Origin: Ceratodon purpureus
Lineage: Eukaryota > Streptophyta > Bryopsida > Pseudoditrichales > Ditrichaceae
Assembly (NCBI GenBank): GCA_014871385.1
Contig: CM026426.1
Span: 633,201-697,200, forward strand
Direction of reading: 5' to 3'
Length of the DNA: 64,000 nt
The notes beneath the pieces were generated by a model, which was not told where the DNA came from, did no database searches, and saw nothing but the letters and a program-made list of their open reading frames with translations. The position numbers were made by a program, and so were the translations under genes. How positions within the stretch are numbered: the stretch's first letter is position 1; every line of letters begins with the position of its first letter. This document shows positions 1 through 64,000 of this stretch, piece by piece.

Positions 1-10
1 TGTAGATGAG

Positions 11-1405
11 GTGGTGGCAACCTCCACAGCACCATCTCATACAGGCTCAAACCCGTCATCGAGCTCATCGGGAAAGAAGAACCGAAAACGGGCGAATGAC
101 AAGGACCCGGACTACCCACCTCAGCGGTACCAGGACTTCGTTCGAGAGCTAACATTGGAGTGGTACGGATGTCGTAAACAGGAGGCGATTACCCGTACAT
201 ACGTTGACAAGAGGGAGACCGGAATCAAGAACTTGAAGACCTAGTTGGAAGAGTATTTGTGGAAGAAGCTGGACAGTTCCGAGAGATATAATGATTGTAT
301 TCATTACTTTCATTTCCCTAAGTGGATGGAGCAACAAATAACAACAAACACTACGAACATTGTGCATGTGTTTGAGTGTGTCAACAAGAAGCCGAAGGAG
401 GGCTACTCGCAGGCGCAGAAGGAGGAGATAGAGAAGCTCAAATATGTCCAAGATTCGTGCACGAGATTCTCGAGTAATAGGACGAGGGTGAGGCCATGGC
501 TTGAAGCTGGACTGAAAAGCGCAATGGATAAATACTTGTGGGGAGCAGTGGTTGGAGTTCCAAGAGGGTTCAAGTTGGTTCCGCTGTCAGGCACAAAGGA
601 AGGCGGTTATGGTAAAGTCCAAAAATTACGTATTGTTGGCATGGAAACCATACATGAGACTTGTGTCTTTGCGGAGAAGATGTCCAAGGCTACTGACGAG
701 ACCCAGAAGCGGTACGAGACATCAATAGAAGCCATGGTTTGCAGGATTGACCATCCCAGCGTTATTAAGTTTTTTGCGGTCAATGACTTGACGATGGAAG
801 CCTACACGCTTTGGTGGAATGGGGATTGCCTTCAGAATTTTCTGAACAAGTTTAATTCAAATATCGGTGAGGGTACTCAGAACCGTAACATCCACAAGCA
901 GACCGATATGCCCATGGAAACACGTGACCGTGTTAAGGCCTTCCGCACCCATAGGGCCAAGCTTAGCTTGGGCACTGATCTGTATTATGGACCGGGTCCA
1001 TAAGGGGTATTTGCAGCATAATGACATCTCCCCGGGAAACGTCTTGCCTCACTTCTCAAAGGATAAAGTGAGCAAAGTTTACATTGGAGTATGCGATTGG
1101 GGCCTTGCAAGTCGGGTGTGTGAGACAACTCCTTCAAGGTACGGTTACCCAACTGCTGCGGCGCATATGGCTGCCTTCAAGGAAGGTGGTACTTTTGTCG
1201 CTCCGGAGTTGTGATACACTTATGGTAAGCCAAATTCGGAGACCTCATATGAAACTCTAAGGAGGAGACATCTATATACGCAGGCTGCCGATGCGTTCTT
1301 GGTTGGAGTGGTAGCAATTATGATTTGGAAGGACGAGGACGACTTCGACCTTTTCAAGGATGCAGCGGGGAAGGCTAGATTTGCGGTGGCATTGAAGGAG
1401 CTCAT
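11..1405 (+). pseudogene. Atypical protein kinase-like pseudogene 1 (5' end outside window)
   Basis: Broken reading frames together read as a kinase-like protein. A basic N-terminal part (11-241) is followed by a TAG at 242-244 and a helical region. A glycine loop EGGYGKV lies near 600-620, a candidate ATP-binding lysine in FAEKM near 670, and the catalytic loop HNDISPGN at about 1015-1038. DWG replaces DFG at 1095-1103, and APE-like APEL is near 1200-1211. The catalytic-loop lysine of ordinary kinases is serine here, as in the HxDxSxxN loops of FunK1-like kinases. One extra base near 964 shifts the frame, and TGA at 1212-1214 interrupts the C-lobe, which continues to about 1405. A related copy lies on the minus strand at 7330-8803 and fragments lie near 61.5-62.2 kb. 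Kinase fold is likely, activity doubtful, substrate unknown. Confidence 0.7.
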
Positions 1406-2880
1406 AAAATACTTCTACTATTCTTTCACTAAAAGGCTTCATATTCTCAATTTAATTCGGGTTACCATCTCTTTATGTACTTTTAACGTTCCACCCTCTA
1501 TACAATTTCCACTCTCGAATATATTTTTCATTTACTTTTTCTTTATTTTCCTCTATGTTTTTTCCCCTCTATGTTATGCCCATTTTTTTTACGTGTAATT
1601 TGTCTAATCTACCACTCTAACCCTCAAAGCTACAGAAATGTTAATGTTGAATTTCTTTCTTTTATATCGTTTTGAACGTTCCTATTTCAATATATTTCCT
1701 TCATGTCCCATGTTAAATTATAAATTACTAATTCTAGCACTATTCCACCATACCCGTTCTCCATGTACTAAAATTCCTTAGATCTTGAATATGTATTTAT
1801 ATTTAGTTCTTTCACATGCTCCTGAGTCCTCCATCATTCGAGCTTGGTTTTTCTTGTTTCTCTTTCCTTCTGCTACCCATTCCACTACTCTTTTATCTTG
1901 ATTTTAATTTTTTGGAAGGCAATATTCATCCCCCTCGTTACGTTCATGGCCTTTTAAACATTTTATTACCATAATATTTAAATCCAGTCATTGTTTCATT
2001 GTAAATCTCTACATCTGCCACTCTTTCAATATACCCCTTCAATTACGTATAAAATCGCAACCCTCAAGCAACCACACTTTATTTTGGTATTTAAACATTC
2101 CTTTGCAATTTCTTGCACTCCTCCATTTGTTAGATTTTATACCTCCCATCGCAAAACTCTATTATCCTACTGCTTTAGTTTTTATTGACTACTGTACCCC
2201 TCTTTCATATATATGTTTTGAACTCTCCATGTATCACTACATCATGGCCGTCGTCTATTTATTTTAATAATTATAATTTCGTTACTTTCCCTCTCTACGG
2301 TCTCTATTTTTTTCTTCTATTATTTCGATGGTTCACTCATTTGTTTACTTATGAATATACTTCTACTTCACAGTCTTCCCCAAGTGTAGCAATACATTAT
2401 TTCTTAATATTACACACGTCGTCGTTATAGTTCTAATATTCATATCCATCCTCAACCTTCTTATTCTTTGTGTTGTTGATTAATTTAATTACTTACTATT
2501 TAGAAACAATACCACCCCACCAAACATCTTTCATCAGTATTTTTAGTATCCTAATAATATATTTATTTCTAAAATTATGTTCCATCAATATACGTTCTCG
2601 TGTAATAATTTTAATTCCATACTTGTAGTTCCAAGTATTTCACGCCGTGCCTTTTTAATTTTTCCTTCGTACACTATATGTCTCTATGAATTATCGTGTC
2701 TGTTTAATTTTCTCATTGTGTCATTAATAAGTGATTACTTTTGTACGTATATACTATACAAGTTGGAATCCAATTTTATATTTCTATTTACGTTAAAGTG
2801 TATATGTATAAACATATATTCCTATAGTATATAATGTAAATGTCTTAATTAGTTGATTTATTTTATTTCATATAAGTTAC
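1406..2880. other. AT-rich, G-poor spacer with no recognisable gene
   Basis: The plus strand is rich in T and C and strikingly poor in G between about 1430 and 2480, then becomes plain AT-rich. Several short open frames exist, but none has a recognisable domain and composition alone explains them. I see no RNA gene. The strand skew resembles that of the LINE at 17.6-20.3 kb, so this may be very old element sequence, but no motif proves it. Confidence 0.4.
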
Positions 2881-2889
2881 AACTCAATT

Positions 2890-3399
2890 CTGGGCGTGAG
2901 AAACTAGAATTGTTTATAAAAACAATGATTTCAATTTTATTCGTTCACAAATTTTCATTATTCAATGACGATTGAGTGTTTTGTTTCTTATTTTTTGTTT
3001 TTTATTATTATCCCTTTTTCATCTCATAATGTGAGCTAGTATTTCTGTTTTTTTAATATTATCAGGAATGCTAGGGTATGAGAGTTTGTAAAATAAAAAC
3101 CATAAAAGTGCAAGAAGAGTTTTTATATTTCATATATCTCTAAACTGGGCGTGAGAAATTAGAATTGGACCATTGGTTATAAAAACAATGATTTGAGTTT
3201 TATTCCTCCTCTAATTTCCATTATTCCAAGACAATTGAATGTTTTTTTTTTTTTTTGATTTCTTAGTATCTCCAGTTTATCTCATAATCTAAACTACTAT
3301 TTATGTTTTTTTTTTTTTTGATTTTATCAAAATACTAAAGCACGGGAGTATGTAATATTAAAGAAATAAAAGTGGGAGAAAACATTCCATAAAAAGTTA
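2890..3399. repeat. Imperfect tandem duplication, about 255 bp per unit
   Basis: A unit beginning CTGGGCGTGAGAAACTAGAA at 2890 is followed by a second beginning CTGGGCGTGAGAAATTAGAA at 3145. Both continue with a TTATAAAAACAATGATTT block, a T-run, CATAATNTNANCTANTATTT and a GGGNGTATG-like end. The units differ by scattered substitutions and T-run length, so the duplication is not recent. No coding potential is seen. Confidence 0.75.
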
Positions 3400-4095
3400 G
3401 AGTTAAAGAATCTATATAAAAATTTTCATTGTGTACCACTATTCGAGAAGAAACTGGATCTATTTTTCTAAGAGATTTATGAAACGGTAAATCGGTAAAA
3501 TATAAATGCAAATCTCTTAACTATGTAAACGTAATTTGCACCGCATGAAACACAAAGTGTGTACATGAATTTATGCTGTGAATTACATTTAATGCTTTTT
3601 GACCGCAATGTTCATTTTATCATCTCGTTGTTGACATTTACTCTTCCGAACCGTTATTATAAAATGTTAATTTATTACCATATGCTACAACATAAGTAAC
3701 TTGGTTTCTTTAAATGAAAATTGGTACAAAACGTTTTAGTATACCCACAATGTTTACGGTTCTTTCCATTCAATAGAATATATATTCTTCTTCATAAACG
3801 TGTTCACATTGTTTGTAGATCCTAGGGAGTTATCGACCCCCAAAGAAGCAAAATATCACATAGTTCATTGGATCCCAATTTTAAACGTCGACCCCACCTC
3901 CCTGATCACAAAATCTTCAGGACATTCCCCACAATATCCAGGATATGTCTGAATTTTCTATTTGGGGCAGATTCGTTGTCCAAACAATCCCAAGTGAGAT
4001 TGTTTGGGACGAGAAGGAGGGTGGAGAGTAGGGGAGGAGAGGGGGGGAGGAGAGGAGAGAAAACAAAAGGAGAGGGGAGTTCCTTGGACCCTCCT
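3400..4095. other. Spacer ending in a purine-rich tract
   Basis: The stretch up to about 3990 is ordinary AT-rich DNA without a supportable gene. From about 4005 to 4080 the plus strand is almost purely purine (GGGACGAGAAGGAGGGTGGA and similar) and leads into the poly-C run. Adjacent polypurine and polypyrimidine blocks can form unusual DNA structures; that is inference. Confidence 0.4.
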
Positions 4096-4119
4096 CCCCC
4101 CCCCCCCCCCCCCCCCCCC
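4096..4119 (+). repeat. Poly-C tract of 24 bases
   Basis: An uninterrupted run of 24 C follows a polypurine stretch and precedes the first GGCCGTCC palindrome. A similar 29-base run stands before the minus-strand kinase pseudogene at 8938-8966. The exact length may be affected by sequencing error. Confidence 0.85.
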
Positions 4120-4122
4120 GAT

Positions 4123-4530
4123 GGCCGTCCCCGGGGACGGCCACGGCCGACCTTGCGTGGACGGTCGTCGCCCACGGCCGTCGGATCTTCTCCGACAAGG
4201 AGATCCTACGGCTTCGGACACGGCCGTCCCGGGGACGGCCGTGGCCCAACCCGCGGTTGGAGGTCCCGTCCGCATGGACGGCCGTGGCTGTCTATGCGGT
4301 CACAGCCCCCTGACCGCGGGGTGGAGCACGGCCGTCCCCGGGCTTGGCCGTCCCGACCGCGGGGCGGCGGTCCACCGACGCACCCTTTGGGGAGCGGTCG
4401 CGGCCGCACGACCGGTCGCGACCGTGTTCCTGGACGGCCGCGACCGGTCGCGCGACGGACCAGTTACGGCCGTTGGATTCTCCATTCCCCGAGATCCAAC
4501 GGCCGTAGGGGGGCCGTCGTTTGACCTAAC
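4123..4530. repeat. GC-rich block of GGCCGTCC / GGACGGCC palindromes (family C, copy 1)
   Basis: A perfect 20-bp palindrome GGCCGTCCCCGGGGACGGCC lies at 4123-4142, with a near-identical one around 4222-4240. CGGCCGT, GGCCGTCG and CGGCCGC half-sites recur every 15-40 bases to about 4510. Composition differs sharply from both AT-rich flanks. The long open frames here on both strands are by-products of GC richness. The block lies about 400-800 bp upstream of the ATG at 4906, a position matching the block at 9108-9600 upstream of the minus-strand kinase pseudogene. Confidence 0.8.
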
Positions 4531-4905
4531 TGGCCGTCTAGGGGTTCGGGCCAGCATAAAAGGCTGGCCCTGCATCCTTTTTCTCCACTTGGGTGCTCGT
4601 GCTACATGTGCTGGATTTACTTCAGCTCAGTTGCGTTCCTCCAAGCTTTTTCTACTTCCCCACGGGTTATCGTGGGATTGTGTTTAAGATTATCAGTACC
4701 GTTTGTTGGTTATTATGAAACCAACAAAATAGTGCTTCATACCTACGGTTTTTTGGCAGGAGTTCTAGGTTTTGTTTCGGTCCTTATGCACTAGATATAT
4801 ACGAGATTAAATCAACTTTTATACATTGGGGAGAAGTCACAGCCATTGTTACAAGGTTGGTTCGATACACGGTATTCTCAGGTACTCGCTTACTCGACTT
4901 TTGCC

Positions 4906-6408
4906 ATGCCTCGTAACGACCGGGGAGGATCCTCCACTCCAAAAAAGAAACACCCCTTGGATCCATACGCTACGAATGATCCTGATTGCGTAGCAGAGTT
5001 TGGATGGGAGGAGGAACCATCACCATGGAGGATGGTAACTTGCAAGGAATATGTGAAGATGAAGCACCTCATGAAGTTGATCCCAGTACATCTACGTACC
5101 AAGGCTGCGGAGAAACAGGCAACACGGGGAGAGATCAGGATTGAGAATTGTTAAAGTGATCATTTCAAAATTCGATATAACGAGGTGTTTCAAGCAGCAC
5201 GAATCCAGAACTCCCGACCTCATATCATGTTGTATTCGAATATGGCAATGGTGTGGGCGGAGAAAGTCTTACACAAGAGGGTTGACTGGACCACAATCTC
5301 GGGCCTGAGGACAGATAGAATGAACAGAGAAAGCATGGATCTTGACACAGACTGGGTTGGACATAGCGATTGTCCCGCACTACATATTTCAAACCGTCAG
5401 AGTCCACCAGCACAAGATGCAGGAACACAAACTCTAGCCATCAAATATAATGTTGAGGAACAGGAGAGACGTCGTTTAAGCTATGATGATGAAGACAACT
5501 ATCGAGGACGTCGCTCGAACGAAAATCCTAGGAATCGCAGAGGGCATCATGGCAGAGAGTCATTGCCTACCAACCATGAGGAGTATGGACAATGCTCTGC
5601 CCACGGGGGACACCGTTCGCAAGATCGTCAAGACGTGGGACCCCACAAACGAGGCTATGGCTACTGGGAACCGGAAGGAGCTGATTTACCCTATGACTTT
5701 GCGGATGATGCATATGGACCGTTTGGGGGACGACCTTGGGAGGATTATGCAACGGGATCAAGATACTTTAGTAACTATGACGACGGCTGGTTGGAAATAC
5801 CGAGTCTTCCAAGGAGTGCTAGTCCGCGCCATCGAACACCTGCGAGAGAGGTACCTCACGGTTATTTCCTAGATCGCGAAGAAGTTACGCAGAGACTGGG
5901 ACGTGATGATTACGCAACTCCCCCTCCATACCGCAGATATGGTGGTCATGCTACCCCATTTGCCCTTTTTGCAGAAGATGATTACAGATCATCTTCGCAG
6001 ACTCCGCCTAGAATATTTCCTCCACCTCTAGGTTATCACAACGACGGTACTGGTCACAATAGCGGGGAAAACCGCAACGTACTTCATCCCGATGACAGAG
6101 TACCACCTCCTCCTTTTGGATACCCTCCCGGTCGAGTTGTAAGAGATAGCTATTTTGAGGAAGAATCAGAGTTGGAGCGGGCAAGGCAAAATTACGTACT
6201 ACAGATGGAGAATCATGCGTTTCACCTTAGACCAGATAATCAAAGATTGATGGAGGAGAGATAGAGACTTTTGAGAGCCTTGACAAATTCTGCAGGGCAC
6301 GGGCCACAAGAAACTTACGATCGGGGAGGTCCAAGCGAACTCCCCAATGATGACAACTATTATCATCCATATGACTACAATGGATTAGGGTGGAGGGGAG
6401 ACTATTAG
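4906..6408 (+). pseudogene. Unknown protein with Gly/Tyr/Pro/Asp-rich disordered tail, broken by two stops
   Basis: From ATG 4906 the frame reads about 500 codons to TAG 6406-6408, interrupted by TAA 5152-5154 and TAG 6262-6264. The frame continues unchanged through both, and each is one C-to-T change from a glutamine codon. The start, MPRNDRGGSSTPKKKHPLDP, resembles the basic starts of the two kinase-like genes in this region. Residues 27-80 could be folded (FGWEEEPSPW, TCKEYVKMKHLMKL). The rest is low-complexity, rich in R, Y, G, P and D, with a short helical stretch near residue 425. No family recognised. Position and N-terminus suggest one module with the kinases. A gene with recoded stops is possible but not preferred. 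Confidence 0.55.
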
Positions 6409-7329
6409 AATGGGGTGCATGGTAGTACTTTCTACAGCATCGGAGCGTACCGAGTCTTTAATGTGGACATCGCATATTACAAATTTACAGCGTAAAGTAA
6501 AAGATGCAAGCATAGTGTGTACATAGTTTGTAGTTTTGTAGGTGGAGGTTTAAGATGTACGGACTCAAAAAAATTGGCACGTGCCACATATTGCAAATAG
6601 AATAGATAGAATTAGTGGAATAGAGTGTACTTGTGTTGTCTTCTATACTGTAGTTGTCATGACATTTGAAATGAATTTGTCTTTTTAATCTTCTCCTGGC
6701 GGTATTCTAAGTGCACATTAATATCAATGTCACTATTTTTTAAATGACAACTTACCATTGACATGGGTTACGACCAGTTGAATATTATGAATTTCAAGAC
6801 AAATATGCAAAATAATTTTCAAATATTTTTTTTGCTAAATTAATAAGAATATCGTGAATGATCCTTTTCGAGGGATGCATATTAATATTTAAGCTATTTG
6901 TTTGTACCGGGGATTATGAGCAATCATGTTATGCGGCCCTTACGCTTTCGTCTTCACGAAAAGAACTTTAGTATACGCTTGCCAATATTTCTAAGACTAA
7001 AACGTACAAAGCATATTGGTTACAATTCACATATCACATCATTTTCATAATCACCGTTCTAGCTGGATGTGTGGAGCAAATCCTTTTTCCAAAGAATACA
7101 AGGGGCAGAAATAGACCAATCTCAGTACAGAGACCAGATTTGAACCAAATGCAAGTAAACTTTATAAACAAAATATTGACCAATGTACAAAAATTGAGAT
7201 TCCAACATCTCATCATAATATAGAGTCTAAATATAACTATTCACTACTAAGAGCTATGCCCGCCGTCCGGTAACAAAAAAAACATTATGAAATTATAGGA
7301 ATACGGAAAGGTAGATATGTCTCTCCATA
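6409..7329. other. AT-rich spacer
   Basis: No gene, RNA or clear repeat is supported. The part from about 7030 to 7320 lies just beyond the 3' end of the minus-strand kinase pseudogene and may include its 3' untranslated region. Confidence 0.4.
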
Positions 7330-8803
7330 TCAGTAACCCACGGGGTAGTGCTCGAAGGGAGTGGGCCAGTTGTGTGTATCTCTGAAACGGTTAATAAGAT
7401 GTCCGAGTCTACCCACCGTTCCTCTGTTGTTTTGGCAAACTCTATCAAGATAACCTTCGAAAACTGTTGCGAGGTCTCCAATCTTCTTGAAATGGCGTGT
7501 TTCTACTGGCTCCGCTTCGTGGTATGCCGTGCACATGTTGCCCCCGTTGATCTTTGCCGCAATCTTCGCGGTCACGAAATCCTGCGATGCAACCCTCAAA
7601 TCTGGATTGATTTTAATATCTTGGCTTTCCTTGTGTACGTATACCAAGCGAGGATCCACCCACTATCACCTCCTCATAGTCTCTCCCATCTGATGGACAC
7701 TCTCAAAAACCCAAGGCGACCTTCTGTTCTCTAGTGTCTTCGTCATCAAGCCCCATTCTCAAACCCCGATGTAGATCTTGGACTCATCTTCCGTAAAGTG
7801 AAGTAGGATGTTGTCCGGTGAGAAGTCATTGTGGAGGTAACTGTATTTGTGCACAACATCTATGATGTTACACAATGCCCAAGCAAGCTCTGTACGTTTA
7901 CTTCGGAAAAGTCGGAGACGCTTTCCTAGAATCGGACTGTCCTCTGCATTCCTATTGAAGATGTAGTCGATGGGGAGGTCACCGGGGGCCTCATTGTCCC
8001 TCTGTAGCATGGCTCGAAGGGTCCCACCGTTCCACCAATACATGAATCCCACATGTTCCACTTGATGAATGGCCATGAAGCGGATGACACCAGGATGGGG
8101 AATCCTTATCGCAAGAGATTCATTGTTGTGGTCCACACGTGCCAAATCCGGCCTCATAGACCAATTGAGCGGCCGTTTCTCAGCAAAATCCCAGAATGGT
8201 GGGATTTCCGGGTTTCCCTCGATACAAATCCTACGTATGGTAGCATAACCACCTCTGTGAACTTCCTTGTCCAAGTAATAGAAAATTGCAAAGTCTGCCA
8301 AGATAGTCAAATGCCGTCTACGTAAGTCGGCCGCTGTCTCCATCCCAATCGGAGAATTCCACCAAGTAATAGACGCCCATCGATGCTTTCTTGAGCTCAG
8401 GGGCGCCATTAGTCTCTGGAAGCAATCTGCCTTTGTAATAGTATCCTTGAAGGCCTCGACTCCCCCGCTTTGCTCCCTTGCATACTTAGACAACGTCACG
8501 AGCATTCCATAACGCATCGTGTGCACGCTGTGACACGATATGAAGGTAACCGGGCTTTTTTCTCTCCGAATGCTAGTGCGGATCCATCAAACGATCCATA
8601 ATCCTTTGCTCCATCTCTGACGTGAATTTCTTAGGCTCGTCTTCCTCATACCAAACGTAACGACTGTTCAATAAAACAAGGGTGTTCTCCTAGTTAAATT
8701 CCACGATGAATGCCGTAATATAATCCTTGCAACGTAAGCTCGGTTTGTCATCGTATTTGTTCGCCCATTCCCCTACATTCTTCTGCTTCTTGTTCTTCGG
8801 CAT
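7330..8803 (-). pseudogene. Atypical protein kinase-like pseudogene 2
   Basis: Translation would start at ATG 8803 (MPKNKKQKNVGEWANKYDDK). Two TAG codons interrupt the N-terminal part, each one C-to-T change from CAG, and there are frame changes near 8530 and after the catalytic loop. A glycine loop relic GGYATI lies at about 8235-8255. The catalytic loop HNDFSPDNILLHF sits around 7795-7833, again with serine for the usual lysine, followed by ESKIYIGV as in copy 1 (SKVYIGV). The C-lobe continues in another frame to 7330. Architecture matches the plus-strand copy at 11-1405, and the GC-rich palindromic block and poly-C tract lie directly upstream. Clearly homologous to copy 1; present activity unlikely. 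Confidence 0.7.
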
Positions 8804-8937
8804 CGTGGAAAGCCTTCAAGGCTTCACGTAATCAAATACGCAACTCCAAATAAACCCTCAATTCCCACAAAGATTAGTAAGAGCAATACAAATCCAAAGG
8901 GTTTTGAAAAAAACCGTTTAGAAACTTGAAAAGTCCA

Positions 8938-8966
<29 letters not shown>
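8938..8966 (+). repeat. Poly-C tract of 29 bases
   Basis: Uninterrupted C run about 135 bp upstream of the minus-strand kinase start, so a poly-G tract in that gene's direction. It parallels the poly-C at 4096-4119. Confidence 0.85.
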
Positions 8967-8968
<2 letters not shown>

Positions 8969-9107
8969 AATAAAGGACCCCTTTCCTTCCGGTGAGAACG
9001 ACCAACGGAGAAGGAGCGAATCCCCCACCAGTAGCAATCGGCCTCACTCAAAATGGGAGAAAAAAGGTAAAAAATGAAGAGGAGGCTTCCCCACACATAG
9101 GGGAAGC

Positions 9108-9691
9108 CGACCTCACGGCCGTCCGATCTTCGGCCCCCGCGGTTGTCGCCTGAAGGCGCCGGCCGTCCGATCGGACGGCCGCGTCTCCACGCGGTTGGCC
9201 ACGCGGACGGCCATCCGATCAAACGGCCCTCCGTGGCCGACCATGCCGGCCGCGAGCCGTCCGATCTCGTGGCCGTCCCGCGGCTGACCGCGGAGACGGC
9301 CGCCCGATCGAATGGTCCTCCTAGGCTGACCATGGCGGCCGCGGGCCGTCCGATCCTGCGGCCGTCGACGTGGCTGACCGCGGGGACAGCCACGTCGACG
9401 GCTACGAGATCCGACGGCCCAAGAGTGCCGCCCACATCCGACGGCCCGCGATGAGCCAGAACGGCCGCATCTTGGCCGTCGGATCGAGGTGCGGCCGTCC
9501 CCAGCGACCCCGCCGCCGTCACCGCGATCCGACGGCTGAGATGGGGCGTGGTGGCGGGATCGGCCGATCGGACGGTTGGAGGATGTTTTTACCCCCCCGG
9601 GGTCTTAAATTTATTACCGCGACGTAAATTTCGAGCGTCGGGGACGCCACGTCTGGGACAGGGGACGTCCGGGTCGGACGTCCGGACGTCT
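9108..9691. repeat. GC-rich block of CGGCCGTCC / GGACGGCCG palindromes (family C, copy 2)
   Basis: A perfect 22-bp palindrome, half-site CGGCCGTCCGA plus its complement, lies at 9160-9181. GGCCGTCC, CGATCCGACGG, CGGCCGCG and related half-sites recur to about 9585, and GACGTCCGGACGTC palindromes follow at 9663-9690. The whole resembles the block at 4123-4530 in composition and core sequence and lies upstream of the minus-strand kinase. Long open frames here are composition artefacts. Confidence 0.8.
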
Positions 9692-10293
9692 ATTTGAACA
9701 ACTCTGTACATATCGCTATATTGTATGCTTAATTTTTAGTTTTTGAAATGCAGTTGCTATGTAAATGAACATAAATGTTCATTTCTATAGAAAATTCACC
9801 ATAAAAATTACCTTCTATAGTATTTGAATTTCAGTTTTAATATTTGCACTCAGCGCCACTATCTTGTGAACGATGAGTAGTGAGCAATGAGCATAGAACA
9901 AAAAAATTGCACTTTCGAGAAATATCTGAGGTTATTTTTCTATGTTTCTTTTATAAACAATCATAAATTGAGGGGATCTTTGGGTATACTTTCTTAGTGT
10001 ATATGGATTGTGATATTATGGGCCCTATAACTTTGAATTCAATGAAATTAGAATTTTGACTCACAAATTTTTTAGCTTTGGTAATACAATTAACAAATAA
10101 CTGGGATGTATGTATATTTTTTTTCCAATTCGGTTCTCTCGGATCCAAGACAAGAATATTCCAAACATTTAGAAGAATATTTCCTAGATTTGTTTTCTTT
10201 ATGGTTGCTTACCATTCAAGACAAAATTTTGGTTTAGGGTGAAAGAAAAAAGTAATTTTTATTTATATTCTGCTACTACAAATCCCAAAGAAA
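9692..10293. other. AT-rich spacer
   Basis: I see no gene, RNA or repeat with support here. Confidence 0.4.
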
Positions 10294-11300
10294 CACTACA
10301 CTAAATTAGGTATTTTATAACTAGCTTTTATGACTACGGAAAGTCAGAAAATTGGAAAATGTGACACGAGTGGGATTTTGGAATGTGACGCGCGGAACGA
10401 CAAGGTCTAGTCATTACTGACGAGTTGCTTCGGACATCCAATTATATTTATAAATACACTCTCAAGTGTATACACAGGGAGAATTTAAGTGCCACGTTAG
10501 CATTAGAGGGCTAGTTTTGACTGGCCTACGAGACCACAACTTTCTTTGACATGCCTGAGCAAAAGACGTAAAAATTCTACGTGGCATAAGACTCTGTGTA
10601 GTAACATTTTTTGCTGACATGGATTGTGACTCTTTCGAGTCATGTTTTTGATGACGTGGCAACCTCCACGTGGAATTTGACTGTCAGTCACATTTTTGGC
10701 TTACATGGAATGTGACTTTGTCATGTCAATTTTTTATGATATGGTGCATCCACGTGGAATGTGACTTTTAGTCATATATTTGGCTAACGTGGATTGCGAC
10801 TTTTTTCAATTATGTTTTTGATGACGTGGCAAACTCCACGTGGAAGGTAAGTGTCAATGTCATTTTTCGCTGAAGTGGTTTGTGACTTAATGTAGTCATA
10901 TTTTGGGCAGACGTGGCAAGGCAACTGGAATTTGGCAACGACGTTTGTGACTGGATTCAGTCATGTGCTTATGACTTGCAGTTATCTTCTTCCTACAGGT
11001 TGAATAGAATATGACTATCACTAGTGACAAAAGTGGCCACAGTTTGGTCACTACATAACTGATACTAGTTGTCTTACTATTGATATATATTGCCGCATTT
11101 TACTACATAGAGTTACATATGGGTGACTGAGAGTCATATTTATAAAGTCACATACGGGTGACTCAAAGTCATATCGCTTGTATATCTTTGCAATGCGTGT
11201 GTTGACATGACATTGGATTCAGACCATTGTTAGCAGTGATTTGCAATCAAAAGAAGGAAGTCACGGCAAAGTTTACTACGGTAGTATAAAGGAGGCAATG
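10294..11300 (+). mobile_element. CACTA-like transposon left end with subterminal repeats
   Basis: CACTACACTAAATTAGG begins at 10294, the form expected for a CACTA (EnSpm) terminus. It is followed by roughly 700 bp dense in GTGAC/GTCAC and CCACGTGG motifs; perfect CCACGTGG cores lie at 10676, 10750 and 10836. A segment ATGTTTTTGATGACGTGGCA recurs at about 10650 and 10811, showing tandem growth with a period near 160 bp. Such subterminal repeats are normally transposase binding sites in this superfamily. No matching right end with a 3-bp duplication was found, so the element is partial or extends into decayed sequence. Confidence 0.5.
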
Positions 11301-14300
11301 AAAGAAAACTAAGAGGTATGGCAAAGGGTAGCCTACAGTGAAAGAAAGCTCTTTTGGAGGTTGCTTGCAACCGTTTGCACCTTCTACTCTTCTACAATAC
11401 GGAAAAAATTAAATGGTCAAGGTGCAACTCACGCTACATTCATTGCTTTGCGAGGACACTTGGTCATGGTGTTGAGAGCATCTCCTAATCTCACTGTTGG
11501 AAGGTCGTTGTTGTTGATTGCTTCTTACAACAACACCCCTCCGATCTTGAAACGATGGAAGAAACTGTGATAAAAACATTGCCCTCCTCAGCTTTCCGCC
11601 CATGCGATGTCCCACCTGGAAGGATAATAATCACGTCATGACCTACCACCTTTGTTGTCGCCTTCATGTCTTCATGGAAGCCAAAGATTGTAACCCTAGA
11701 CTCTGTCGGAACACAAAAACCCCTAATTCATCCGGTAAGGAATTTAGAATTTACCTAAACCCACCTTTCCAATTGAATTGAGTATCGTTCCAAGGATTTG
11801 TTGGTGAAAGATAGAGAAAATGCTGACAAGCAGCCCGTCCACTACGTAACTGGATTCTCTTTCCTCCTCTTTTGATTATAATATTTGTCTTTATATTTAA
11901 TTCGTCCGGTGAAAATATCCAAAATTGGCTTCCTTAGTCAGGAACCACCCTCTTTCTTCTTCAAGACTCTCTTCTCTCACATCCGCAGATACTAATTCTC
12001 CTTCTTTTTTGGATGACAAAATACCAATGTAACTAGATTTGAACTACTTCACAATTAGCTTAGAAGTTTTCTCCCTAGTAGGTTACATAAGCAATTCTTT
12101 TCCGTCACGTGGAACTACAACGACACACCCATTCGAATCTGAGAGAGCTCTCAGTTCCGGTGATCATTAGGGGAACCGTTCCAATTTCAAGTCTCGTCCT
12201 CGGAATGAGAAAGAAGCTGCCCGCTGTGACTTCCTTATTGCATGAATTCCTTGCTTTAACCAACCCTATTTCCTATTCAAATTTCCTAGATCCTTTTCCT
12301 TGCAATTTTTTGGATCTCGAATCCTATTTTTACACTACTTCTATAAATCCGGAACTTCTATTGGTCCTACCTAATTTGTCTTACGCTTCTTCTTCTTCTC
12401 CTTGGTCTTCTTTGCCGCTTTTATTGCACGTCTTTTGGATCCACTCGGTCTCGTCCTCGGCACCTGCACTCGTGTCATGCTATGGCTTCTATCTATCACC
12501 TAGAAGGAATTCATTCAAGAAAGAAGTGCACTCAATCTCATCCGCGGAATCCAAAAGGAGTTGCAAGCTAGCACTCTTCTTCTTCTGTCTGCTCTTCTTG
12601 GATGACGTCTAAGGTCAATCTAGAATTGAAGTCAGGTTGGAACTTCTAGATGTGAGTAAGGAAGAAAGTACCCGGGTCTAATTGGGCGGTGAAGGAAGTG
12701 CTCTTCAGTGTACCTTGATCATGCTTGACAGTTTTCACTCACATGCAAGCTCTTGACCACTTCAGCTGGCTCACCGATCGGAGTTTGGAATAGTATTTGT
12801 TCCAATGAGCAGAACCGAGTTGTCGGATTTGGCTGCGTCAAAGTAACATTGATCTCCCCAATTCACCCAAACACCATAGTTGGTGATCCGGAAGCAATGG
12901 CGATGATCATCCTTATGTTGGGCCTAAGAGGTGGCAACAACTTCTCTATCTCATGCAAGATCTTCAGCATCTCCAAATTGAACTTGACCAAGATTGGAAT
13001 TACCTTGGCTGCTGACACGTGTCCAGCCGTCTTGCAGTCGTAGTCAAACAATCAAGCCTTATTTACAATGTCACCCGGTTGCCCAACTAGAATTTGGATC
13101 CGGTTCAGCATTGCCTATTGCTCTGTGTGGAAGTATCAAATTTCCTCCTCCTTCTAGGCCAATTCCTTTGTCGGGTCTGCCACCTGGATCACAAGCTTAT
13201 CATGTTCTTTGGTCAGCTGTGACTTTGTTGTGGGCTCCTCAAGCTTCCGGGTCAAATTTTCGAGCTTGCAGTTGTCGAGCGGCCAGCAAGATCTCCGCTA
13301 CAGAGTCTCGAAGCACTTGTACAAATCTCGGAGTTCCCGTACTTCCTCTCTAATGACTAGAAACGGATCTTCCGGAAATCCAAAGGTGGATGTTGCTGTC
13401 TAGCAAGGTTGAGAGGCTTGGTTGGATATGTATCTGTTGCAATGAGTGACAATGGTCTCATCTGAGTCCTTCTCGGTGTATGCTGCTACATCTTTTAGAT
13501 TGCGGCGTCACTCACGGTATCCTGTTTTGTCTCTACTTTGAGTGTGGCCCCTAGCATTCTGCTTCCGGATCCACTCCAAACTCCAAAATGTTCCTTGCGA
13601 ATGTTAACCCTTTCTGCTCTCGCCTTGTCAAACACTTGTTTCGGTACTACAAAGATAGGAGAAGGTTTCTATCTGATTTTAGGAATCAGATTCCCGACCT
13701 TATCTTCCAAGACCACCCTCCACTTCACCTCCCTCTTTTCAAAGAGTGCTCCATGGTTACCATAACTCAGCTGGGCTTCTTGAGGTACTTGATCGCAACT
13801 AAGAACTCAAGTATCCTCCTCTCTCAAATTGCCACAACAACTATATAGAAGCCATCGTTAGGATTAATCTGTTTCAAAAATATGCTCAAGAAAAACTTCT
13901 TCATCTACGTGCCCAATTGAGGCCCTCCCTCGAAAATTGGTAGACTTCTGCCCACTACTTTTCTATCCACAAACGAGGATCTCTTCCCATAGTCCGCTCC
14001 CACTAATCCTTCTAGGAAGTACAAACTCTCAAACCATTTCATTATTCTTGATGGTCCAAGGTTGAGCTAACAACCTATGACATCCCATTTGAGGAAAGGT
14101 CTTGTAGTAACTAATGTTTTTTAAATTCTTCCTTAGGAATCACAAAGGATATTGACCGGAGCGCTATCGTTGAGTGCGCCAAAGAAAAAATTCTCTCCTT
14201 TCCTATCCAACTCATGCTACCTTGAAATAAGACTCCCAACAACCCAACTGCTACCGGATCAAAAAACAACTTCAATTCTCACCAACTCACTAACTCACTA

Positions 14301-14600
14301 ACTATCTCTTCCAAAATATAATTGCAAAAGAATGTCTGTTCCAACCTTCCAGTCCTTATTTTCTACCCGTTCCTTACTTGTAACCATTATACTCATCATC
14401 ATAGGCGTTCACAAGAATTCAATCCGGAATGGTCACCACAACATGACTATATTTAGTAACTGTCAATATGGACAGAGATTAAATATATCTTCACACATGT
14501 TGCCAATGTGGCAACTTTGTTATGGTCACCCTTGCCTTTTTGTGGATTTGTAAGCAAATTTTGACATTCAAAGTGCGTGTTTTTATGAATTAGAAGATGA
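11300..14600. other. Decayed sequence, possibly old transposon coding region
   Basis: Codon-like stretches appear on both strands: a 69-codon frame at 11361-11570 (+), 12109-12612 (+), and minus-strand frames around 12863-13051 that read on in neighbouring frames. None shows a motif I recognise. By position this could be the inside of the CACTA-like element starting at 10294. There is nothing here I would call a working gene. Confidence 0.3.
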
Positions 14601-15540
14601 GTAGTGCGTGTTGAATTTGCTCCCCCATGCAGAAGGCAGTGGTGATGGTAGCTAGCCTCTGCATAATCTCTTTGTCGACGATGGAGAAAGTGACGACGTA
14701 TGCATATTCCACATGCTAGGAGAGTGCTTCAACAGCTACAACAATGTGAATTTGAGGGGAAGCAAAAGTAATTATAAAATTTAAGATAGAATAGATGATG
14801 AATTTGTGGACGTGCTGGTCGGACACGATGGTTTCTCAAGGAATGACTCTGTAAGAAATGATGATGTGCAAGATGACACTAATGACCCAAAGGAAGCAAG
14901 GAGAACCTCGTCTACCATCGACAACCCCAATGGAATAAACATAGATAATCTCTTATGCAAAGCTAGAACTCCACTCTATGCAGGGCTTTCCTTCACGCGT
15001 CTGACCTAAATACTCCTTATATTCAATTGTTGTTCCGTTTTTATTCTTTTGTTGGATTCCTAGATGATGAAGAAGATAGTCAAATCTCAAGGGCTGGAAG
15101 AACTACTCGAGTGCTAATGAGTTGTAGACAAAGTCACTCGTGGAGTGTGCCAATTTGAAGCTGAAGAGATGGAAAAAGCCACAGTAGCCTATCCAGGAGT
15201 ACCGCAACTGTTGTATCTAAGTAAGAAAGGTGATGGCCTTCCAGGCCAATACCTTAATCTCACTCAAATCCTCTCAGACATTCCTATAGACCCTTCACTA
15301 GATTTTCATATTGCAATTCACTTTCAATTGGCCTTTTGCCTCTTTTTCACAACCATGTTAATGAGCTTGTTAAGAAAAGATTGAATCATATGGGTATTGG
15401 AATTGATACAGTCTTATAGAACCCATCTCCATTTAATGTATGAGTGTCAAGAGGGGTGGGGAGAAAGGAGTTTGGGCTAGAATTGTCAAACTCTACCTCT
15501 TTCACCTCCATATTGATGGAATGGCACTACTAAAAAATTT

Positions 15541-15839
15541 TAGAGCCTTTCCCCAACAAAGGTGCACTTGGCAAGGTATGTAAAACTTACCATTCAATTG
15601 CTAGGTTTAATAACTTGTCCATCAAAGTCACTAGTGATTCATTGATTAAAATACCCTCATATGATCTTTTCCTTGATGTTTTAGAAACTAACTTCAGAAG
15701 AGACCATGGTTTTGAGATTGTTGATGTTCAAAAAGTTACTTATCAAAACCATGCCTATCTAGTTGCTCCAACTCCTTCTCAAGCAAAGAAGATCCAAGAA
15801 CTCCAAGTATTCATCCACCATGAAGTTTTGAAGGGGTAG
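15541..15839 (+). pseudogene. Unrecognised coding relic, upstream part
   Basis: A frame ending at 15839 includes SIKVTSDSLIKIPSYDLFLD and YLVAPTPSQAKKIQELQVF. After the stop at 15837-15839 similar coding-like sequence continues in broken frames (YNLPILLSIDDTSISICKIL near 15905-15965) to about 16150. Reading is soluble and mixed alpha/beta in appearance. No domain recognised. It may be the N-terminal part of the protein whose coiled coil lies at 16154-16531. Confidence 0.35.
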
Positions 15840-16153
15840 ACAAGAAGAGGGTCATCTTTCTTCTTGGAGAAAAAGGCGAGGATACATGCCTTAACTCTAA
15901 CCTTTTACAACCTCCCAATTCTTTTGAGCATTGATGATACTTCCATTAGTATTTGCAAAATTCTAGGCATCAAGGATGTGGTCTCCATTTGGTAGACAAG
16001 ATGGTGTTAGACAAAATGGTAGTGCAAATGTTGAATGTCTCAATCCATTTGTCTACAAAAAATTTTTAGGAAAAAGGTAAAATTGGTGTATACTATGTCA
16101 AAATTACTCCACACTGTAGGAGCGTTGAAGGTAGTGAAAATCCCTCCAAGGGT

Positions 16154-16531
16154 TTGTTAGTAATATTTCGACTTGAAGACCCTAACACATGCTTGATAAA
16201 CTCTATGGAAGCCGTCCAAAATCAAACTCAAGGTGAGGGAAGTGCAACAGAAGCAGATGTTCTTACCATGATGAAGGAGGCCATAAAGGAAGGTAGTAAA
16301 AAGCTCAAGGTAGAATTGCACAAGGACATGAAGATATTGAAGAATGGCATTGTCAGGGAAGCCTACAACTGTGCGGATGAAATCAATGACAAGTTGAAGA
16401 AACAAATGTTGAATATCCAAGGTACATTGACTTTGGCACTTACCGAGATGCAACAAATTACCAGCTTGGTAAATCCAAGTCTTTTACAAAAGGTCAAATC
16501 AATGTGGATAGACCGCAAATTGCAGAGGTAA
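16154..16531 (+). pseudogene. Coiled-coil coding relic
   Basis: A 125-codon frame without an early ATG reads MMKEAIKEGSKKLKVELHKD and similar charged heptad-like sequence, suggesting a long helix or coiled coil. Upstream coding-like sequence on the same strand is frame-broken. Coiled coils are common in first proteins of retroelements and in TnpA-like proteins, but no specific family is recognised. Confidence 0.35.
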
Positions 16532-16599
16532 AAATTATATACTGCAATACATCTTCAAATATATATTTGTATTTACTATTTAGATATAGTATTATACAT

Positions 16600-17363
16600 A
16601 CAAAATATACTAAGGTGTGAGCACACTACATCTATGCAGAAAGTATGACTAGAAAGTACTTTACTAGAATTACTCTTGAGAAAGTACTCTGTTTTCAGAA
16701 GAAATAAACGTCTTTTTGCACTTCTCATATTGATAATTCTTTGGTAGAGCCATGCATTGTTGTTGATATATTCAAAACCCAAAATGATTGATTTTCAATC
16801 ACGTATGAAGTACTTTTTGAGAATTTAGAAGTATGTCAGACTATGGAAAAATGCACAAAGTACTAATTTTTGGCTACTTACCGTTCAGATTTTGCTGTTA
16901 TTTACTTGTATGGAACGTAACTCATCAATGGCTGTTGATCTCTGTACACAAATCAATGAAAAATAGAAAATCCATGAAGAAATATGCCATGGAGTGGTAC
17001 TAAAAGTCTAAAAGTCCTAAAATAAATGGGAATTAGAGTGATTATCCTACTTAGATGGCTTTCCTGACACATGCTCTATGTTTGCTAAGAGCCGAATCAC
17101 CCATATATGTTGTTTTAAAGACTTTTGGATTTGATGCGGCAGGCATTGAGAGTACTTAAAAATTACCTTCCAAAAACAAAAGTACTTAGAGTACTCTACT
17201 ACAAATTTCCGCCGTCAGATTGTAACGTCTTTGCATCTCAACCGCATTAGGTCCAAATGTATTGAATCTAGGATTATCGAGAAAAAGTACAGCACTTACA
17301 TATAGGCACAAATGTACATCAAAAGTACTTCTAAAATTTGCCAAAATTGTACCCGGTGTAGTG
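16600..17363 (-). mobile_element. CACTA-like transposon end with AAGTACTT subterminal repeats
   Basis: The sequence ends GGTGTAGTG at 17355-17363, the complement of CACTACACC. It is preceded over about 750 bp by many AAGTACTT-type palindromic motifs (around 16653, 16680, 16808, 16859, 17151, 17179, 17283 and 17321). This is the layout of a CACTA right end. Its motif differs from the CCACGTGG repeats at 10.6-10.9 kb, and the 3-bp flanks do not match those at 10294, so I treat it as a different element. Confidence 0.45.
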
Positions 17364-17521
17364 TGCTAACATCCACTAGTAAAAATACAAAATACTATCA
17401 TATTATACATATTATTTCACAACGTTTTGAATACTATATGAAATACAAATACAAATACAATGCTTTATATTTATGTAAATACAATATACAACCAAAATAT
17501 CATCAATATCCAAAATCCATT

Positions 17522-17611
17522 TTTCATCTAAAATTTAGATTTCATCCAAAATTCAGACTTCATCTAAAAATCAAACTACATCCAAAATTTAGATTTCATC
17601 CATAATATAGA
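17522..17611 (+). repeat. Five 18-bp tandem repeats
   Basis: Units of the form TTCATCYAAAATTYAGAT follow one another five times with one to three differences each. In one frame they read as repeats of FHPKF-like hexapeptides, but no start codon or further coding supports translation. Confidence 0.75.
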
Positions 17612-17935
17612 TCCGACCTAAAATTCAAATTTAGTACAAAATACCACTATCAACTACCACAATGCACCCAATCCAATTACAAAACAGTCCTGGCTTACCG
17701 GCCTCTCACAAAATACAAATACCAACTCATAGTCAATCTTAAACCCAACACTATAATAAACCATATACATGTATATTATATTACACACACACGCTCTCAA
17801 CTATACAACTAGAACAAACAATACTTCCTTACCAAACCTTTTTACTACAACCAAATGTACACTAACAAAAAATCAAAAACCAAATAAAAAATTCCTAAAT
17901 GTCTCCAAGTCTATGGCTACCACTTTATTAGCGCA

Positions 17936-17980
17936 CTAGCTTTATTACAATGCAGAGACATAGAATCACATCCCGGATCA
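17936..17980 (+). other. 2A-like peptide relic in the LINE
   Basis: One frame gives ALALLQCRDIESHPGS. The core D-I-E-S-H-P-G differs from the DxExNPGP consensus by H for N and S for the final P, so it would not be expected to work now. The preceding hydrophobic run and the position upstream of the endonuclease fit 2A-like peptides of non-LTR elements. Confidence 0.4.
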
Positions 17981-18561
17981 ATGCCTAACATTCTACGTAT
18001 ACACCTCGACACACATAAGAAAATAGCTAAATTTACTTCATCCCAAATACAATAAAATTCCAACCTAAATACCAACACATTGCAAACACATTGTCTCCTA
18101 TATTAAAACATAATCATCCATTACACCTCCAAACAATCAACACCCATCCAAATTTACACCAATATATCCAAACACATAATCAATTCCCACCCTCTCACAT
18201 AATATATGCCCTAATAGTCACCATCAACTCATTAATAAGCATTAGCAACAATACATTTGCCCAACTCCAAAATCACCACTTTAACGACATATAGACCAAC
18301 ACATTACTAATAAGATTAGTCAATCTTAATAAACCCCCAACACCATATCTTAAGAAAACATCCATACACAAAATTTCTTGTAAACCATTAAGATATTATA
18401 CATCCCAAAAATACAATAGACAATGAAATTTATAACCACATCCATTGTCAAGAAATACCACCAACCAAGATAGATCTCCAAAGAAAATTTCCATCTTTCA
18501 CGAATAAACTACTTACTGAATCACTTAGATGCCTTGAAAACCTAATGAATCCCCACATCCC

Positions 18562-18586
18562 TCCCCCCCCCCCCCCCCCTCCCCCG
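18562..18586 (+). repeat. Poly-C-rich tract
   Basis: A run of C broken by single T residues (about 24 bases) sits inside the A/C-rich LINE sequence and fits the general excess of C over G on this strand. Confidence 0.6.
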
Positions 18587-20359
18587 CCACTTCCAAACAT
18601 TCCCACATTAATACCAAATTAAACAATAATATCTACAATGAAACAAACATAATTACCTGGAACGCATCATCACTAAATACGGTACTACCAAACCTAAAAA
18701 GCCTCATATCTATTTCATTTTTAAATACAACAATCATTCACATCGAAGAAACTAAACTTACAGCTACAAAATCCACAAAATACATACATAATCTATTTAT
18801 CAACTATAAACTTATATTTAATAACAGCCACGCACTCATAAGATGTATCCAACAGAGAATGCTCTATGCACTCGGCAGCGGATGACTACTCACTTTAATA
18901 AACAACAAATATGCCTTTCCGAGAAATATCACCAAAATTCCCACACCACCTAATATCTCACCATATTTACAAATAATACGCATAAATAACCAACCACTAT
19001 AATCACGGCTTATTATACACATGTATATGTCCACACACATAGAAGATATTTGCCTCATACCCTATATAAAAACCGCCATTACCAAGCAAATCACATCACA
19101 TCCAAATCACATATACACCTTATGTAGGGATTTTAAGTGTGACATAGCATTGCATGGTAGACAAAACAACCACACAAACATGCCACCACAAGATGCAGAC
19201 ATTTGATGGAATTGCTTTATAGTTTCTCTCAATTTGGAATATATCCCAACAAACACCACTTTCTCTAGACAAGGTAGCTACAACTATACGTCAACTAGCT
19301 TAATAGACGGTTTTTACATAAATTTCCTTAATAACAGATACTATTTTGGAACAAATATAAACATGAATATACTTTCAAACCATTATCCAATCATTCTCCA
19401 CATCCCCCACAATACACCACTTGCAAGATCTACACCCCCCACAAACACACCACAAACTAAGCACAAACTAGAAATTTAAATCCAATACCAATAGAAATCT
19501 TAGAAAAATTCAACATAGAATTCTTTGAAAGAAACTCTATAAATAACCAATTATTTAACCCAATTACTAGAAAACCACGACCACCTTATTCCCAAACAGT
19601 GGGTAATAGCATGTATGGCACTTGACAAAATTGTAGGCAAAGTATCAGAAACCATCAAAAAAACCTGTAAAGCACCTTCCTTACCAAATCTCACAAATAG
19701 AATAATACAACAAGGTGGTTTTCTACCACAAAAATTAGCCAAAGAATGGAAAAAACACCTCACCACATACCACCTCAACAGAAAAAACATATATAACGCA
19801 AAGAACGACCTATAATGGCAAACACACCCTATCTTAAATGGATGAAATAGCTGCTATGCAAAAACCACCAACCAAGAAGCTAAGAAATTCACCTTAAAAT
19901 ACACTCAAGACTGTACTCTTAAAACAATATCAAAATACCGCCACTTATATGAAAAAAGTTAATAGAAAAGTCTTTTAGAACTCCGAGACCTCACCTTTGG
20001 ACTTCATCATAGACCGACGTAATAATATCTCAACTAGTTTTGATAATATTGTACAAGAAATATACATTTAACAATACATCAGCAACCGCCCAAGAGTATC
20101 TACATGCTACCATAAAAATAAACGCCTACCACATTGTACATGCAAGGTCAGACAATACTCAAGACATGACTTGGAAGGACATACAATTGACAAACGTGGA
20201 GAACCTCAAACCGCACTACACACATACTTTGACCTAGAAACATGTGAAAATCTAGAAAATAACAAAGCCCCAAGCTCCAATAAAATCCCCAATTTAATTC
20301 TGAAAAATATGCCACCGCGATTGTACAAACTACTTTTTCTATTCTTAAACCATTGTTAC

Positions 20360-20363
20360 AAAT
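20360..20363. other. Left target-site duplication AAAT of element A
   Basis: AAAT directly precedes the left inverted repeat and recurs at 43953-43956 after the right one. Removing the element and one copy joins the LINE halves in the same reading frame (HCYK, one stop, then KQIPTSW). A 4-bp site is short, so the frame continuity is the stronger evidence. Confidence 0.65.
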
Positions 20364-20392
20364 AAGGGGTATTTAAGTAATTATGGACAAAA
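20364..20392 (+). repeat. Left terminal inverted repeat of element A
   Basis: It begins AAGGGGTATTTAAG and ends GGACAAAA. It pairs with 43924-43952 with three mismatches. A second AATTATGGAC follows 15 bases inward, a hint of subterminal repetition. Confidence 0.75.
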
Positions 20393-20603
20393 CGCTCAAT
20401 TATGGACTACTTTGCATCATCAGTAGACGTCCAATTCATGCGTTATCCCTCAAATTTAAAGACAAAGATGTCAAATATTTATGAAAAAATGCATTCCGCA
20501 TACAAGGGATAAAATCATTTGAGTGAATTTTAATATAATGCTGAAATGAGGACATCCAAGTCCCACTGTCATGGCCGAAGCCCTCAGCGAGTGGCTGACA
20601 AAA

Positions 20604-20645
20604 AACCCTAAACCCTAGAAACCCTAAATCCTAGAAACCCTATCC
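20604..20645. repeat. Interstitial plant telomere-like repeats
   Basis: AAACCCTAAACCCTAGAAAC and further ACCCTAAAT / AACCCT units form a short degenerate array about 240 bp inside element A's left end. The unit is the plant type (TTTAGGG on the other strand). Such telo-boxes also occur in plant promoters. Confidence 0.6.
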
Positions 20646-21184
20646 TTAGAAATCTATCTTTTCTAATAAAAATAAATACATGCTCTGCAAAATGTGGATC
20701 TGTGAAGTGAAGCGGGTGAAGGGAAGATCGTCGGCGAACCGCTGAGTGGACACGACTGCCAGGCATCTCACATTGAGGTGTCCGTCTGTGAGGACTCCGG
20801 AGTCGTCGTTCAGAATGAACAGTATTCACGGTCACAACGTTCGAAGTCCTTTCTAGTCGGCTGGACGCCGACTAGGAGAGCCAACCTCTTCCTTACTGAA
20901 CCGACCTGTGGAATTTGAAACACATATAAAAATGATGAGAAACCGTCACATAATGCGGCATTAAAAATACATCAGGAAGAAAAGTAACTACCCATATGGT
21001 TTAGGGTGTAGGGTGTTCGCCTAAAAGAGCGTTCAAAGGAGACAATGCATGGTCCTGATTTTAGAAATTGGGATAAGTTGTCATATGATAAATTGTACTC
21101 TTCAAAAGTAGACCATACCAGGAGAAGTACACAATATTGGTTAATTACGCTTGGATAAATATCTGCAAAAGACGATATGTTATT

Positions 21185-21360
21185 TCTACTTCGGTTAGTC
21201 CGAGTTAAGGTAGTCCTAGTCGACTACCTGCCGACTAGGAGAGTAGGTGCTACTGGGCTAGCTACGGCTACCTGCAGATAGTCAAGCTAGTCCTACTCGG
21301 CTACCCGTCGACTAGGAGAGTAGGCGCTACTAGACTAGGTCCACGTTGGCAACTAGTCGT
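21185..21360. repeat. Duplicated palindrome-rich segment near element A's left end
   Basis: A unit GTCCTAGTCGACTACCTGCC continuing GACTAGGAGAGTAGGTGCTACT is repeated about 75 bp later as GTCCTACTCGGCTACCCGTC and GACTAGGAGAGTAGGCGCTACT. Each contains a CTAGTCG/CGACTAG-type inverted pair related to the GCCGACTAGG seen with the element palindrome at 20856-20876. Confidence 0.6.
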
Positions 21361-21506
21361 CCAGAAAATCCTAGAGAAGTGGATTACTAGAACTTTTACC
21401 AGTTTAGTAGACGAACTCCAGCCGGATACTGTAGAAGAAGGTCGCATACTGTAGAAGTTGGTCGCATATTGTCCAATATTTTGTCATATTGTCCAATATT
21501 TTGTAG

Positions 21507-22069
21507 CAATGTGGGGTATCCGCAGTATCAGGAGACACCGGCTGACCTCGAGGAGCTCCGGCCATGGTATAGGGCGGTGGTCGCCCGTTCTCGCAATACC
21601 GCCATTCCTGCTTTCAAATACATCACACGCCTTTTGCAGCCAATTGCGGAGTGGTATTGGAGTCTTGCTCACAACTTAGAATTGCTGGAGATATCTGACG
21701 CTTCCGGCATCGCCTTCCCACTGACGTTCCAGGAGTCCAAGAGTGTTGGCAGCGTTCACTTCAGCCACACAGGGGAAGTGTCAAAGCAAACCATATCAAC
21801 TGCACGGTGGCTCCGCCTTGTTGACGAAGCATACGACATCTCGGAGGGTGCTGGAAGTTGGTGCTCTGGCCAAGATCAGTGGTGCGGAGGGAACGCAAGC
21901 CCGCAGTCCACGTATTCGTCGTTTGGATCTGTGCATCCATCTGTCGATACTGGGTGTAGTGCTGTCCGAGCGAAGTCTACTGCGAAGGACTGATTGCTGC
22001 ATGGCCGTTGGCGACCATATGCGGCTTTTCTCCGTGTACAAAGGCTACGGGAGAATTAGTGAGTGTTGA
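21507..22069 (+). pseudogene. Unrecognised exon-like coding sequence in element A
   Basis: After a TTTTGTAG acceptor-like site at 21506 the frame reads VGYPQYQETPADLEELRPWY and continues through helical, Trp- and Leu-rich sequence to about 21850 (LRLVDEAYDISE). Beyond that two frames are open, one to 21993 and the other to TGA at about 22069 (LDLCIHLSILGVVL). A frame change or an unseen intron is likely near 21860. No family recognised. It lies on the opposite strand to the DUF7869 gene, converging with it. Confidence 0.4.
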
Positions 22070-22647
22070 CATTGTCCAGCTCGTTTTCAATAGAGCTGCT
22101 TCACACACTGAGATAGTTGTAGAATTCATGGTTAGCATTTGTTACTGAGGCTTTAGGAGTAATGGCATCTCTGATGTATACACAATACAAAGTAACATGT
22201 AAAGGGCGTAACACTACCGTTGTACTCCGATTAGAATATAATGGAATGGATAAATATTTTTTCCCGGTTTCTCCAAGCGCATAGTGGTTCTACCAATGTT
22301 GTGGAAAGCGTCGACGGGCAGCCGACTAGTGTAACAGTGTCCACCGTAAAAATCACAGGCCATACAATATAGACCAGCCTTACGAAGTCACCGATCATGA
22401 TGCTTATCTAGTATGGTTAGAAGCATCGGCGGACAGCCGACGACCACCGAAGAAGGAAAAGGAAGGCATCAGAACAACAAATAAAAGACAAAGCGTAATA
22501 CATGACTAGTATTGGGTCTATGGTAAAATACAATTCTTATTTAAAGGAATCACAATGTTTACAATATTCAACTATAACGTCGATAGAGGAAACCATCACA
22601 ACCTACGTCTTCTACAACTAAGATCACAATCGTCGGCGGGCCGCCGA

Positions 22648-23172
22648 CTACTCTTCCTCCTCGTCATTCCAGTTCATCGAGATTCCATGCGATTCGAAGT
22701 TTGCCATGGCAGCAATCACAACCTCTTTGGGTATTAGATGGGACTTTGAAAGGCCCTCGTGCATAGTTTTCTTGGTCCTATGAGTATATACAACGGATTT
22801 ACACTCCACCCACTCCGCGAGAGTCAACTCCCTTTCCCACTGTCTTGTCCAGCACTCTCTCGCAACTTTTTTCTTACCTTCTTTCTTGCCCTTCATCGGA
22901 GTCCACCATTCAACCTTGAACTTACCATAATTAGGACCAGGCTCTGTTATAACAGGCTCTATCGCCCTACCCATCCAAATGGGTAGGTGGTCTTCCTTAC
23001 ACGGACGACAGAACATTCAATCGCCACGTAACACGTCAGGATATGGGTTAAACACAGACTTCGGCCTAGATTTTTTTGGACCGCAGAAAGGATAAGGCTC
23101 CACCTCATCCTTGTCACCGGGACGGATATCCGGATCCGGTATATATTCGTCCTCTGCATCGAATGTGGTGAC
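22648..23172 (-). pseudogene. C-terminal part of the DUF7869 gene, cut off by the gypsy insertion
   Basis: On the minus strand the frame runs from the target duplication through FDAEDEYIPDPDIRPGDKDE, one in-frame stop near 23017 and a Trp-rich segment (FKVEWWTPMKGKKEGKKK). It ends WNDEEE(E) at TAG 22648-22650. Excising the gypsy and one GTGGT copy joins this to the sequence at 31884 in the same frame, so both are parts of one gene. A Trp-rich acidic C-terminus is usual in DUF7869 proteins. The stop codon abuts an element palindrome (22632-22648). Confidence 0.65.
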
Positions 23173-23177
23173 GTGGT
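23173..23177. other. Left target-site duplication GTGGT of the gypsy
   Basis: GTGGT directly precedes the 5' LTR and recurs at 31879-31883 after the 3' LTR. Five bases is the normal duplication for Ty3/gypsy elements. Confidence 0.9.
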
Positions 23178-23840
23178 TGTTACCGCTCCAGCAAGGCCAG
23201 CAAGGATAGCCTAGGACGGTGGGACTGATAGTGCAACAAGGAGTTACAAGGAGAAGTTCAATTAGATTAGTATAAACAGGGTAGTCAGGGTAGAGAACAT
23301 ACTCCTCAATTTTGCGGTTAGAGTCGAGTCCGGTCTCAGAGCAGCTGGTTTTCCTAGAGCAGCTTGCCCCCTCATGTAAGCACCTGAACCTTGGTGTTCA
23401 TGGACATTCTTGGTTTTTTAAGCTAATACTACACTATCTCTTCCCCACCCTCTGCCCTCCCTTGTCTCGCTTGTCTGAAACTTGCTTGCTGTTCGATTGC
23501 TCTACTGAACTCACGTGTTTCTGACCCTTGCCTTGCACTGTCCCGACTACCGAGCCTTCTCGGAATCCATTGCTTTTCCCTCTCTTGGTATTCACGGGGT
23601 CTTGGTTGGGGCTCTACCTATCTGGTTTCCACGGCTGACTCAGGATTGAACTGCGCGCCCGTGGAAGACCCAACGGTCCCAGGTCCGGTACCAAGGAGCA
23701 CCCTGATGGCCCTATGACTGTGCATCGGGACTAACCGCCACGGTCCCTCTTTAATTTGCCCCACATAACCAGTCTCGAACTTTTGCCCTTGACCCCGGAT
23801 TCTCACCTCAGGCAGCTCCATGTTATGACCTAGGCTAACA
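23178..23840 (+). repeat. 5' LTR of the gypsy
   Basis: 663 bp, ends TGTTA and TAACA. The reading-frame-like peptide at 23312-23524 is shared exactly with the 3' LTR and is not a gene. Promoter and polyadenylation signals are expected in an LTR, but I do not see a certain TATA box. Confidence 0.95.
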
Positions 23841-23843
23841 TTT

Positions 23844-23861
23844 TGGCGACCATGCTGGGGA
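23844..23861 (+). promoter_or_regulatory. Primer-binding site of the gypsy
   Basis: TGGCGACCATGCTGGGGA starts three bases after the 5' LTR. It begins with TGG, complementary to a tRNA 3' CCA, and resembles the arginine-tRNA-type site of Tat/Ogre elements. The tRNA identity is inference from memory of that group. Confidence 0.75.
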
Positions 23862-23911
23862 TGGTCTGCTGAGGTTATTCCAAATACTTCCTTGAAAACT
23901 AAACTCTCAGC

Positions 23912-24960
23912 ATGCCTCCAAGGAAACTCCCCTTGGAGCGCATAAATGAAGCTGAAGACGCTGCTCAACAGGAGGATTCCGAATCCATAAAAGAATTCTT
24001 AGTATGGATGAGAGAGCAAATGACTGACCTAGTAGCCATGAACGAGGCTACTAACGCCAAGTTAGAACTACTTAGTGCACAATATCACACACTGCAAGAA
24101 AGCAGAACACAAGAGGCTCTCCACCCCATGGCTCAGGCTTCAGAGGCCCTCCCTAAGACTATAAGATCCACAACGTTACCTTGGGAAAACCATACTGCTG
24201 CCACAGCACCTAGCCAAGGGGACCTAAGTAAACATACCAAGTATCCCAAAATCTCTTACCCTGTGTTTGATGAATCAGGGGATCCAGATTGGCATATCAG
24301 AAGTTTCAAAGTTATTGCCTGTACAAATGGGGTCACCTGCACTGAAGATCTCCAAAACATTTTCGGCACCACGCTCCAAGGAAACCACATTCATTGGTAC
24401 ATTGATTTTGAAACTGAACACTCCCACGCAACCTGGGAAGACATGGAACGAAGTTTTCTACATAAATTTAGAAAACTTAAAACCAGTTCCAAGGTCCTAA
24501 GAGCTGTGGGTAGCATTACTCAGGACAGAAATGAACCCGTGGACAAGTTCTACGATAGATTCAAACAACTTGCTGACAAACTAAGTGAGAGACCTGAAGA
24601 AGATTATCTTTGCGAATGGTTTAGAAAGGGACTGTTACCATGGATTCAACAAGGCATTGTAATCCGTGGGGTTAAGACTTTACAAGATATTTTGAGTGCG
24701 GCAAATGACATTAGCCGAGAGTTAGGGGCCTTAAACAAAACTTGCTACCTTTGCCAAATTTACGACCAGAAAATAGACGGCCAGTAAACCCCTGTTCCAG
24801 CTGTGGAAAAATCCATGGAGGTCGATGCTGGTATGCTAATACCCCTTCTCGAATTGAAGAGAACCGCCGTCCTCGTCCTACCACAGCAGCCGTGTATCCA
24901 GAAGAAATCAATGTTGATGCCTTCCAGCCCAGCCGAAGCGATGCCTGCTGGGAATGTTGA
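23912..24960 (+). pseudogene. gag: gag of the gypsy element, with a frame change before its zinc knuckle
   Basis: From ATG 23912 the frame encodes 291 residues with the usual retrotransposon gag helix region (VDKFYDRFKQLADKLSE near residues 211-227). It ends at TAA 24785-24787. The zinc knuckle CSSCGKIHGGRC (CX2CX3HX3C, common in plant gypsy gag) is in the next frame, 24742-24960, where TGA 24958-24960 stops it. Either a one-base change or a programmed shift separates them. The later stop and further downstream shift favour mutation. Confidence 0.8.
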
Positions 24961-25143
24961 TCAGTAACCCACCGACGGAGCCAATGTCCATAGTTACATC
25001 AGAGATGGGCCCAGTACCGTGCCAACCCAGGGAATCATGGCACCGTAGAACATCAGAAAGCCCCTGGAACCCCTAGACAAGGTGGAGTCACACTTACTGA
25101 GGTCCATGGAGTCGAAACTAATGTATCCACAATCAGCACGGCC

Positions 25144-25857
25144 GTGGTAACGACCAGATCCAAAACTACCACGGACGACCATGTGGTTGAACACAGAAAA
25201 CCATTTTCGGAAAATCATTGGGAAAGGCTACACAGAATCAGGCAAGACCTACATGATGGCCTAGAAGGTCCACACGACACCACGTCATTACAACAGATTT
25301 TAGATGATACCAATGTGACCATCACATTCTCCAAGTTAATCAAATTAAGCCCAAAACTTCAGAAATACTTACAACAAACAGCCTCACCGGATGAACCATC
25401 CAATCCAGAGGTTTTTGAAGTTATTGCTACTACATTAGACCCGGATGCCGCAGTGATACATTTACAACTTGGAAACCATGAATTAACCAATGTGTTAGTA
25501 GATGGAGGATCTGGAGTTAACGTTATGAGCAATTATTTAAGAAAACAATTGGGATTACCATCACCCAAGTTAGCCCGGTTTATCCTGCGCATGGCAAATA
25601 ATGCCCTAGTAACACCCTTGGGCATAATATCAACCGTAGCTATTACTACACATGGAGTATCTACCCGAGCTACCTTCGTAGTAGTTGATATGCCTGATAG
25701 CAGTAATTTCCCTGTCATCCTGGGAACACCATGGCTGAGAGATATGAATGCTGTACACGACTGGTCCACGAATCAGATCCAAATTCAGCGACAAGGAAAA
25801 ACCGTGGTCATCCTAGTTGATAGCTGCATCACCAGGGCAAAAGCCAACCAAATTTGA
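25144..25857 (+). pseudogene. pol: Protease region of gypsy pol
   Basis: The frame contains NVLVDGGSGVNVMSNYL around residues 118-134, the retropepsin active-site loop with DGG as in several plant Tat-type proteases. ILGTPWLRDMNAVHDW follows near residue 196. It ends at TGA 25855-25857, one C-to-T change from CGA, and continues in the same frame into the reverse transcriptase part. Confidence 0.8.
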
Positions 25858-27596
25858 CACAAGGCAGGAACAAATTGGGAAGATGGTCTTTCTCCATCAC
25901 AAGAAGCCTTGGTTTTCCAAGCCAATCCCGACTTGATTCCACTAGCAGAAATTCACTTGGCCAGCATCGTAGCTGAGCAAGACCAAATGGACATACCTCC
26001 ACATTTTTCCCAGGAAACTCAAGAAGCGGTAACCGTAAATGCTATTCCTGCCAACCAAGCTCTGCAAAAGGAAGTGGTTACTGGTTGGTCTCATGGTGCT
26101 AAAGACAAAGTGGAGTTAGTAAACTTGGGAACCATGGAAAACTCCAAGTATATCAAAATCAATGCTGATGCTCCTGAGCAAATCAAACAAGCCGCGATAG
26201 CCCTGTTCCATGAATATCAGGACATTTTTGCATGGGGCCACGAAGATCTTAAAGGGATACCTCTAACGCGAGCAGAACACACTATAGACCTGGTCCCAAA
26301 TGCCACACCAGTCCAACAACGAAGATACAGAATGAACCCGAATTATGCAGTACGAGTCAAGGCTGAACTTGACAAACTCTTGAAAGCCAAGTTCATTTCA
26401 CCAGTAGACTCTGCACCCTGGTTATCTCCCATGGTGATTATTCCCAAGAAAAATGGACCTTGAGAATCTGTGTAGATTTTCGTAAATTAAATGCGGCTAT
26501 CAAGAAAGACCATTACCCCTTGCCTTACATGGAAGAAATCATTGATGAAGTAGCCAGTCATGATATGTACTCTTTCTTAGATTGTTTTTCAGGATATTAC
26601 CAAGTAGCCATGGCCGAGCACGATAAAAATAAAACGGCTTTCTCTACCGAGTGGGGACCATATCAGTTTCAAAGAATGCCTTTCGGAGCTAAAATTGCAC
26701 CCATGACTTTCCAACGTGTCATGGAATTAATTTTTAGACCCTATTTGAAAAGATTCTTTAGAATATATCTCGATGATGGAACGGTTTATGGACAGATTAA
26801 AGATCATGTGTCACAACTCAGGCAAATATTCGAAGCTTGCCGAGTCAACGGGGTTAGCTTGAATGCAGAGAAATGTATGTTTCTCTTCTTTGCGGGTGCG
26901 ATCCTCGGCTACATCGTACGCAAATACAGAAAACTTCCGGATCCCAAGAAAATCAAGGATATCCTAGCCATCACCCCTCCCACAGATCAGAAGGGGATAC
27001 AACGTTTATTGGGCTTGTCTCAATTTAACAAAATATATATAGCCCCGATCACAGCATTGAACCACGCAAAATACAAGTATCCTCAGGACTGGACCCCTGC
27101 AGCCCAGGCCGCCTTGGAAAAAATCAAGATAGCTTATTCTCGGGCCCCTATTCTCATAGCCCCGGATTGGTCCAAACCATTCCATGTTCATACCGATGCC
27201 TCCAACATCGCTGTCGGCGTCATGCTTGCTCAGAACTTGAATGGAAAATATGACCAACCAGTAGCATACGCTAGTCGCCTCTTAAATCAAGCAAAAAAGA
27301 ATTATTCTACCACCAAAAGAGAAGCTTTGGCCATGATTTATGCTGTCAAGAAATTCCGCCATTATTTACTAGGCAACAAGTTCCGTTTTATGGTTGATCA
27401 TCACAGTTTATCTTACCTGGTCAATCAACCCTTGGTCACAGGGCGAGTAGCTCGTTGGATCATGATTCTCCTGAAATATGACTTTGAAGTGGTTTATGTA
27501 CCAGGCAAACGCCACATAGTGGCTGAGTTTCTATCTAGGGATTCCAAGGCAACCGAGGAAGGCATTGATGATTCATTTAATGAGCCTTATATCTAG
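25858..27596 (+). pseudogene. pol: Reverse transcriptase and RNase H region of gypsy pol
   Basis: The RT starts in the protease frame (VQQRRYRMNPNYAVRVKAEL; SPMVIIPKKNGP) and is broken at 26461 by a one-base loss inside the KKNGTWR motif. The next frame carries RICVDFRKLN, YQFQRMPFGAKIAP and the catalytic YLDD at about 26767. RNase H follows, with HTDASNIAVGVMLAQ around 27190-27234 and YSTTKREALAMIYAVKKFRHY near 27305. All core residues seen are present, so only the frame break and stops disable it. Confidence 0.9.
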
Positions 27597-29117
27597 ACTG
27601 CTAGCCTTGAAATTAGTATTCCCATGGATTGGCGTGGAGACATCATACGCTATCTAACTCAAGGCGTAACCCCAGAGGGCCTCTCAGGAACAAGGAAAGT
27701 CAGTTTCGTACGCACTACCTTGCCATATACCATGGTTAAGAGACAACTCTACCGCCTCGGGCCAGACCAGGAAACTCGTCTCTGCGTCCCCACAGGAGAA
27801 GAGCAAAACATAATCGCCATTCTCCATGATGGACCTGCAGGTGGTCACCAAGGCCCTGATACCACGATAAAGAAAATTTTGACTGCCCGCTACTGGTGGC
27901 CAACATTACACAAAGATGTCCACGAATATGTTAAGCACTGCCATGCATGCCAAATTTCTACCACGAATTTTCAATATCAAGGCCGCGTACCATTAAAATC
28001 CATTCCGCCGTTGGGACCATTCCAGCGTTGGGGGCTAGATTTTGTTGGCCCCATTAGACCCGCAACCAAACAGGGTTACAAGTACATCTTGGGAGCCACG
28101 GATTAAACCACCAAGTGGGTTGAGGCAAAACCTCTCAGAACAAACACGGCCATGGTCACAGCAACTTTCATATATGAAAATATTATTACTCGTTTTGGCT
28201 GCCCCTTGGAAATCGTGTCCGACCATGGAAGCCATTTTGTGAACGCAGTGATAGAAGACCTCTTAGATAATCATATCATCAAACACAGACTTAGCATAGT
28301 TTACTACCCCCAGGGAAATGGACAGGCAGAGTCTACCAATAAAACCTTGATCAACATGTTACGCAGGTTCATACATGCAAATTAGAGTGATTGGGATGAT
28401 TCTCTGGCTGCAGCCCTGTGGGCATACCGTGTAGCCACAAAAATAGCTACTCAGGTAAGCCCCTTCGAAATGGTATATGGTACACAACCTCTATTACCTA
28501 CCAAGTACGTAGCCCCCACTTTCCAATCCCTGGATCCCAAGGACTACACACCCCATCGAGTCCTGGCTGCCCGTCTAAGGGACATCCACCATCTAGAAGA
28601 AGTCCGGGCTTTTGCACTTAAAAACATCCAAAACAAACAGGAGAAGACTGCTAGGTATTTCCAAGCTTCCAAACCAGTCCGGGCTTTTGAAAAAGGTGAT
28701 CAAGTTTTATGGTGCCCACGAGACCCAAAAACCACGAAGACTAAATTCGAATCAATATGGCATGGACCGTACCGAGTTCAGCTGGTGCTTCCAAACAATA
28801 CTATCCTATTGGTAAATAACGACTACTTTGACAAATATGCAACCATTGTTAATTCTACCAAACTTAAACATTATCATTCGGTCACCACGGAAACAGCCCC
28901 CACACTTAGCCTTGGGGAGATTTATAAAACCATGGCCACCGAGGCACAAAATGATGAGGAACCTGAGGACACAACTCAGCCCAAGGAACCCATGGACCCC
29001 ATGGAATTTCACATCAGCCTAGTTCAAGTATGCCTACATGGTAGCCAAGACTCCATGGACAGTCCCATCGAGGGGACACTTCAAGTTCCCCTTGGCCCCC
29101 GCACACATAGGCCCTAG
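27597..29117 (+). pseudogene. pol: Integrase region of gypsy pol
   Basis: Same frame as the RT. The HHCC zinc domain (ILHDGPAGGHQG, then CHACQ) lies at about 27820-27950. The DDE core has WGLDFVGPI near 28030, SDHGSHFVN near 28220 and [16 protein letters not shown] near 28305. TAA at 28104-28106 and TAG at 28383-28385 interrupt it. The C-terminal tail runs to TAG 29115-29117 with an SH3-like FEKGDQVLWCPRD segment near 28690. No chromodomain is obvious. Confidence 0.9.
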
Positions 29118-31215
29118 CCGCCACAATCATTGCGGGGCACGCTGCTAGGCAGGGTCCAGCCAGACTGTCTCCTCCAACTCCTATCTATCCCATCACGGCT
29201 GCAAAGGTCCCATGGAGCTATCTTAGCTCACCCTTTAATTTCTTCCCTCAGCTCCCTTTGCCCTTTGCGTCTGTCCACCTCCCTTTCTTCATGGTGTCTC
29301 GGTGCACCATTCTCCACGCATTTCCGTGAGTGCGCACAGACTGTGTCCCAAGGCATTGACTGCTCTTCGTTTTCTTCCTCATCTCTTCAGCTTCCCGCAT
29401 TCCTCTCTCACTGCCAGTGCTCCGTACTTGCGACACACTACACAGAATTAGCATCCATGGAGAGCCGCAAGGTCTAGCCTCCATTCCATGTTCCACGCAT
29501 GATCATGGAATGGAAGAGGCAGCCGGACCTCATCTGGCTCACGGAGACAAGGTTAGCACGTTACTTGACCTTGCTCGATGGGAAGGTCAACATCAAGCAT
29601 TGCACCGAATTTGTGAACTCTATGCGCACACAAAGCGAGTCAGCAACTCACCCGGCTGGTGTCGTGGATGGCGAGCTTGTGGAGTATACCAGCAGGTATC
29701 TCCACAAGTTCTTCGGCTCGGACGGACTAGGCGCCACCGCGTGGAACGAAGGCTCGCGCTATCCCCAACCAGACGTCTTGGCTCGCGTAGGCAGCTTGGA
29801 GCCCCAGAAGGACAGCACGTATGATGTTTTCACATTAGGCAATCACATGAAGGATCCATGGTTCTCAAGAATGCGTGGTGTTCTATCCCAGGTGTACTTC
29901 CAGAACAACTGCAATGGCATCCTGCCATCGCAGTTGTCCCAGCTGCTCTTGGCTGACCTTGGAGAGAAGATTAGTTGGGGCCTCATGGTGGAAGAGAATT
30001 TTCTCATCGAGATGCGTGGGTACCGGCAGCGCATCAATTACAGCAGCCCCGTGGGTCCGTTTTTAACAGCGTACATTGCCCATTTCTTGGCCTTCCACAA
30101 GAGATACAACAGACCGCCACTCATGGGAACCTTCTTTGACATCTAGAGGGAGATCGCCGCGGCCACGGCTCGAGACCCTGCTCTCCCAGGTTTGGAGCAG
30201 CAGAACCAAGAGTACTTGGCCAGGTGCAAGACCTTGGCATCCCAGGGGCAAAGTTCACATAGCACCGAGGATGTGGCGCAGATCCAGGAGCAGAAGGTCA
30301 CTGCAGAACTTGCAATGCAGACATTCAAGGCCAACAAGGTCGGATGGGTGCACAATGCAGCCAAACTGATTGCATTCAATGCATATCAGTGGCTGCGCAC
30401 CAATCCCCAAACAACCATGGATCCCCGGCAGGACTTCTTGAACCAGTGCATCGATGAGGCACTCGTCGCCTTGGAGTTAGAGCAGTCAGAAAATGACTGG
30501 GACAACATGGAGCTCGAGGCCATGTCTCCACCGTCGCACATGGAACTTGCGCCCTTCAGCCCTGCCACACACCCAAAGAAAGACCATCGATTGGCTGCCA
30601 TCTCCGACATCGAGACCCAAGACGACCGAGTCCATATCCCCGAGCACTTCACGGATCCCGAGGATTCTCTACAGCCGTCACCTCGCCTGCTTCCTGCAGC
30701 CCAAGCTTCGCCAAGTTTGCCCCCTACAACCCACGCATCACCAAGCTAGGTTACCACGCGACCCAAATCCTTTAGGAAACATAAGGAAGCATTAAAAAAG
30801 CTAGAGGAAGATTTCGGTCTTGAAGATCAGGCCAGTGATGAGGATGAAGCCAGGGACGAGTTAGAAATTGCTGTTGAAGAAGTTAAACGTTATTTTTCTG
30901 CAAATCCGGATTTGATCAACCTCTATAGTGATCCTGAAGCTGACCATGTGCAATGCCCTTCTTGCAACAAGATCCTACAAAAAACCGTTTATGACGTATA
31001 TCAGCATTCCATTACTTCCCGGTCTAAACATAACCTAATCCATAAGGGGGTGGGTGCAGCCAAAGCCGCCATATATGGAGACCAAGCACCTCCTTGTTGA
31101 CATGCCCCGGTACCACGAGAAGAGACCAGGCCAATTCGGAGACCTGCTCATAGGCGAACGCGTGGCTAAAGACCAACAATTCCAGACGAATTGCACTCTC
31201 CGAGTGAGGGCAAAA
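29118..31215 (+). pseudogene. Extra sense ORF of the gypsy, with C-terminal zinc-finger-like motif
   Basis: Between integrase and 3' LTR one frame stays coding-like for nearly 1.6 kb. Residues from 29499 (WKRQPDLIWLTETRLARYL) run through TAG 30144-30146, a helical region, a Pro/Ser-rich stretch ending at TAG 30747-30749, and an acidic coiled region. A CPSCNKILQKTVYDVYQH segment with a further H (NLIHKG) lies at about 30955-31045, resembling a CX2C...H...H zinc finger. Both stops are one C-to-T change from CAG. Additional sense ORFs at this place occur in Tat/Athila-type elements; the function of this one is unknown. Confidence 0.65.
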
Positions 31216-31878
31216 TGTTACCGCTCCAGCAAGGCCAGCAAGGATAGCCTAGGACGGTGGGACTGATAGTGCAACAAGGAGTTACAAGGAGAAGTTCAAT
31301 TAGATTAGTATAAACAGGGTAGTCAGGGTAGAGAACATACTCCTCAATTTTGCGGTTAGAGTCGAGTCCGGTCTCAGAGCAGCTGGTTTTCCTAGAGCAG
31401 CTTGCCCCCTCATGTAAGCACCTGAACCTTGGTGTTCATGGACATTCTTGGTTTTTTAAGCTAATACTACACTATCTCTTCCCCACCCTCTGCCCTCCCT
31501 TGTCTCGCTTGTCTGAAACTTGCTTGCTGTTCGATTGCTCTACTGAACTCACGTGTTTCTGACCCTTGCCTTGCACTGTCCCGACTACCGAGCCTTCTCG
31601 GAATCCATTGCTTTTCCCTCTCTTGGTATTCACGGGGTCTTGGTTGGGGCTCTACCTATCTGGTTTCCACGGCTGACTCAGGATTGAACTGCGCGCCCGT
31701 GGAAGACCCAACGGTCCCAGGTCCGGTACCAAGGAGCACCCTGATGGCCCTATGACTGTGCATCGGGACTAACCGCCACGGTCCCTCTTTAATTTGCCCC
31801 ACATAACCAGTCTCGAACTTTTGCCCTTGACCCCGGATTCTCACCTCAGGCAGCTCCATGTTATGACCCAGGCTAACA
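31216..31878 (+). repeat. 3' LTR of the gypsy
   Basis: 663 bp, same length as the 5' LTR. One difference seen by eye (C at 31869 for T at 23831). It is preceded by a short purine-rich GAGTGAGGGCAAAA that could be the polypurine tract. Confidence 0.95.
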
Positions 31879-31883
31879 GTGGT
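31879..31883. other. Right target-site duplication GTGGT of the gypsy
   Basis: Exact copy of 23173-23177. Confidence 0.9.
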
Positions 31884-34800
31884 CCCGCTTCCAGTCTGAA
31901 ATAGGCCAAAATCCTTCCTGTAAGGTGGCGGAATTGGGGGGTAGTGGCTCATTGACCTCCTTTAAAATTCGCTCCCAATATTGTACATATGATAACATGT
32001 CTTGTGCGTATTTCTTATCCCGAGCCATGCCAGTTCTCTAGTACTCAATGTACTTAGATAATACACTTTTGATGAAATTTCTCTTCTCTAAACACTCCGC
32101 TGCTCGTGCCACCTCTTTATCTGCGTTCTTCTTCCCCTCATGGACTTCAATACTACCTTATAAGTGCTTATGAAGAACCAGTTTGGGATCATCGACGGGC
32201 AAACGTGGTTTACCTTCTTTGTCTGCCCTCCACATTTTCACGGGTTTGCCAGGTGGAAGCCATGACGGATCAGTTGCACGCTTCTTGTACCTCATCACGG
32301 GCCAACCCGCATCCTCCCCATCCTCCACTACATAAAATTTAAAAAGATGCATTTCACTGTGACCTTCTATCGCATTACCTCCGTCGTGATGAAAATCAGC
32401 AAGATAACTTTTGAAGTCTGCCACTTCCTGAACAACCTTTGGAATAAAGGCAACTGTCTCCTATGAATCCGTGAATGCCTTCATAAGGTCGGCAAGGCAG
32501 TATGTGTTCTTTTGCTTAATGAGTTTCGACGGGTGACTAAAGTGGGCGTTGATGTCCTCATGTGTGTGTCCCACAATCAGGAAACCAACTTTAACTTCCT
32601 TGAATATTCGCCTCGCCGTCAGCAATGAGCAGAATGCTAGAAGAAACCGGTTCTTGTTGTCCTTTGCAGAATTGTCAAGCTGGGGATACAACTTCTTCGG
32701 CAAAGGAACAGCAGGCCTACCAGGCAGAGGTGGAGTGAGTGGCTCTTCTCTAGAGGGTGGAATTGAGGGGATGCAACGTGACGATATATGCATTAGCGCT
32801 TCAAAGAATTCATTCAATGGCGGAGCCTCGAAGAGTGCTTTTGACTCCCGGACAGGTAGTCTCTCCAAGGCACGGAATACCCTGCAGAACGAATAGATTG
32901 TGAAATTTGGGTCTCCTGGCCGTAGGGCAGTTGCATAGTGTGCGTAGGCGCCATCTCCGTATTTGTGAGTCAGCATTCCAGTACATGAAATCGGAATTTG
33001 ACCAAGCCCTGCCGTAGCCTTCGTGATACATTGCATCCGGGGGATCGCTGTTTTCGATGTGTCCATCTTATTGTGTATGATGCATAGGAACTCAGCAGGA
33101 CTCTGTATAGATTGGGTTGTCCATCCGTAATAAATGTTGCGACAAGCTCGTTGATAGTTCAAATGCCTGGTCCTATCCTCTGTCAAGCTCTGGCACTCGT
33201 CCGACCATCTAGGATACTTGGCAATGAGTTCAACGAGGAAGTCACACTCAGTGCACTTGGAGAAATTACTTCCTACCGCCTTGACCTCAACGTTGCGGAA
33301 GTACTCCTTCCTCATGCGACTAACAGAGGACTGCAAAATCGGCTTCGCGTTGCACTGCTCATTGACCTAGACAGCACAGAGTGAGGCCGATTAGTTGGCC
33401 AGTTCGCCATCCGGTCCGCGGGCCGCCGACGTTAGTAATCACTAGAATTCAATGAACTATCCAAAGTGAAAGAAGATGAGGAGGAACTTACGGCGTTGGC
33501 CATTTCGCGCATGTGATTCCAGTTCATCGCAGACGGGAGTACTTTGAGCGCGGCCACTCTCATTGACACGGCCACTTCTCGCCGAAGCCTTGTAGTTGTA
33601 GTACGTGCATTTTGATACTCCGTGAATAATATACCACGCCACTTCACATACGTCAACGTTTGCAAGAGTAACATAGAGCTTCCGCTTGCCGGGTACAGTA
33701 TGTAAGTGCCCTTGCACAGCGAAGGACATCTCTCGCCTCGCCACGAAGGTTGTTGCGTAAAATGTACGACAAATACACACAGTATCTTCTCATCTAAAAG
33801 TCTGGCAGCATCGGTCCTTGCAACACCGCTTTGAGCTCACTAAGCGGCATTCAGCAGGGACAACCATTCGATGAAGCTTAGTAGAGGAGACGTCATCTTT
33901 TTCGCGAACTTTCTTCCTCACCGATTGATAGGCATACTTCGGGACACCATCCAGACCATCGTCCGCGTCGGCGTCTGCTAAATTCCCGGAGCAGTAAGTA
34001 ATTATATGAGAGAGAAGGTGACCCCCTTCTAAGCGAGTGTGAGTCAGACGCCATCTGAGAGTTGCCATCTGCAGGTGATCGTCTTCAGAGTCGAAGAGAA
34101 CCCCAACCTCTATATCCCCTAGGACTTCATCATCACATGCCTCGTCCGGTAAACATACTTGAATCATTGCTCTACCACGGACTGATAGGTCATCATCAAG
34201 AAGTTCGACATACCGATTTCTCCAGAGGTGGCGGTCAGGATAAGAAGCATCTGGAGTGGATGGAGTACCCGAGGTCTCGGAATCCGGACCCCAACAATGA
34301 TCATCTGTTTCTACGTCGGATTCCCCCTGTTTAGACACATCGTCGTCACTGCTGATATTCATTGGAGACCTAGTCCCCAGATCCTGCTCAGACGGAGCGG
34401 AGTTGCTTTCATCAATTTCTTCATTGTCGTTCCCCAAGTGAGGTTCTGTCGGCGGGCAGCCGACGGGACATATAATAGCGAACGCGCCGTTCACAAGTGG
34501 ACATACCTTGAATCCACTCCAAAGTACCAATCGCCCTACAGCACACCCGATCGTTAACACATCCGATAATTCGCAGAAAGCAGGAGTTTCAGAGAATTCT
34601 GGATTGATGGACGACACTCTCACTACTAGAAAGAAGCTGTGAGGAATCAAGAACCTCTCCCACGTTCCTTTAGGAGAGCACTCCAAAATGACTCCAGCGG
34701 CAATACAACGCTTTAAGCCTTCGGATTCCTTGAGGAGCGCAACTTCCATCTGCTCTGCGAGGTCCAGGAATTCTTGAACGGGCTTGACATCTTCTACAAC

Positions 34801-35085
34801 ATCCGTCGGCGGGCAGCCAACGGCGTTGATGTCATCTTCTTCCACCTCTCTGAAAGGCCTAAGGTCTGCCGCCTCCCACAATATCATGCGTCCTAAGCAG
34901 TTGCTGAAGAACTTCACACCCTCATCCGGAAATGGTATATTCATTTCCATGTTGTCTGAAACCTCAATCACTATTACCATCACTACTATAGGATCAAATT
35001 CTACAACACGTTGGATCACTGCCCTGCCTACATAATAGAGCCCAGCTGAGTAAGGGCCACAACAACGCCCTTTTTGACCTTCCAC
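31884..35085 (-). pseudogene. DUF7869-domain gene of element A (N-terminal and central part)
   Basis: Read on the minus strand. The N-terminal part (35085 to 33793) is acidic and unrecognised and contains VGCPPT peptides made by element palindromes. Then come CCKDRCCQTF, a stop TGA, and FYATTFVARREM, followed by VCEVAWYIIHGVSKCTYYNY. A GCC/GTAAGT donor ends the exon at 33492. After an intron, with a TCTAG acceptor around 33368, the core runs through CTECDFLVELIAKYPRW to LYPQLDNSAKDNKNRFLLAF and VGHTHEDINAHFSHPSK (about 32525-32700), the signature of DUF7869 proteins. TAG 32461-32463, a TAA near 32160 and a TAG near 32040 follow, all in frame. The gene reaches the gypsy at 31884 and resumes at 23172. 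A role in transposition is inference. A frame shift probably lies between 33674 and 33500. Confidence 0.75.
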
Positions 35086-36136
35086 CGCCCTGATCGGCCA
35101 TTCCTTAGAAACGTCTGGATCGGCTCTACTTCCATTGGATAGAAGTAGAAGACATCGTCGGCGGACCGCCGATAGGGTCGACGGAAAGTGTCCCCGCAGA
35201 CGGAGAGAACTGTATCCGCCGACAACGAAGACGACTCGGCGGGCAGCCGACGCGGATTGTACAACTCGGAGTGTGCACAGAAATAGTATCCGCCGACGAA
35301 GACGGACACGTCCGCCGACAGAAATAGCAGGGGACCTTTCGTGAAAAGCAGTATGGTGTCCTCTAACCTGTCCAATCAGAGACTCCTCTCAACCGTCCAA
35401 TCAAAAACGATAGACGAAGACAACTGAAACGGCAACAGAAGGTGCTGGACAGTTACGCACATACCTGAATAATATCGGTCCTCTCAAGAAACGTGTGCGT
35501 GAGGAGCACTCTCAGAGGGAATCGAAAGTGCAATGACAGAAATAGAATGAAGCATGCGCATCTAACGGGGGGTTAGTTTTGAATTCCAAGGAGTACAGAA
35601 TTGGCGCCAGAATCGAATTCAATTTTGCGGGCCTTGAACAGATCAAGATCCCATCATGGCGGCAAGATACTCCCGTCCTCATAGAACAATGTTAATTCAT
35701 TATTACAAATTTGAACGTGGCGATTGGAGCAGCTGTCACATCACATGCCCACGCCAACATGACTTGGTGAAGATTCAAAAAAAGTCAAAACACGTCCCAT
35801 CAACATCCTATGTGGCGTGATGGGACGGATGTTAGGGATGACCATCCATGCATGGATGGTATGTACATGGCCATACGTCATGACCCATCAGGCGTGACGA
35901 TTCAGTCTCGGAAGGTGGAAGTCTGCAGGGTATACACCTGACATTTCCTCCTCATTTCCAGCCTTCTCTTTTCCAGCTCTCTTTTGTCCTCTTCTTAGCG
36001 CTCCGCAGAGGTCGCGTCGGCTGCTAGGGTTTCCTGCGTCGGCTGCTAGAATTCAGGGCGTCGACTCCTTCACCTGCGCGCGTCGGGTGCCGTACTCGGA
36101 TCATCTGCCGACGGTGAAAAGCCATCCGCCGACGAC
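35086..36136. promoter_or_regulatory. Divergent intergenic region of element A
   Basis: The minus-strand DUF7869 gene and the plus-strand multi-exon gene are read away from this stretch. It contains two full element palindromes (35157-35173, 35235-35252), isolated TCCGCCGAC half-sites near 35190-35320 and 36120, and a pyrimidine-rich part near 35935-36000. Core promoters are expected here, but I cannot fix a TATA box or start site. Confidence 0.45.
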
Positions 36137-36168
36137 ATGGCTGCCTCCCAGAGTGGGTAAGTTGCCCC

Positions 36169-36440
36169 GTCGGCTGTCCGCCGACGCCACCCCTTCATGA
36201 GTCATTCAAGTTTCTGTTTTCTCATTTGGGTTTGTCCCCCCCATCGGCTGTCCGCCGACGCCACCCCTTCTTGAGTCATTCAAGTTTCTGTTTTCTCATT
36301 TGGGTTTGTTCCCCCCGTCGGCTGTCCGCCGATGGGGTGGGAGTGTCCATCCCCTTCGTCAGCTGTCCGCCAATGGAGTGGGAGTGTCCATCCCCCTCGT
36401 CGGCTGTCCGGCGATGGAGTGGGACTCTGATGGTCTAATC
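36169..36440 (+). repeat. Tandem repeats that each begin with the element A palindrome
   Basis: The palindrome GTCGGCTGTCCGCCGAC or a variant starts at 36169, 36243, 36317, 36358 and 36399. The first two units are 74 bp long and share the segment GAGTCATTCAAGTTTCTGTT. The next two are 41 bp with GTGGGAGTGTCCATCCCC. The array follows a possible short first exon (ATG 36137, donor GTAAGT at 36157). Confidence 0.85.
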
Positions 36441-37910
36441 TTGTGATTCTGATTAGTCAAGGCGATGGTCGACCTCACCGCAAAACCAAATAGGTTACGG
36501 TGGCTCTGTGACAAGGTTGTTGATCCTGAAGGAACAATAGTTGCACGGGGCTTGAAACCGAGGGTGACATTCCTCGCTGATTTCAAGATAACGGTGTAGG
36601 GCGTCACCTGGCATGACACTCCCACGTCACTGGGCTTCGTGACCAAAATAGGTCAGAAGCAAATGGCAGGTGGACCAAGATACGAGATTATTGGAGCCAA
36701 GGAATGCAAGGATAAGAACAACGTGTGCTTGGTGATTGCATCGGTTCTTGTGGTGGAGGGGAATCCAGTGGACTGCTTCGCGGTTGTAATTCCGGCTAAG
36801 AAGTGCATGGACAGCTTGTGCTCCAAGGAAATACAGGAAGCGGCTCCTTGGGGCAGGGGCGAGAACACTACCGTAGGCGCTGACGACATACTCGACGTGA
36901 TTGATACGCTCGGAGACAAAGTCATGGAAGAAAAGACGAAGAACTTGGTTAAGCCTTCACCAAAGAAAAGAGGCGGCCGCAAGTCTGCTGTAGAAGCGGG
37001 CAGCGGTACAGTCACCCCCGAGACCGGAGAGACACAGGCAACAGGAGAGTCATCGAGAAAGAAGAAGGGAAAGGCAGCGGCTGCTGAGGGCGAGGGTGGG
37101 AGACAGAAGAAAGGTGGGAAGAAGGAAGAGAAAAAGCAGACCGTGACGGAAGCTCTCATGCTCGCAAACAATCTCACTTCCAAAACAAAGGACACCGACG
37201 TCCTTGCTATGTACCAGACGTTGGAGGAGGGACTTGGGCATTGCTCCCCCAACGGGCAACGTGCCTTTCCTTGTCAGATTCCATATGACAGGATACACAT
37301 AGCTCCCGATACATTTAAGTACAGAGCGATATTCAGGAAGAGGCAGGATCAGATAAGTCTTTTCTACAAAGGACTAGGAGCAATTCGGAAGAAGCCCGAG
37401 TTGTACTGCCTTCCTATGAGTGGTGACCCCAGAGTAAAGGATCCAATGACGGGCGAGATTATTAAGCTTAAAGGCTTGGAAGCACTTCTTAGACCTTTGC
37501 CAGCCCTAAATATCAAGTATTCGTATAAACAGGCTGATGGCACACAGAAGGAGGTACCTTGTTATGAAGATGAGCTCATCCACTGGTACATAATTGGGGC
37601 CAGCACACGTTTGAGGCTTGTCGAGAACTGGGAGAGAAGGAACCATTGGACTCTCCTATGCGGCAGTATTACCTTAACCACGATATCATTCATGTATGGT
37701 CTGATGACGAGGATACCCTCATCAAGGTCTCTAACGCATTAAACATCGAGGTGAAGGATAAAGTCGCCGAAGTAAGTTTTAGGTCCCAGCTGGAGAAGAT
37801 GCGCGCCAAATGGATCGAGAGGGGGAGGATTGACAAGAAAGCTGACTTCAACGCATGGAAGGTAAGTCACATCTTCCTCTTTTCCTGTTGTTTACATGTA
37901 GTTGAAAGTC

Positions 37911-37927
37911 GTCGGCGGCCCGCCGAC
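37911..37927. repeat. Element A palindrome inside an intron
   Basis: GTCGGCGGCCCGCCGAC, about 50 bp after the GTAAGT donor. It is followed by GCTCA, as is the copy in the next intron at 39373-39389. Confidence 0.85.
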
Positions 37928-39372
37928 GCTCACGTGGTTTTCCGTATTGTAATTGTGGGATTTATTTATCAATGTCATTTTCTTCTTCCTTGCAGGAGTT
38001 CTGCAAGGAGTACCTCAGTCCGATTCTCGGAAAGTCCCCTATAGCCCAAACCATCAAGCTGCCCTTAGTCTTTGTATCTGACGAAGCAAACAACGAGTAG
38101 CAACTAGTCTTCAACGCCTGGGAGGAGGGGAGGATCATTGGGGAGGACGGTTTAAAACCAGGATTTCCCCTAAAGCCAGCCCGCCGAGACATAACGCTGA
38201 ACGACATGGAGTGGGTGATCGGTCTTCGGGACCACGAATGCAAGAGGCTGGCCGAGGAAATTGTGGACCTTAAAGTGTACCTCAAGGTCACTGGGAAAGA
38301 GGTGGTTCAACGAGATGGAACATCATTGCAGAATTGGTGTCAGCATGTGAAATACGAGTGTGCTGTCCAAAACGAGCTCATGTGCATTTACAAGGGCTTC
38401 GCACTTAAGAAACCAGGGACTGGGAAGCATATTGAGTGGAGCTTGGATGACTGGAATTCCCTTGAAGTCGAGAAGGGGTTCAATGATACAATGGTTAGTA
38501 ATATTCGAGCTGACTTGGAAGATAGTCCTGAGGGGAAGGAGTGGCTTAGGGAAGAAATCATCCGCTCAGGCCGTCGTACGGGGCAACACCCGAATTCTTC
38601 AAGGGCATTGTGCAGAAGTATTGGAAGTCGGATGTGGACCAGTCTTCGCAGTCGTCTGTACAATTCGATGCCCAAATTGCACATGACTTGGGTGAAGTGT
38701 GCACAACTCTTGACGTTTGCGAAGCATTCTCCTTTGACAAGGCGCAGTAAGAGATGTTCGTAGTCTTTGGCTACGATCGAGCGGGAAAGGAGATGCCGAA
38801 CTTGCGACATAAAGACATTCTAAGCGTCCCTGAGAGGATTCACCGTGACGTGGAGGAGCAGGTCATTCATGTGGGTGGAGAGGGAGAAACAACTAAGGTA
38901 AATAAGCTTGTCACCCCATCCTTGTGGCTACTCGATGCTGAGTCCAATTACAATCTTCAAGGCGTGTCAAGGCTGACGGGTAGTTCGTGGACTGTGCATA
39001 CTATGCAATACTTCTCCGATAGTTCCGCCGGGTTTCAAAGGAGTTCTCTCATTGACTCTAGGCCCAATGTTCATGTGTCCATTATGTATCCATAAACAAC
39101 GCCCGTGGATGCATGAAATACCCTCTCGGACTTCACTGGTTTGAAATGGCCGCTTCCTCCCTATGTGGATGAAGGAGTAGACGGTCTTGGGGAGGATTGG
39201 TCTAATGGAGACTGCCACGCTAGTTACTCTTACCTCCAATCTCTTCTGGAGAAAGCGATGCAGTTAGACGACGTTCGGGTGATCAATTGCTGGGGAGGTG
39301 GGAACGTCACGGCCCTCGCTCTGGTAAGTCACTGCTGTCTCTTCTAGTGCCTTCGCTGTTTGCTTACCGATC

Positions 39373-39389
39373 GTCGGCGGGCAGCCGAC
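39373..39389. repeat. Element A palindrome inside the next intron
   Basis: GTCGGCGGGCAGCCGAC followed by GCTCA, between donor GTAAGT at 39324 and acceptor TTCTGCAG at 39457. Position and flank match the copy at 37911. Confidence 0.85.
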
Positions 39390-41277
39390 GCTCATTGCAT
39401 CCTATGTGTTTCTTAGGTACAAGATTTCCTTAACCGTTTCGTCTTGTTCTTCTGCAGAAAAACCATTTGACAGTAATAGAGATCGTGCGTACCAAGGAAG
39501 AGAGATTCCAAGCACACTGTCGGGTTCGGAATATGACGTTCATTCCGGGCGTATATAACGTGCCCCTCGAAGCTCCAGTTCAGAACACGCACTCTGGGGC
39601 CCGGCCGACTGTCCCCGCCTCTGCTAGAGCCAGGACTGGCACTCTCACGCCTGCCGACTTCCGTGTGAATGCGGAGGAGGCCCATTTGGTCAAGAAGTGT
39701 GGATGTATGGGTTCAAGGAAGACTGCAGGGGTTCCTTCACAGAATTTTCTGGACCCCGACGACGACGACGAGGAGCCATATGTACCCGGCCCAGACGTTG
39801 AAGCTGAAGCTTACCTTCCAACTGGAGATGCTGAGGAACAGGTAAGATACGACGACGACCAAGCTGAAGCTCGCATTCCAACTAGGGATGCAGAGGTAGA
39901 GGAGAGATACACGGAGTACTTAGACTATGAACCAGAACCCGACGTGGTACCACTGGAAGATTCGAATCCTCGTTACGTAAACCCACCGTTGTCGCAAGTT
40001 ATAGGGGAGCAAGGAACTGTCTCCCTCGGCTTCGATAATAATTCTCCTACAATACATGAGCTGGAGACTCTGTCCGCCAAGCCAGTACTTGACCTAGAAC
40101 AGGCGGGGCCTCCAAAAAAGATGCAGGTTCCTCTAGCATCGAGGCCTAACCAAGAACTAGTTGTCCGTGTCCATAAACCAACCCAGGAGCCTGCAATGAG
40201 CATTAGAGGGCATCTTCCTCCTGCTGCCAACGGCGGGCAGCCGACGGCAGACGAGCAAACCTCATCTAACTCCACTGCCAAGTCGAAGTGCAGACCCAGT
40301 GCAGTTCTGGAGCAGGGACCTCCACCTCTGAATTCAGTTCACATAGCCCGGGAACAGGCTAGTACTCAGGTACACGATCCGGTGCTGAAGTACTTTCTGG
40401 TTCTGGATATTAATGGCCTGCTATAAGTCCAGACAAAGAGTGGCACTAGGTGGAATACTAAAACTAGATCGAGTTTAGAGAAGTTCCTAGAGTTCTGCCT
40501 AGACAATTTCGAGGTGGTCTTGTGGAGCTGCGTACAGGAAAAGAGGTTTGAGATACTGTGGAAAGTGTTGCAGGAGCGCTCTCCTTGTGTAGATGCTGAA
40601 GTGCGCTACAAGTTCGACTAGAGTTTCTGCGAGACTTGCGTACATAAGGCTGGTAGGGAGTTTTAACTGAAGAGACTCCAGACCCTCTTCGACCTCGATG
40701 ACGGTCTGAAGGGGACGGCGCCGTCTTCAATTAACACTCTCTTGGTTAATGATTCCCCTTATAAGAATGTCGCAAACACTCCTTGGAACGCTGTGCACCC
40801 TACACCATATACCTTAGATTCGAAGGAGTCGGAAAATAAGAGGAATTATCTGGTTGGAGAATTGATTCCTTGGCTTACAAGATTGAAAGAATCCAAACTC
40901 CTCGTGCCCGAGTACTGCCAGAAACACTCCAAATTTGGTCACGGTCATCTGTTTCCGGGGGATGAAGCTTATAGTCTCTTTTCTCCACACATTGATTGCC
41001 CTAAACGAAAGAGAACATAGGAGAAGTAGAAACTGTTTTAGAGAACATGCACATGATTCAGTTGGCTGCCCGCCGATGGGATCTTCATGTATTTAGACTT
41101 TTACAGTAAATAAAGTTTTCCTCCTTTTAAGTATATGAGAACGGAACTCAGTGTCGAGACTGTATATTCTGTCGTGGATGTCTTATTGTATCTCCTATTG
41201 TACGCCAGAGTATGTATGAATTGTGAACACGTAATTGACCGCCGCTGTTTACTTGGAATTTGTCCTTCACTGTTCAG

Positions 41278-42375
41278 GAATCACTGGAGGATGACGCCAG
41301 AGTTGAAGTGCACTAGGGACCTTCCCTCTTTAATATGCTCTTGGAGCAGTACCCAACATCTCTTGATGGTGATGCTCTCAAAGAAAAGTCTTCGGGAGCG
41401 GAAGCCGAGAAAGAAAGTGATGGAGAGGACGCGTACGACTATCCTGTCGGCGGACCACCGACGCTGTCTGCTGGACATAGCTCCCGCCGGTGTGCTATGG
41501 CTTCCACCTTGTTCGTCGAGACCAACGTTGGGATCCCGCGCACCGGTTCCCCGCAAACTGATTCCGTCAGTGTCAGCACTGATATTATCCCGCGTAATAT
41601 TGAGGTACCTCTCCAACGATACTACCTTGTCCTTGACATTAAGGGATTGCTCATTGCGGAGCACCACGGGTATATTGGTGATGACCGAAAGACAAAAATT
41701 CATATCCGGGCTAGACCTGGACTTCTTTCATTTCTAGAGTTCTGCACGGCAAATTTCGAGGTAGTCTTTTGGTCCACGGTTTCTGATAAGAATCTCGATC
41801 GTCACTACCATAAGCTGTTAGCCATTCATCCTTTGCTCACGAGCAATTACAGACGCCTTCCAGGATATTGGTGCAATATCTTGACAAGAAATAATTCTAA
41901 TGGAAAACGGGAGTACTTGTTGAAGCGTTTGGATAGACTTTTCTGCGACACTAGGCTACTGGCTCGATCAAGCGCCACTGTCCAGAATACCCTACTGGTA
42001 GACGACCGGCCTTATAGGAATGTACTTAATCATCCATTTAGCGCTGTCCATCATAATTCTTTCTTCTGGGACTCTGCAGAGTGCAAAGAACCTCAATCCA
42101 CCCCCAATTCCTATTTAACTTGGGTAGTTACACCATTCCTTCTAGGACTTAAGAAGTCTGGATTGGATGTCCAGGAGTATTGTAGGAAGAATTCTAGCAT
42201 GGGGAAGCCACGTCTTTTTCCAGAGTCTCGCGAATACCAGAAGTATAGGGAGGTTATTCCTTCTCATGCATGCGGGTTTGACGTCGCGGGTAATGCTGGA
42301 TCTTGGTTTGTGAATTTACCTCGTCCTCCGGAGGCCCCTGGTAGTTCCATCGTCGGCGGGCAGCCGACTGATTAG
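41278..42375 (+). pseudogene. FCP1/NIF-like HAD gene, copy 2
   Basis: An exon begins after TTCAG at 41277 (ESLEDDARVEVH). It meets TAG 41314-41316 and then stays open for 346 codons from 41335 to TAG 42373-42375. The HAD domain has YYLVLDIKGLLIAEH near residue 93, LSFLEFCTANFEVVFWSTVS near 125 and NTLLVDDRPYRNVLNHPF near 218, typical of FCP1/NIF-like proteins. DIK replaces the catalytic DxD, so phosphatase activity is not expected. Palindromes are translated as VGGPPT near the start and as VGGQPTD just before the stop. It follows copy 1 on the same strand and may be a separate gene or a further exon set. Confidence 0.7.
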
Positions 42376-42726
42376 AGCCTATACAAGCGGCGCTATTTGT
42401 TAAAAAAATCACATATGATACTCTACACTCTTTAGTTAAATACGCTAAGACTGTTCCCTTTCTGAACTTCCCTGCACCACACATTTGTTTCCAGTGCTGC
42501 AGTTCGATACTTCTTTTTGTAGATCCATGCATGAGATTTCCCTTGCTGCACATTTACCTTTGAGGTTTCTTCAATGCATCGATTTGTCGGCGGGTCGCCG
42601 ACGACTTTGAATGTAGTCCATTTTTTCCATATACTTCCTCCTGTTCCTTGATTTCCTTCACTGATTGCACTTCATATTCTTCAAGGTTCCTCGTTTTATT
42701 TCAAATGCCTTCACGGTCCACCCCAT

Positions 42727-43365
42727 CATGTTAAGAAATGTATTGTCCTAGGCGTCAATGGCCTTCTTTACTATGTGGATCTCAATATACCTGCTTTTCC
42801 ATGGGATACGCATCGGAATGTAGTGCAGCGCCCAGGTTTGAAGAAGCTTTTTGACATGCTTTTCTTGCATTTCCATGTTGGTCTGTGGTCAAAGATGCCC
42901 TCGGGAGAACTGAAGCCTTTACTCACACATATTCTGCCGGCCGGTGTAATGGAGAGGCTGTCCTTCGTGTATAGCAGAAGTGACCTTATCGACCGGGAGA
43001 ATTTCCCCTGGAGTTATAAGACGTTAGGTCAAGTTTGCTCCAAGGTACAGTCTCGTAACGTCTGCAAACTAGATCAGGTGCTATTTGTGGATGTTGACCC
43101 GAGGTCATTGAGGAAGACACCAAACTGTATGTGCTACATTCCTTGGCCTTTTTAGGGTCATCTAAATTTTCCGAACGATGACGGCGTTATACCTAACATT
43201 GCTACAAATATCCTTCCTGTGGTATATCCCTTGCACAAGTTCGGATCTGTACCGGAGTATATGGCGCAGGCAAGGAGGTCGGGGCAAGTGCACTGGGCAA
43301 TTGATGCTGCGAGAAAGTTTGGACGTGCACGAGTGGACTGGACTGAAGTTTGCTGGGACTGAGTT
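42727..43365 (+). pseudogene. FCP1/NIF-like HAD gene, copy 3
   Basis: The frame reads CIVLGVNGLLYYVDLNIPAF, then RPGLKKLFDMLFLHFHVGLW and LDQVLFVDVDPRSLRKTPN. At 43153-43155 a TAG falls inside a segment that aligns with the region B copy (WPF-GHLNFPNDDGVIPNIA here, MPW-GEMTLPNASNVIPNLA there). Coding-like sequence then continues to TGA near 43361. The first catalytic Asp is replaced (LGVNG), making it even less enzyme-like than copies 1 and 2. It is the last gene before the right end of element A. Confidence 0.65.
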
Positions 43366-43923
43366 AAGCGGACTTTTTCGCCTACAAGTTCCACTTCTTC
43401 CCTCCTCCTGACCAACAGAACACCTTCCATCGGCTGCCCGCCGACTTGGTCGATCCGTTGGTGCGGCCTTCAAATATATGATTTACTCATTGACCTTACG
43501 GCTATGCTTTCAGGGAAATAGTTCCCCGAGTAGGTTATAATGTGATAGGATTTACGTCAACTTGGTACATAGAGGTGGATGTAGACTTAATGTTGTAGGA
43601 CTTAATGATTCAAAGTGCTACGGGACTAGTTAGTTTAGCGTGTTCTGTTATCGGCGGGATGCCGACTCTGTATTGTACATTTCAATACTGATTCAACATG
43701 ATATTCTTTAAAGTATTCATTGTAACTCTTATTCTGCATCATATGTCGCAATCTTCGGTTTCATATATCCATCACTGGCAAATTCCGCCCATGTACATAT
43801 CGATGTCCACTTTTGCATTCCATATTTTCTGGTATTCATGTACTCTGATAGTGTTCATCCGTGGTCTCCATCCATCGGCGGTCCGCTGAGTTCAGATTGG
43901 CCATTTCCGAATTCTAGACTTTT

Positions 43924-43952
43924 TTTTGTCCAGAATTACCTAAATATCCCTT
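43924..43952 (-). repeat. Right terminal inverted repeat of element A
   Basis: TTTTGTCCAGAATTACCTAA continuing to ATATCCCTT. Its complement matches the left end at 26 of 29 positions. AAAT follows at 43953-43956. Confidence 0.75.
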
Positions 43953-45086
43953 AAATAAAAACAAATCCCTACTTCATGGAAAACTAGCCTGGCGGTTTTA
44001 CTATACAAAAAAGGTGATCCATCACAACTAACAAATTATAGACCAATTGAATTAGCTAACACCATATACAAACTCTATACAAGTACATTAACCTTCATCT
44101 TCTTGGCCTACGGCAAAAGACAGCAAATATTACACGACAGCCAAGAAGAATTTAGAGCAGACAGAGGAACATCCAAACACGCACAATTTACAAACCAAGA
44201 CATATACATCCTCTACATTGACTTCAAAAATGCCTTTGGATCAATCGAGTATGCCAGACTGTTAGCCGTAATGGAAGATCCTGGATATCCTGCCGATGCC
44301 ATAAATCTTATTGAAAATATTTACTCACAATCTACCACCATATTCTCCGGGGAACACTTTGGAAAAAGCCAACCAATCCCAATATAAAGAGGTACAATCC
44401 AAGGAGATACATTCAGCCCCTAATTATTTATCATATTCCTTGAACCTCTTCTCTGATAGCTACAACAAGGCGATAATGGATACACCTTTGGAACATCCAA
44501 GATAAAAATATCCTCCGTAGATTGTGTAGATGACTTAGCAGCAATTGCCAATAGGTTAACATCACTACAAATCCAATTAAATAAATTAGATAAATTTTGT
44601 GAATGGGCCAGAATGGACTTTGGAATTTCCAAATGTGTAGGAACTGGTTCCTTGAATAAATCCAAAATGACTCCTGTAGCATACAAAGCCTCAATCCTAG
44701 CCACTAATATAAACTTTTGAAATGAGGTAATTCCAGTACTAGACCAACATAAGCCATACAAGTACATTGGAATAAACCTTGCACCATCCCTAAAATGGAA
44801 AACACAAGTTAACACCACCATTGCCAAAGTCATCAAACAATGCCAAGCCCTTGCAGCCTGCCCGACCCTTATGAAACAAAAATTTAATATGGTAAATACA
44901 ATAATTCATGCGGGAATTGCGCACAGCTTCTATGCCATACCATACTCTATACGAGCTATCAAAAAAATTGACGAAAATATTATTGCACTTCAGAAAACAG
45001 TATATGGATTACCAAAATGCACATCCATTAATAGCCACATAACTCCCTCACGATCTACTTGGCATAAAGATGCCACATTTAAGTAA
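43953..45086 (+). pseudogene. LINE non-LTR retrotransposon, reverse transcriptase portion
   Basis: Starting in the frame left at 20363, it reads SWKTSLAVLLYKKGDP, NYRPIELANTIYKLY, YIDFKNAFGSIEYARL (first catalytic Asp), RGTIQGDTFSP and VDDLAAIA. The last stands where the catalytic FADD or YVDD would be. Thumb sequence follows to DATFK at about 45084. In-frame stops and frame changes are scattered through it. It ends abruptly at the start of region B, before any 3' tail, so the LINE was truncated or interrupted again there. Confidence 0.8.
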
Positions 45087-45416
45087 ATTTTGACTTAAAG
45101 GTGAAAACCGGACCTCTGACACACTTCCGAAATGAAAGGAAGACCGTGGGATCACACCATGATATCGTGTGTTGTAGGACAAAAATGGACTAGATATTGG
45201 TTTTCAGTCGAAGTCTAGACAATGTTGCACAATGAACTCAAGAAATATTTATCGAAGGATAAGTTTGTTTATAGAAGGTGCTAGTGGGATCCTACAATCT
45301 ACCATCACTACGTAACACTCTTTCAATGTGCCACCTAACAATCAGTCTACACTTAAATTTTTCTTCTTTCTAATTTCTCCGCAGGTACTCCCTTACGGAG
45401 GCAAACTAAACGGAAG

Positions 45417-45899
45417 CTACATTTTTGCAAGGTTAGGAATTACATTTGATGCGTTCGGCAATGTCATTTCACCACTCCACGGCATTGGAAAGTAGCACGC
45501 TAGGTCTCCATTGAAGACATGCCTCATTGGCTGGTCACCAACCATCAGAGTTTTGTCTGGACGACGGAAGTGTTTTTTTTTCTCATCAATTGCGAGTCTC
45601 CCCAACTCCTTGTCACAAAAAGGATACAAATACGGCCTTGAACACTTGTTTTGTTCATAACAAAAAAACAACCTTGACTTGATCTCATCGGGTAGAAGAT
45701 ATTGAAGAACCTTCCTTAGTCGTGCAGGGGCCATGGAGGACCATATACCAAATTTGAAGTTGTTGAGAAGTATTCTAAAGGATTCCAGAAGAGCGGGACG
45801 AACCATAATGTTGCTTGGATTGAAGCGACAGGGGGTGCACTTGATATATTGCTCAAAACAAAGCAATTCGTTAACAGACAACACAATAACCATCCTCAA
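45417..45899 (-). pseudogene. FCP1/NIF-like HAD relic in region B (like element A copy 3)
   Basis: The frame from about 45899 reads VIVLSVNELLCFEQYI (the place of the DxD motif, lost), RPALLESFRILLNNFKFGIW, KVLQYLLPDEIKSRLFFCYE, DKTLMVGDQPMRHVFN and YFPMPWSGEMTLPNASNVIP, ending at TAG 45417-45419. It aligns along its length with copy 3 of element A at 42727-43230, including the missing catalytic acid. It is probably an exon of a longer minus-strand gene. Confidence 0.65.
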
Positions 45900-46639
45900 A
45901 ACGTCTCGTTCCTGTGGACATAAAGCAACTTAGATGTTATAAGCGACATAATGGATTGTAGGATTCTACGATCCTAAAATAAAAACTAATGAGAGAAAAC
46001 AAAAAAACCAAAATTGACGCCCTAATTTATACTTGAGCATCGTAGGATTCCACGATGTAGATAATTGGATTCATCCATTTCCGGAAGGTCCCTGATTTAC
46101 GCCTAAAAGATAGTTGCTCTGCATCACTCTGTCCACATGCATTGTAGGATCTTATAGTAGTGCTTGCCCGCATAACCAAAATCAATTGGTAATTAGAATA
46201 CCAACATCTCAATGTTTGTGGTTTGATTCTACAATCATAATTACAATTTGCACTCTCCTAGTAGTGTACAAAATACTGCACACATTTTAGAAAGAGCATT
46301 GTACACATGGATTCAAAAAGTGGAGGTATATCCTACAAGTTTATGTAGATTGAAAACTTTTCAAAGCTTACAAGTCAATAATAATATTGACGTAGCCACT
46401 GAATCGCCCACAATATGGTGCTTCAGGTTATGAATCTCCTTGTTGGTAGGTATTTACAACTTCACCACCAGAACTATATCCTTGGTAATACGTGCATCAC
46501 TGAAAGGGATGGAATAAAACTTTACAAAGTATATACAACACCCATAACAATGAATCTGTATGCAAGTTGTCCGAGATGATAATACATTGTTTTGGACATC
46601 CAGCCACACTTTGTTTAGCCACCTGTTGTCACAATTTGC

Positions 46640-46979
46640 TTAGCCACAAGTAGCTGCAACGTCCTTATAGACCTCAAATCTCCTAGGAGGGTAGTTGTCA
46701 TGGACATATGTCTGGACAAGCTTGCCAGCATCAAACATTGAATTGAGTCAAGGAAGCAGAGTGGACATGAGGGACCAATCCTTCATCTTCCCTTTCCACG
46801 TAATGGGATAAACTGCATTCTGTACATGGTTGAGGAGGTTCTTGTGCCAATTGTCGTCAATGAGCAATGTTCAGTTGAGGTCAACATGCTCAAGCTTATC
46901 CCAGACCTTCTTAAGCTCCTTAAGTATGACTCTCTTCTCTAGTTTCTCAGGGTTTCTGAAACTGGACACAATAGTCGTA
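46640..46979 (-). pseudogene. FCP1/NIF-like HAD relic in region B (like element A copy 2), cut by an inverted-repeat element
   Basis: On the minus strand, directly after the inverted-repeat element at 46980, the sequence reads RNPEKLEKRVILKELKKVWD, DLN, TGA, TLLIDDNWHKNLLNHVQNAV and LLPWLNSMFDAGKLVQTYV. This matches the C-terminal half of an FCP1-like domain (VDDRPYRNVLNHPF and following in copy 2). The N-terminal half is missing, presumably displaced by the insertion. Confidence 0.55.
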
Positions 46980-47732
46980 GGGGAGAGCACAATAAAGTGG
47001 ACGAGAAAGTGCAACATGTGATCACTAGGAAGTGAATATGGAGTGTGTTGTTTTTCAAAGCTCACAGCTGGTTTAGAGCATTTTGGTGTAGTTATTGAGC
47101 TTTTAGTCACTTTTTAGGGTGTCATGAGGTATCTCCAACACATCTACGTTAAAAAAACATGTTCAATTGAAACTTAATTTTAACCACTAGTTCTAAATCA
47201 TGAAAATGAACTTTTCCAAGGTCTTAATTTCTTCATTTGGTGCCCTCTATTGTCTTTGGAGGATGTTTTTTTCAATTTAAAAAACAACATTTTGTGAAGA
47301 AAAAATCACTGAAAGTACCGCAGAAGAGACCTCTCAAAAAACATTCTTGCGGTACTTTTGGAACCCTAAACCAATTGATAAGATTATGAACTAACTATTT
47401 TAGAATACCTCTTAAACATATAGAGGGCACCACTTCATCGAAAGTGATATTTTGATATTTTTTGATTCTTTTCTAGCCACTTTTTAAAATGACTGCATTC
47501 ACTTTGCCTGGATTTAAAGCCTTCATACAATAACTTTAAAGTGTGTACTTTGCACGAAACTTTTCCAAGTTGTAAAAATCCAAGTTGTAAAAATCCAAGT
47601 TGAGAATCTATATCAGCAAAAAAAAGTTGAATTAAATCACATCCTCATATAATTTTTGTGCTATTTTTGCAGGAGGGCTGAAACCGACAAATAGTTAAGC
47701 ACTTTTTTGGTCTTCTTTATTGTGTTCTTCCC
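46980..47732 (+). mobile_element. Inverted-repeat (MITE-like) element, copy 1
   Basis: Starts GGGGAGAGCACAATAAAGTG and ends with a degenerate complement (TTCTTTATTGTGTTCTTCCC). The inside aligns over most of its length with 58869-59605, for example CACTAGTTCTAAATCATGAA and AAAATGAACTTTTCCAA. No coding potential. It interrupts the FCP1-like relic at 46979. Confidence 0.7.
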
Positions 47733-48326
47733 TTCTCGGACTAGGTTAGCATTGTTAGATCCGTAGGCTTAAATTTTGACCCTTCCAAAACTTGCCCTAG
47801 AAGGAGATTCACATTCTTTTTCATGGCACTGCTTTGTACCAAGACGTTAGCCTTCTCTTCTAAATGACCATGTTTTTTCTTTTGAGACAATTTCAGAACT
47901 TTGAGACCTTTTTGCCTACAATTTCAGCAATTTTTTTGAGACAATTTGAACTTTTTTTGACTTTCTAATTATAAATTATCCTCAACTCAAGGATAATCTT
48001 CCCATTTATAGTAAAAAAAATTCTCATAAATATAGAATCAATCAAGAAATCAATGAAGAATCTAAAGTCAAGCATTACATTGAGACTATGAAAAGTCTCA
48101 ATTTAACAAATATGGTGTTCTAACACCTTGAGGAATTGTGCCGCATCAGGCCTAATTAGGATTGTTTGATTCTTGTCTTTTTGTGTTACAAGGAAACCAT
48201 TCAAGTATACTAGAATAGTGTACCGAGATTGCCTTACCTTCTAGGAACTACGCTCAGAGGTCTTTGCAAGGGCACTCTGTATTGCTGCAAAAGACAGCCA
48301 AATCAATAATAAGAAAATTACTTGCA
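47733..48326. other. AT-rich stretch, no clear gene
   Basis: Weak coding-like sequence on the minus strand at about 47750-47880 could be the displaced part of the FCP1-like relic, but no motif confirms it. The remainder is AT-rich with no feature I can support. Confidence 0.3.
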
Positions 48327-49034
48327 CTAGTTAAACCATATAGTGTGGCGAGAATTACCCTCTTTAGACAAAGCAAATCCTTTCTTTAAAGAAACACGTG
48401 GTGCTTTCCTCTTGTTGTGCAAAGACGTCATTGACTTCATCTCTAGTGAAGAAAATAAAACATATCTGTTAGTCACACTACGATGACCAAACGGATTGTA
48501 GGATCCTATGATCCAGATAGAAGATGCCATGATTCAACAAACTAATTAGAAGATCGTAGGATCCTACAATCCATTTGGAAGATTGTAAAGATAAGCTTCT
48601 CCAAATGGATTGTAGAATCCTAGGATCCGAGACTCGACAATAAAACACTTAACAGGATTACTCTAAATCCGCTTAGCTAGGTGAGCAATACCTTCTGCGG
48701 TAGTTTTGGTATTTGAACGCTGCACATTTTGCTCGCCCGACTCCATGCGGACTTCCTGGAAGAGGGTCAAACTATCCATCCCAGTAGCGCTGAAGGGCTG
48801 CAACCGTGCATTGTGGACTTCTTCAAAAACACCTCCAAATACAGCTTTGTCCTTTGCCAACTTGTTAGGTAAGGGTGATAGAGTGGATCCTAAGTCTTGC
48901 ATCCCGGCAAGCGTTTTTGCAAGATATTTTTGCTGCGTATCCATTGTGGTCCCTTGGGCTTGGCTTGAGGATGTACGTAAGTCGAGATCGATCTCCATAG
49001 CAGATGGTTGAGGTGTGGTAAGATGAATTGGCAA
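48327..49034 (-). pseudogene. Exons of an unrecognised region B gene
   Basis: Two minus-strand frames: 49034-48663 (MDTQQKYLAKTLAGMQDLGS, charged and helical) and 48530-48327 (SLEMKSMTSLHNKRKAPRVS). Three copies of the region B palindrome lie between and within them (48494, 48552, 48608). One is translated as IIGSYNPFGH, so the palindrome lies in possible coding or intron sequence. No family recognised. They probably belong to the same transcript as the relics on either side. Confidence 0.35.
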
Positions 49035-49545
49035 AGATGATCAAATCTCAGAGGGAGGTGCGGTCACAACGGCCTCTGCCGCTAACGGCATTCCAACACC
49101 ACATGCATAAGTGCAAGATTCACCGTCAGCGGTTCCAGGTGAACTTGAACTTGTACTCGATCAGGAGACGACGTGATAAAAACCTTCGGTGGCGTTCAAG
49201 GAAGCAACATCATGTACCGGATTTTTGAACGAGGACTCCGGCAAGACAACAGAGTACTAAATAAAGACACTTAAAGATGGCCAATTTTTGATTGGAGACT
49301 CCTGCAAAGCGATTGGTAACGGAAATAAATACACAAAAAGTAGAATAGTGACACATTGTATGGATTTTTTAGCAATCAATTAACATGGATTTGGTTAGTT
49401 ATCTACCATCTGTCTATGAACATCAAAGTAGACAAAATGCATTGTGTCTACGTCCGATAACTAAGATTGAATTTGGAAATTGCGTCATCAAAAGGCATAA
49501 GCGTCGATGTTATTGTTGGGAACTTGGTGGCAATGGCTAATAGTG

Positions 49546-49957
49546 CTAGGATAGTCTAGCTCTAAATTCTTTTGAGCAACCGTAAACAATCCAACGCGTC
49601 ACCACCTTCTTCCAGTCTACACAGCCGTTCTTCCTCCTCTTCCCCTTGTGTATTTCTGATTTTGTCTCACGCCCCTTGGGAGGCCCTATCCTCATCACTT
49701 TGAGTACCGTCCAAATCGTCCCAAGAGTCACTTAAAGAATTGAAAACATTCATTGTCTCCGGTAGGGTGGTGTTTTTCCTTTCCTTCTTTCCACCCTTCT
49801 TCTTCTTGTCCCCCATAGTTAGAGCAGCCATTGCAGGTATACTTATTGCAAGTATTCTAGCACTTTCAAGAATATCACTCGTTGGTTTCTTTGTTTTGTC
49901 CACTTCATGAGACTTGAATACAACTTCAACGACTTGAGTGCCTCTCGTCTGTAACTA
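49546..49957 (-). pseudogene. Lys-rich exon of the region B gene
   Basis: After a TTTTTTTGTAG acceptor on the minus strand (about 49958) the frame reads LQTRGTQVVEVVFKSHEVDK and then GDKKKKGGKKERKNTTLPET, which resembles RQKKGGKKEEKKQTVTEA of the element A gene near 37105-37160. TGA near 49667 (one change from CGA) is followed by more charged coding-like sequence to 49546. This similarity is short and low-complexity, so homology is only suggestive. Confidence 0.4.
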
Positions 49958-50062
49958 CAAAAAAAACAAGGTATTAGAGTCAATAGAACAAACTAGTAGA
50001 TAGTATTGCAATGATAATTATTGGAAGAAAAGAATAAAAGCAAGAAGTGTTTTAGTGAATGA

Positions 50063-50082
50063 GATCGTAGGATCCTACGATC
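50063..50082. repeat. Perfect region B palindrome
   Basis: GATCGTAGGATCCTACGATC, 20 bp, self-complementary, next to the apparent end of a minus-strand exon. It is one of about 18 copies in 45.2-52.45 kb. Confidence 0.95.
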
Positions 50083-50084
50083 CT

Positions 50085-51176
50085 TGTATCAAGCCAATGC
50101 AAGTGATCGATGGATCTCCCTATGTTGTCCGATACGTTGTTAGGAGCTTCCAAGGTGCCAAGTATATGTGTAACTGCGTCGATGTTAAAGTTTGCATAAC
50201 CATCTTGTGCCCATTGTATCAGGGGATTCTTGAAATCAGCTAATAATATTATGTGGTGGAATGGCGTCTATGTACCGTAAGCTGTTTGAAAGCACAAAGA
50301 ATCAGCCAAGTCAAAATCGTTTCCATACACAAAATTAAAGTACAAGGGCAACATCGTTTCAAGGGTCAGAGGAGTGATAAATCCCTCCGTTCCCTGCGTA
50401 ATATACAAAGTGGAGGTATACAACCATGGTAGAATTTGTGAGACACGTGACCCTCTCTGGCTAACAGCGTTCACAATCTTAACCATTCCAACCGGATCTC
50501 TGATGAAGACCCTCGGAAAACGTAACCTCATGAACTGCGCACTATCCTTGAACTCCATTGCCCAAAGATTATGCAATACCTGATCGATGTTCGAGAACTC
50601 AGGTATCCCTTTATCTTGTCGGTTGACGAAGGAGAAGAGTACGGTCACCCGTGCATCCTTCTTCATCCATTCCAGCATCTCATGAGAGCTTAGATTAAAC
50701 ACTGAAGCCATATCCTTATTTTTCCGTTTCATACAAAAGAACTTGTATATCAAGGCGTCGGAAGGTCCTGACGTTGCTAGAGTGTCCTCAATCCGGTTGC
50801 CTTTGAGGTTCTTTTGGTAGTCATACACCATCTGAAGAAGAGTCAGGAAATCTGCATCTTTGTTCAATGAATTTAAGGCTGCAGACTACCTTACAAATAA
50901 CTGCTCTCCAGTAGGATCCTTGCATAGCTTCTTGTACCAAGTGTCAATGGTGGCCTCGGTAACTCCGTAATTCTTTGTAACAATATCATACTCTACATCC
51001 GTGTACGAATTTTCCCTCATTGTCTTACACCTCAAAGACTTCTTCTCAAAGTAGTACATGAACTTGTTCTTGATGAGCTTGCGCCTCTTCTCCATATGAC
51101 ACGCCTCATTGAGGCCCATAAGAACGACTTGTTTTTTGGTAGACTTTGTGGACTTCACAGAAACCTTCTTTTTTTA
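50085..51176 (-). pseudogene. Long unrecognised coding region of region B with three in-frame stops
   Basis: One minus-strand frame is coding-like from about 51176 to 50085, interrupted only by a TAG near 50885 and a TAG at 50268-50270, both one C-to-T change from CAG, before the TAG in the flanking palindrome. It begins with a Lys-rich segment (KSTKSTKKQVVLMGL), then a helix-turn-helix-like segment VTEATIDTWYKKLC, then a 200-residue helical region (DQVLHNLWAMEFKDSAQFMR). No family recognised. It could be the DNA-binding or structural protein of the element, but that is a guess. Confidence 0.45.
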
Positions 51177-51603
51177 TCACCAGCTCTATAACCTTTAAGA
51201 TGTCAACTTCTTGCATGAAATAAAGCGGCATCAAGTCAGTCTACTTGAGTGCTCGCACTTTTTTATCGCTTCTACTTTAGGCGCTACTACTTACTACTTC
51301 CTATCCTTGCGTCCCCCTTGTCGCTAGAGTCCTCATCCACCACGCGACGAAGGTGGTAAATGATCCAAATGAACCAGGAAGCAGACCGTTTACCCAATTG
51401 TCTTGAATAGCACACCACTTTTGGTAGATAGACTACTCCACAAAGAGTAGAGGATACATAGGAATGCCAGTGTTGCCATCTTTAATAAGCTTTGAGTCAG
51501 AGTTGGAGGACAGAGCAGGCAGCTTATCGGCCCAAGTCTGCGTGCATTCGGACAATCATTTAGAACAACAAAATGTAAAGACTGAATAAAATTGTCTAGT
51601 TGG

Positions 51604-51932
51604 GATTGTAGGATCCTACGACGATAATTACATTCTGTGATTAAGGTGAATTACATTTTAGGATAAGCATTAGAATGATTGTAGGATCCTACAATTTCTC
51701 AATGAGACCCACTCTTCAATCTGAATGCATTGAGAGATTGTAGGATCCTACGATCTCCAAGTTCAGTGGCATTTCACAATGATCATTTAGAGGATCGTAG
51801 GATCCGACAATCTCCCAAAGAGTCCCAAATTGGAGAGCGAAGCTCTACAAGAGATCGTAGGATCCTACGATCCTCGGAGTGCTCTTCGGAAACAAACGCT
51901 GCTCTACTTAGAGATCAAAGGATCCTACGATC
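51604..51932. repeat. Dense cluster of six region B palindromes
   Basis: Copies start at 51604, 51677, 51736, 51793, 51853 and 51913, spaced 57-73 bp, all centred on GGATCC. Linkers differ, so this is not a simple tandem repeat, although each linker contains short degenerate echoes. Confidence 0.9.
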
Positions 51933-52256
51933 CTGAAGAACATCACAGATTGTCAGAAACATACAATAACCTAGAATAAACTTTCTAACGGATAAATACT
52001 ATGCAATACTGCCGTACTACTAATATGCCGCAAGAAGTACAGAGCCTGATGAGCCTTAATCGACATATTGTCAGCGAGAAACCACGCGGTTGGTTCATGA
52101 TTGGTGTTGATGGCCTAGGCACGATCCTTCATCGCAAAAGAAACCGCATCAAGTAACGCCACTGGTTGCTAGTCATTGTTAATGTTGTCGACGGAAAGCA
52201 AGATAGACCTATCTAAAGCACACCAAGTAAGTAAATCTCATTCCTCCCTCAAATGA

Positions 52257-52448
52257 GATTGTAGGATCCTACAATCCCAAGTTCTCTTTGAGATTACAAC
52301 ATGTTTGTCGCAGATTGTAGGATCCTACGATCATTCTAATGCTCATCCCAAAACGCCACTTTCCTCAGAGATTTTAGGATCCTTTGATCTCTCAATGAGC
52401 CACGTTCTTCAATTTGAATGCATTGAGAGATCGTAGGATCCTACGATC
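52257..52448. repeat. Second cluster of four region B palindromes
   Basis: Copies start at 52257, 52313, 52370 and 52429. The segment from about 52390 to 52470 repeats 51697-51777 (both contain TGAATGCATTGAGAGAT and CGATCTCCAAGTT), so a block of roughly 80-100 bp including a palindrome was duplicated. Confidence 0.85.
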
Positions 52449-52469
52449 TCCAAGTTTAGTGGCGTTTTG

Positions 52470-54900
52470 CGGTAAGCATTCCAAGGATCATTGGAACAAT
52501 TGACAACAATATAAATTGTGTCCACTTCTTGATGAATCGTATCACTGGTTTAATGGTTTGACACAAAGATCCCAAACTTGTAATGGATAAAATAGAAAAT
52601 TCAATGAATACTTACTGTTCGAGAGAAGGATGCGTTGCTTTTACCGACGAAGACATCTTGAAGTTGCTCAACTCTAAGACCTGTAAAGATGAGAATAGAA
52701 AGGATGATCGTTAATTGTTCCTCTGTAATAAACCGAAGTGAATGTTAATTTACTGCTCTACAACGAAGACGTCAGGTTGGTCATATTGCTTGGCATTTTC
52801 TATCACAAATAAGCCTTCAACTGACGCTAAATTACGCAGAAAGGATAAATTGGATCACTGAGAATTGAAGGCAATACATGTTGAGGGATAGTGACGTATC
52901 ATGTAATTTACCTGATATCAAAGTGTCGCACTCTTTTTGAAGGATGCAATGTAGCGACGCAACACGCTTTAGCAACGCAACATCCTACAGCAATGTTAAA
53001 CCATGCCGCAACAGTATAGCTCAAAATTTTGCACCTCAGGGGATTCGAAGACCGCATAACTCTATATAGGCAGGTTGGGGAAGCGGATGTAAGTTGGATG
53101 CCAAAATACAGAAAAAAAAGAACACACAAAAATGGAGACTTAGACAAAGATAAGAACGACCTGGAGATCCAAAATACCAAGCGGATGGAGAACAAATAAA
53201 TTGGAAGAGCATCGCTTACATGCGTACAAAGGTGGTGAAGGCGGAAATGGCGACGACAAAGGCGCAGGAGAGGGCGAAAGTGAAGACAAACGCAAAACAC
53301 CAAAGGTGACTATGCACGGGACGGTTGCAAAAATTGAAAAGCAAAACCCCATAGAAAATTGGCGCTCCGGCAGAAACAGTGAATGCGTAGAAAATGGGAA
53401 CGAAACCAAGACGCAAGTCTCTGATGAGTCGCCGGATATCAAGACATCGGGTTTGGAAATATGAACGGATTTAAAATCCGGCACGAGGTGAAATAATGTT
53501 GATTACCACAACATAGGCGGTTCCTTGAGTGCTATCTATTGATTAGATGTAATGATGCTTAATGCCATCATTTCTTTAGGGCTAACCTTGGGCAGAGTGT
53601 ATAAACCCGCCATACTTTCAGCTATACGCATGGGAATTAAAGAACAAACACACATTATGAATTGTTCTCAATGAGCATGTCCAAAAGTATATTGTAATCG
53701 AAATGAAACGAAGCTTGTAAAATACACTGAAATAAGAGATATTAGTTACTCTTATAAATGACATCTTTATTTTGAGTACAATGGTAAAATTCATTTTGAA
53801 TACGCTTCACTTGTTACTCAGTTACTAGTACTCAGTTTAATATGTGACTATGTTAACCCAGAGGTCGATAAGTAATGCCTGGCTTGCAATAGGCTCTTCA
53901 ACACTATTGTGTTCGATGTTTAATAACATGTTAACACCTCTCGATCTAGGCACAACCCAATGTAGTGAGGTGTAGCTGTAGCCATAGCTGCCCTCTACGG
54001 TGACCAAGAAATTGCATGGCGCCAACTCCAAGTACCTCGAGAAGAGACCCACTGCAACCAACGTTTGGCCTTCCTACGTTTGCGCCACTAAAATAGCAAT
54101 CTCGAGACAAAGTGCACTCTGCGCTGAAGGGCAAGATGTTACCCACCCAAGACATCACGGCAGCCACGATAGCCAAAGAAATAGGCGGTGACACTGGTAG
54201 TTAGAAGCACAGTTAGCATATCAAGCTAATATAAAGAATGCTTGCCTAGCAATAGGAATCACTTATTTGTTTTAGAGACGTTAAATATTTTGTATTATAG
54301 CTGGAACTTTAGGCCAACAAGTTACATTGTCGTTACTCCTCTACTTGAACTCAAACACCATGGACATTATGATGGAACCATCCGATCTTCAGAAGTAGAG
54401 TTCTTCACCCCTTTTGATGATAGTGGAAACCTCAAAACTTAGAATTGTCCGGATAATACTAGATTGGAACTAGAATTTATAGTACCTTTCATTCTTTTTG
54501 GTTATGAAGGTAAAATTAGGTTAGAAATGATCCGATTTGATGGTTAAGCAAAACCACATCCCTTGAAGTATTAAAAATAGTTAAAGACGCAGTGACTACC
54601 ATATAGAAAATCAAATCCATTCTGGTCATGTGACTGTTAGAGTAAGCATTCTGGATCCGATCCGAAGAAACAGTTGTGATGATTAGAATAATGGTCAGTG
54701 ACCAGTACAGTGGCGGCAATTAAGAGGTGCTTAGTATATAAGAAGGAGAGTTTAGAGTTGGAAAGCCTTTTTGCAACTGAGGGTTAGAGGGAGTGAACAA
54801 GTGGTGAGGTGCTTTTACAATTCATCGCCATTTGGATTGCCAAGTTTCTTGTTGCGAGTTTGGTCTAGAGCGGATAGTGAAAGAGGTGAGCTGTAGCCAT
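52470..54900. other. Decayed sequence without a supported gene
   Basis: Short frames are present, for example 53201-53464 (+, charged) and 54194-53946 (-, starting with a hydrophobic signal-like stretch and containing several Cys). None has a second supporting feature. No repeats of the palindrome families occur here. Confidence 0.3.
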
Positions 54901-55382
54901 GGTCTGTCAAGCCCTTAGATTTGTTACTCCTGTAGATCCAAGTGACGAATCCGTCAAGTAGCAGTTGGCAGTAGATTTGATGTAGATGAGGTGCCAAGGC
55001 CTTTTGGCGCAACCATGGATTCCAAGAGCAAGGAGATGGTGGTAGAATTCCAAGTCAAGAGAGACAATTAGAAAGAGATAACTATCCGAGGATCCCAAAA
55101 CGTGGTCCTTGGATCACTAGGCGAGCATTTAGCAATTCTCGCCAGAGGGACTTAGTTGGACCGAGAAATCCGATAAGTTCTTTATAAACAAGTTCGTAAA
55201 GCAGATCAATCTAAAGGAGGGATTTCTTGTGCTTAATTGTAGGAATCTGAGAGAGAGGTAGGTTTTGAAGCTTCCTGTTCTAATCCTATATCTAGAGAAG
55301 CTGAGCCATGTAACTGTGACGATGGCAAACACCATCTTCGGAGCGATATCTAGATAGCGAGAGGTGAACTAAGGAGTGATCC

Positions 55383-56070
55383 TTCAAAACGCGGTCTTGA
55401 AATTGATTTCCGGGATCGGGAAGAAGCCCTCTCCATTGTATTTGTATCTATTCCATCTCTACAACAGGTACGAGTGCATGACGGCACCGGAACGTAAGTC
55501 GCTTGGAGCTGCCTAAAGTTTGTTGAAGTTCAAAGTCGATCCAAAAGATGTGACGGTCGGAAGATTGGAATCGGAAACGAAACAAGGCTTGACGAGCGTC
55601 AGTGCCGTTCAGAAATTGCAGCTAGAGCCAAGGCAAGCAAAGTTGCGTTTGAAGCAAGCGGCATCACATTGGAAAGATCTGCTTGAAATCTAAGCATCCG
55701 TATCCCATGAGATGCCCACCTCCTCCTTCAACTTTCGAGATGATCTGTCTCGCACAGTCCAGGAAGAGATGCTCGAGTTGCAAAACCATTATGAGAGACG
55801 GGAGGTTGTGATCCATAGAGCCTCCGCGATGTTGGATAACTAGGAGCCCAAAAACCTTATCCGGAGGATGGAGGAATTCTCTACGTAGCCCCAGCTCAAA
55901 GTAGAGAAGGAGTAGTTGGAGATCCAGGTGCAGGAGTTGACGAAGGATCTGGCGGCAAAGAGTGAGGAGATTTGGTATTTGGCAAACCGAGCAGGAGAGA
56001 ATACTGAATCAAATCCGGATCCTGGTGGGGCAACCGGCTGACATCGTCAACCACGGCCAGTTGTTTGACA
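55383..56070 (+). pseudogene. Coiled-coil coding relic with six stop codons but no frameshift
   Basis: A single frame reads like protein for nearly 700 bp: SPLYLYLFHLYNRYECMTAP, LLKFKVDPKDVTVGRLESET, RTVQEEMLELQNHYERREVV and LEIQVQELTKDLAAKSEEIW. Five TAA/TAG and one TGA fall in this frame, each explainable as CAA/CAG or CGA with C changed to T. Heptad-like charge patterns suggest coiled coil, perhaps a gag-type or structural protein of an element. No domain recognised. Similar sequence may extend upstream to 55130 and downstream to about 56420. Confidence 0.5.
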
Positions 56071-56419
56071 ACAGCTTCAAGACAGATGGACACCCTTCCG
56101 CCGCCAAGGTAATCCCCATTTTGTTTAAGTTTTTTAGGTAGAAGAAGGAGATCCTCGGGGAGAGATGCGGAAACTGCTGACTCTAGAACATCCCAACCGG
56201 ACGGCGGCTCTGGCCATGCCTAGATCCAGGGCCATAATATTTGAGAGGGTGGGTGAGGCTACTACCACTCCTAGGGCAGCCGGAAGTCGTTTGTACTCAA
56301 TCATTGGAAGTCATACGCAGGTAGTCAGCGGGAGTCATCCGTGCTCAGTCTCCGATACTCATCCAAACGCGGGTTATTACAAGAGGGAAGGACGTGATGG
56401 ATACCAAGACAGCTAAGAT

Positions 56420-57770
56420 GAAGGACATATTGGCAGCTTTCAACAAAGCCTTAGCAAATTAAAAATTCAATGATCTGCGTGTTGAAATGCAAAGGTGGAA
56501 GTATGATCTGCAGGTGGTTTTCACAAAGCATCTTGTGGAGAAGAGTGAAGGTAGCACCACCGACAATGGACACACGGAAAGGAATCTGAGAGTATGTATA
56601 TGTCCCATTTACCAAAGGTAAGTCACACGGATAAAGTATAGGTAACAACAGGTTTGATGTAATTGATGTGCAGTTGATGTAGAAGGGAGGTATGGAGAGT
56701 TGTGTCAGAGCTTTAATTGTCCTGATATGTGTACAGAGAGGCTTTACCATAGAGTTTCAAATAGACATGATTATCTTTTCTCTGCAAGGCTTGTACAAGC
56801 ATACTGCGCATAGGTCAGTTAGAATGAATGGTTGAGTTTTAAAAGCCAAAAAGATGACAGCCTGGTCTTGGATTACAATACATTATGTTTTTGTAGTTTA
56901 TAGAAGTATGATATCCAAGTGGTCTTGTGATAGATGTAGGTCTAAGTCAACATAAGATAATGTCATATTCTAGAGCTAGAAGTAATAGAACATGTTCATG
57001 GCCGCACGTGAAAAATTATAAATGTATCAAGAGCATTTTCTCCATTTATATAGTAGGGAAGTGCATAAGTAAAGCTTTGATGTAATTCCATATGTAATTG
57101 CATAGCACAATGGATGATTTTTAATATTTAGTCTTTTGCACTTCATCGTCAATTACAATGGGAGATGCATTGTACACCTAGAAAACCCTAATCTTGGAGG
57201 GGCTCTGATGCATCAATTTGAAAGTCTGGAAAGCCCCACACTTGTACCCTCTCGGATGGAGTGTGGGCTTCATCCAGCCCTTCCCTCACCGTAATCTAAA
57301 TTAGGTCTCCCTACTCCCCTCCTCCCCGTTCTCTTCTTCCTCACTCCCCGCCACCTCATCACTCCACCTAGCTCCACCGTGGTTGCCGAACCTGCGTCAT
57401 GCACTACTTTCCGTCATCGCCAAGGATTGAAGTCGTCTTGGTTGTCATCGCCCTCGCCCTCGCCCTGCTTGCAATGTTGCCATCGCCCTTTGACCTAATA
57501 GCACATTGAAATTGAAATTAAGTTGTGATGGATTCGCGCATGATTCAAGTCATGAAAGATAAGCAACCTACTCATGTCTTTCTGTTCACAGTGGAACTGG
57601 TGGAAGGCGTACAATTCGGAAATTGTAACACGCTTAGGCTGAGTTTTGTATTGTTCTTCAAGGGACCTCCTGCAACAAAATCCGTCACTGGAACTCCTCC
57701 CGGGCTTTTGGATGGAATTCCTGCCCCACCCCAAAAACCCGCCCCGCCCCAAAAACTCGGCAAGACTTAA
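56420..57770. other. Spacer with no supported gene
   Basis: AT-rich, with a short CTCGCCCTCGCCCTCGCCCT triplet-like repeat near 57448. I see no gene. Confidence 0.35.
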
Positions 57771-57775
57771 AATTT

Positions 57776-58150
57776 TTGTTCGGGCAGCCACAGGGTGCGC
57801 ATTACGTTTACTCCGAGGTCTTCGGTTCGATTCACGCTGAAGTCAGACAATGTGCCGCTCACACACGGCCGAAACGAGGCACTTAGGCAGAGGGCTTCGA
57901 ATTCGCCACTTCTTAGTGCGAACTACTGAGCATGACCGGCGACGCTGCTAACCAATCACGTCGTTGTTGAAATTGTAAATAAAAGTTTCTTTTTAAAGGC
58001 AGTGCGCCACGGGCGTTACGCCGGGTGAGCCCCTCCCGGTCGAGGCTCCCGCGATGGGAGGCTCCCTTACACACGGGCCGGGCTAACGCCCTTGCTCTAA
58101 TGCAACGGGCAGCCCTTTGTTTTGGCTTTCTAGTGCCAGATTGCACCAGA
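57776..58150. mobile_element. tRNA-like, possible SINE sequence
   Basis: On the plus strand GGTTCGATTCACGC (57824 onward) looks like a tRNA T-arm (box B) preceded by a D-arm-like CAGCCACAGGGTGCGC. On the minus strand GATTGGTTAGCAGCG and, about 60 bases later, GCGAATTCGAAGCC look like box A and box B. Neither folds into a clear full tRNA by eye. A GC-rich GCCCCTCCCGGTCGAGGCTC segment follows at about 58027 and has an echo near 58398. Best read as tRNA-derived SINE material, low certainty. Confidence 0.35.
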
Positions 58151-58868
58151 AAAAAAAAGTCTGGCTAAAAATGGTTATAAAAAATGCCAAATGTTTTGGA
58201 TGTTATTGCCAGACAACTTTGAAATCTAAAAAAAAAAATAGATGAAATTGCCTAATTTTGGATGAAAACCGTACTATACATCCAATAAGTGGATGAATGT
58301 TGCAATTTGGAGCAATGCGACAATATTATATATTGCCACAATGGCGATTCTTTAAAAATGAAAAAAAAAGCCCTGGCGACGGGGACCTCCCATTGCGTAA
58401 GCCCCTCTCCGGAGGAGCTCACTCTATACGTAATAGTGCTTAGAATATCGATCCAGAGTAGACACAAACATGTTGTAGAGTCTAGAAAGGTCTACCATCC
58501 AGCTCTGGTACTTTAGAGTGGTGCTTGACACAAAGGGAGTAAACGTTTTCAAGACTCAAGTTTGTGTTTCCACGGAGCAAACAAACTAAAGCACACAAAG
58601 ATCATTGAAGTACTCCAAACAACGGGCTTAGCATTCCTCATTGAACCCTGGCTTCAAAATTCGAAAGAGACCCGAGTCCCTATAGATGCAAGAACCTTAG
58701 TGAAATTGCATGAATACATTTTCAAGATTTATTGTACACTCGTGTGGAAATTGTTGGCCCTTAAGTCGAGAAATTTTGCTTTCCTTTGTGCACCTTAATT
58801 TTGTCTCTTAAATGCAGATTATGTCTGCTCTTTCGCTCTCTTCTCCTTGTGTACGTGAGAAATAGCTT
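58151..58868. other. Spacer with no supported gene
   Basis: AT-rich. The GCCCCTCTCCGGAGGAGCTC near 58400 resembles the GC-rich part of the SINE-like block. Nothing else stands out. Confidence 0.35.
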
Positions 58869-59605
58869 GGGAGAGCACAATAAAGTGGACTTCAAAGTGC
58901 AAAATGTGACCACTAAGAAGTGAATATGAAGTGTGCTGTTTTTTAAAGCTCAAAGCTGATTTTGAGCATTTTTGTGAAGTTTTTGAGCATTTTAGTCACT
59001 TTCTAGGGTGTCATAAGGTATCTTACAGGGATGTTCATGAAAAGAACATACTCAATTGAAACTAAATTTGGCCACTAGTTCTAAATCATGAAAATGAACT
59101 TTTCCAAAGTCTTGATTTCTTCATTTGGGGCCCTTTATTGTCTTTAGAGGATGCTTTTTCCAATTTTAAAAAACAATGTTCGGTGAAAAAAAACCCTCAA
59201 AAAGTACCACGGAAGTGACCCTCTTAAAAACATCCTTGCAATACTTTAAGAACCCTAAACCAATTAATGAGTATATGAATTGAATATTTTAGAATACCTC
59301 TTAAACATACAGACGGCACCACAAAATTAAAAGTGATTTCGGACAAAACCCTAAAGCGTTATGTTCACTTTTCCAATTGACTACATTCACTTTGCTTGAC
59401 TTTGACGTCCACGTTTTTCATTGTAAACTCAATGTCTTTTCCCACAACTTTGGGAAATTGAAGAAGATTTAGTCTAATTTCCATATTCCAAACTTAATTT
59501 TGCATCGACAGAACGTAGATCCCACTTCCTCTAGTGTTTACGGAAGGGGCTGAAATTGGAGAAAAGATAATCACTTTTTTGGTCCACTTTATTGTGCTTC
59601 CCCCG
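58869..59605 (+). mobile_element. Inverted-repeat (MITE-like) element, copy 2, with AGCTT duplication
   Basis: 737 bp. Starts GGGAGAGCACAATAAAGTGG and ends GGTCCACTTTATTGTGCTTC plus CCCC, so about 20 bp are inverted. AGCTT precedes it (58864-58868) and follows it (59606-59610). The internal sequence has no coding potential and matches copies at 46980 and 61616. Superfamily not assigned. Confidence 0.8.
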
Positions 59606-59610
59606 AGCTT

Positions 59611-61498
59611 CTTCCTTTGCTTTTTCATCTTGTCACCACCTAACATGCAAGCATGAAGAGCATGAAAACAAAGAACACTTAAAATGGGGCACATACATGA
59701 ACTAATGTCTAGGTCTTCAAAATTCAGGTTGCACATGAAGAATTCAGCGTCGCTCCCTCAAGGTGCCGGTTCTTACTTCTTCTTTTTTATTTAATAAATT
59801 ATTTCTCCACTGCTTCTCATTTTGTGTTTTGTATCTTGTTTATATTTTTTTTTGATTGCTTTTATGCCTTTCACCTTAAAATCACAATCATAAATTAGAT
59901 AATTTCTAGAATTTAAAGTTGTAAGTCTCTCACTTTTTATAGAGAATTCTCCGTTATGTTTTTGCAAGCTGGACTGAAGGTTCAAGAAGAAGGAAAGGAG
60001 TTCGGTAGTATTGATTAGTGTTAAGTACGAAAAACAGGAGCCTTAAGCTTGTAATAAATTGATCTTTTAATGTATGTTGATGCAAGCTATTTTATACATT
60101 TTTCTTAATCTTTGACTTTGCATTGGTTTAGAATCATTAAATTCTTGTAAGTATGGATTGTATTAAAGAAATGTATGGGTTGTATCCATATTTTCCAAAT
60201 TTGTAATTATTTTGGAGAATTAGGGTTTAAGGTTTTATATACTTTGCTAAAGGATGCAACTTCATAATTGAGTAGTACTCATCCTGAAGTCCAAATAAGA
60301 TCTATCACAAGAACTTGAAAATATCCTCGAGAGAAGTTTACTTAGACAACTTTTATAATTCTCTATGCAATACTCGTCATAAAGACCTTATAAATTGCAA
60401 GGAAAAATAACCATCATAAGCTACTTTTGAATTAAATCATGATCGTCTAGGTAGGACCCATCATACCCGAGTTTTTTATCAAAAAGATTTATCTTTGATT
60501 GCCCTTCATGGGTTCATGGAAAAGAAGAATGAGAAATTGCAAGCACACAACAACTTCTGATAGTACACTATAAAATTGGGCCAATATCCATTATAGGCCA
60601 AATGGAGTTATATCACAAATCTTTGAAACAATCATAAAAAGAAGCACACTTGGACAACCTCCTAAGTCTTTAGACAATACCCATCATGAATATAATTTGA
60701 AGTCCATTAGCATCTTTAGGAAATACTCATCTTGGCATTATCCATCATAAAGAGATTTTAAAATGCATTACAATCAAGTTTAGGAAATACCCATCGTAGA
60801 GATTTTGACATGTATCATGTCGTCTAGGAGATATCCATCATAGACGATATATGAAATAAATCACAACAACATGGAGAAAATACTCATCACAAAGATATTT
60901 TAAAATAGATCACAATTCCTTAAGCCATAACCATCGTAATTGTCTTTCTACAAAAAATTATATCTCTACATTGTGTAATCATTCCATAACACCTATAAAC
61001 CTAAGAAATAAAAAATTATCAAATTGTTACAACAATACGCCGTTAAAATATAAACCGTTTAAATGTACATGTACTTTGAATGCATGCAATAGAATGAAAA
61101 CAAATAAAACCAATGAGTAAAGGGTTTAAAAAATACCCCATTCAAAGCTTCAGCGGTGCTTGAATTACAAATCTCCTTTGACACCACAAGTGATATCCAA
61201 TCCAATTTAATGCACAGAAAATTCTTGGTCCTCTCATTTCATTGGAAGGCAATTTCAAGTTGCAATTGTTACTTTAAATGGAGATGGGATCATAAGGATG
61301 ATTGCATTATAAGGCCAAAAAGCCTCTATTCATCCACTTAACTCACAATGTCAAGGTAACCATGGATTAGAGTCATGGGTTGCCTCCTTGGTTTATGATG
61401 GATGAGAAATTGAAGGCAGCATCCAGAGCATTTATTCGAGAAAGTACCTGTGTAATTCGAGTAACAAGTATAATAACAAATCATCTATAGTGTGACGA
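59611..61498. other. AT-rich spacer
   Basis: No gene recognised. Between about 60280 and 60930 a degenerate phrase around CCATCATAAAGA or ACCCATCGTAGAGA recurs many times at irregular spacing of 50-60 bp, suggesting an old diverged tandem array. Confidence 0.4.
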
Positions 61499-61615
61499 GT
61501 GGACGAGGAGAATATGAAGCTGTTTCAACGACTACAAACCAAATTGTTTTGGTACTTTTTACATAGTATGCTCTTTTTGTATAGAAATGGTAGCATACAT
61601 TGTGATTTGTCTCCT
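61499..61615 (+). pseudogene. Kinase-like fragment (catalytic-loop region), copy 3a
   Basis: The frame reads LFWYFLHSMLFLYRNGSIHCDLSPG and stops matching where the inverted-repeat element begins. It aligns with the segment around HNDISPGN in copy 1. The loop again has serine in place of the kinase lysine. Confidence 0.55.
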
Positions 61616-61987
61616 GGCATGTTTTTTAGGAAGGTCACTTCGGCAGTACTTTTTGTGAGTTTTTTTTCACAAAACATTGTTTTTTTAAATTGGAAAAAGC
61701 ATCCTCTAAAGACAATAAAGGGCCCCAAATGAAGAAATCAAGACTTTGGAAAAGTTCATTTTCATGATTTAGAACTAGTGGCCAAATTTAGTTTCAATTG
61801 AGTATGTTCTTTTCATGAACATCCCTGTAAGATACCTTATGACACCCTAGAAAGTGACTAAAATGCTCAAAAACTTCACGAAAATGCTCAAAATCAGCTT
61901 TGAGCTTTAAAAAACAGCACACTTCATATTCACTTCTTAGTGATCACATATTGCACTTTGTGGTCCACTTTATTGTGCTCTCCCCCG
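61616..61987 (-). mobile_element. Inverted-repeat (MITE-like) element, copy 3, truncated and inverted
   Basis: About 370 bp matching the first half of copy 2 on the opposite strand. It keeps one terminus (CCACTTTATTGTGCTCTCCC at about 61966-61985) and breaks off near 61616. It lies between two kinase fragments pointing in opposite directions. Confidence 0.8.
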
Positions 61988-62151
61988 AATGCTTTACAAG
62001 CATATTCTTCATCTCTTGGTATAAAATCAACTCCCACAATGCGACATTTGTAAATAATACCATAACCACCTTTAGCAAACTCTCTATTTCCATTCAAAAA
62101 AACAACTTCTGATTCGAGTGAAAGAAAATGCAACAAAGATCCATTTAGCAT
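61988..62151 (-). pseudogene. Kinase-like fragment (N-lobe), copy 3b
   Basis: Minus-strand reading FAKGGYGIIYKCRIVGVDFI then YACKAF, a glycine loop and the ATP-binding lysine, very like EGGYGKVQKLRIVG and FAEKM of copy 1. It stops at the inverted-repeat element. Further coding-like sequence upstream on the same strand reaches 62843 but is not recognisable. Confidence 0.6.
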
Positions 62152-62989
62152 ATCTTTGTTTATGTCTTGTCTTAATCGTCAAGGTTCAACTACTAATTTA
62201 CTTAGCTCATTATCAAATCAAGTTATTATATTCATTACAAGGATATAATCAGGATGAACCAGATTTAAAATCTGAGTTATCCTATTTTTTAAATTCCATG
62301 TTGCACTTCTAACCTCCTCGCTAATCAGACTTTGAAATCTTTTAGAAGAAAACTGGTTCTTCTCATATTCTAATTCATTACTAAAAATTTCAATTAGCAA
62401 TATTCATTTTATATGTTTTTAATACTATTCAACCCTTTGGACATTACTACTAAAAAACATATGACGTAAACAAATTCTTAGAACAATCTTTAGACCAATT
62501 TACTGTATTATTATGAAGTTGTCTAAGACGTTGTCTAAAGAACCCATCATGGTCTTTTCTTCTATAACCAGCATCATCGGTTCGAGAACATTTTTTTTCT
62601 TTCTTTAGGTTTCTTGTACACCGACATCGACATAGCTAGGTCCAACTGAAAACTTGTCCAGAAGAGAAGCAAGCCAGACTCAGTGCAGAACCAAGGTGAG
62701 GTGTGAATCCACAACCAACTCAGGTTTTGATTTAAATCAATCGTGGCTCCTAAGAGCATGACAGATTCTTCAGTAATTTCAACTGAACTCAAAACTTTCA
62801 ACATTTCACTTTCATTAATGGTGGAAACAGTACAGTTTTGCACTCACATGCATGGCATTCTTTCGCCATCCATAACGAAGGAATATCCTGACAATCTATC
62901 TTACATTCTACAACAACCTCCACAGAATCGCCTAACCTTGATATATAATTCCAATGTGCAGAGCAATCATTGGAGAACGCTAAATCGCA
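62152..62989. other. Low-information stretch
   Basis: Minus-strand frames at 62218-62400 and 62574-62843 may be the N-terminal part of kinase copy 3, by position only. No motif supports this. Confidence 0.3.
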
Positions 62990-63380
62990 TGTAGCATTGG
63001 CGGGTCCCGCCTCCCGCCCGCCAACGTGGCGCGAACCGTTTTCCCCCCGATCCAGCGACGGGGTAATTTTCTTCGCGTCACGGAACACTACGTCGTGCTC
63101 CCCGCGAGACACTACATTTCGCGTGACACTACGGATGCGTGACACTGCCACGTCGGCAGCATCCAGAAACTGACCGCAGGAAAAAAGAAGGTGACGTCAC
63201 GATGACGAACATCTATACAACAGAGTCACGATGTCACTACAACTTCCATTCGGGCTAATTAGGGTTTAGGGTTTCGCGCACTCCATCGTCGTCTTTCTTG
63301 TCGCTGCATTGCGTGTTTGTGTGCTTCCATGTCCGTCTTTCGAATGTGTTTTTGCCTGGAGTTTATCCTTGCTTCGTACA
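62990..63380 (+). promoter_or_regulatory. GC-rich promoter-like region with telo-box and CRE-like palindrome
   Basis: The region has a GC jump (CCCGCCTCCCGCCCGCC), three GACACTAC-type repeats near 63110-63150, the 10-bp palindrome GTGACGTCAC at 63191-63200 (bZIP-type site) and TTAGGGTTTAGGGTTT at 63260-63275, a telo-box usual near plant transcription starts. All precede the ATG at 63381 within 400 bp. The exact start site is not determined. Confidence 0.55.
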
Positions 63381-63757
63381 ATGGAAAGTGTTAATGAGGT
63401 TGGCGTGGATAGCAAGGAAAATGTCCGTGCGCATGTTGGTTGTGATGTAGACCTAAAAACCGGAGACATACACAGACAACAGTTGTTGAGTATTGAAGAT
63501 CGGGTTCAGTGTCCCCCTCCAGGTGTCTTCGGTCCTCGTGATCTGAAGTGGGATCTGGAGTACCGCCCTCCAAGGGGAGAGCACAAGAAGAGCCATGTTG
63601 TCCAACAGTGCTTCATCCCAACAGATCGAGTTCCAGACTTTATCGAGGGTATGCAATGCGGACGCGAAGGAGCACAATGTAAATTTCGGGCCAATAAGGA
63701 GAATAGAAGACCTAACGTGTCCCGAGATGGGCCTCGGACTGCTCTCAATTTCATCAG
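63381..63757 (+). CDS. First exon of an unrecognised gene
   Basis: ATG 63381 begins MESVNEVGVDSKENVRAHVG. The frame stays open to a good ATCAG/GTACGG donor at 63757/63758, giving 125 codons plus two bases. Residues 50-115 (VFGPRDLKWDLEYRPPRGEH, CFIPTDRVPDFIEGMQCGRE) are polar and look like a folded domain with a CGREGAQCKF pair of cysteines. No family recognised. There is no stop or shift, unlike almost everything else here, so it may be a live gene. An alternative start upstream is out of frame. Confidence 0.55.
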
Positions 63758-64000
63758 GTACGGAACTTCTCTGCACTCTAGATTTCGTAATTGTAATATA
63801 TATATCTGCAGTCCCTCATAACCGATCGACATGACCATTCAATGTGTACTACAAACTATCCTTAGATACTGCTATCGTTGTTCATGGTTTTGGGGTGTTT
63901 GCTTTGCTTCGATGATGTAATTCTCTTTAGGGTTCACTGCCTCCATCTGTAAGGTTTAGGGTTCGGTTTAGGCCATTCACATTTCGGAGTCACTGTCACT
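63758..64000 (+). other. Presumed intron, to the window end
   Basis: Follows a GTACGG donor. T-rich, with a TTTAGGGTTCGGTTTAGG telomere-like stretch near 63955. No acceptor can be assigned before the window ends. Confidence 0.35.

Follow-up and report, generated by a model that had tools for sequence, protein, structure and literature searches.

Two related transposons at the locus

The window, as we call the whole 64-kb stretch of the moss Ceratodon purpureus analysed here, contains element A (Table 1). This DNA transposon is about 15.7 kb long, ends in inverted repeats and is flanked by a 4-bp target duplication. It encodes a DDE-type transposase of the DUF7869 kind and a Lys-rich protein (K), and carries three NIF phosphatase-like frames. 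Duplications of the same length flank three of three other copies (TTAT, ATAA, ACAT), and thus 4/4 including the copy in the window. Two NIF frames, 41317-42375 and 42652-43155, are open in the window, and the first of the three, which is broken here, was read in copy c1. Adjoining element A is a truncated element B. A previous sequence-only reading of this DNA had described a palindrome scattered through element A and missed that its neighbour is a related transposon with a different palindrome, which we consider the more informative fact.

Table 1. Features of elements A and B in the window (positions within the 64-kb stretch)
Feature	Position	Strand	Remarks
Element A copy with GTCGGCKGNCMGCCGAC palindromes	20364..43952		within a LINE; itself split by a gypsy element
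Terminal inverted repeats (TIRs) of A	AAGGGGTATTTAAGTAATTATGGAC / AAGGGATATTTAGGTAATTCTGGAC		same ends in three other complete copies
Target-site duplication, left of A	20360..20363		AAAT, 4 bp
Target-site duplication, right of A	43953..43956		AAAT, 4 bp
A palindromes left of the gypsy insert	20730..22648		20730, 20856, 21219, 21296, 22310, 22425, 22632
A palindromes and tandem array before the Lys-rich gene	33414..36415		33414, 34448, 34805, 35157, 35235; array 36169-36415
A palindromes from introns and junctions, with a few inside frames	37911..43890		37911, 39373, 40229, 41061, 41446, 42352, 42586, 43429, 43650, 43874
A transposase gene	32461..35388	-	DUF7869 exon 32461-33366 (decayed in this copy); N-terminal exon 33790-35388
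Lys-rich K protein frames of A	36600-37742, 38101-38763	+	part of 36600..40426; no convincing known domain
Acidic frame of A	39434-40426	+	no convincing known domain
NIF (NLI interacting factor-like phosphatase) frames of A	40360..43155	+	Pfam PF03031
Truncated element B with palindrome GATYGTAGGATCCTACRATC	45070..53555		left TIR ATGCCACATTTAAGTAAAT; 66-77% identity to the complete copy b1, in pieces along this stretch
B palindromes (16), first part	45280..52448		45280, 45954, 48494, 48552, 48608, 50063, 51604, 51677
B palindromes (16), second part	45280..52448		51736, 51793, 51853, 51913, 52257, 52313, 52370, 52429
NIF frame of B	45417..45929	-	PF03031, E = 6.3e-05
K-protein-region frame of B	50268..50885	-	assigned by its place in b1 (blastn to b1)

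The palindrome of element A

The palindrome is real: a palindrome-like 17-mer is present at 24 of the 24 positions reported for it. With up to two mismatches to GTCGGCN5GCCGAC, the window holds 29 matches against 0.70 expected from 100 dinucleotide shuffles, the largest of which gave four. Element A accounts for 25 of the 29, the others lying at 4180, 4363, 9245 and 9334; three of its sites (20730, 21219, 21296) had not been listed before. At this threshold the palindrome is absent from the nested gypsy, the LINE and element B, as the sequence-only reading had stated. Its claim that all sites share the stem was slightly overstated, because both 6-bp arms are exact in only 8/24 (20856, 22632, 34448, 36169, 37911, 39373, 42352, 42586); 22/24 stay within two mismatches, and 36358 and 43874 have three. 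Nor is the 5-base centre freely variable: it is constrained, and the dyad-symmetric motif is better written GTCGGCKGNCMGCCGAC. The two orientations reported concern nothing but the unsymmetrical K/M centre. In the window there are three copies of the exact 17-mer GTCGGCGGGCAGCCGAC.

Genome-wide, 2,858 sites have both arms exact, whereas the reversed-pattern control yields 3, which speaks against an equal density in other DNA or a density at the level of chance, the outcomes that the sequence-only reading had named as refuting it. Among the first 50 matches listed, 49 have a DUF7869 match no more than 15 kb away, in zones that make up 0.9% of the contig bearing these sites. The proposed specificity for the element is supported, both within the window and by these genome-wide counts.

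Within the elements, the sites avoid coding sequence: 5/27 A sites fall in it where 68% is coding (P = 1.6e-7), and 3/34 B sites where 50% is (P = 3.5e-7). They run along the whole length, as had been noted, and are not subterminal, with 2/27 A sites (1.7 expected) and 0/34 B sites (1.8 expected) within 500 bp of the ends; the TIRs do not contain the palindrome. Some A sites form a tandem array of 74- and 41-bp units ahead of the Lys-rich gene (36169-36415), and the arrays vary in unit number between the three complete copies aligned. Isolated half-sites are also in excess (10 versus 0.6 expected).

Retention of the sites differs between the elements. Between the window copy of B and b1, sites are better preserved than their surroundings, with identity of 223/248 in sites, 505/767 in flanks and 4,982/7,008 elsewhere. 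This B identity could be an overestimate, since repeated words can serve as alignment anchors, and of the 20 sites in b1, 6 have no counterpart in the window and two more have nearly none. Element A sites are barely better kept (242/260) than their flanks (2,274/2,553, P = 0.025) or other sequence (13,121/14,281, P = 0.29). Across 28 aligned young A copies (loci L021-L050 minus L023, L037 and L038, which are partial, and L029, which is identical to c1, plus c1 and c2; a 4.1-kb alignment with seven sites), neither site conservation nor CpG protection differed significantly: CpGs changed in 1.9% of stem versus 2.4% of other positions (permutation, 3,434 of 10,000), and non-CpG positions in 1.6% versus 1.2%.

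Related families carry different palindromes

Transposons A and B are homologous: their genes follow one common order, and protein identities are 47% for DUF7869, 23% (tblastn) or 29% (MAFFT) for K and 27-34% for NIF; two of two complete B copies have a 4-bp target duplication. The B palindrome is perfect over 20 bp. Its pattern GATCGTAGGATCCTACGATC has 741 sites genome-wide versus 0 for the reversed-pattern control, and the window contains 16 at up to three mismatches (0.00 expected), 7 of them exact. In A and B, unrelated words occupy corresponding junctions: 3' of the transposase, in its intron, 5' of the transposase, 5' of the K gene and in the K intron.

A third DUF7869 group has yet another word, TTTAGCTCAN3TGAGCTAAA, with 9-bp arms and 809 sites versus 0 in the reversed control. 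For 48 of the first 50 matches listed, a DUF7869 match is found at a distance of at most 20 kb; confinement to elements was checked in this manner for two of the three words. The transposase of this family is a single frame without the transposase intron, and sites flank the gene in the 5.3 kb viewed. The palindrome is thus family-specific, with three different words in three related families. Of three more DUF7869 loci that were sampled, two (L051 and L052) have no repeated palindrome in the 5.3 kb viewed although their transposase is of the same kind, and for this reason the palindrome system may not be general among DUF7869 transposons.

Proteins encoded by the elements

The A transposase in the window matches Pfam PF25273 (E = 5.7e-31, 108 bits; cut-off 26 bits), as do its homologue P0051 (150.7 bits) and L053 (152.8 bits), and the scanned DUF7869 frames have no other Pfam match above cut-off. 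The predicted structure of P0051 has a DDE/RNase H-like fold with an acidic triad, and the N-terminal part of the transposase is Cys-rich and, by eye, helix-turn-helix-like. PF25273 proteins belong to mosses and liverworts, with relatives named in Ceratodon, Physcomitrium and Riccia.

The K protein has relatives (P0002-P0050) and no DNA-binding fold recognisable by Pfam, PDB sequence search or Foldseek (model pLDDT 54). Its stretch IIGGQHTFEACREL resembles a ParB motif by eye. ParB/parS identity, with a ParB N-terminal (GERR) domain in K, is unsupported by Pfam, PDB sequence search, Foldseek, VIA-align and hhalign, with no ParB among the matches listed; in hhalign against 79 ParB sequences K gave P = 0.17, and the N-terminal control half did better (P = 0.037). 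As the K model is poor, the protein may still have such a fold. A search of IMG/VR for K relatives gave 46 pattern matches, of which 0 were confirmed. B frame 50268..50885 has no Pfam match, and two further assignments were rejected: Pox_Ag35 for an acidic B frame (18.9 bits, cut-off 28.3) and GILT for a K frame (17.1 bits, cut-off 22.4), both being below cut-off.

Discussion

What could these palindromes be for? We put the chance at about even that they are binding sites of an element-encoded dimeric protein with a VANC-like anti-silencing function, in an unrelated transposon. Each family would then encode its own sequence-specific, probably dimeric DNA-binding protein, with the palindromes as operator-like sites. 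Placed at promoters, introns and junctions over 15-19 kb, such sites would confine the coating protein to copies of its own family. Its likeliest use would be to counter host silencing by keeping element chromatin open or element genes active, the part that VANC plays for VANDAL transposons; alternatively, site binding could serve transposition control. If the specificity of the protein changed, the sites would turn over together, largely via tandem duplication, which would leave related families with different words at matching positions. We infer that the binder is encoded by the element, and our best guess is the fast-evolving Lys-rich K protein. In support of this reading we count the excess of all three words over their controls, the homology of A and B with matching site places, the avoidance of coding sequence, the dyad symmetry together with half-sites and one-sided stem changes (see below), the retention of B sites, the tandem arrays and the VANC precedent. 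Against it weigh the K protein, in which no DNA-binding fold is recognisable, the palindrome-free views of L051 and L052, and the small or insignificant advantage of sites over other sequence in element A and in the 28 young copies.

The DUF7869 transposase might itself bind the sites through its N-terminal part, for autoregulation, for synapsis of the ends over a long element or as a means of titrating transposase. It is the only protein traced in all three families and its modelled fold is DDE-like, a class of enzymes that are commonly dimeric or multimeric; however, the palindrome-free TIRs, the lack of enrichment near the ends and the palindrome-free views of L051 and L052 make this binder rather unlikely. 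Host transcription factors are improbable candidates. Each A site contains two inverted RCCGAC cores, and because its GCCGAC resembles the DRE/CRT core to which DREB (AP2/ERF) factors of plants bind, the element would be drawing on the stress regulation of its host, in keeping with sites at promoters and introns. But the B and third-family words are unrelated and lack CCGAC, the outer C of the DRE core falls in the least conserved pair (both outer bases kept in 17/40 distinct A sites), and host genes would be expected to carry sites, whereas the first 50 matches listed place 49 in element clusters. A role as nucleic-acid structure, a cruciform or RNA hairpin that shapes transcripts or replication, for instance, would suit inverted repeats that are perfect over 20 bp in B and have 9-bp arms in the third family. 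Against it, the six stem pairs of the 40 distinct A sites (selected at up to two mismatches) show one-sided changes in 36 cells, 24 breaking the pairing and 12 leaving G:T, versus 1 compensatory Watson-Crick change; the inner 7/11 pair is unpaired in 23/40, an Rfam search of positions 20000-54000 of the window gave no match, and sites occur between genes as well as inside genes on either strand. We regard such a structural role as very improbable.

The changing unit number of the arrays, the lack of excess conservation in the 28 young copies and its small extent in the window copy of A are what one would expect if a resident word had spread neutrally by slippage, duplication and gene conversion. 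Yet such a by-product would hardly be predicted to yield three independent long palindromes depleted in coding sequence, lone intronic sites whose flanks are unrelated, and the excess retention seen in B, and we give it little credence. Finally, the sequence-only reading had raised the idea of a mobile palindrome, and the varied flanks of dispersed sites would agree with self-mobile, MITE-like units hopping inside the element. Site positions are, however, the same in the three complete copies aligned; apart from the tandem array, the sole gain or loss is a deletion of 19 bp with borders that do not coincide with the palindrome, and no target duplication is evident by eye in the aligned rows. 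Self-mobility is thus barely credible.

Returning to the reading as binding sites of an element-encoded protein, its closest precedent is the VANDAL transposons of Arabidopsis, whose anti-silencing proteins are VANCs (PMC5735166; Sasaki et al. 2023, PMC10398659); according to Hosaka et al. 2017 (PMC5735166), VANC21 and VANC6 act in this way through short family-specific motifs in noncoding tandem repeats. Both systems are large multi-gene DNA transposons of land plants in which family-private short motifs extend along the element in its noncoding parts, frequently as tandem repeats (only some sites in A) and differing between related families, while the moss motifs are 17-21 bp and dyad-symmetric and the VANDAL motifs 8-9 bp and oriented. 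Unlike VANDALs, the moss elements have a DUF7869 transposase and no MULE transposase (VANA), and the VANC domains DUF1985 and DUF287 are absent from the A and B frames scanned, a set that excludes short exons and some B frames. The target duplication of MULEs such as VANDAL is long, about 9 bp, whereas that of the moss elements is 4 bp.

Subterminal repeats of CACTA En/Spm and hAT elements, bound by transposase or TnpA, are likewise short, element-specific and present in both orientations, with binding predicted in the moss; they stay within the terminal few hundred bases, whereas the moss sites show no end enrichment. Fungal and algal organelle genomes contain dispersed GC-rich palindromes, thought to be mobile and structural, that are similarly short and scattered in introns, spacers and frames; the moss sites, in contrast, are fixed in position and tied to one nuclear transposon family. 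No paper naming DUF7869 was found in the literature covered, which excludes subscription papers and Repbase, and among the matches listed (titles and abstract starts) for transposon palindromes, moss transposons and NIF with transposase, such elements are undescribed.

A bolder and, to our minds, unlikely extension would be a convergent system of self-recognition and anti-silencing in apparently undescribed large moss transposons: each family would have a private dyad word and its own protein opening or compacting only its own chromatin, new families would arise by co-switching the protein and dozens of sites, and at the promoters so marked the NIF (FCP1-like) proteins would target RNA polymerase II.

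Given their length and their rarity in a genome of 362 Mb (3, 0 and 0 control sites), the words could lead straight to their putative binder through DAP-seq or pull-down. In the literature searched, VANDAL/VANC is the only described plant transposon system met whose private short sites are bound by its own anti-silencing protein. If the moss palindromes do serve such a protein, the same logic in unrelated transposons would suggest that sequence-private anti-silencing has evolved repeatedly, and the three words, with homologous transposases and matching positions, would form a clean natural series for how a DNA-binding protein and dozens of scattered sites change specificity together.

Results

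A palindromic word private to element A

All 24 palindromes that the sequence-only reading placed in element A, the DUF7869 (PF25273) transposon, are found at their coordinates; its claim of a common stem (GTCGGC/GCCGAC) holds with both arms exact for 8 of 24 and at ≤2 mismatches for 22 of 24, but not for the rest. At ≤2 mismatches, 29 sites occur in the window where 0.70 would be expected; element A has 25, and the other four are near 4.2-9.3 kb. Within the element the motif reads GTCGGCKGNCMGCCGAC, its outer bases relaxed, and half-sites GTCGGC[GT]G occur ten times outside the palindromes, whereas shuffled sequences give 0.6 and the highest count in 200 shuffles is 4. Genome-wide (362.5 Mb), sites with both arms exact number 2,858, against 3 for the reversed pattern; the 50 that were listed all come from contig C1, and 49 of them have a DUF7869 match within 15 kb, such zones covering 0.9% of the contig, while one is alone. 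At the listed sites the word thus tracks DUF7869 matches, in support of the proposed element specificity, and a window scan likewise confirmed that the nested gypsy element lacks it.

Two frames in the window appear kinase-like by eye (245-1003, without a Pfam match, and 7759-8586, with one at only E 0.1); they flank GC-rich DNA (3980-4570 and 8900-9690) in which poly-C runs and inverted repeats of other kinds occur, and the region is possibly another large element. A 362-nt inverted repeat (58869-59230 and 61623-61984, 96% complementary), of which element B carries a diverged copy (46980-47448), is a further repeat element.

Coordinates of the elements and of corresponding palindrome sites
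Feature	Location	Length	Duplication	Remark
Element A, window copy	20364-43952		AAAT	Inserted in LINE, divided by young gypsy element
Complete A copy	C1:1251698-1267319	15,622 bp	TTAT	
Complete A copy	C1:4083214-4098961	15,748 bp	ATAA	
Complete A copy	C1:5718254-5734014	15,761 bp	ACAT	
Element B, window copy, truncated	45070 to about 53555			Second transposon, neighbours A
Complete B copy	C1:6618585-6637170	18,586 bp	AATT	
Complete B copy	C2	18,833 bp	ATAT	
Sites 3' of transposase gene	A 1894-2216; B 1966-2242			Element coordinates
Sites in transposase intron	A 4292; B 4349-4614			Element coordinates
Sites 5' of transposase gene	A 6164-6242; B 6076-6431			Element coordinates
Sites 5' of K (Lys-rich protein)	A 7184-7445; B 10735-11027			Element coordinates
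Sites in K intron	A 8949; B 12575-12753			Element coordinates

The three complete A copies share terminal inverted repeats and are 97.4-99.1% identical to one another; the NIF (NLI interacting factor-like phosphatase) gene has at least 109 copies at 93-99% identity, a lower bound because 109 of 872 candidates were scored. At ≤1 mismatch, these copies contain 27, 27 and 28 palindromes at matching places, save for a tandem array of variable unit number and one site missing from two copies through a 19-bp deletion whose borders do not resemble the palindrome. The suggested mobile palindrome is therefore not borne out. Five palindromes lie within reading frames (5454, 5811, 11262, 13115 and 14021 of the complete copy c1), which stay intact and read VGCPPT, VGGQPT, VGGPPT or IGGQPT-like peptides.

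The window belongs to contig C6 (110.5 Mb), which fits the V sex chromosome of Ceratodon purpureus; transposase relatives include the proteins KC19_7G136300 and M758_UG068900 of this species, making it very probably the host. Since a reverse transcriptase domain (RVT_1, E 7.5e-9, within 43959-44384) resumes directly after its right end, element A sits inside a LINE. The LINE segments (about 19480-20363, where no Pfam family matched, and 43957-45069) seem to be one old LINE cut twice, by A and B, marking both insertion points. The nested gypsy (23178-31878; LTRs identical over their first 653 bases, 5-bp duplication GTGGT) is a very recent insertion into A.

Related families carry other words at corresponding places

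Complete copies of element B have the same gene set as A, and B ends (ATGCCACATTTAAGTAAATCYGGACTT) resemble those of A, with block ATTTAAGTAA in common; identity is 47% in the transposase, 36% in the exon upstream of it, 27-34% in NIF and 23% in K (29% in a MAFFT alignment). The palindrome of B is GATCGTAGGATCCTACGATC, present 16 times in the window and 34 and 35 times (≤2 mismatches) in two complete copies; exact GATYGTAGGATCCTACRATC sites number 741 in the genome versus 0 for the control. At the left end, A and B share a block that includes a small gene (21310-21780; c1 836-1368) at 82-85% identity, although the remainder is far more diverged; the block perhaps reflects recent exchange between the families. 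A 256-bp stretch (47864-48119), 89% identical to sequence just beyond the right end of the complete B copy b1, is a small repeat present at both places.

A third family is represented by L053, a DUF7869 locus on C6 whose transposase is a single 980-aa frame. Its word, TTTAGCTCA-N3-TGAGCTAAA, forms a 25-bp tandem array directly 5' of the gene, with degenerate copies 3', and occurs at 809 sites genome-wide versus 0; among 50 listed, 48 are ≤20 kb and 45 ≤15 kb from DUF7869 matches. At two further loci, L051 and L052, no repeated palindrome was found within the 5.3 kb examined.

The landmarks holding sites correspond between A and B; the third family lacks the transposase intron and has sites at both gene flanks within the stretch examined. 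Coding blocks, hand-drawn from frames and homology, contain 5 of 27 A sites though 68% is coding (P 1.6e-7) and 3 of 34 B sites though 50% is coding (P 3.5e-7), P values affected by the non-independence of tandem sites. No enrichment near the element ends was found in A or B.

Constraint at the sites

Between window B and b1, in an alignment that may be anchored by repeats, sites (223/248) are better kept than flanks (505/767; P 4e-15) and other positions (4,982/7,008; P 1e-12), while 6 of 20 b1 sites are absent from the window copy and two more nearly so. In window A compared with c1, the three classes differ little (sites 242/260, flanks 2,274/2,553, other 13,121/14,281; P 0.025 and 0.29), and 28 young A copies showed no significant conservation difference at sites. 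Constraint is thus clear for B, subject to that possible anchoring, but not for A.

Discussion

What could such sites be for? Stem changes at A sites fall into 36 one-sided cells (12 leaving G:T) versus 1 compensatory, and this, together with dyad symmetry, half-sites, family specificity and noncoding placement, points to a protein that would read double-stranded DNA, a dimer being the simplest form. Among described systems, VANDAL/VANC comes closest. There, YAGTATTAY is the word bound by VANC21, in noncoding stretches of VANDAL21 that are often tandem repeats, and VANC6 recognises other motifs; VANC expression strips methylation across entire elements (PMC5735166; PMC10398659). The likeness of element A lies in this layout, and by analogy with VANDAL/VANC binding would lead to anti-silencing; the alternative to anti-silencing is a transposase-operator system. 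Element A itself is not a VANDAL: its transposase differs, its duplication is 4 bp, and the VANC-type domain DUF1985/DUF287 had no match in the A and B proteins scanned.

DUF7869 is not named in the literature searched, nor are such elements described among the matches listed. Recognition sites that are private to a plant DNA transposon and dispersed along it are a known principle, of which the palindromes are a putative case in an apparently undescribed transposon group. The occurrence of unrelated words at corresponding places in related transposons suggests a joint change of site and reader, which would make the element itself the probable source of the putative reader.
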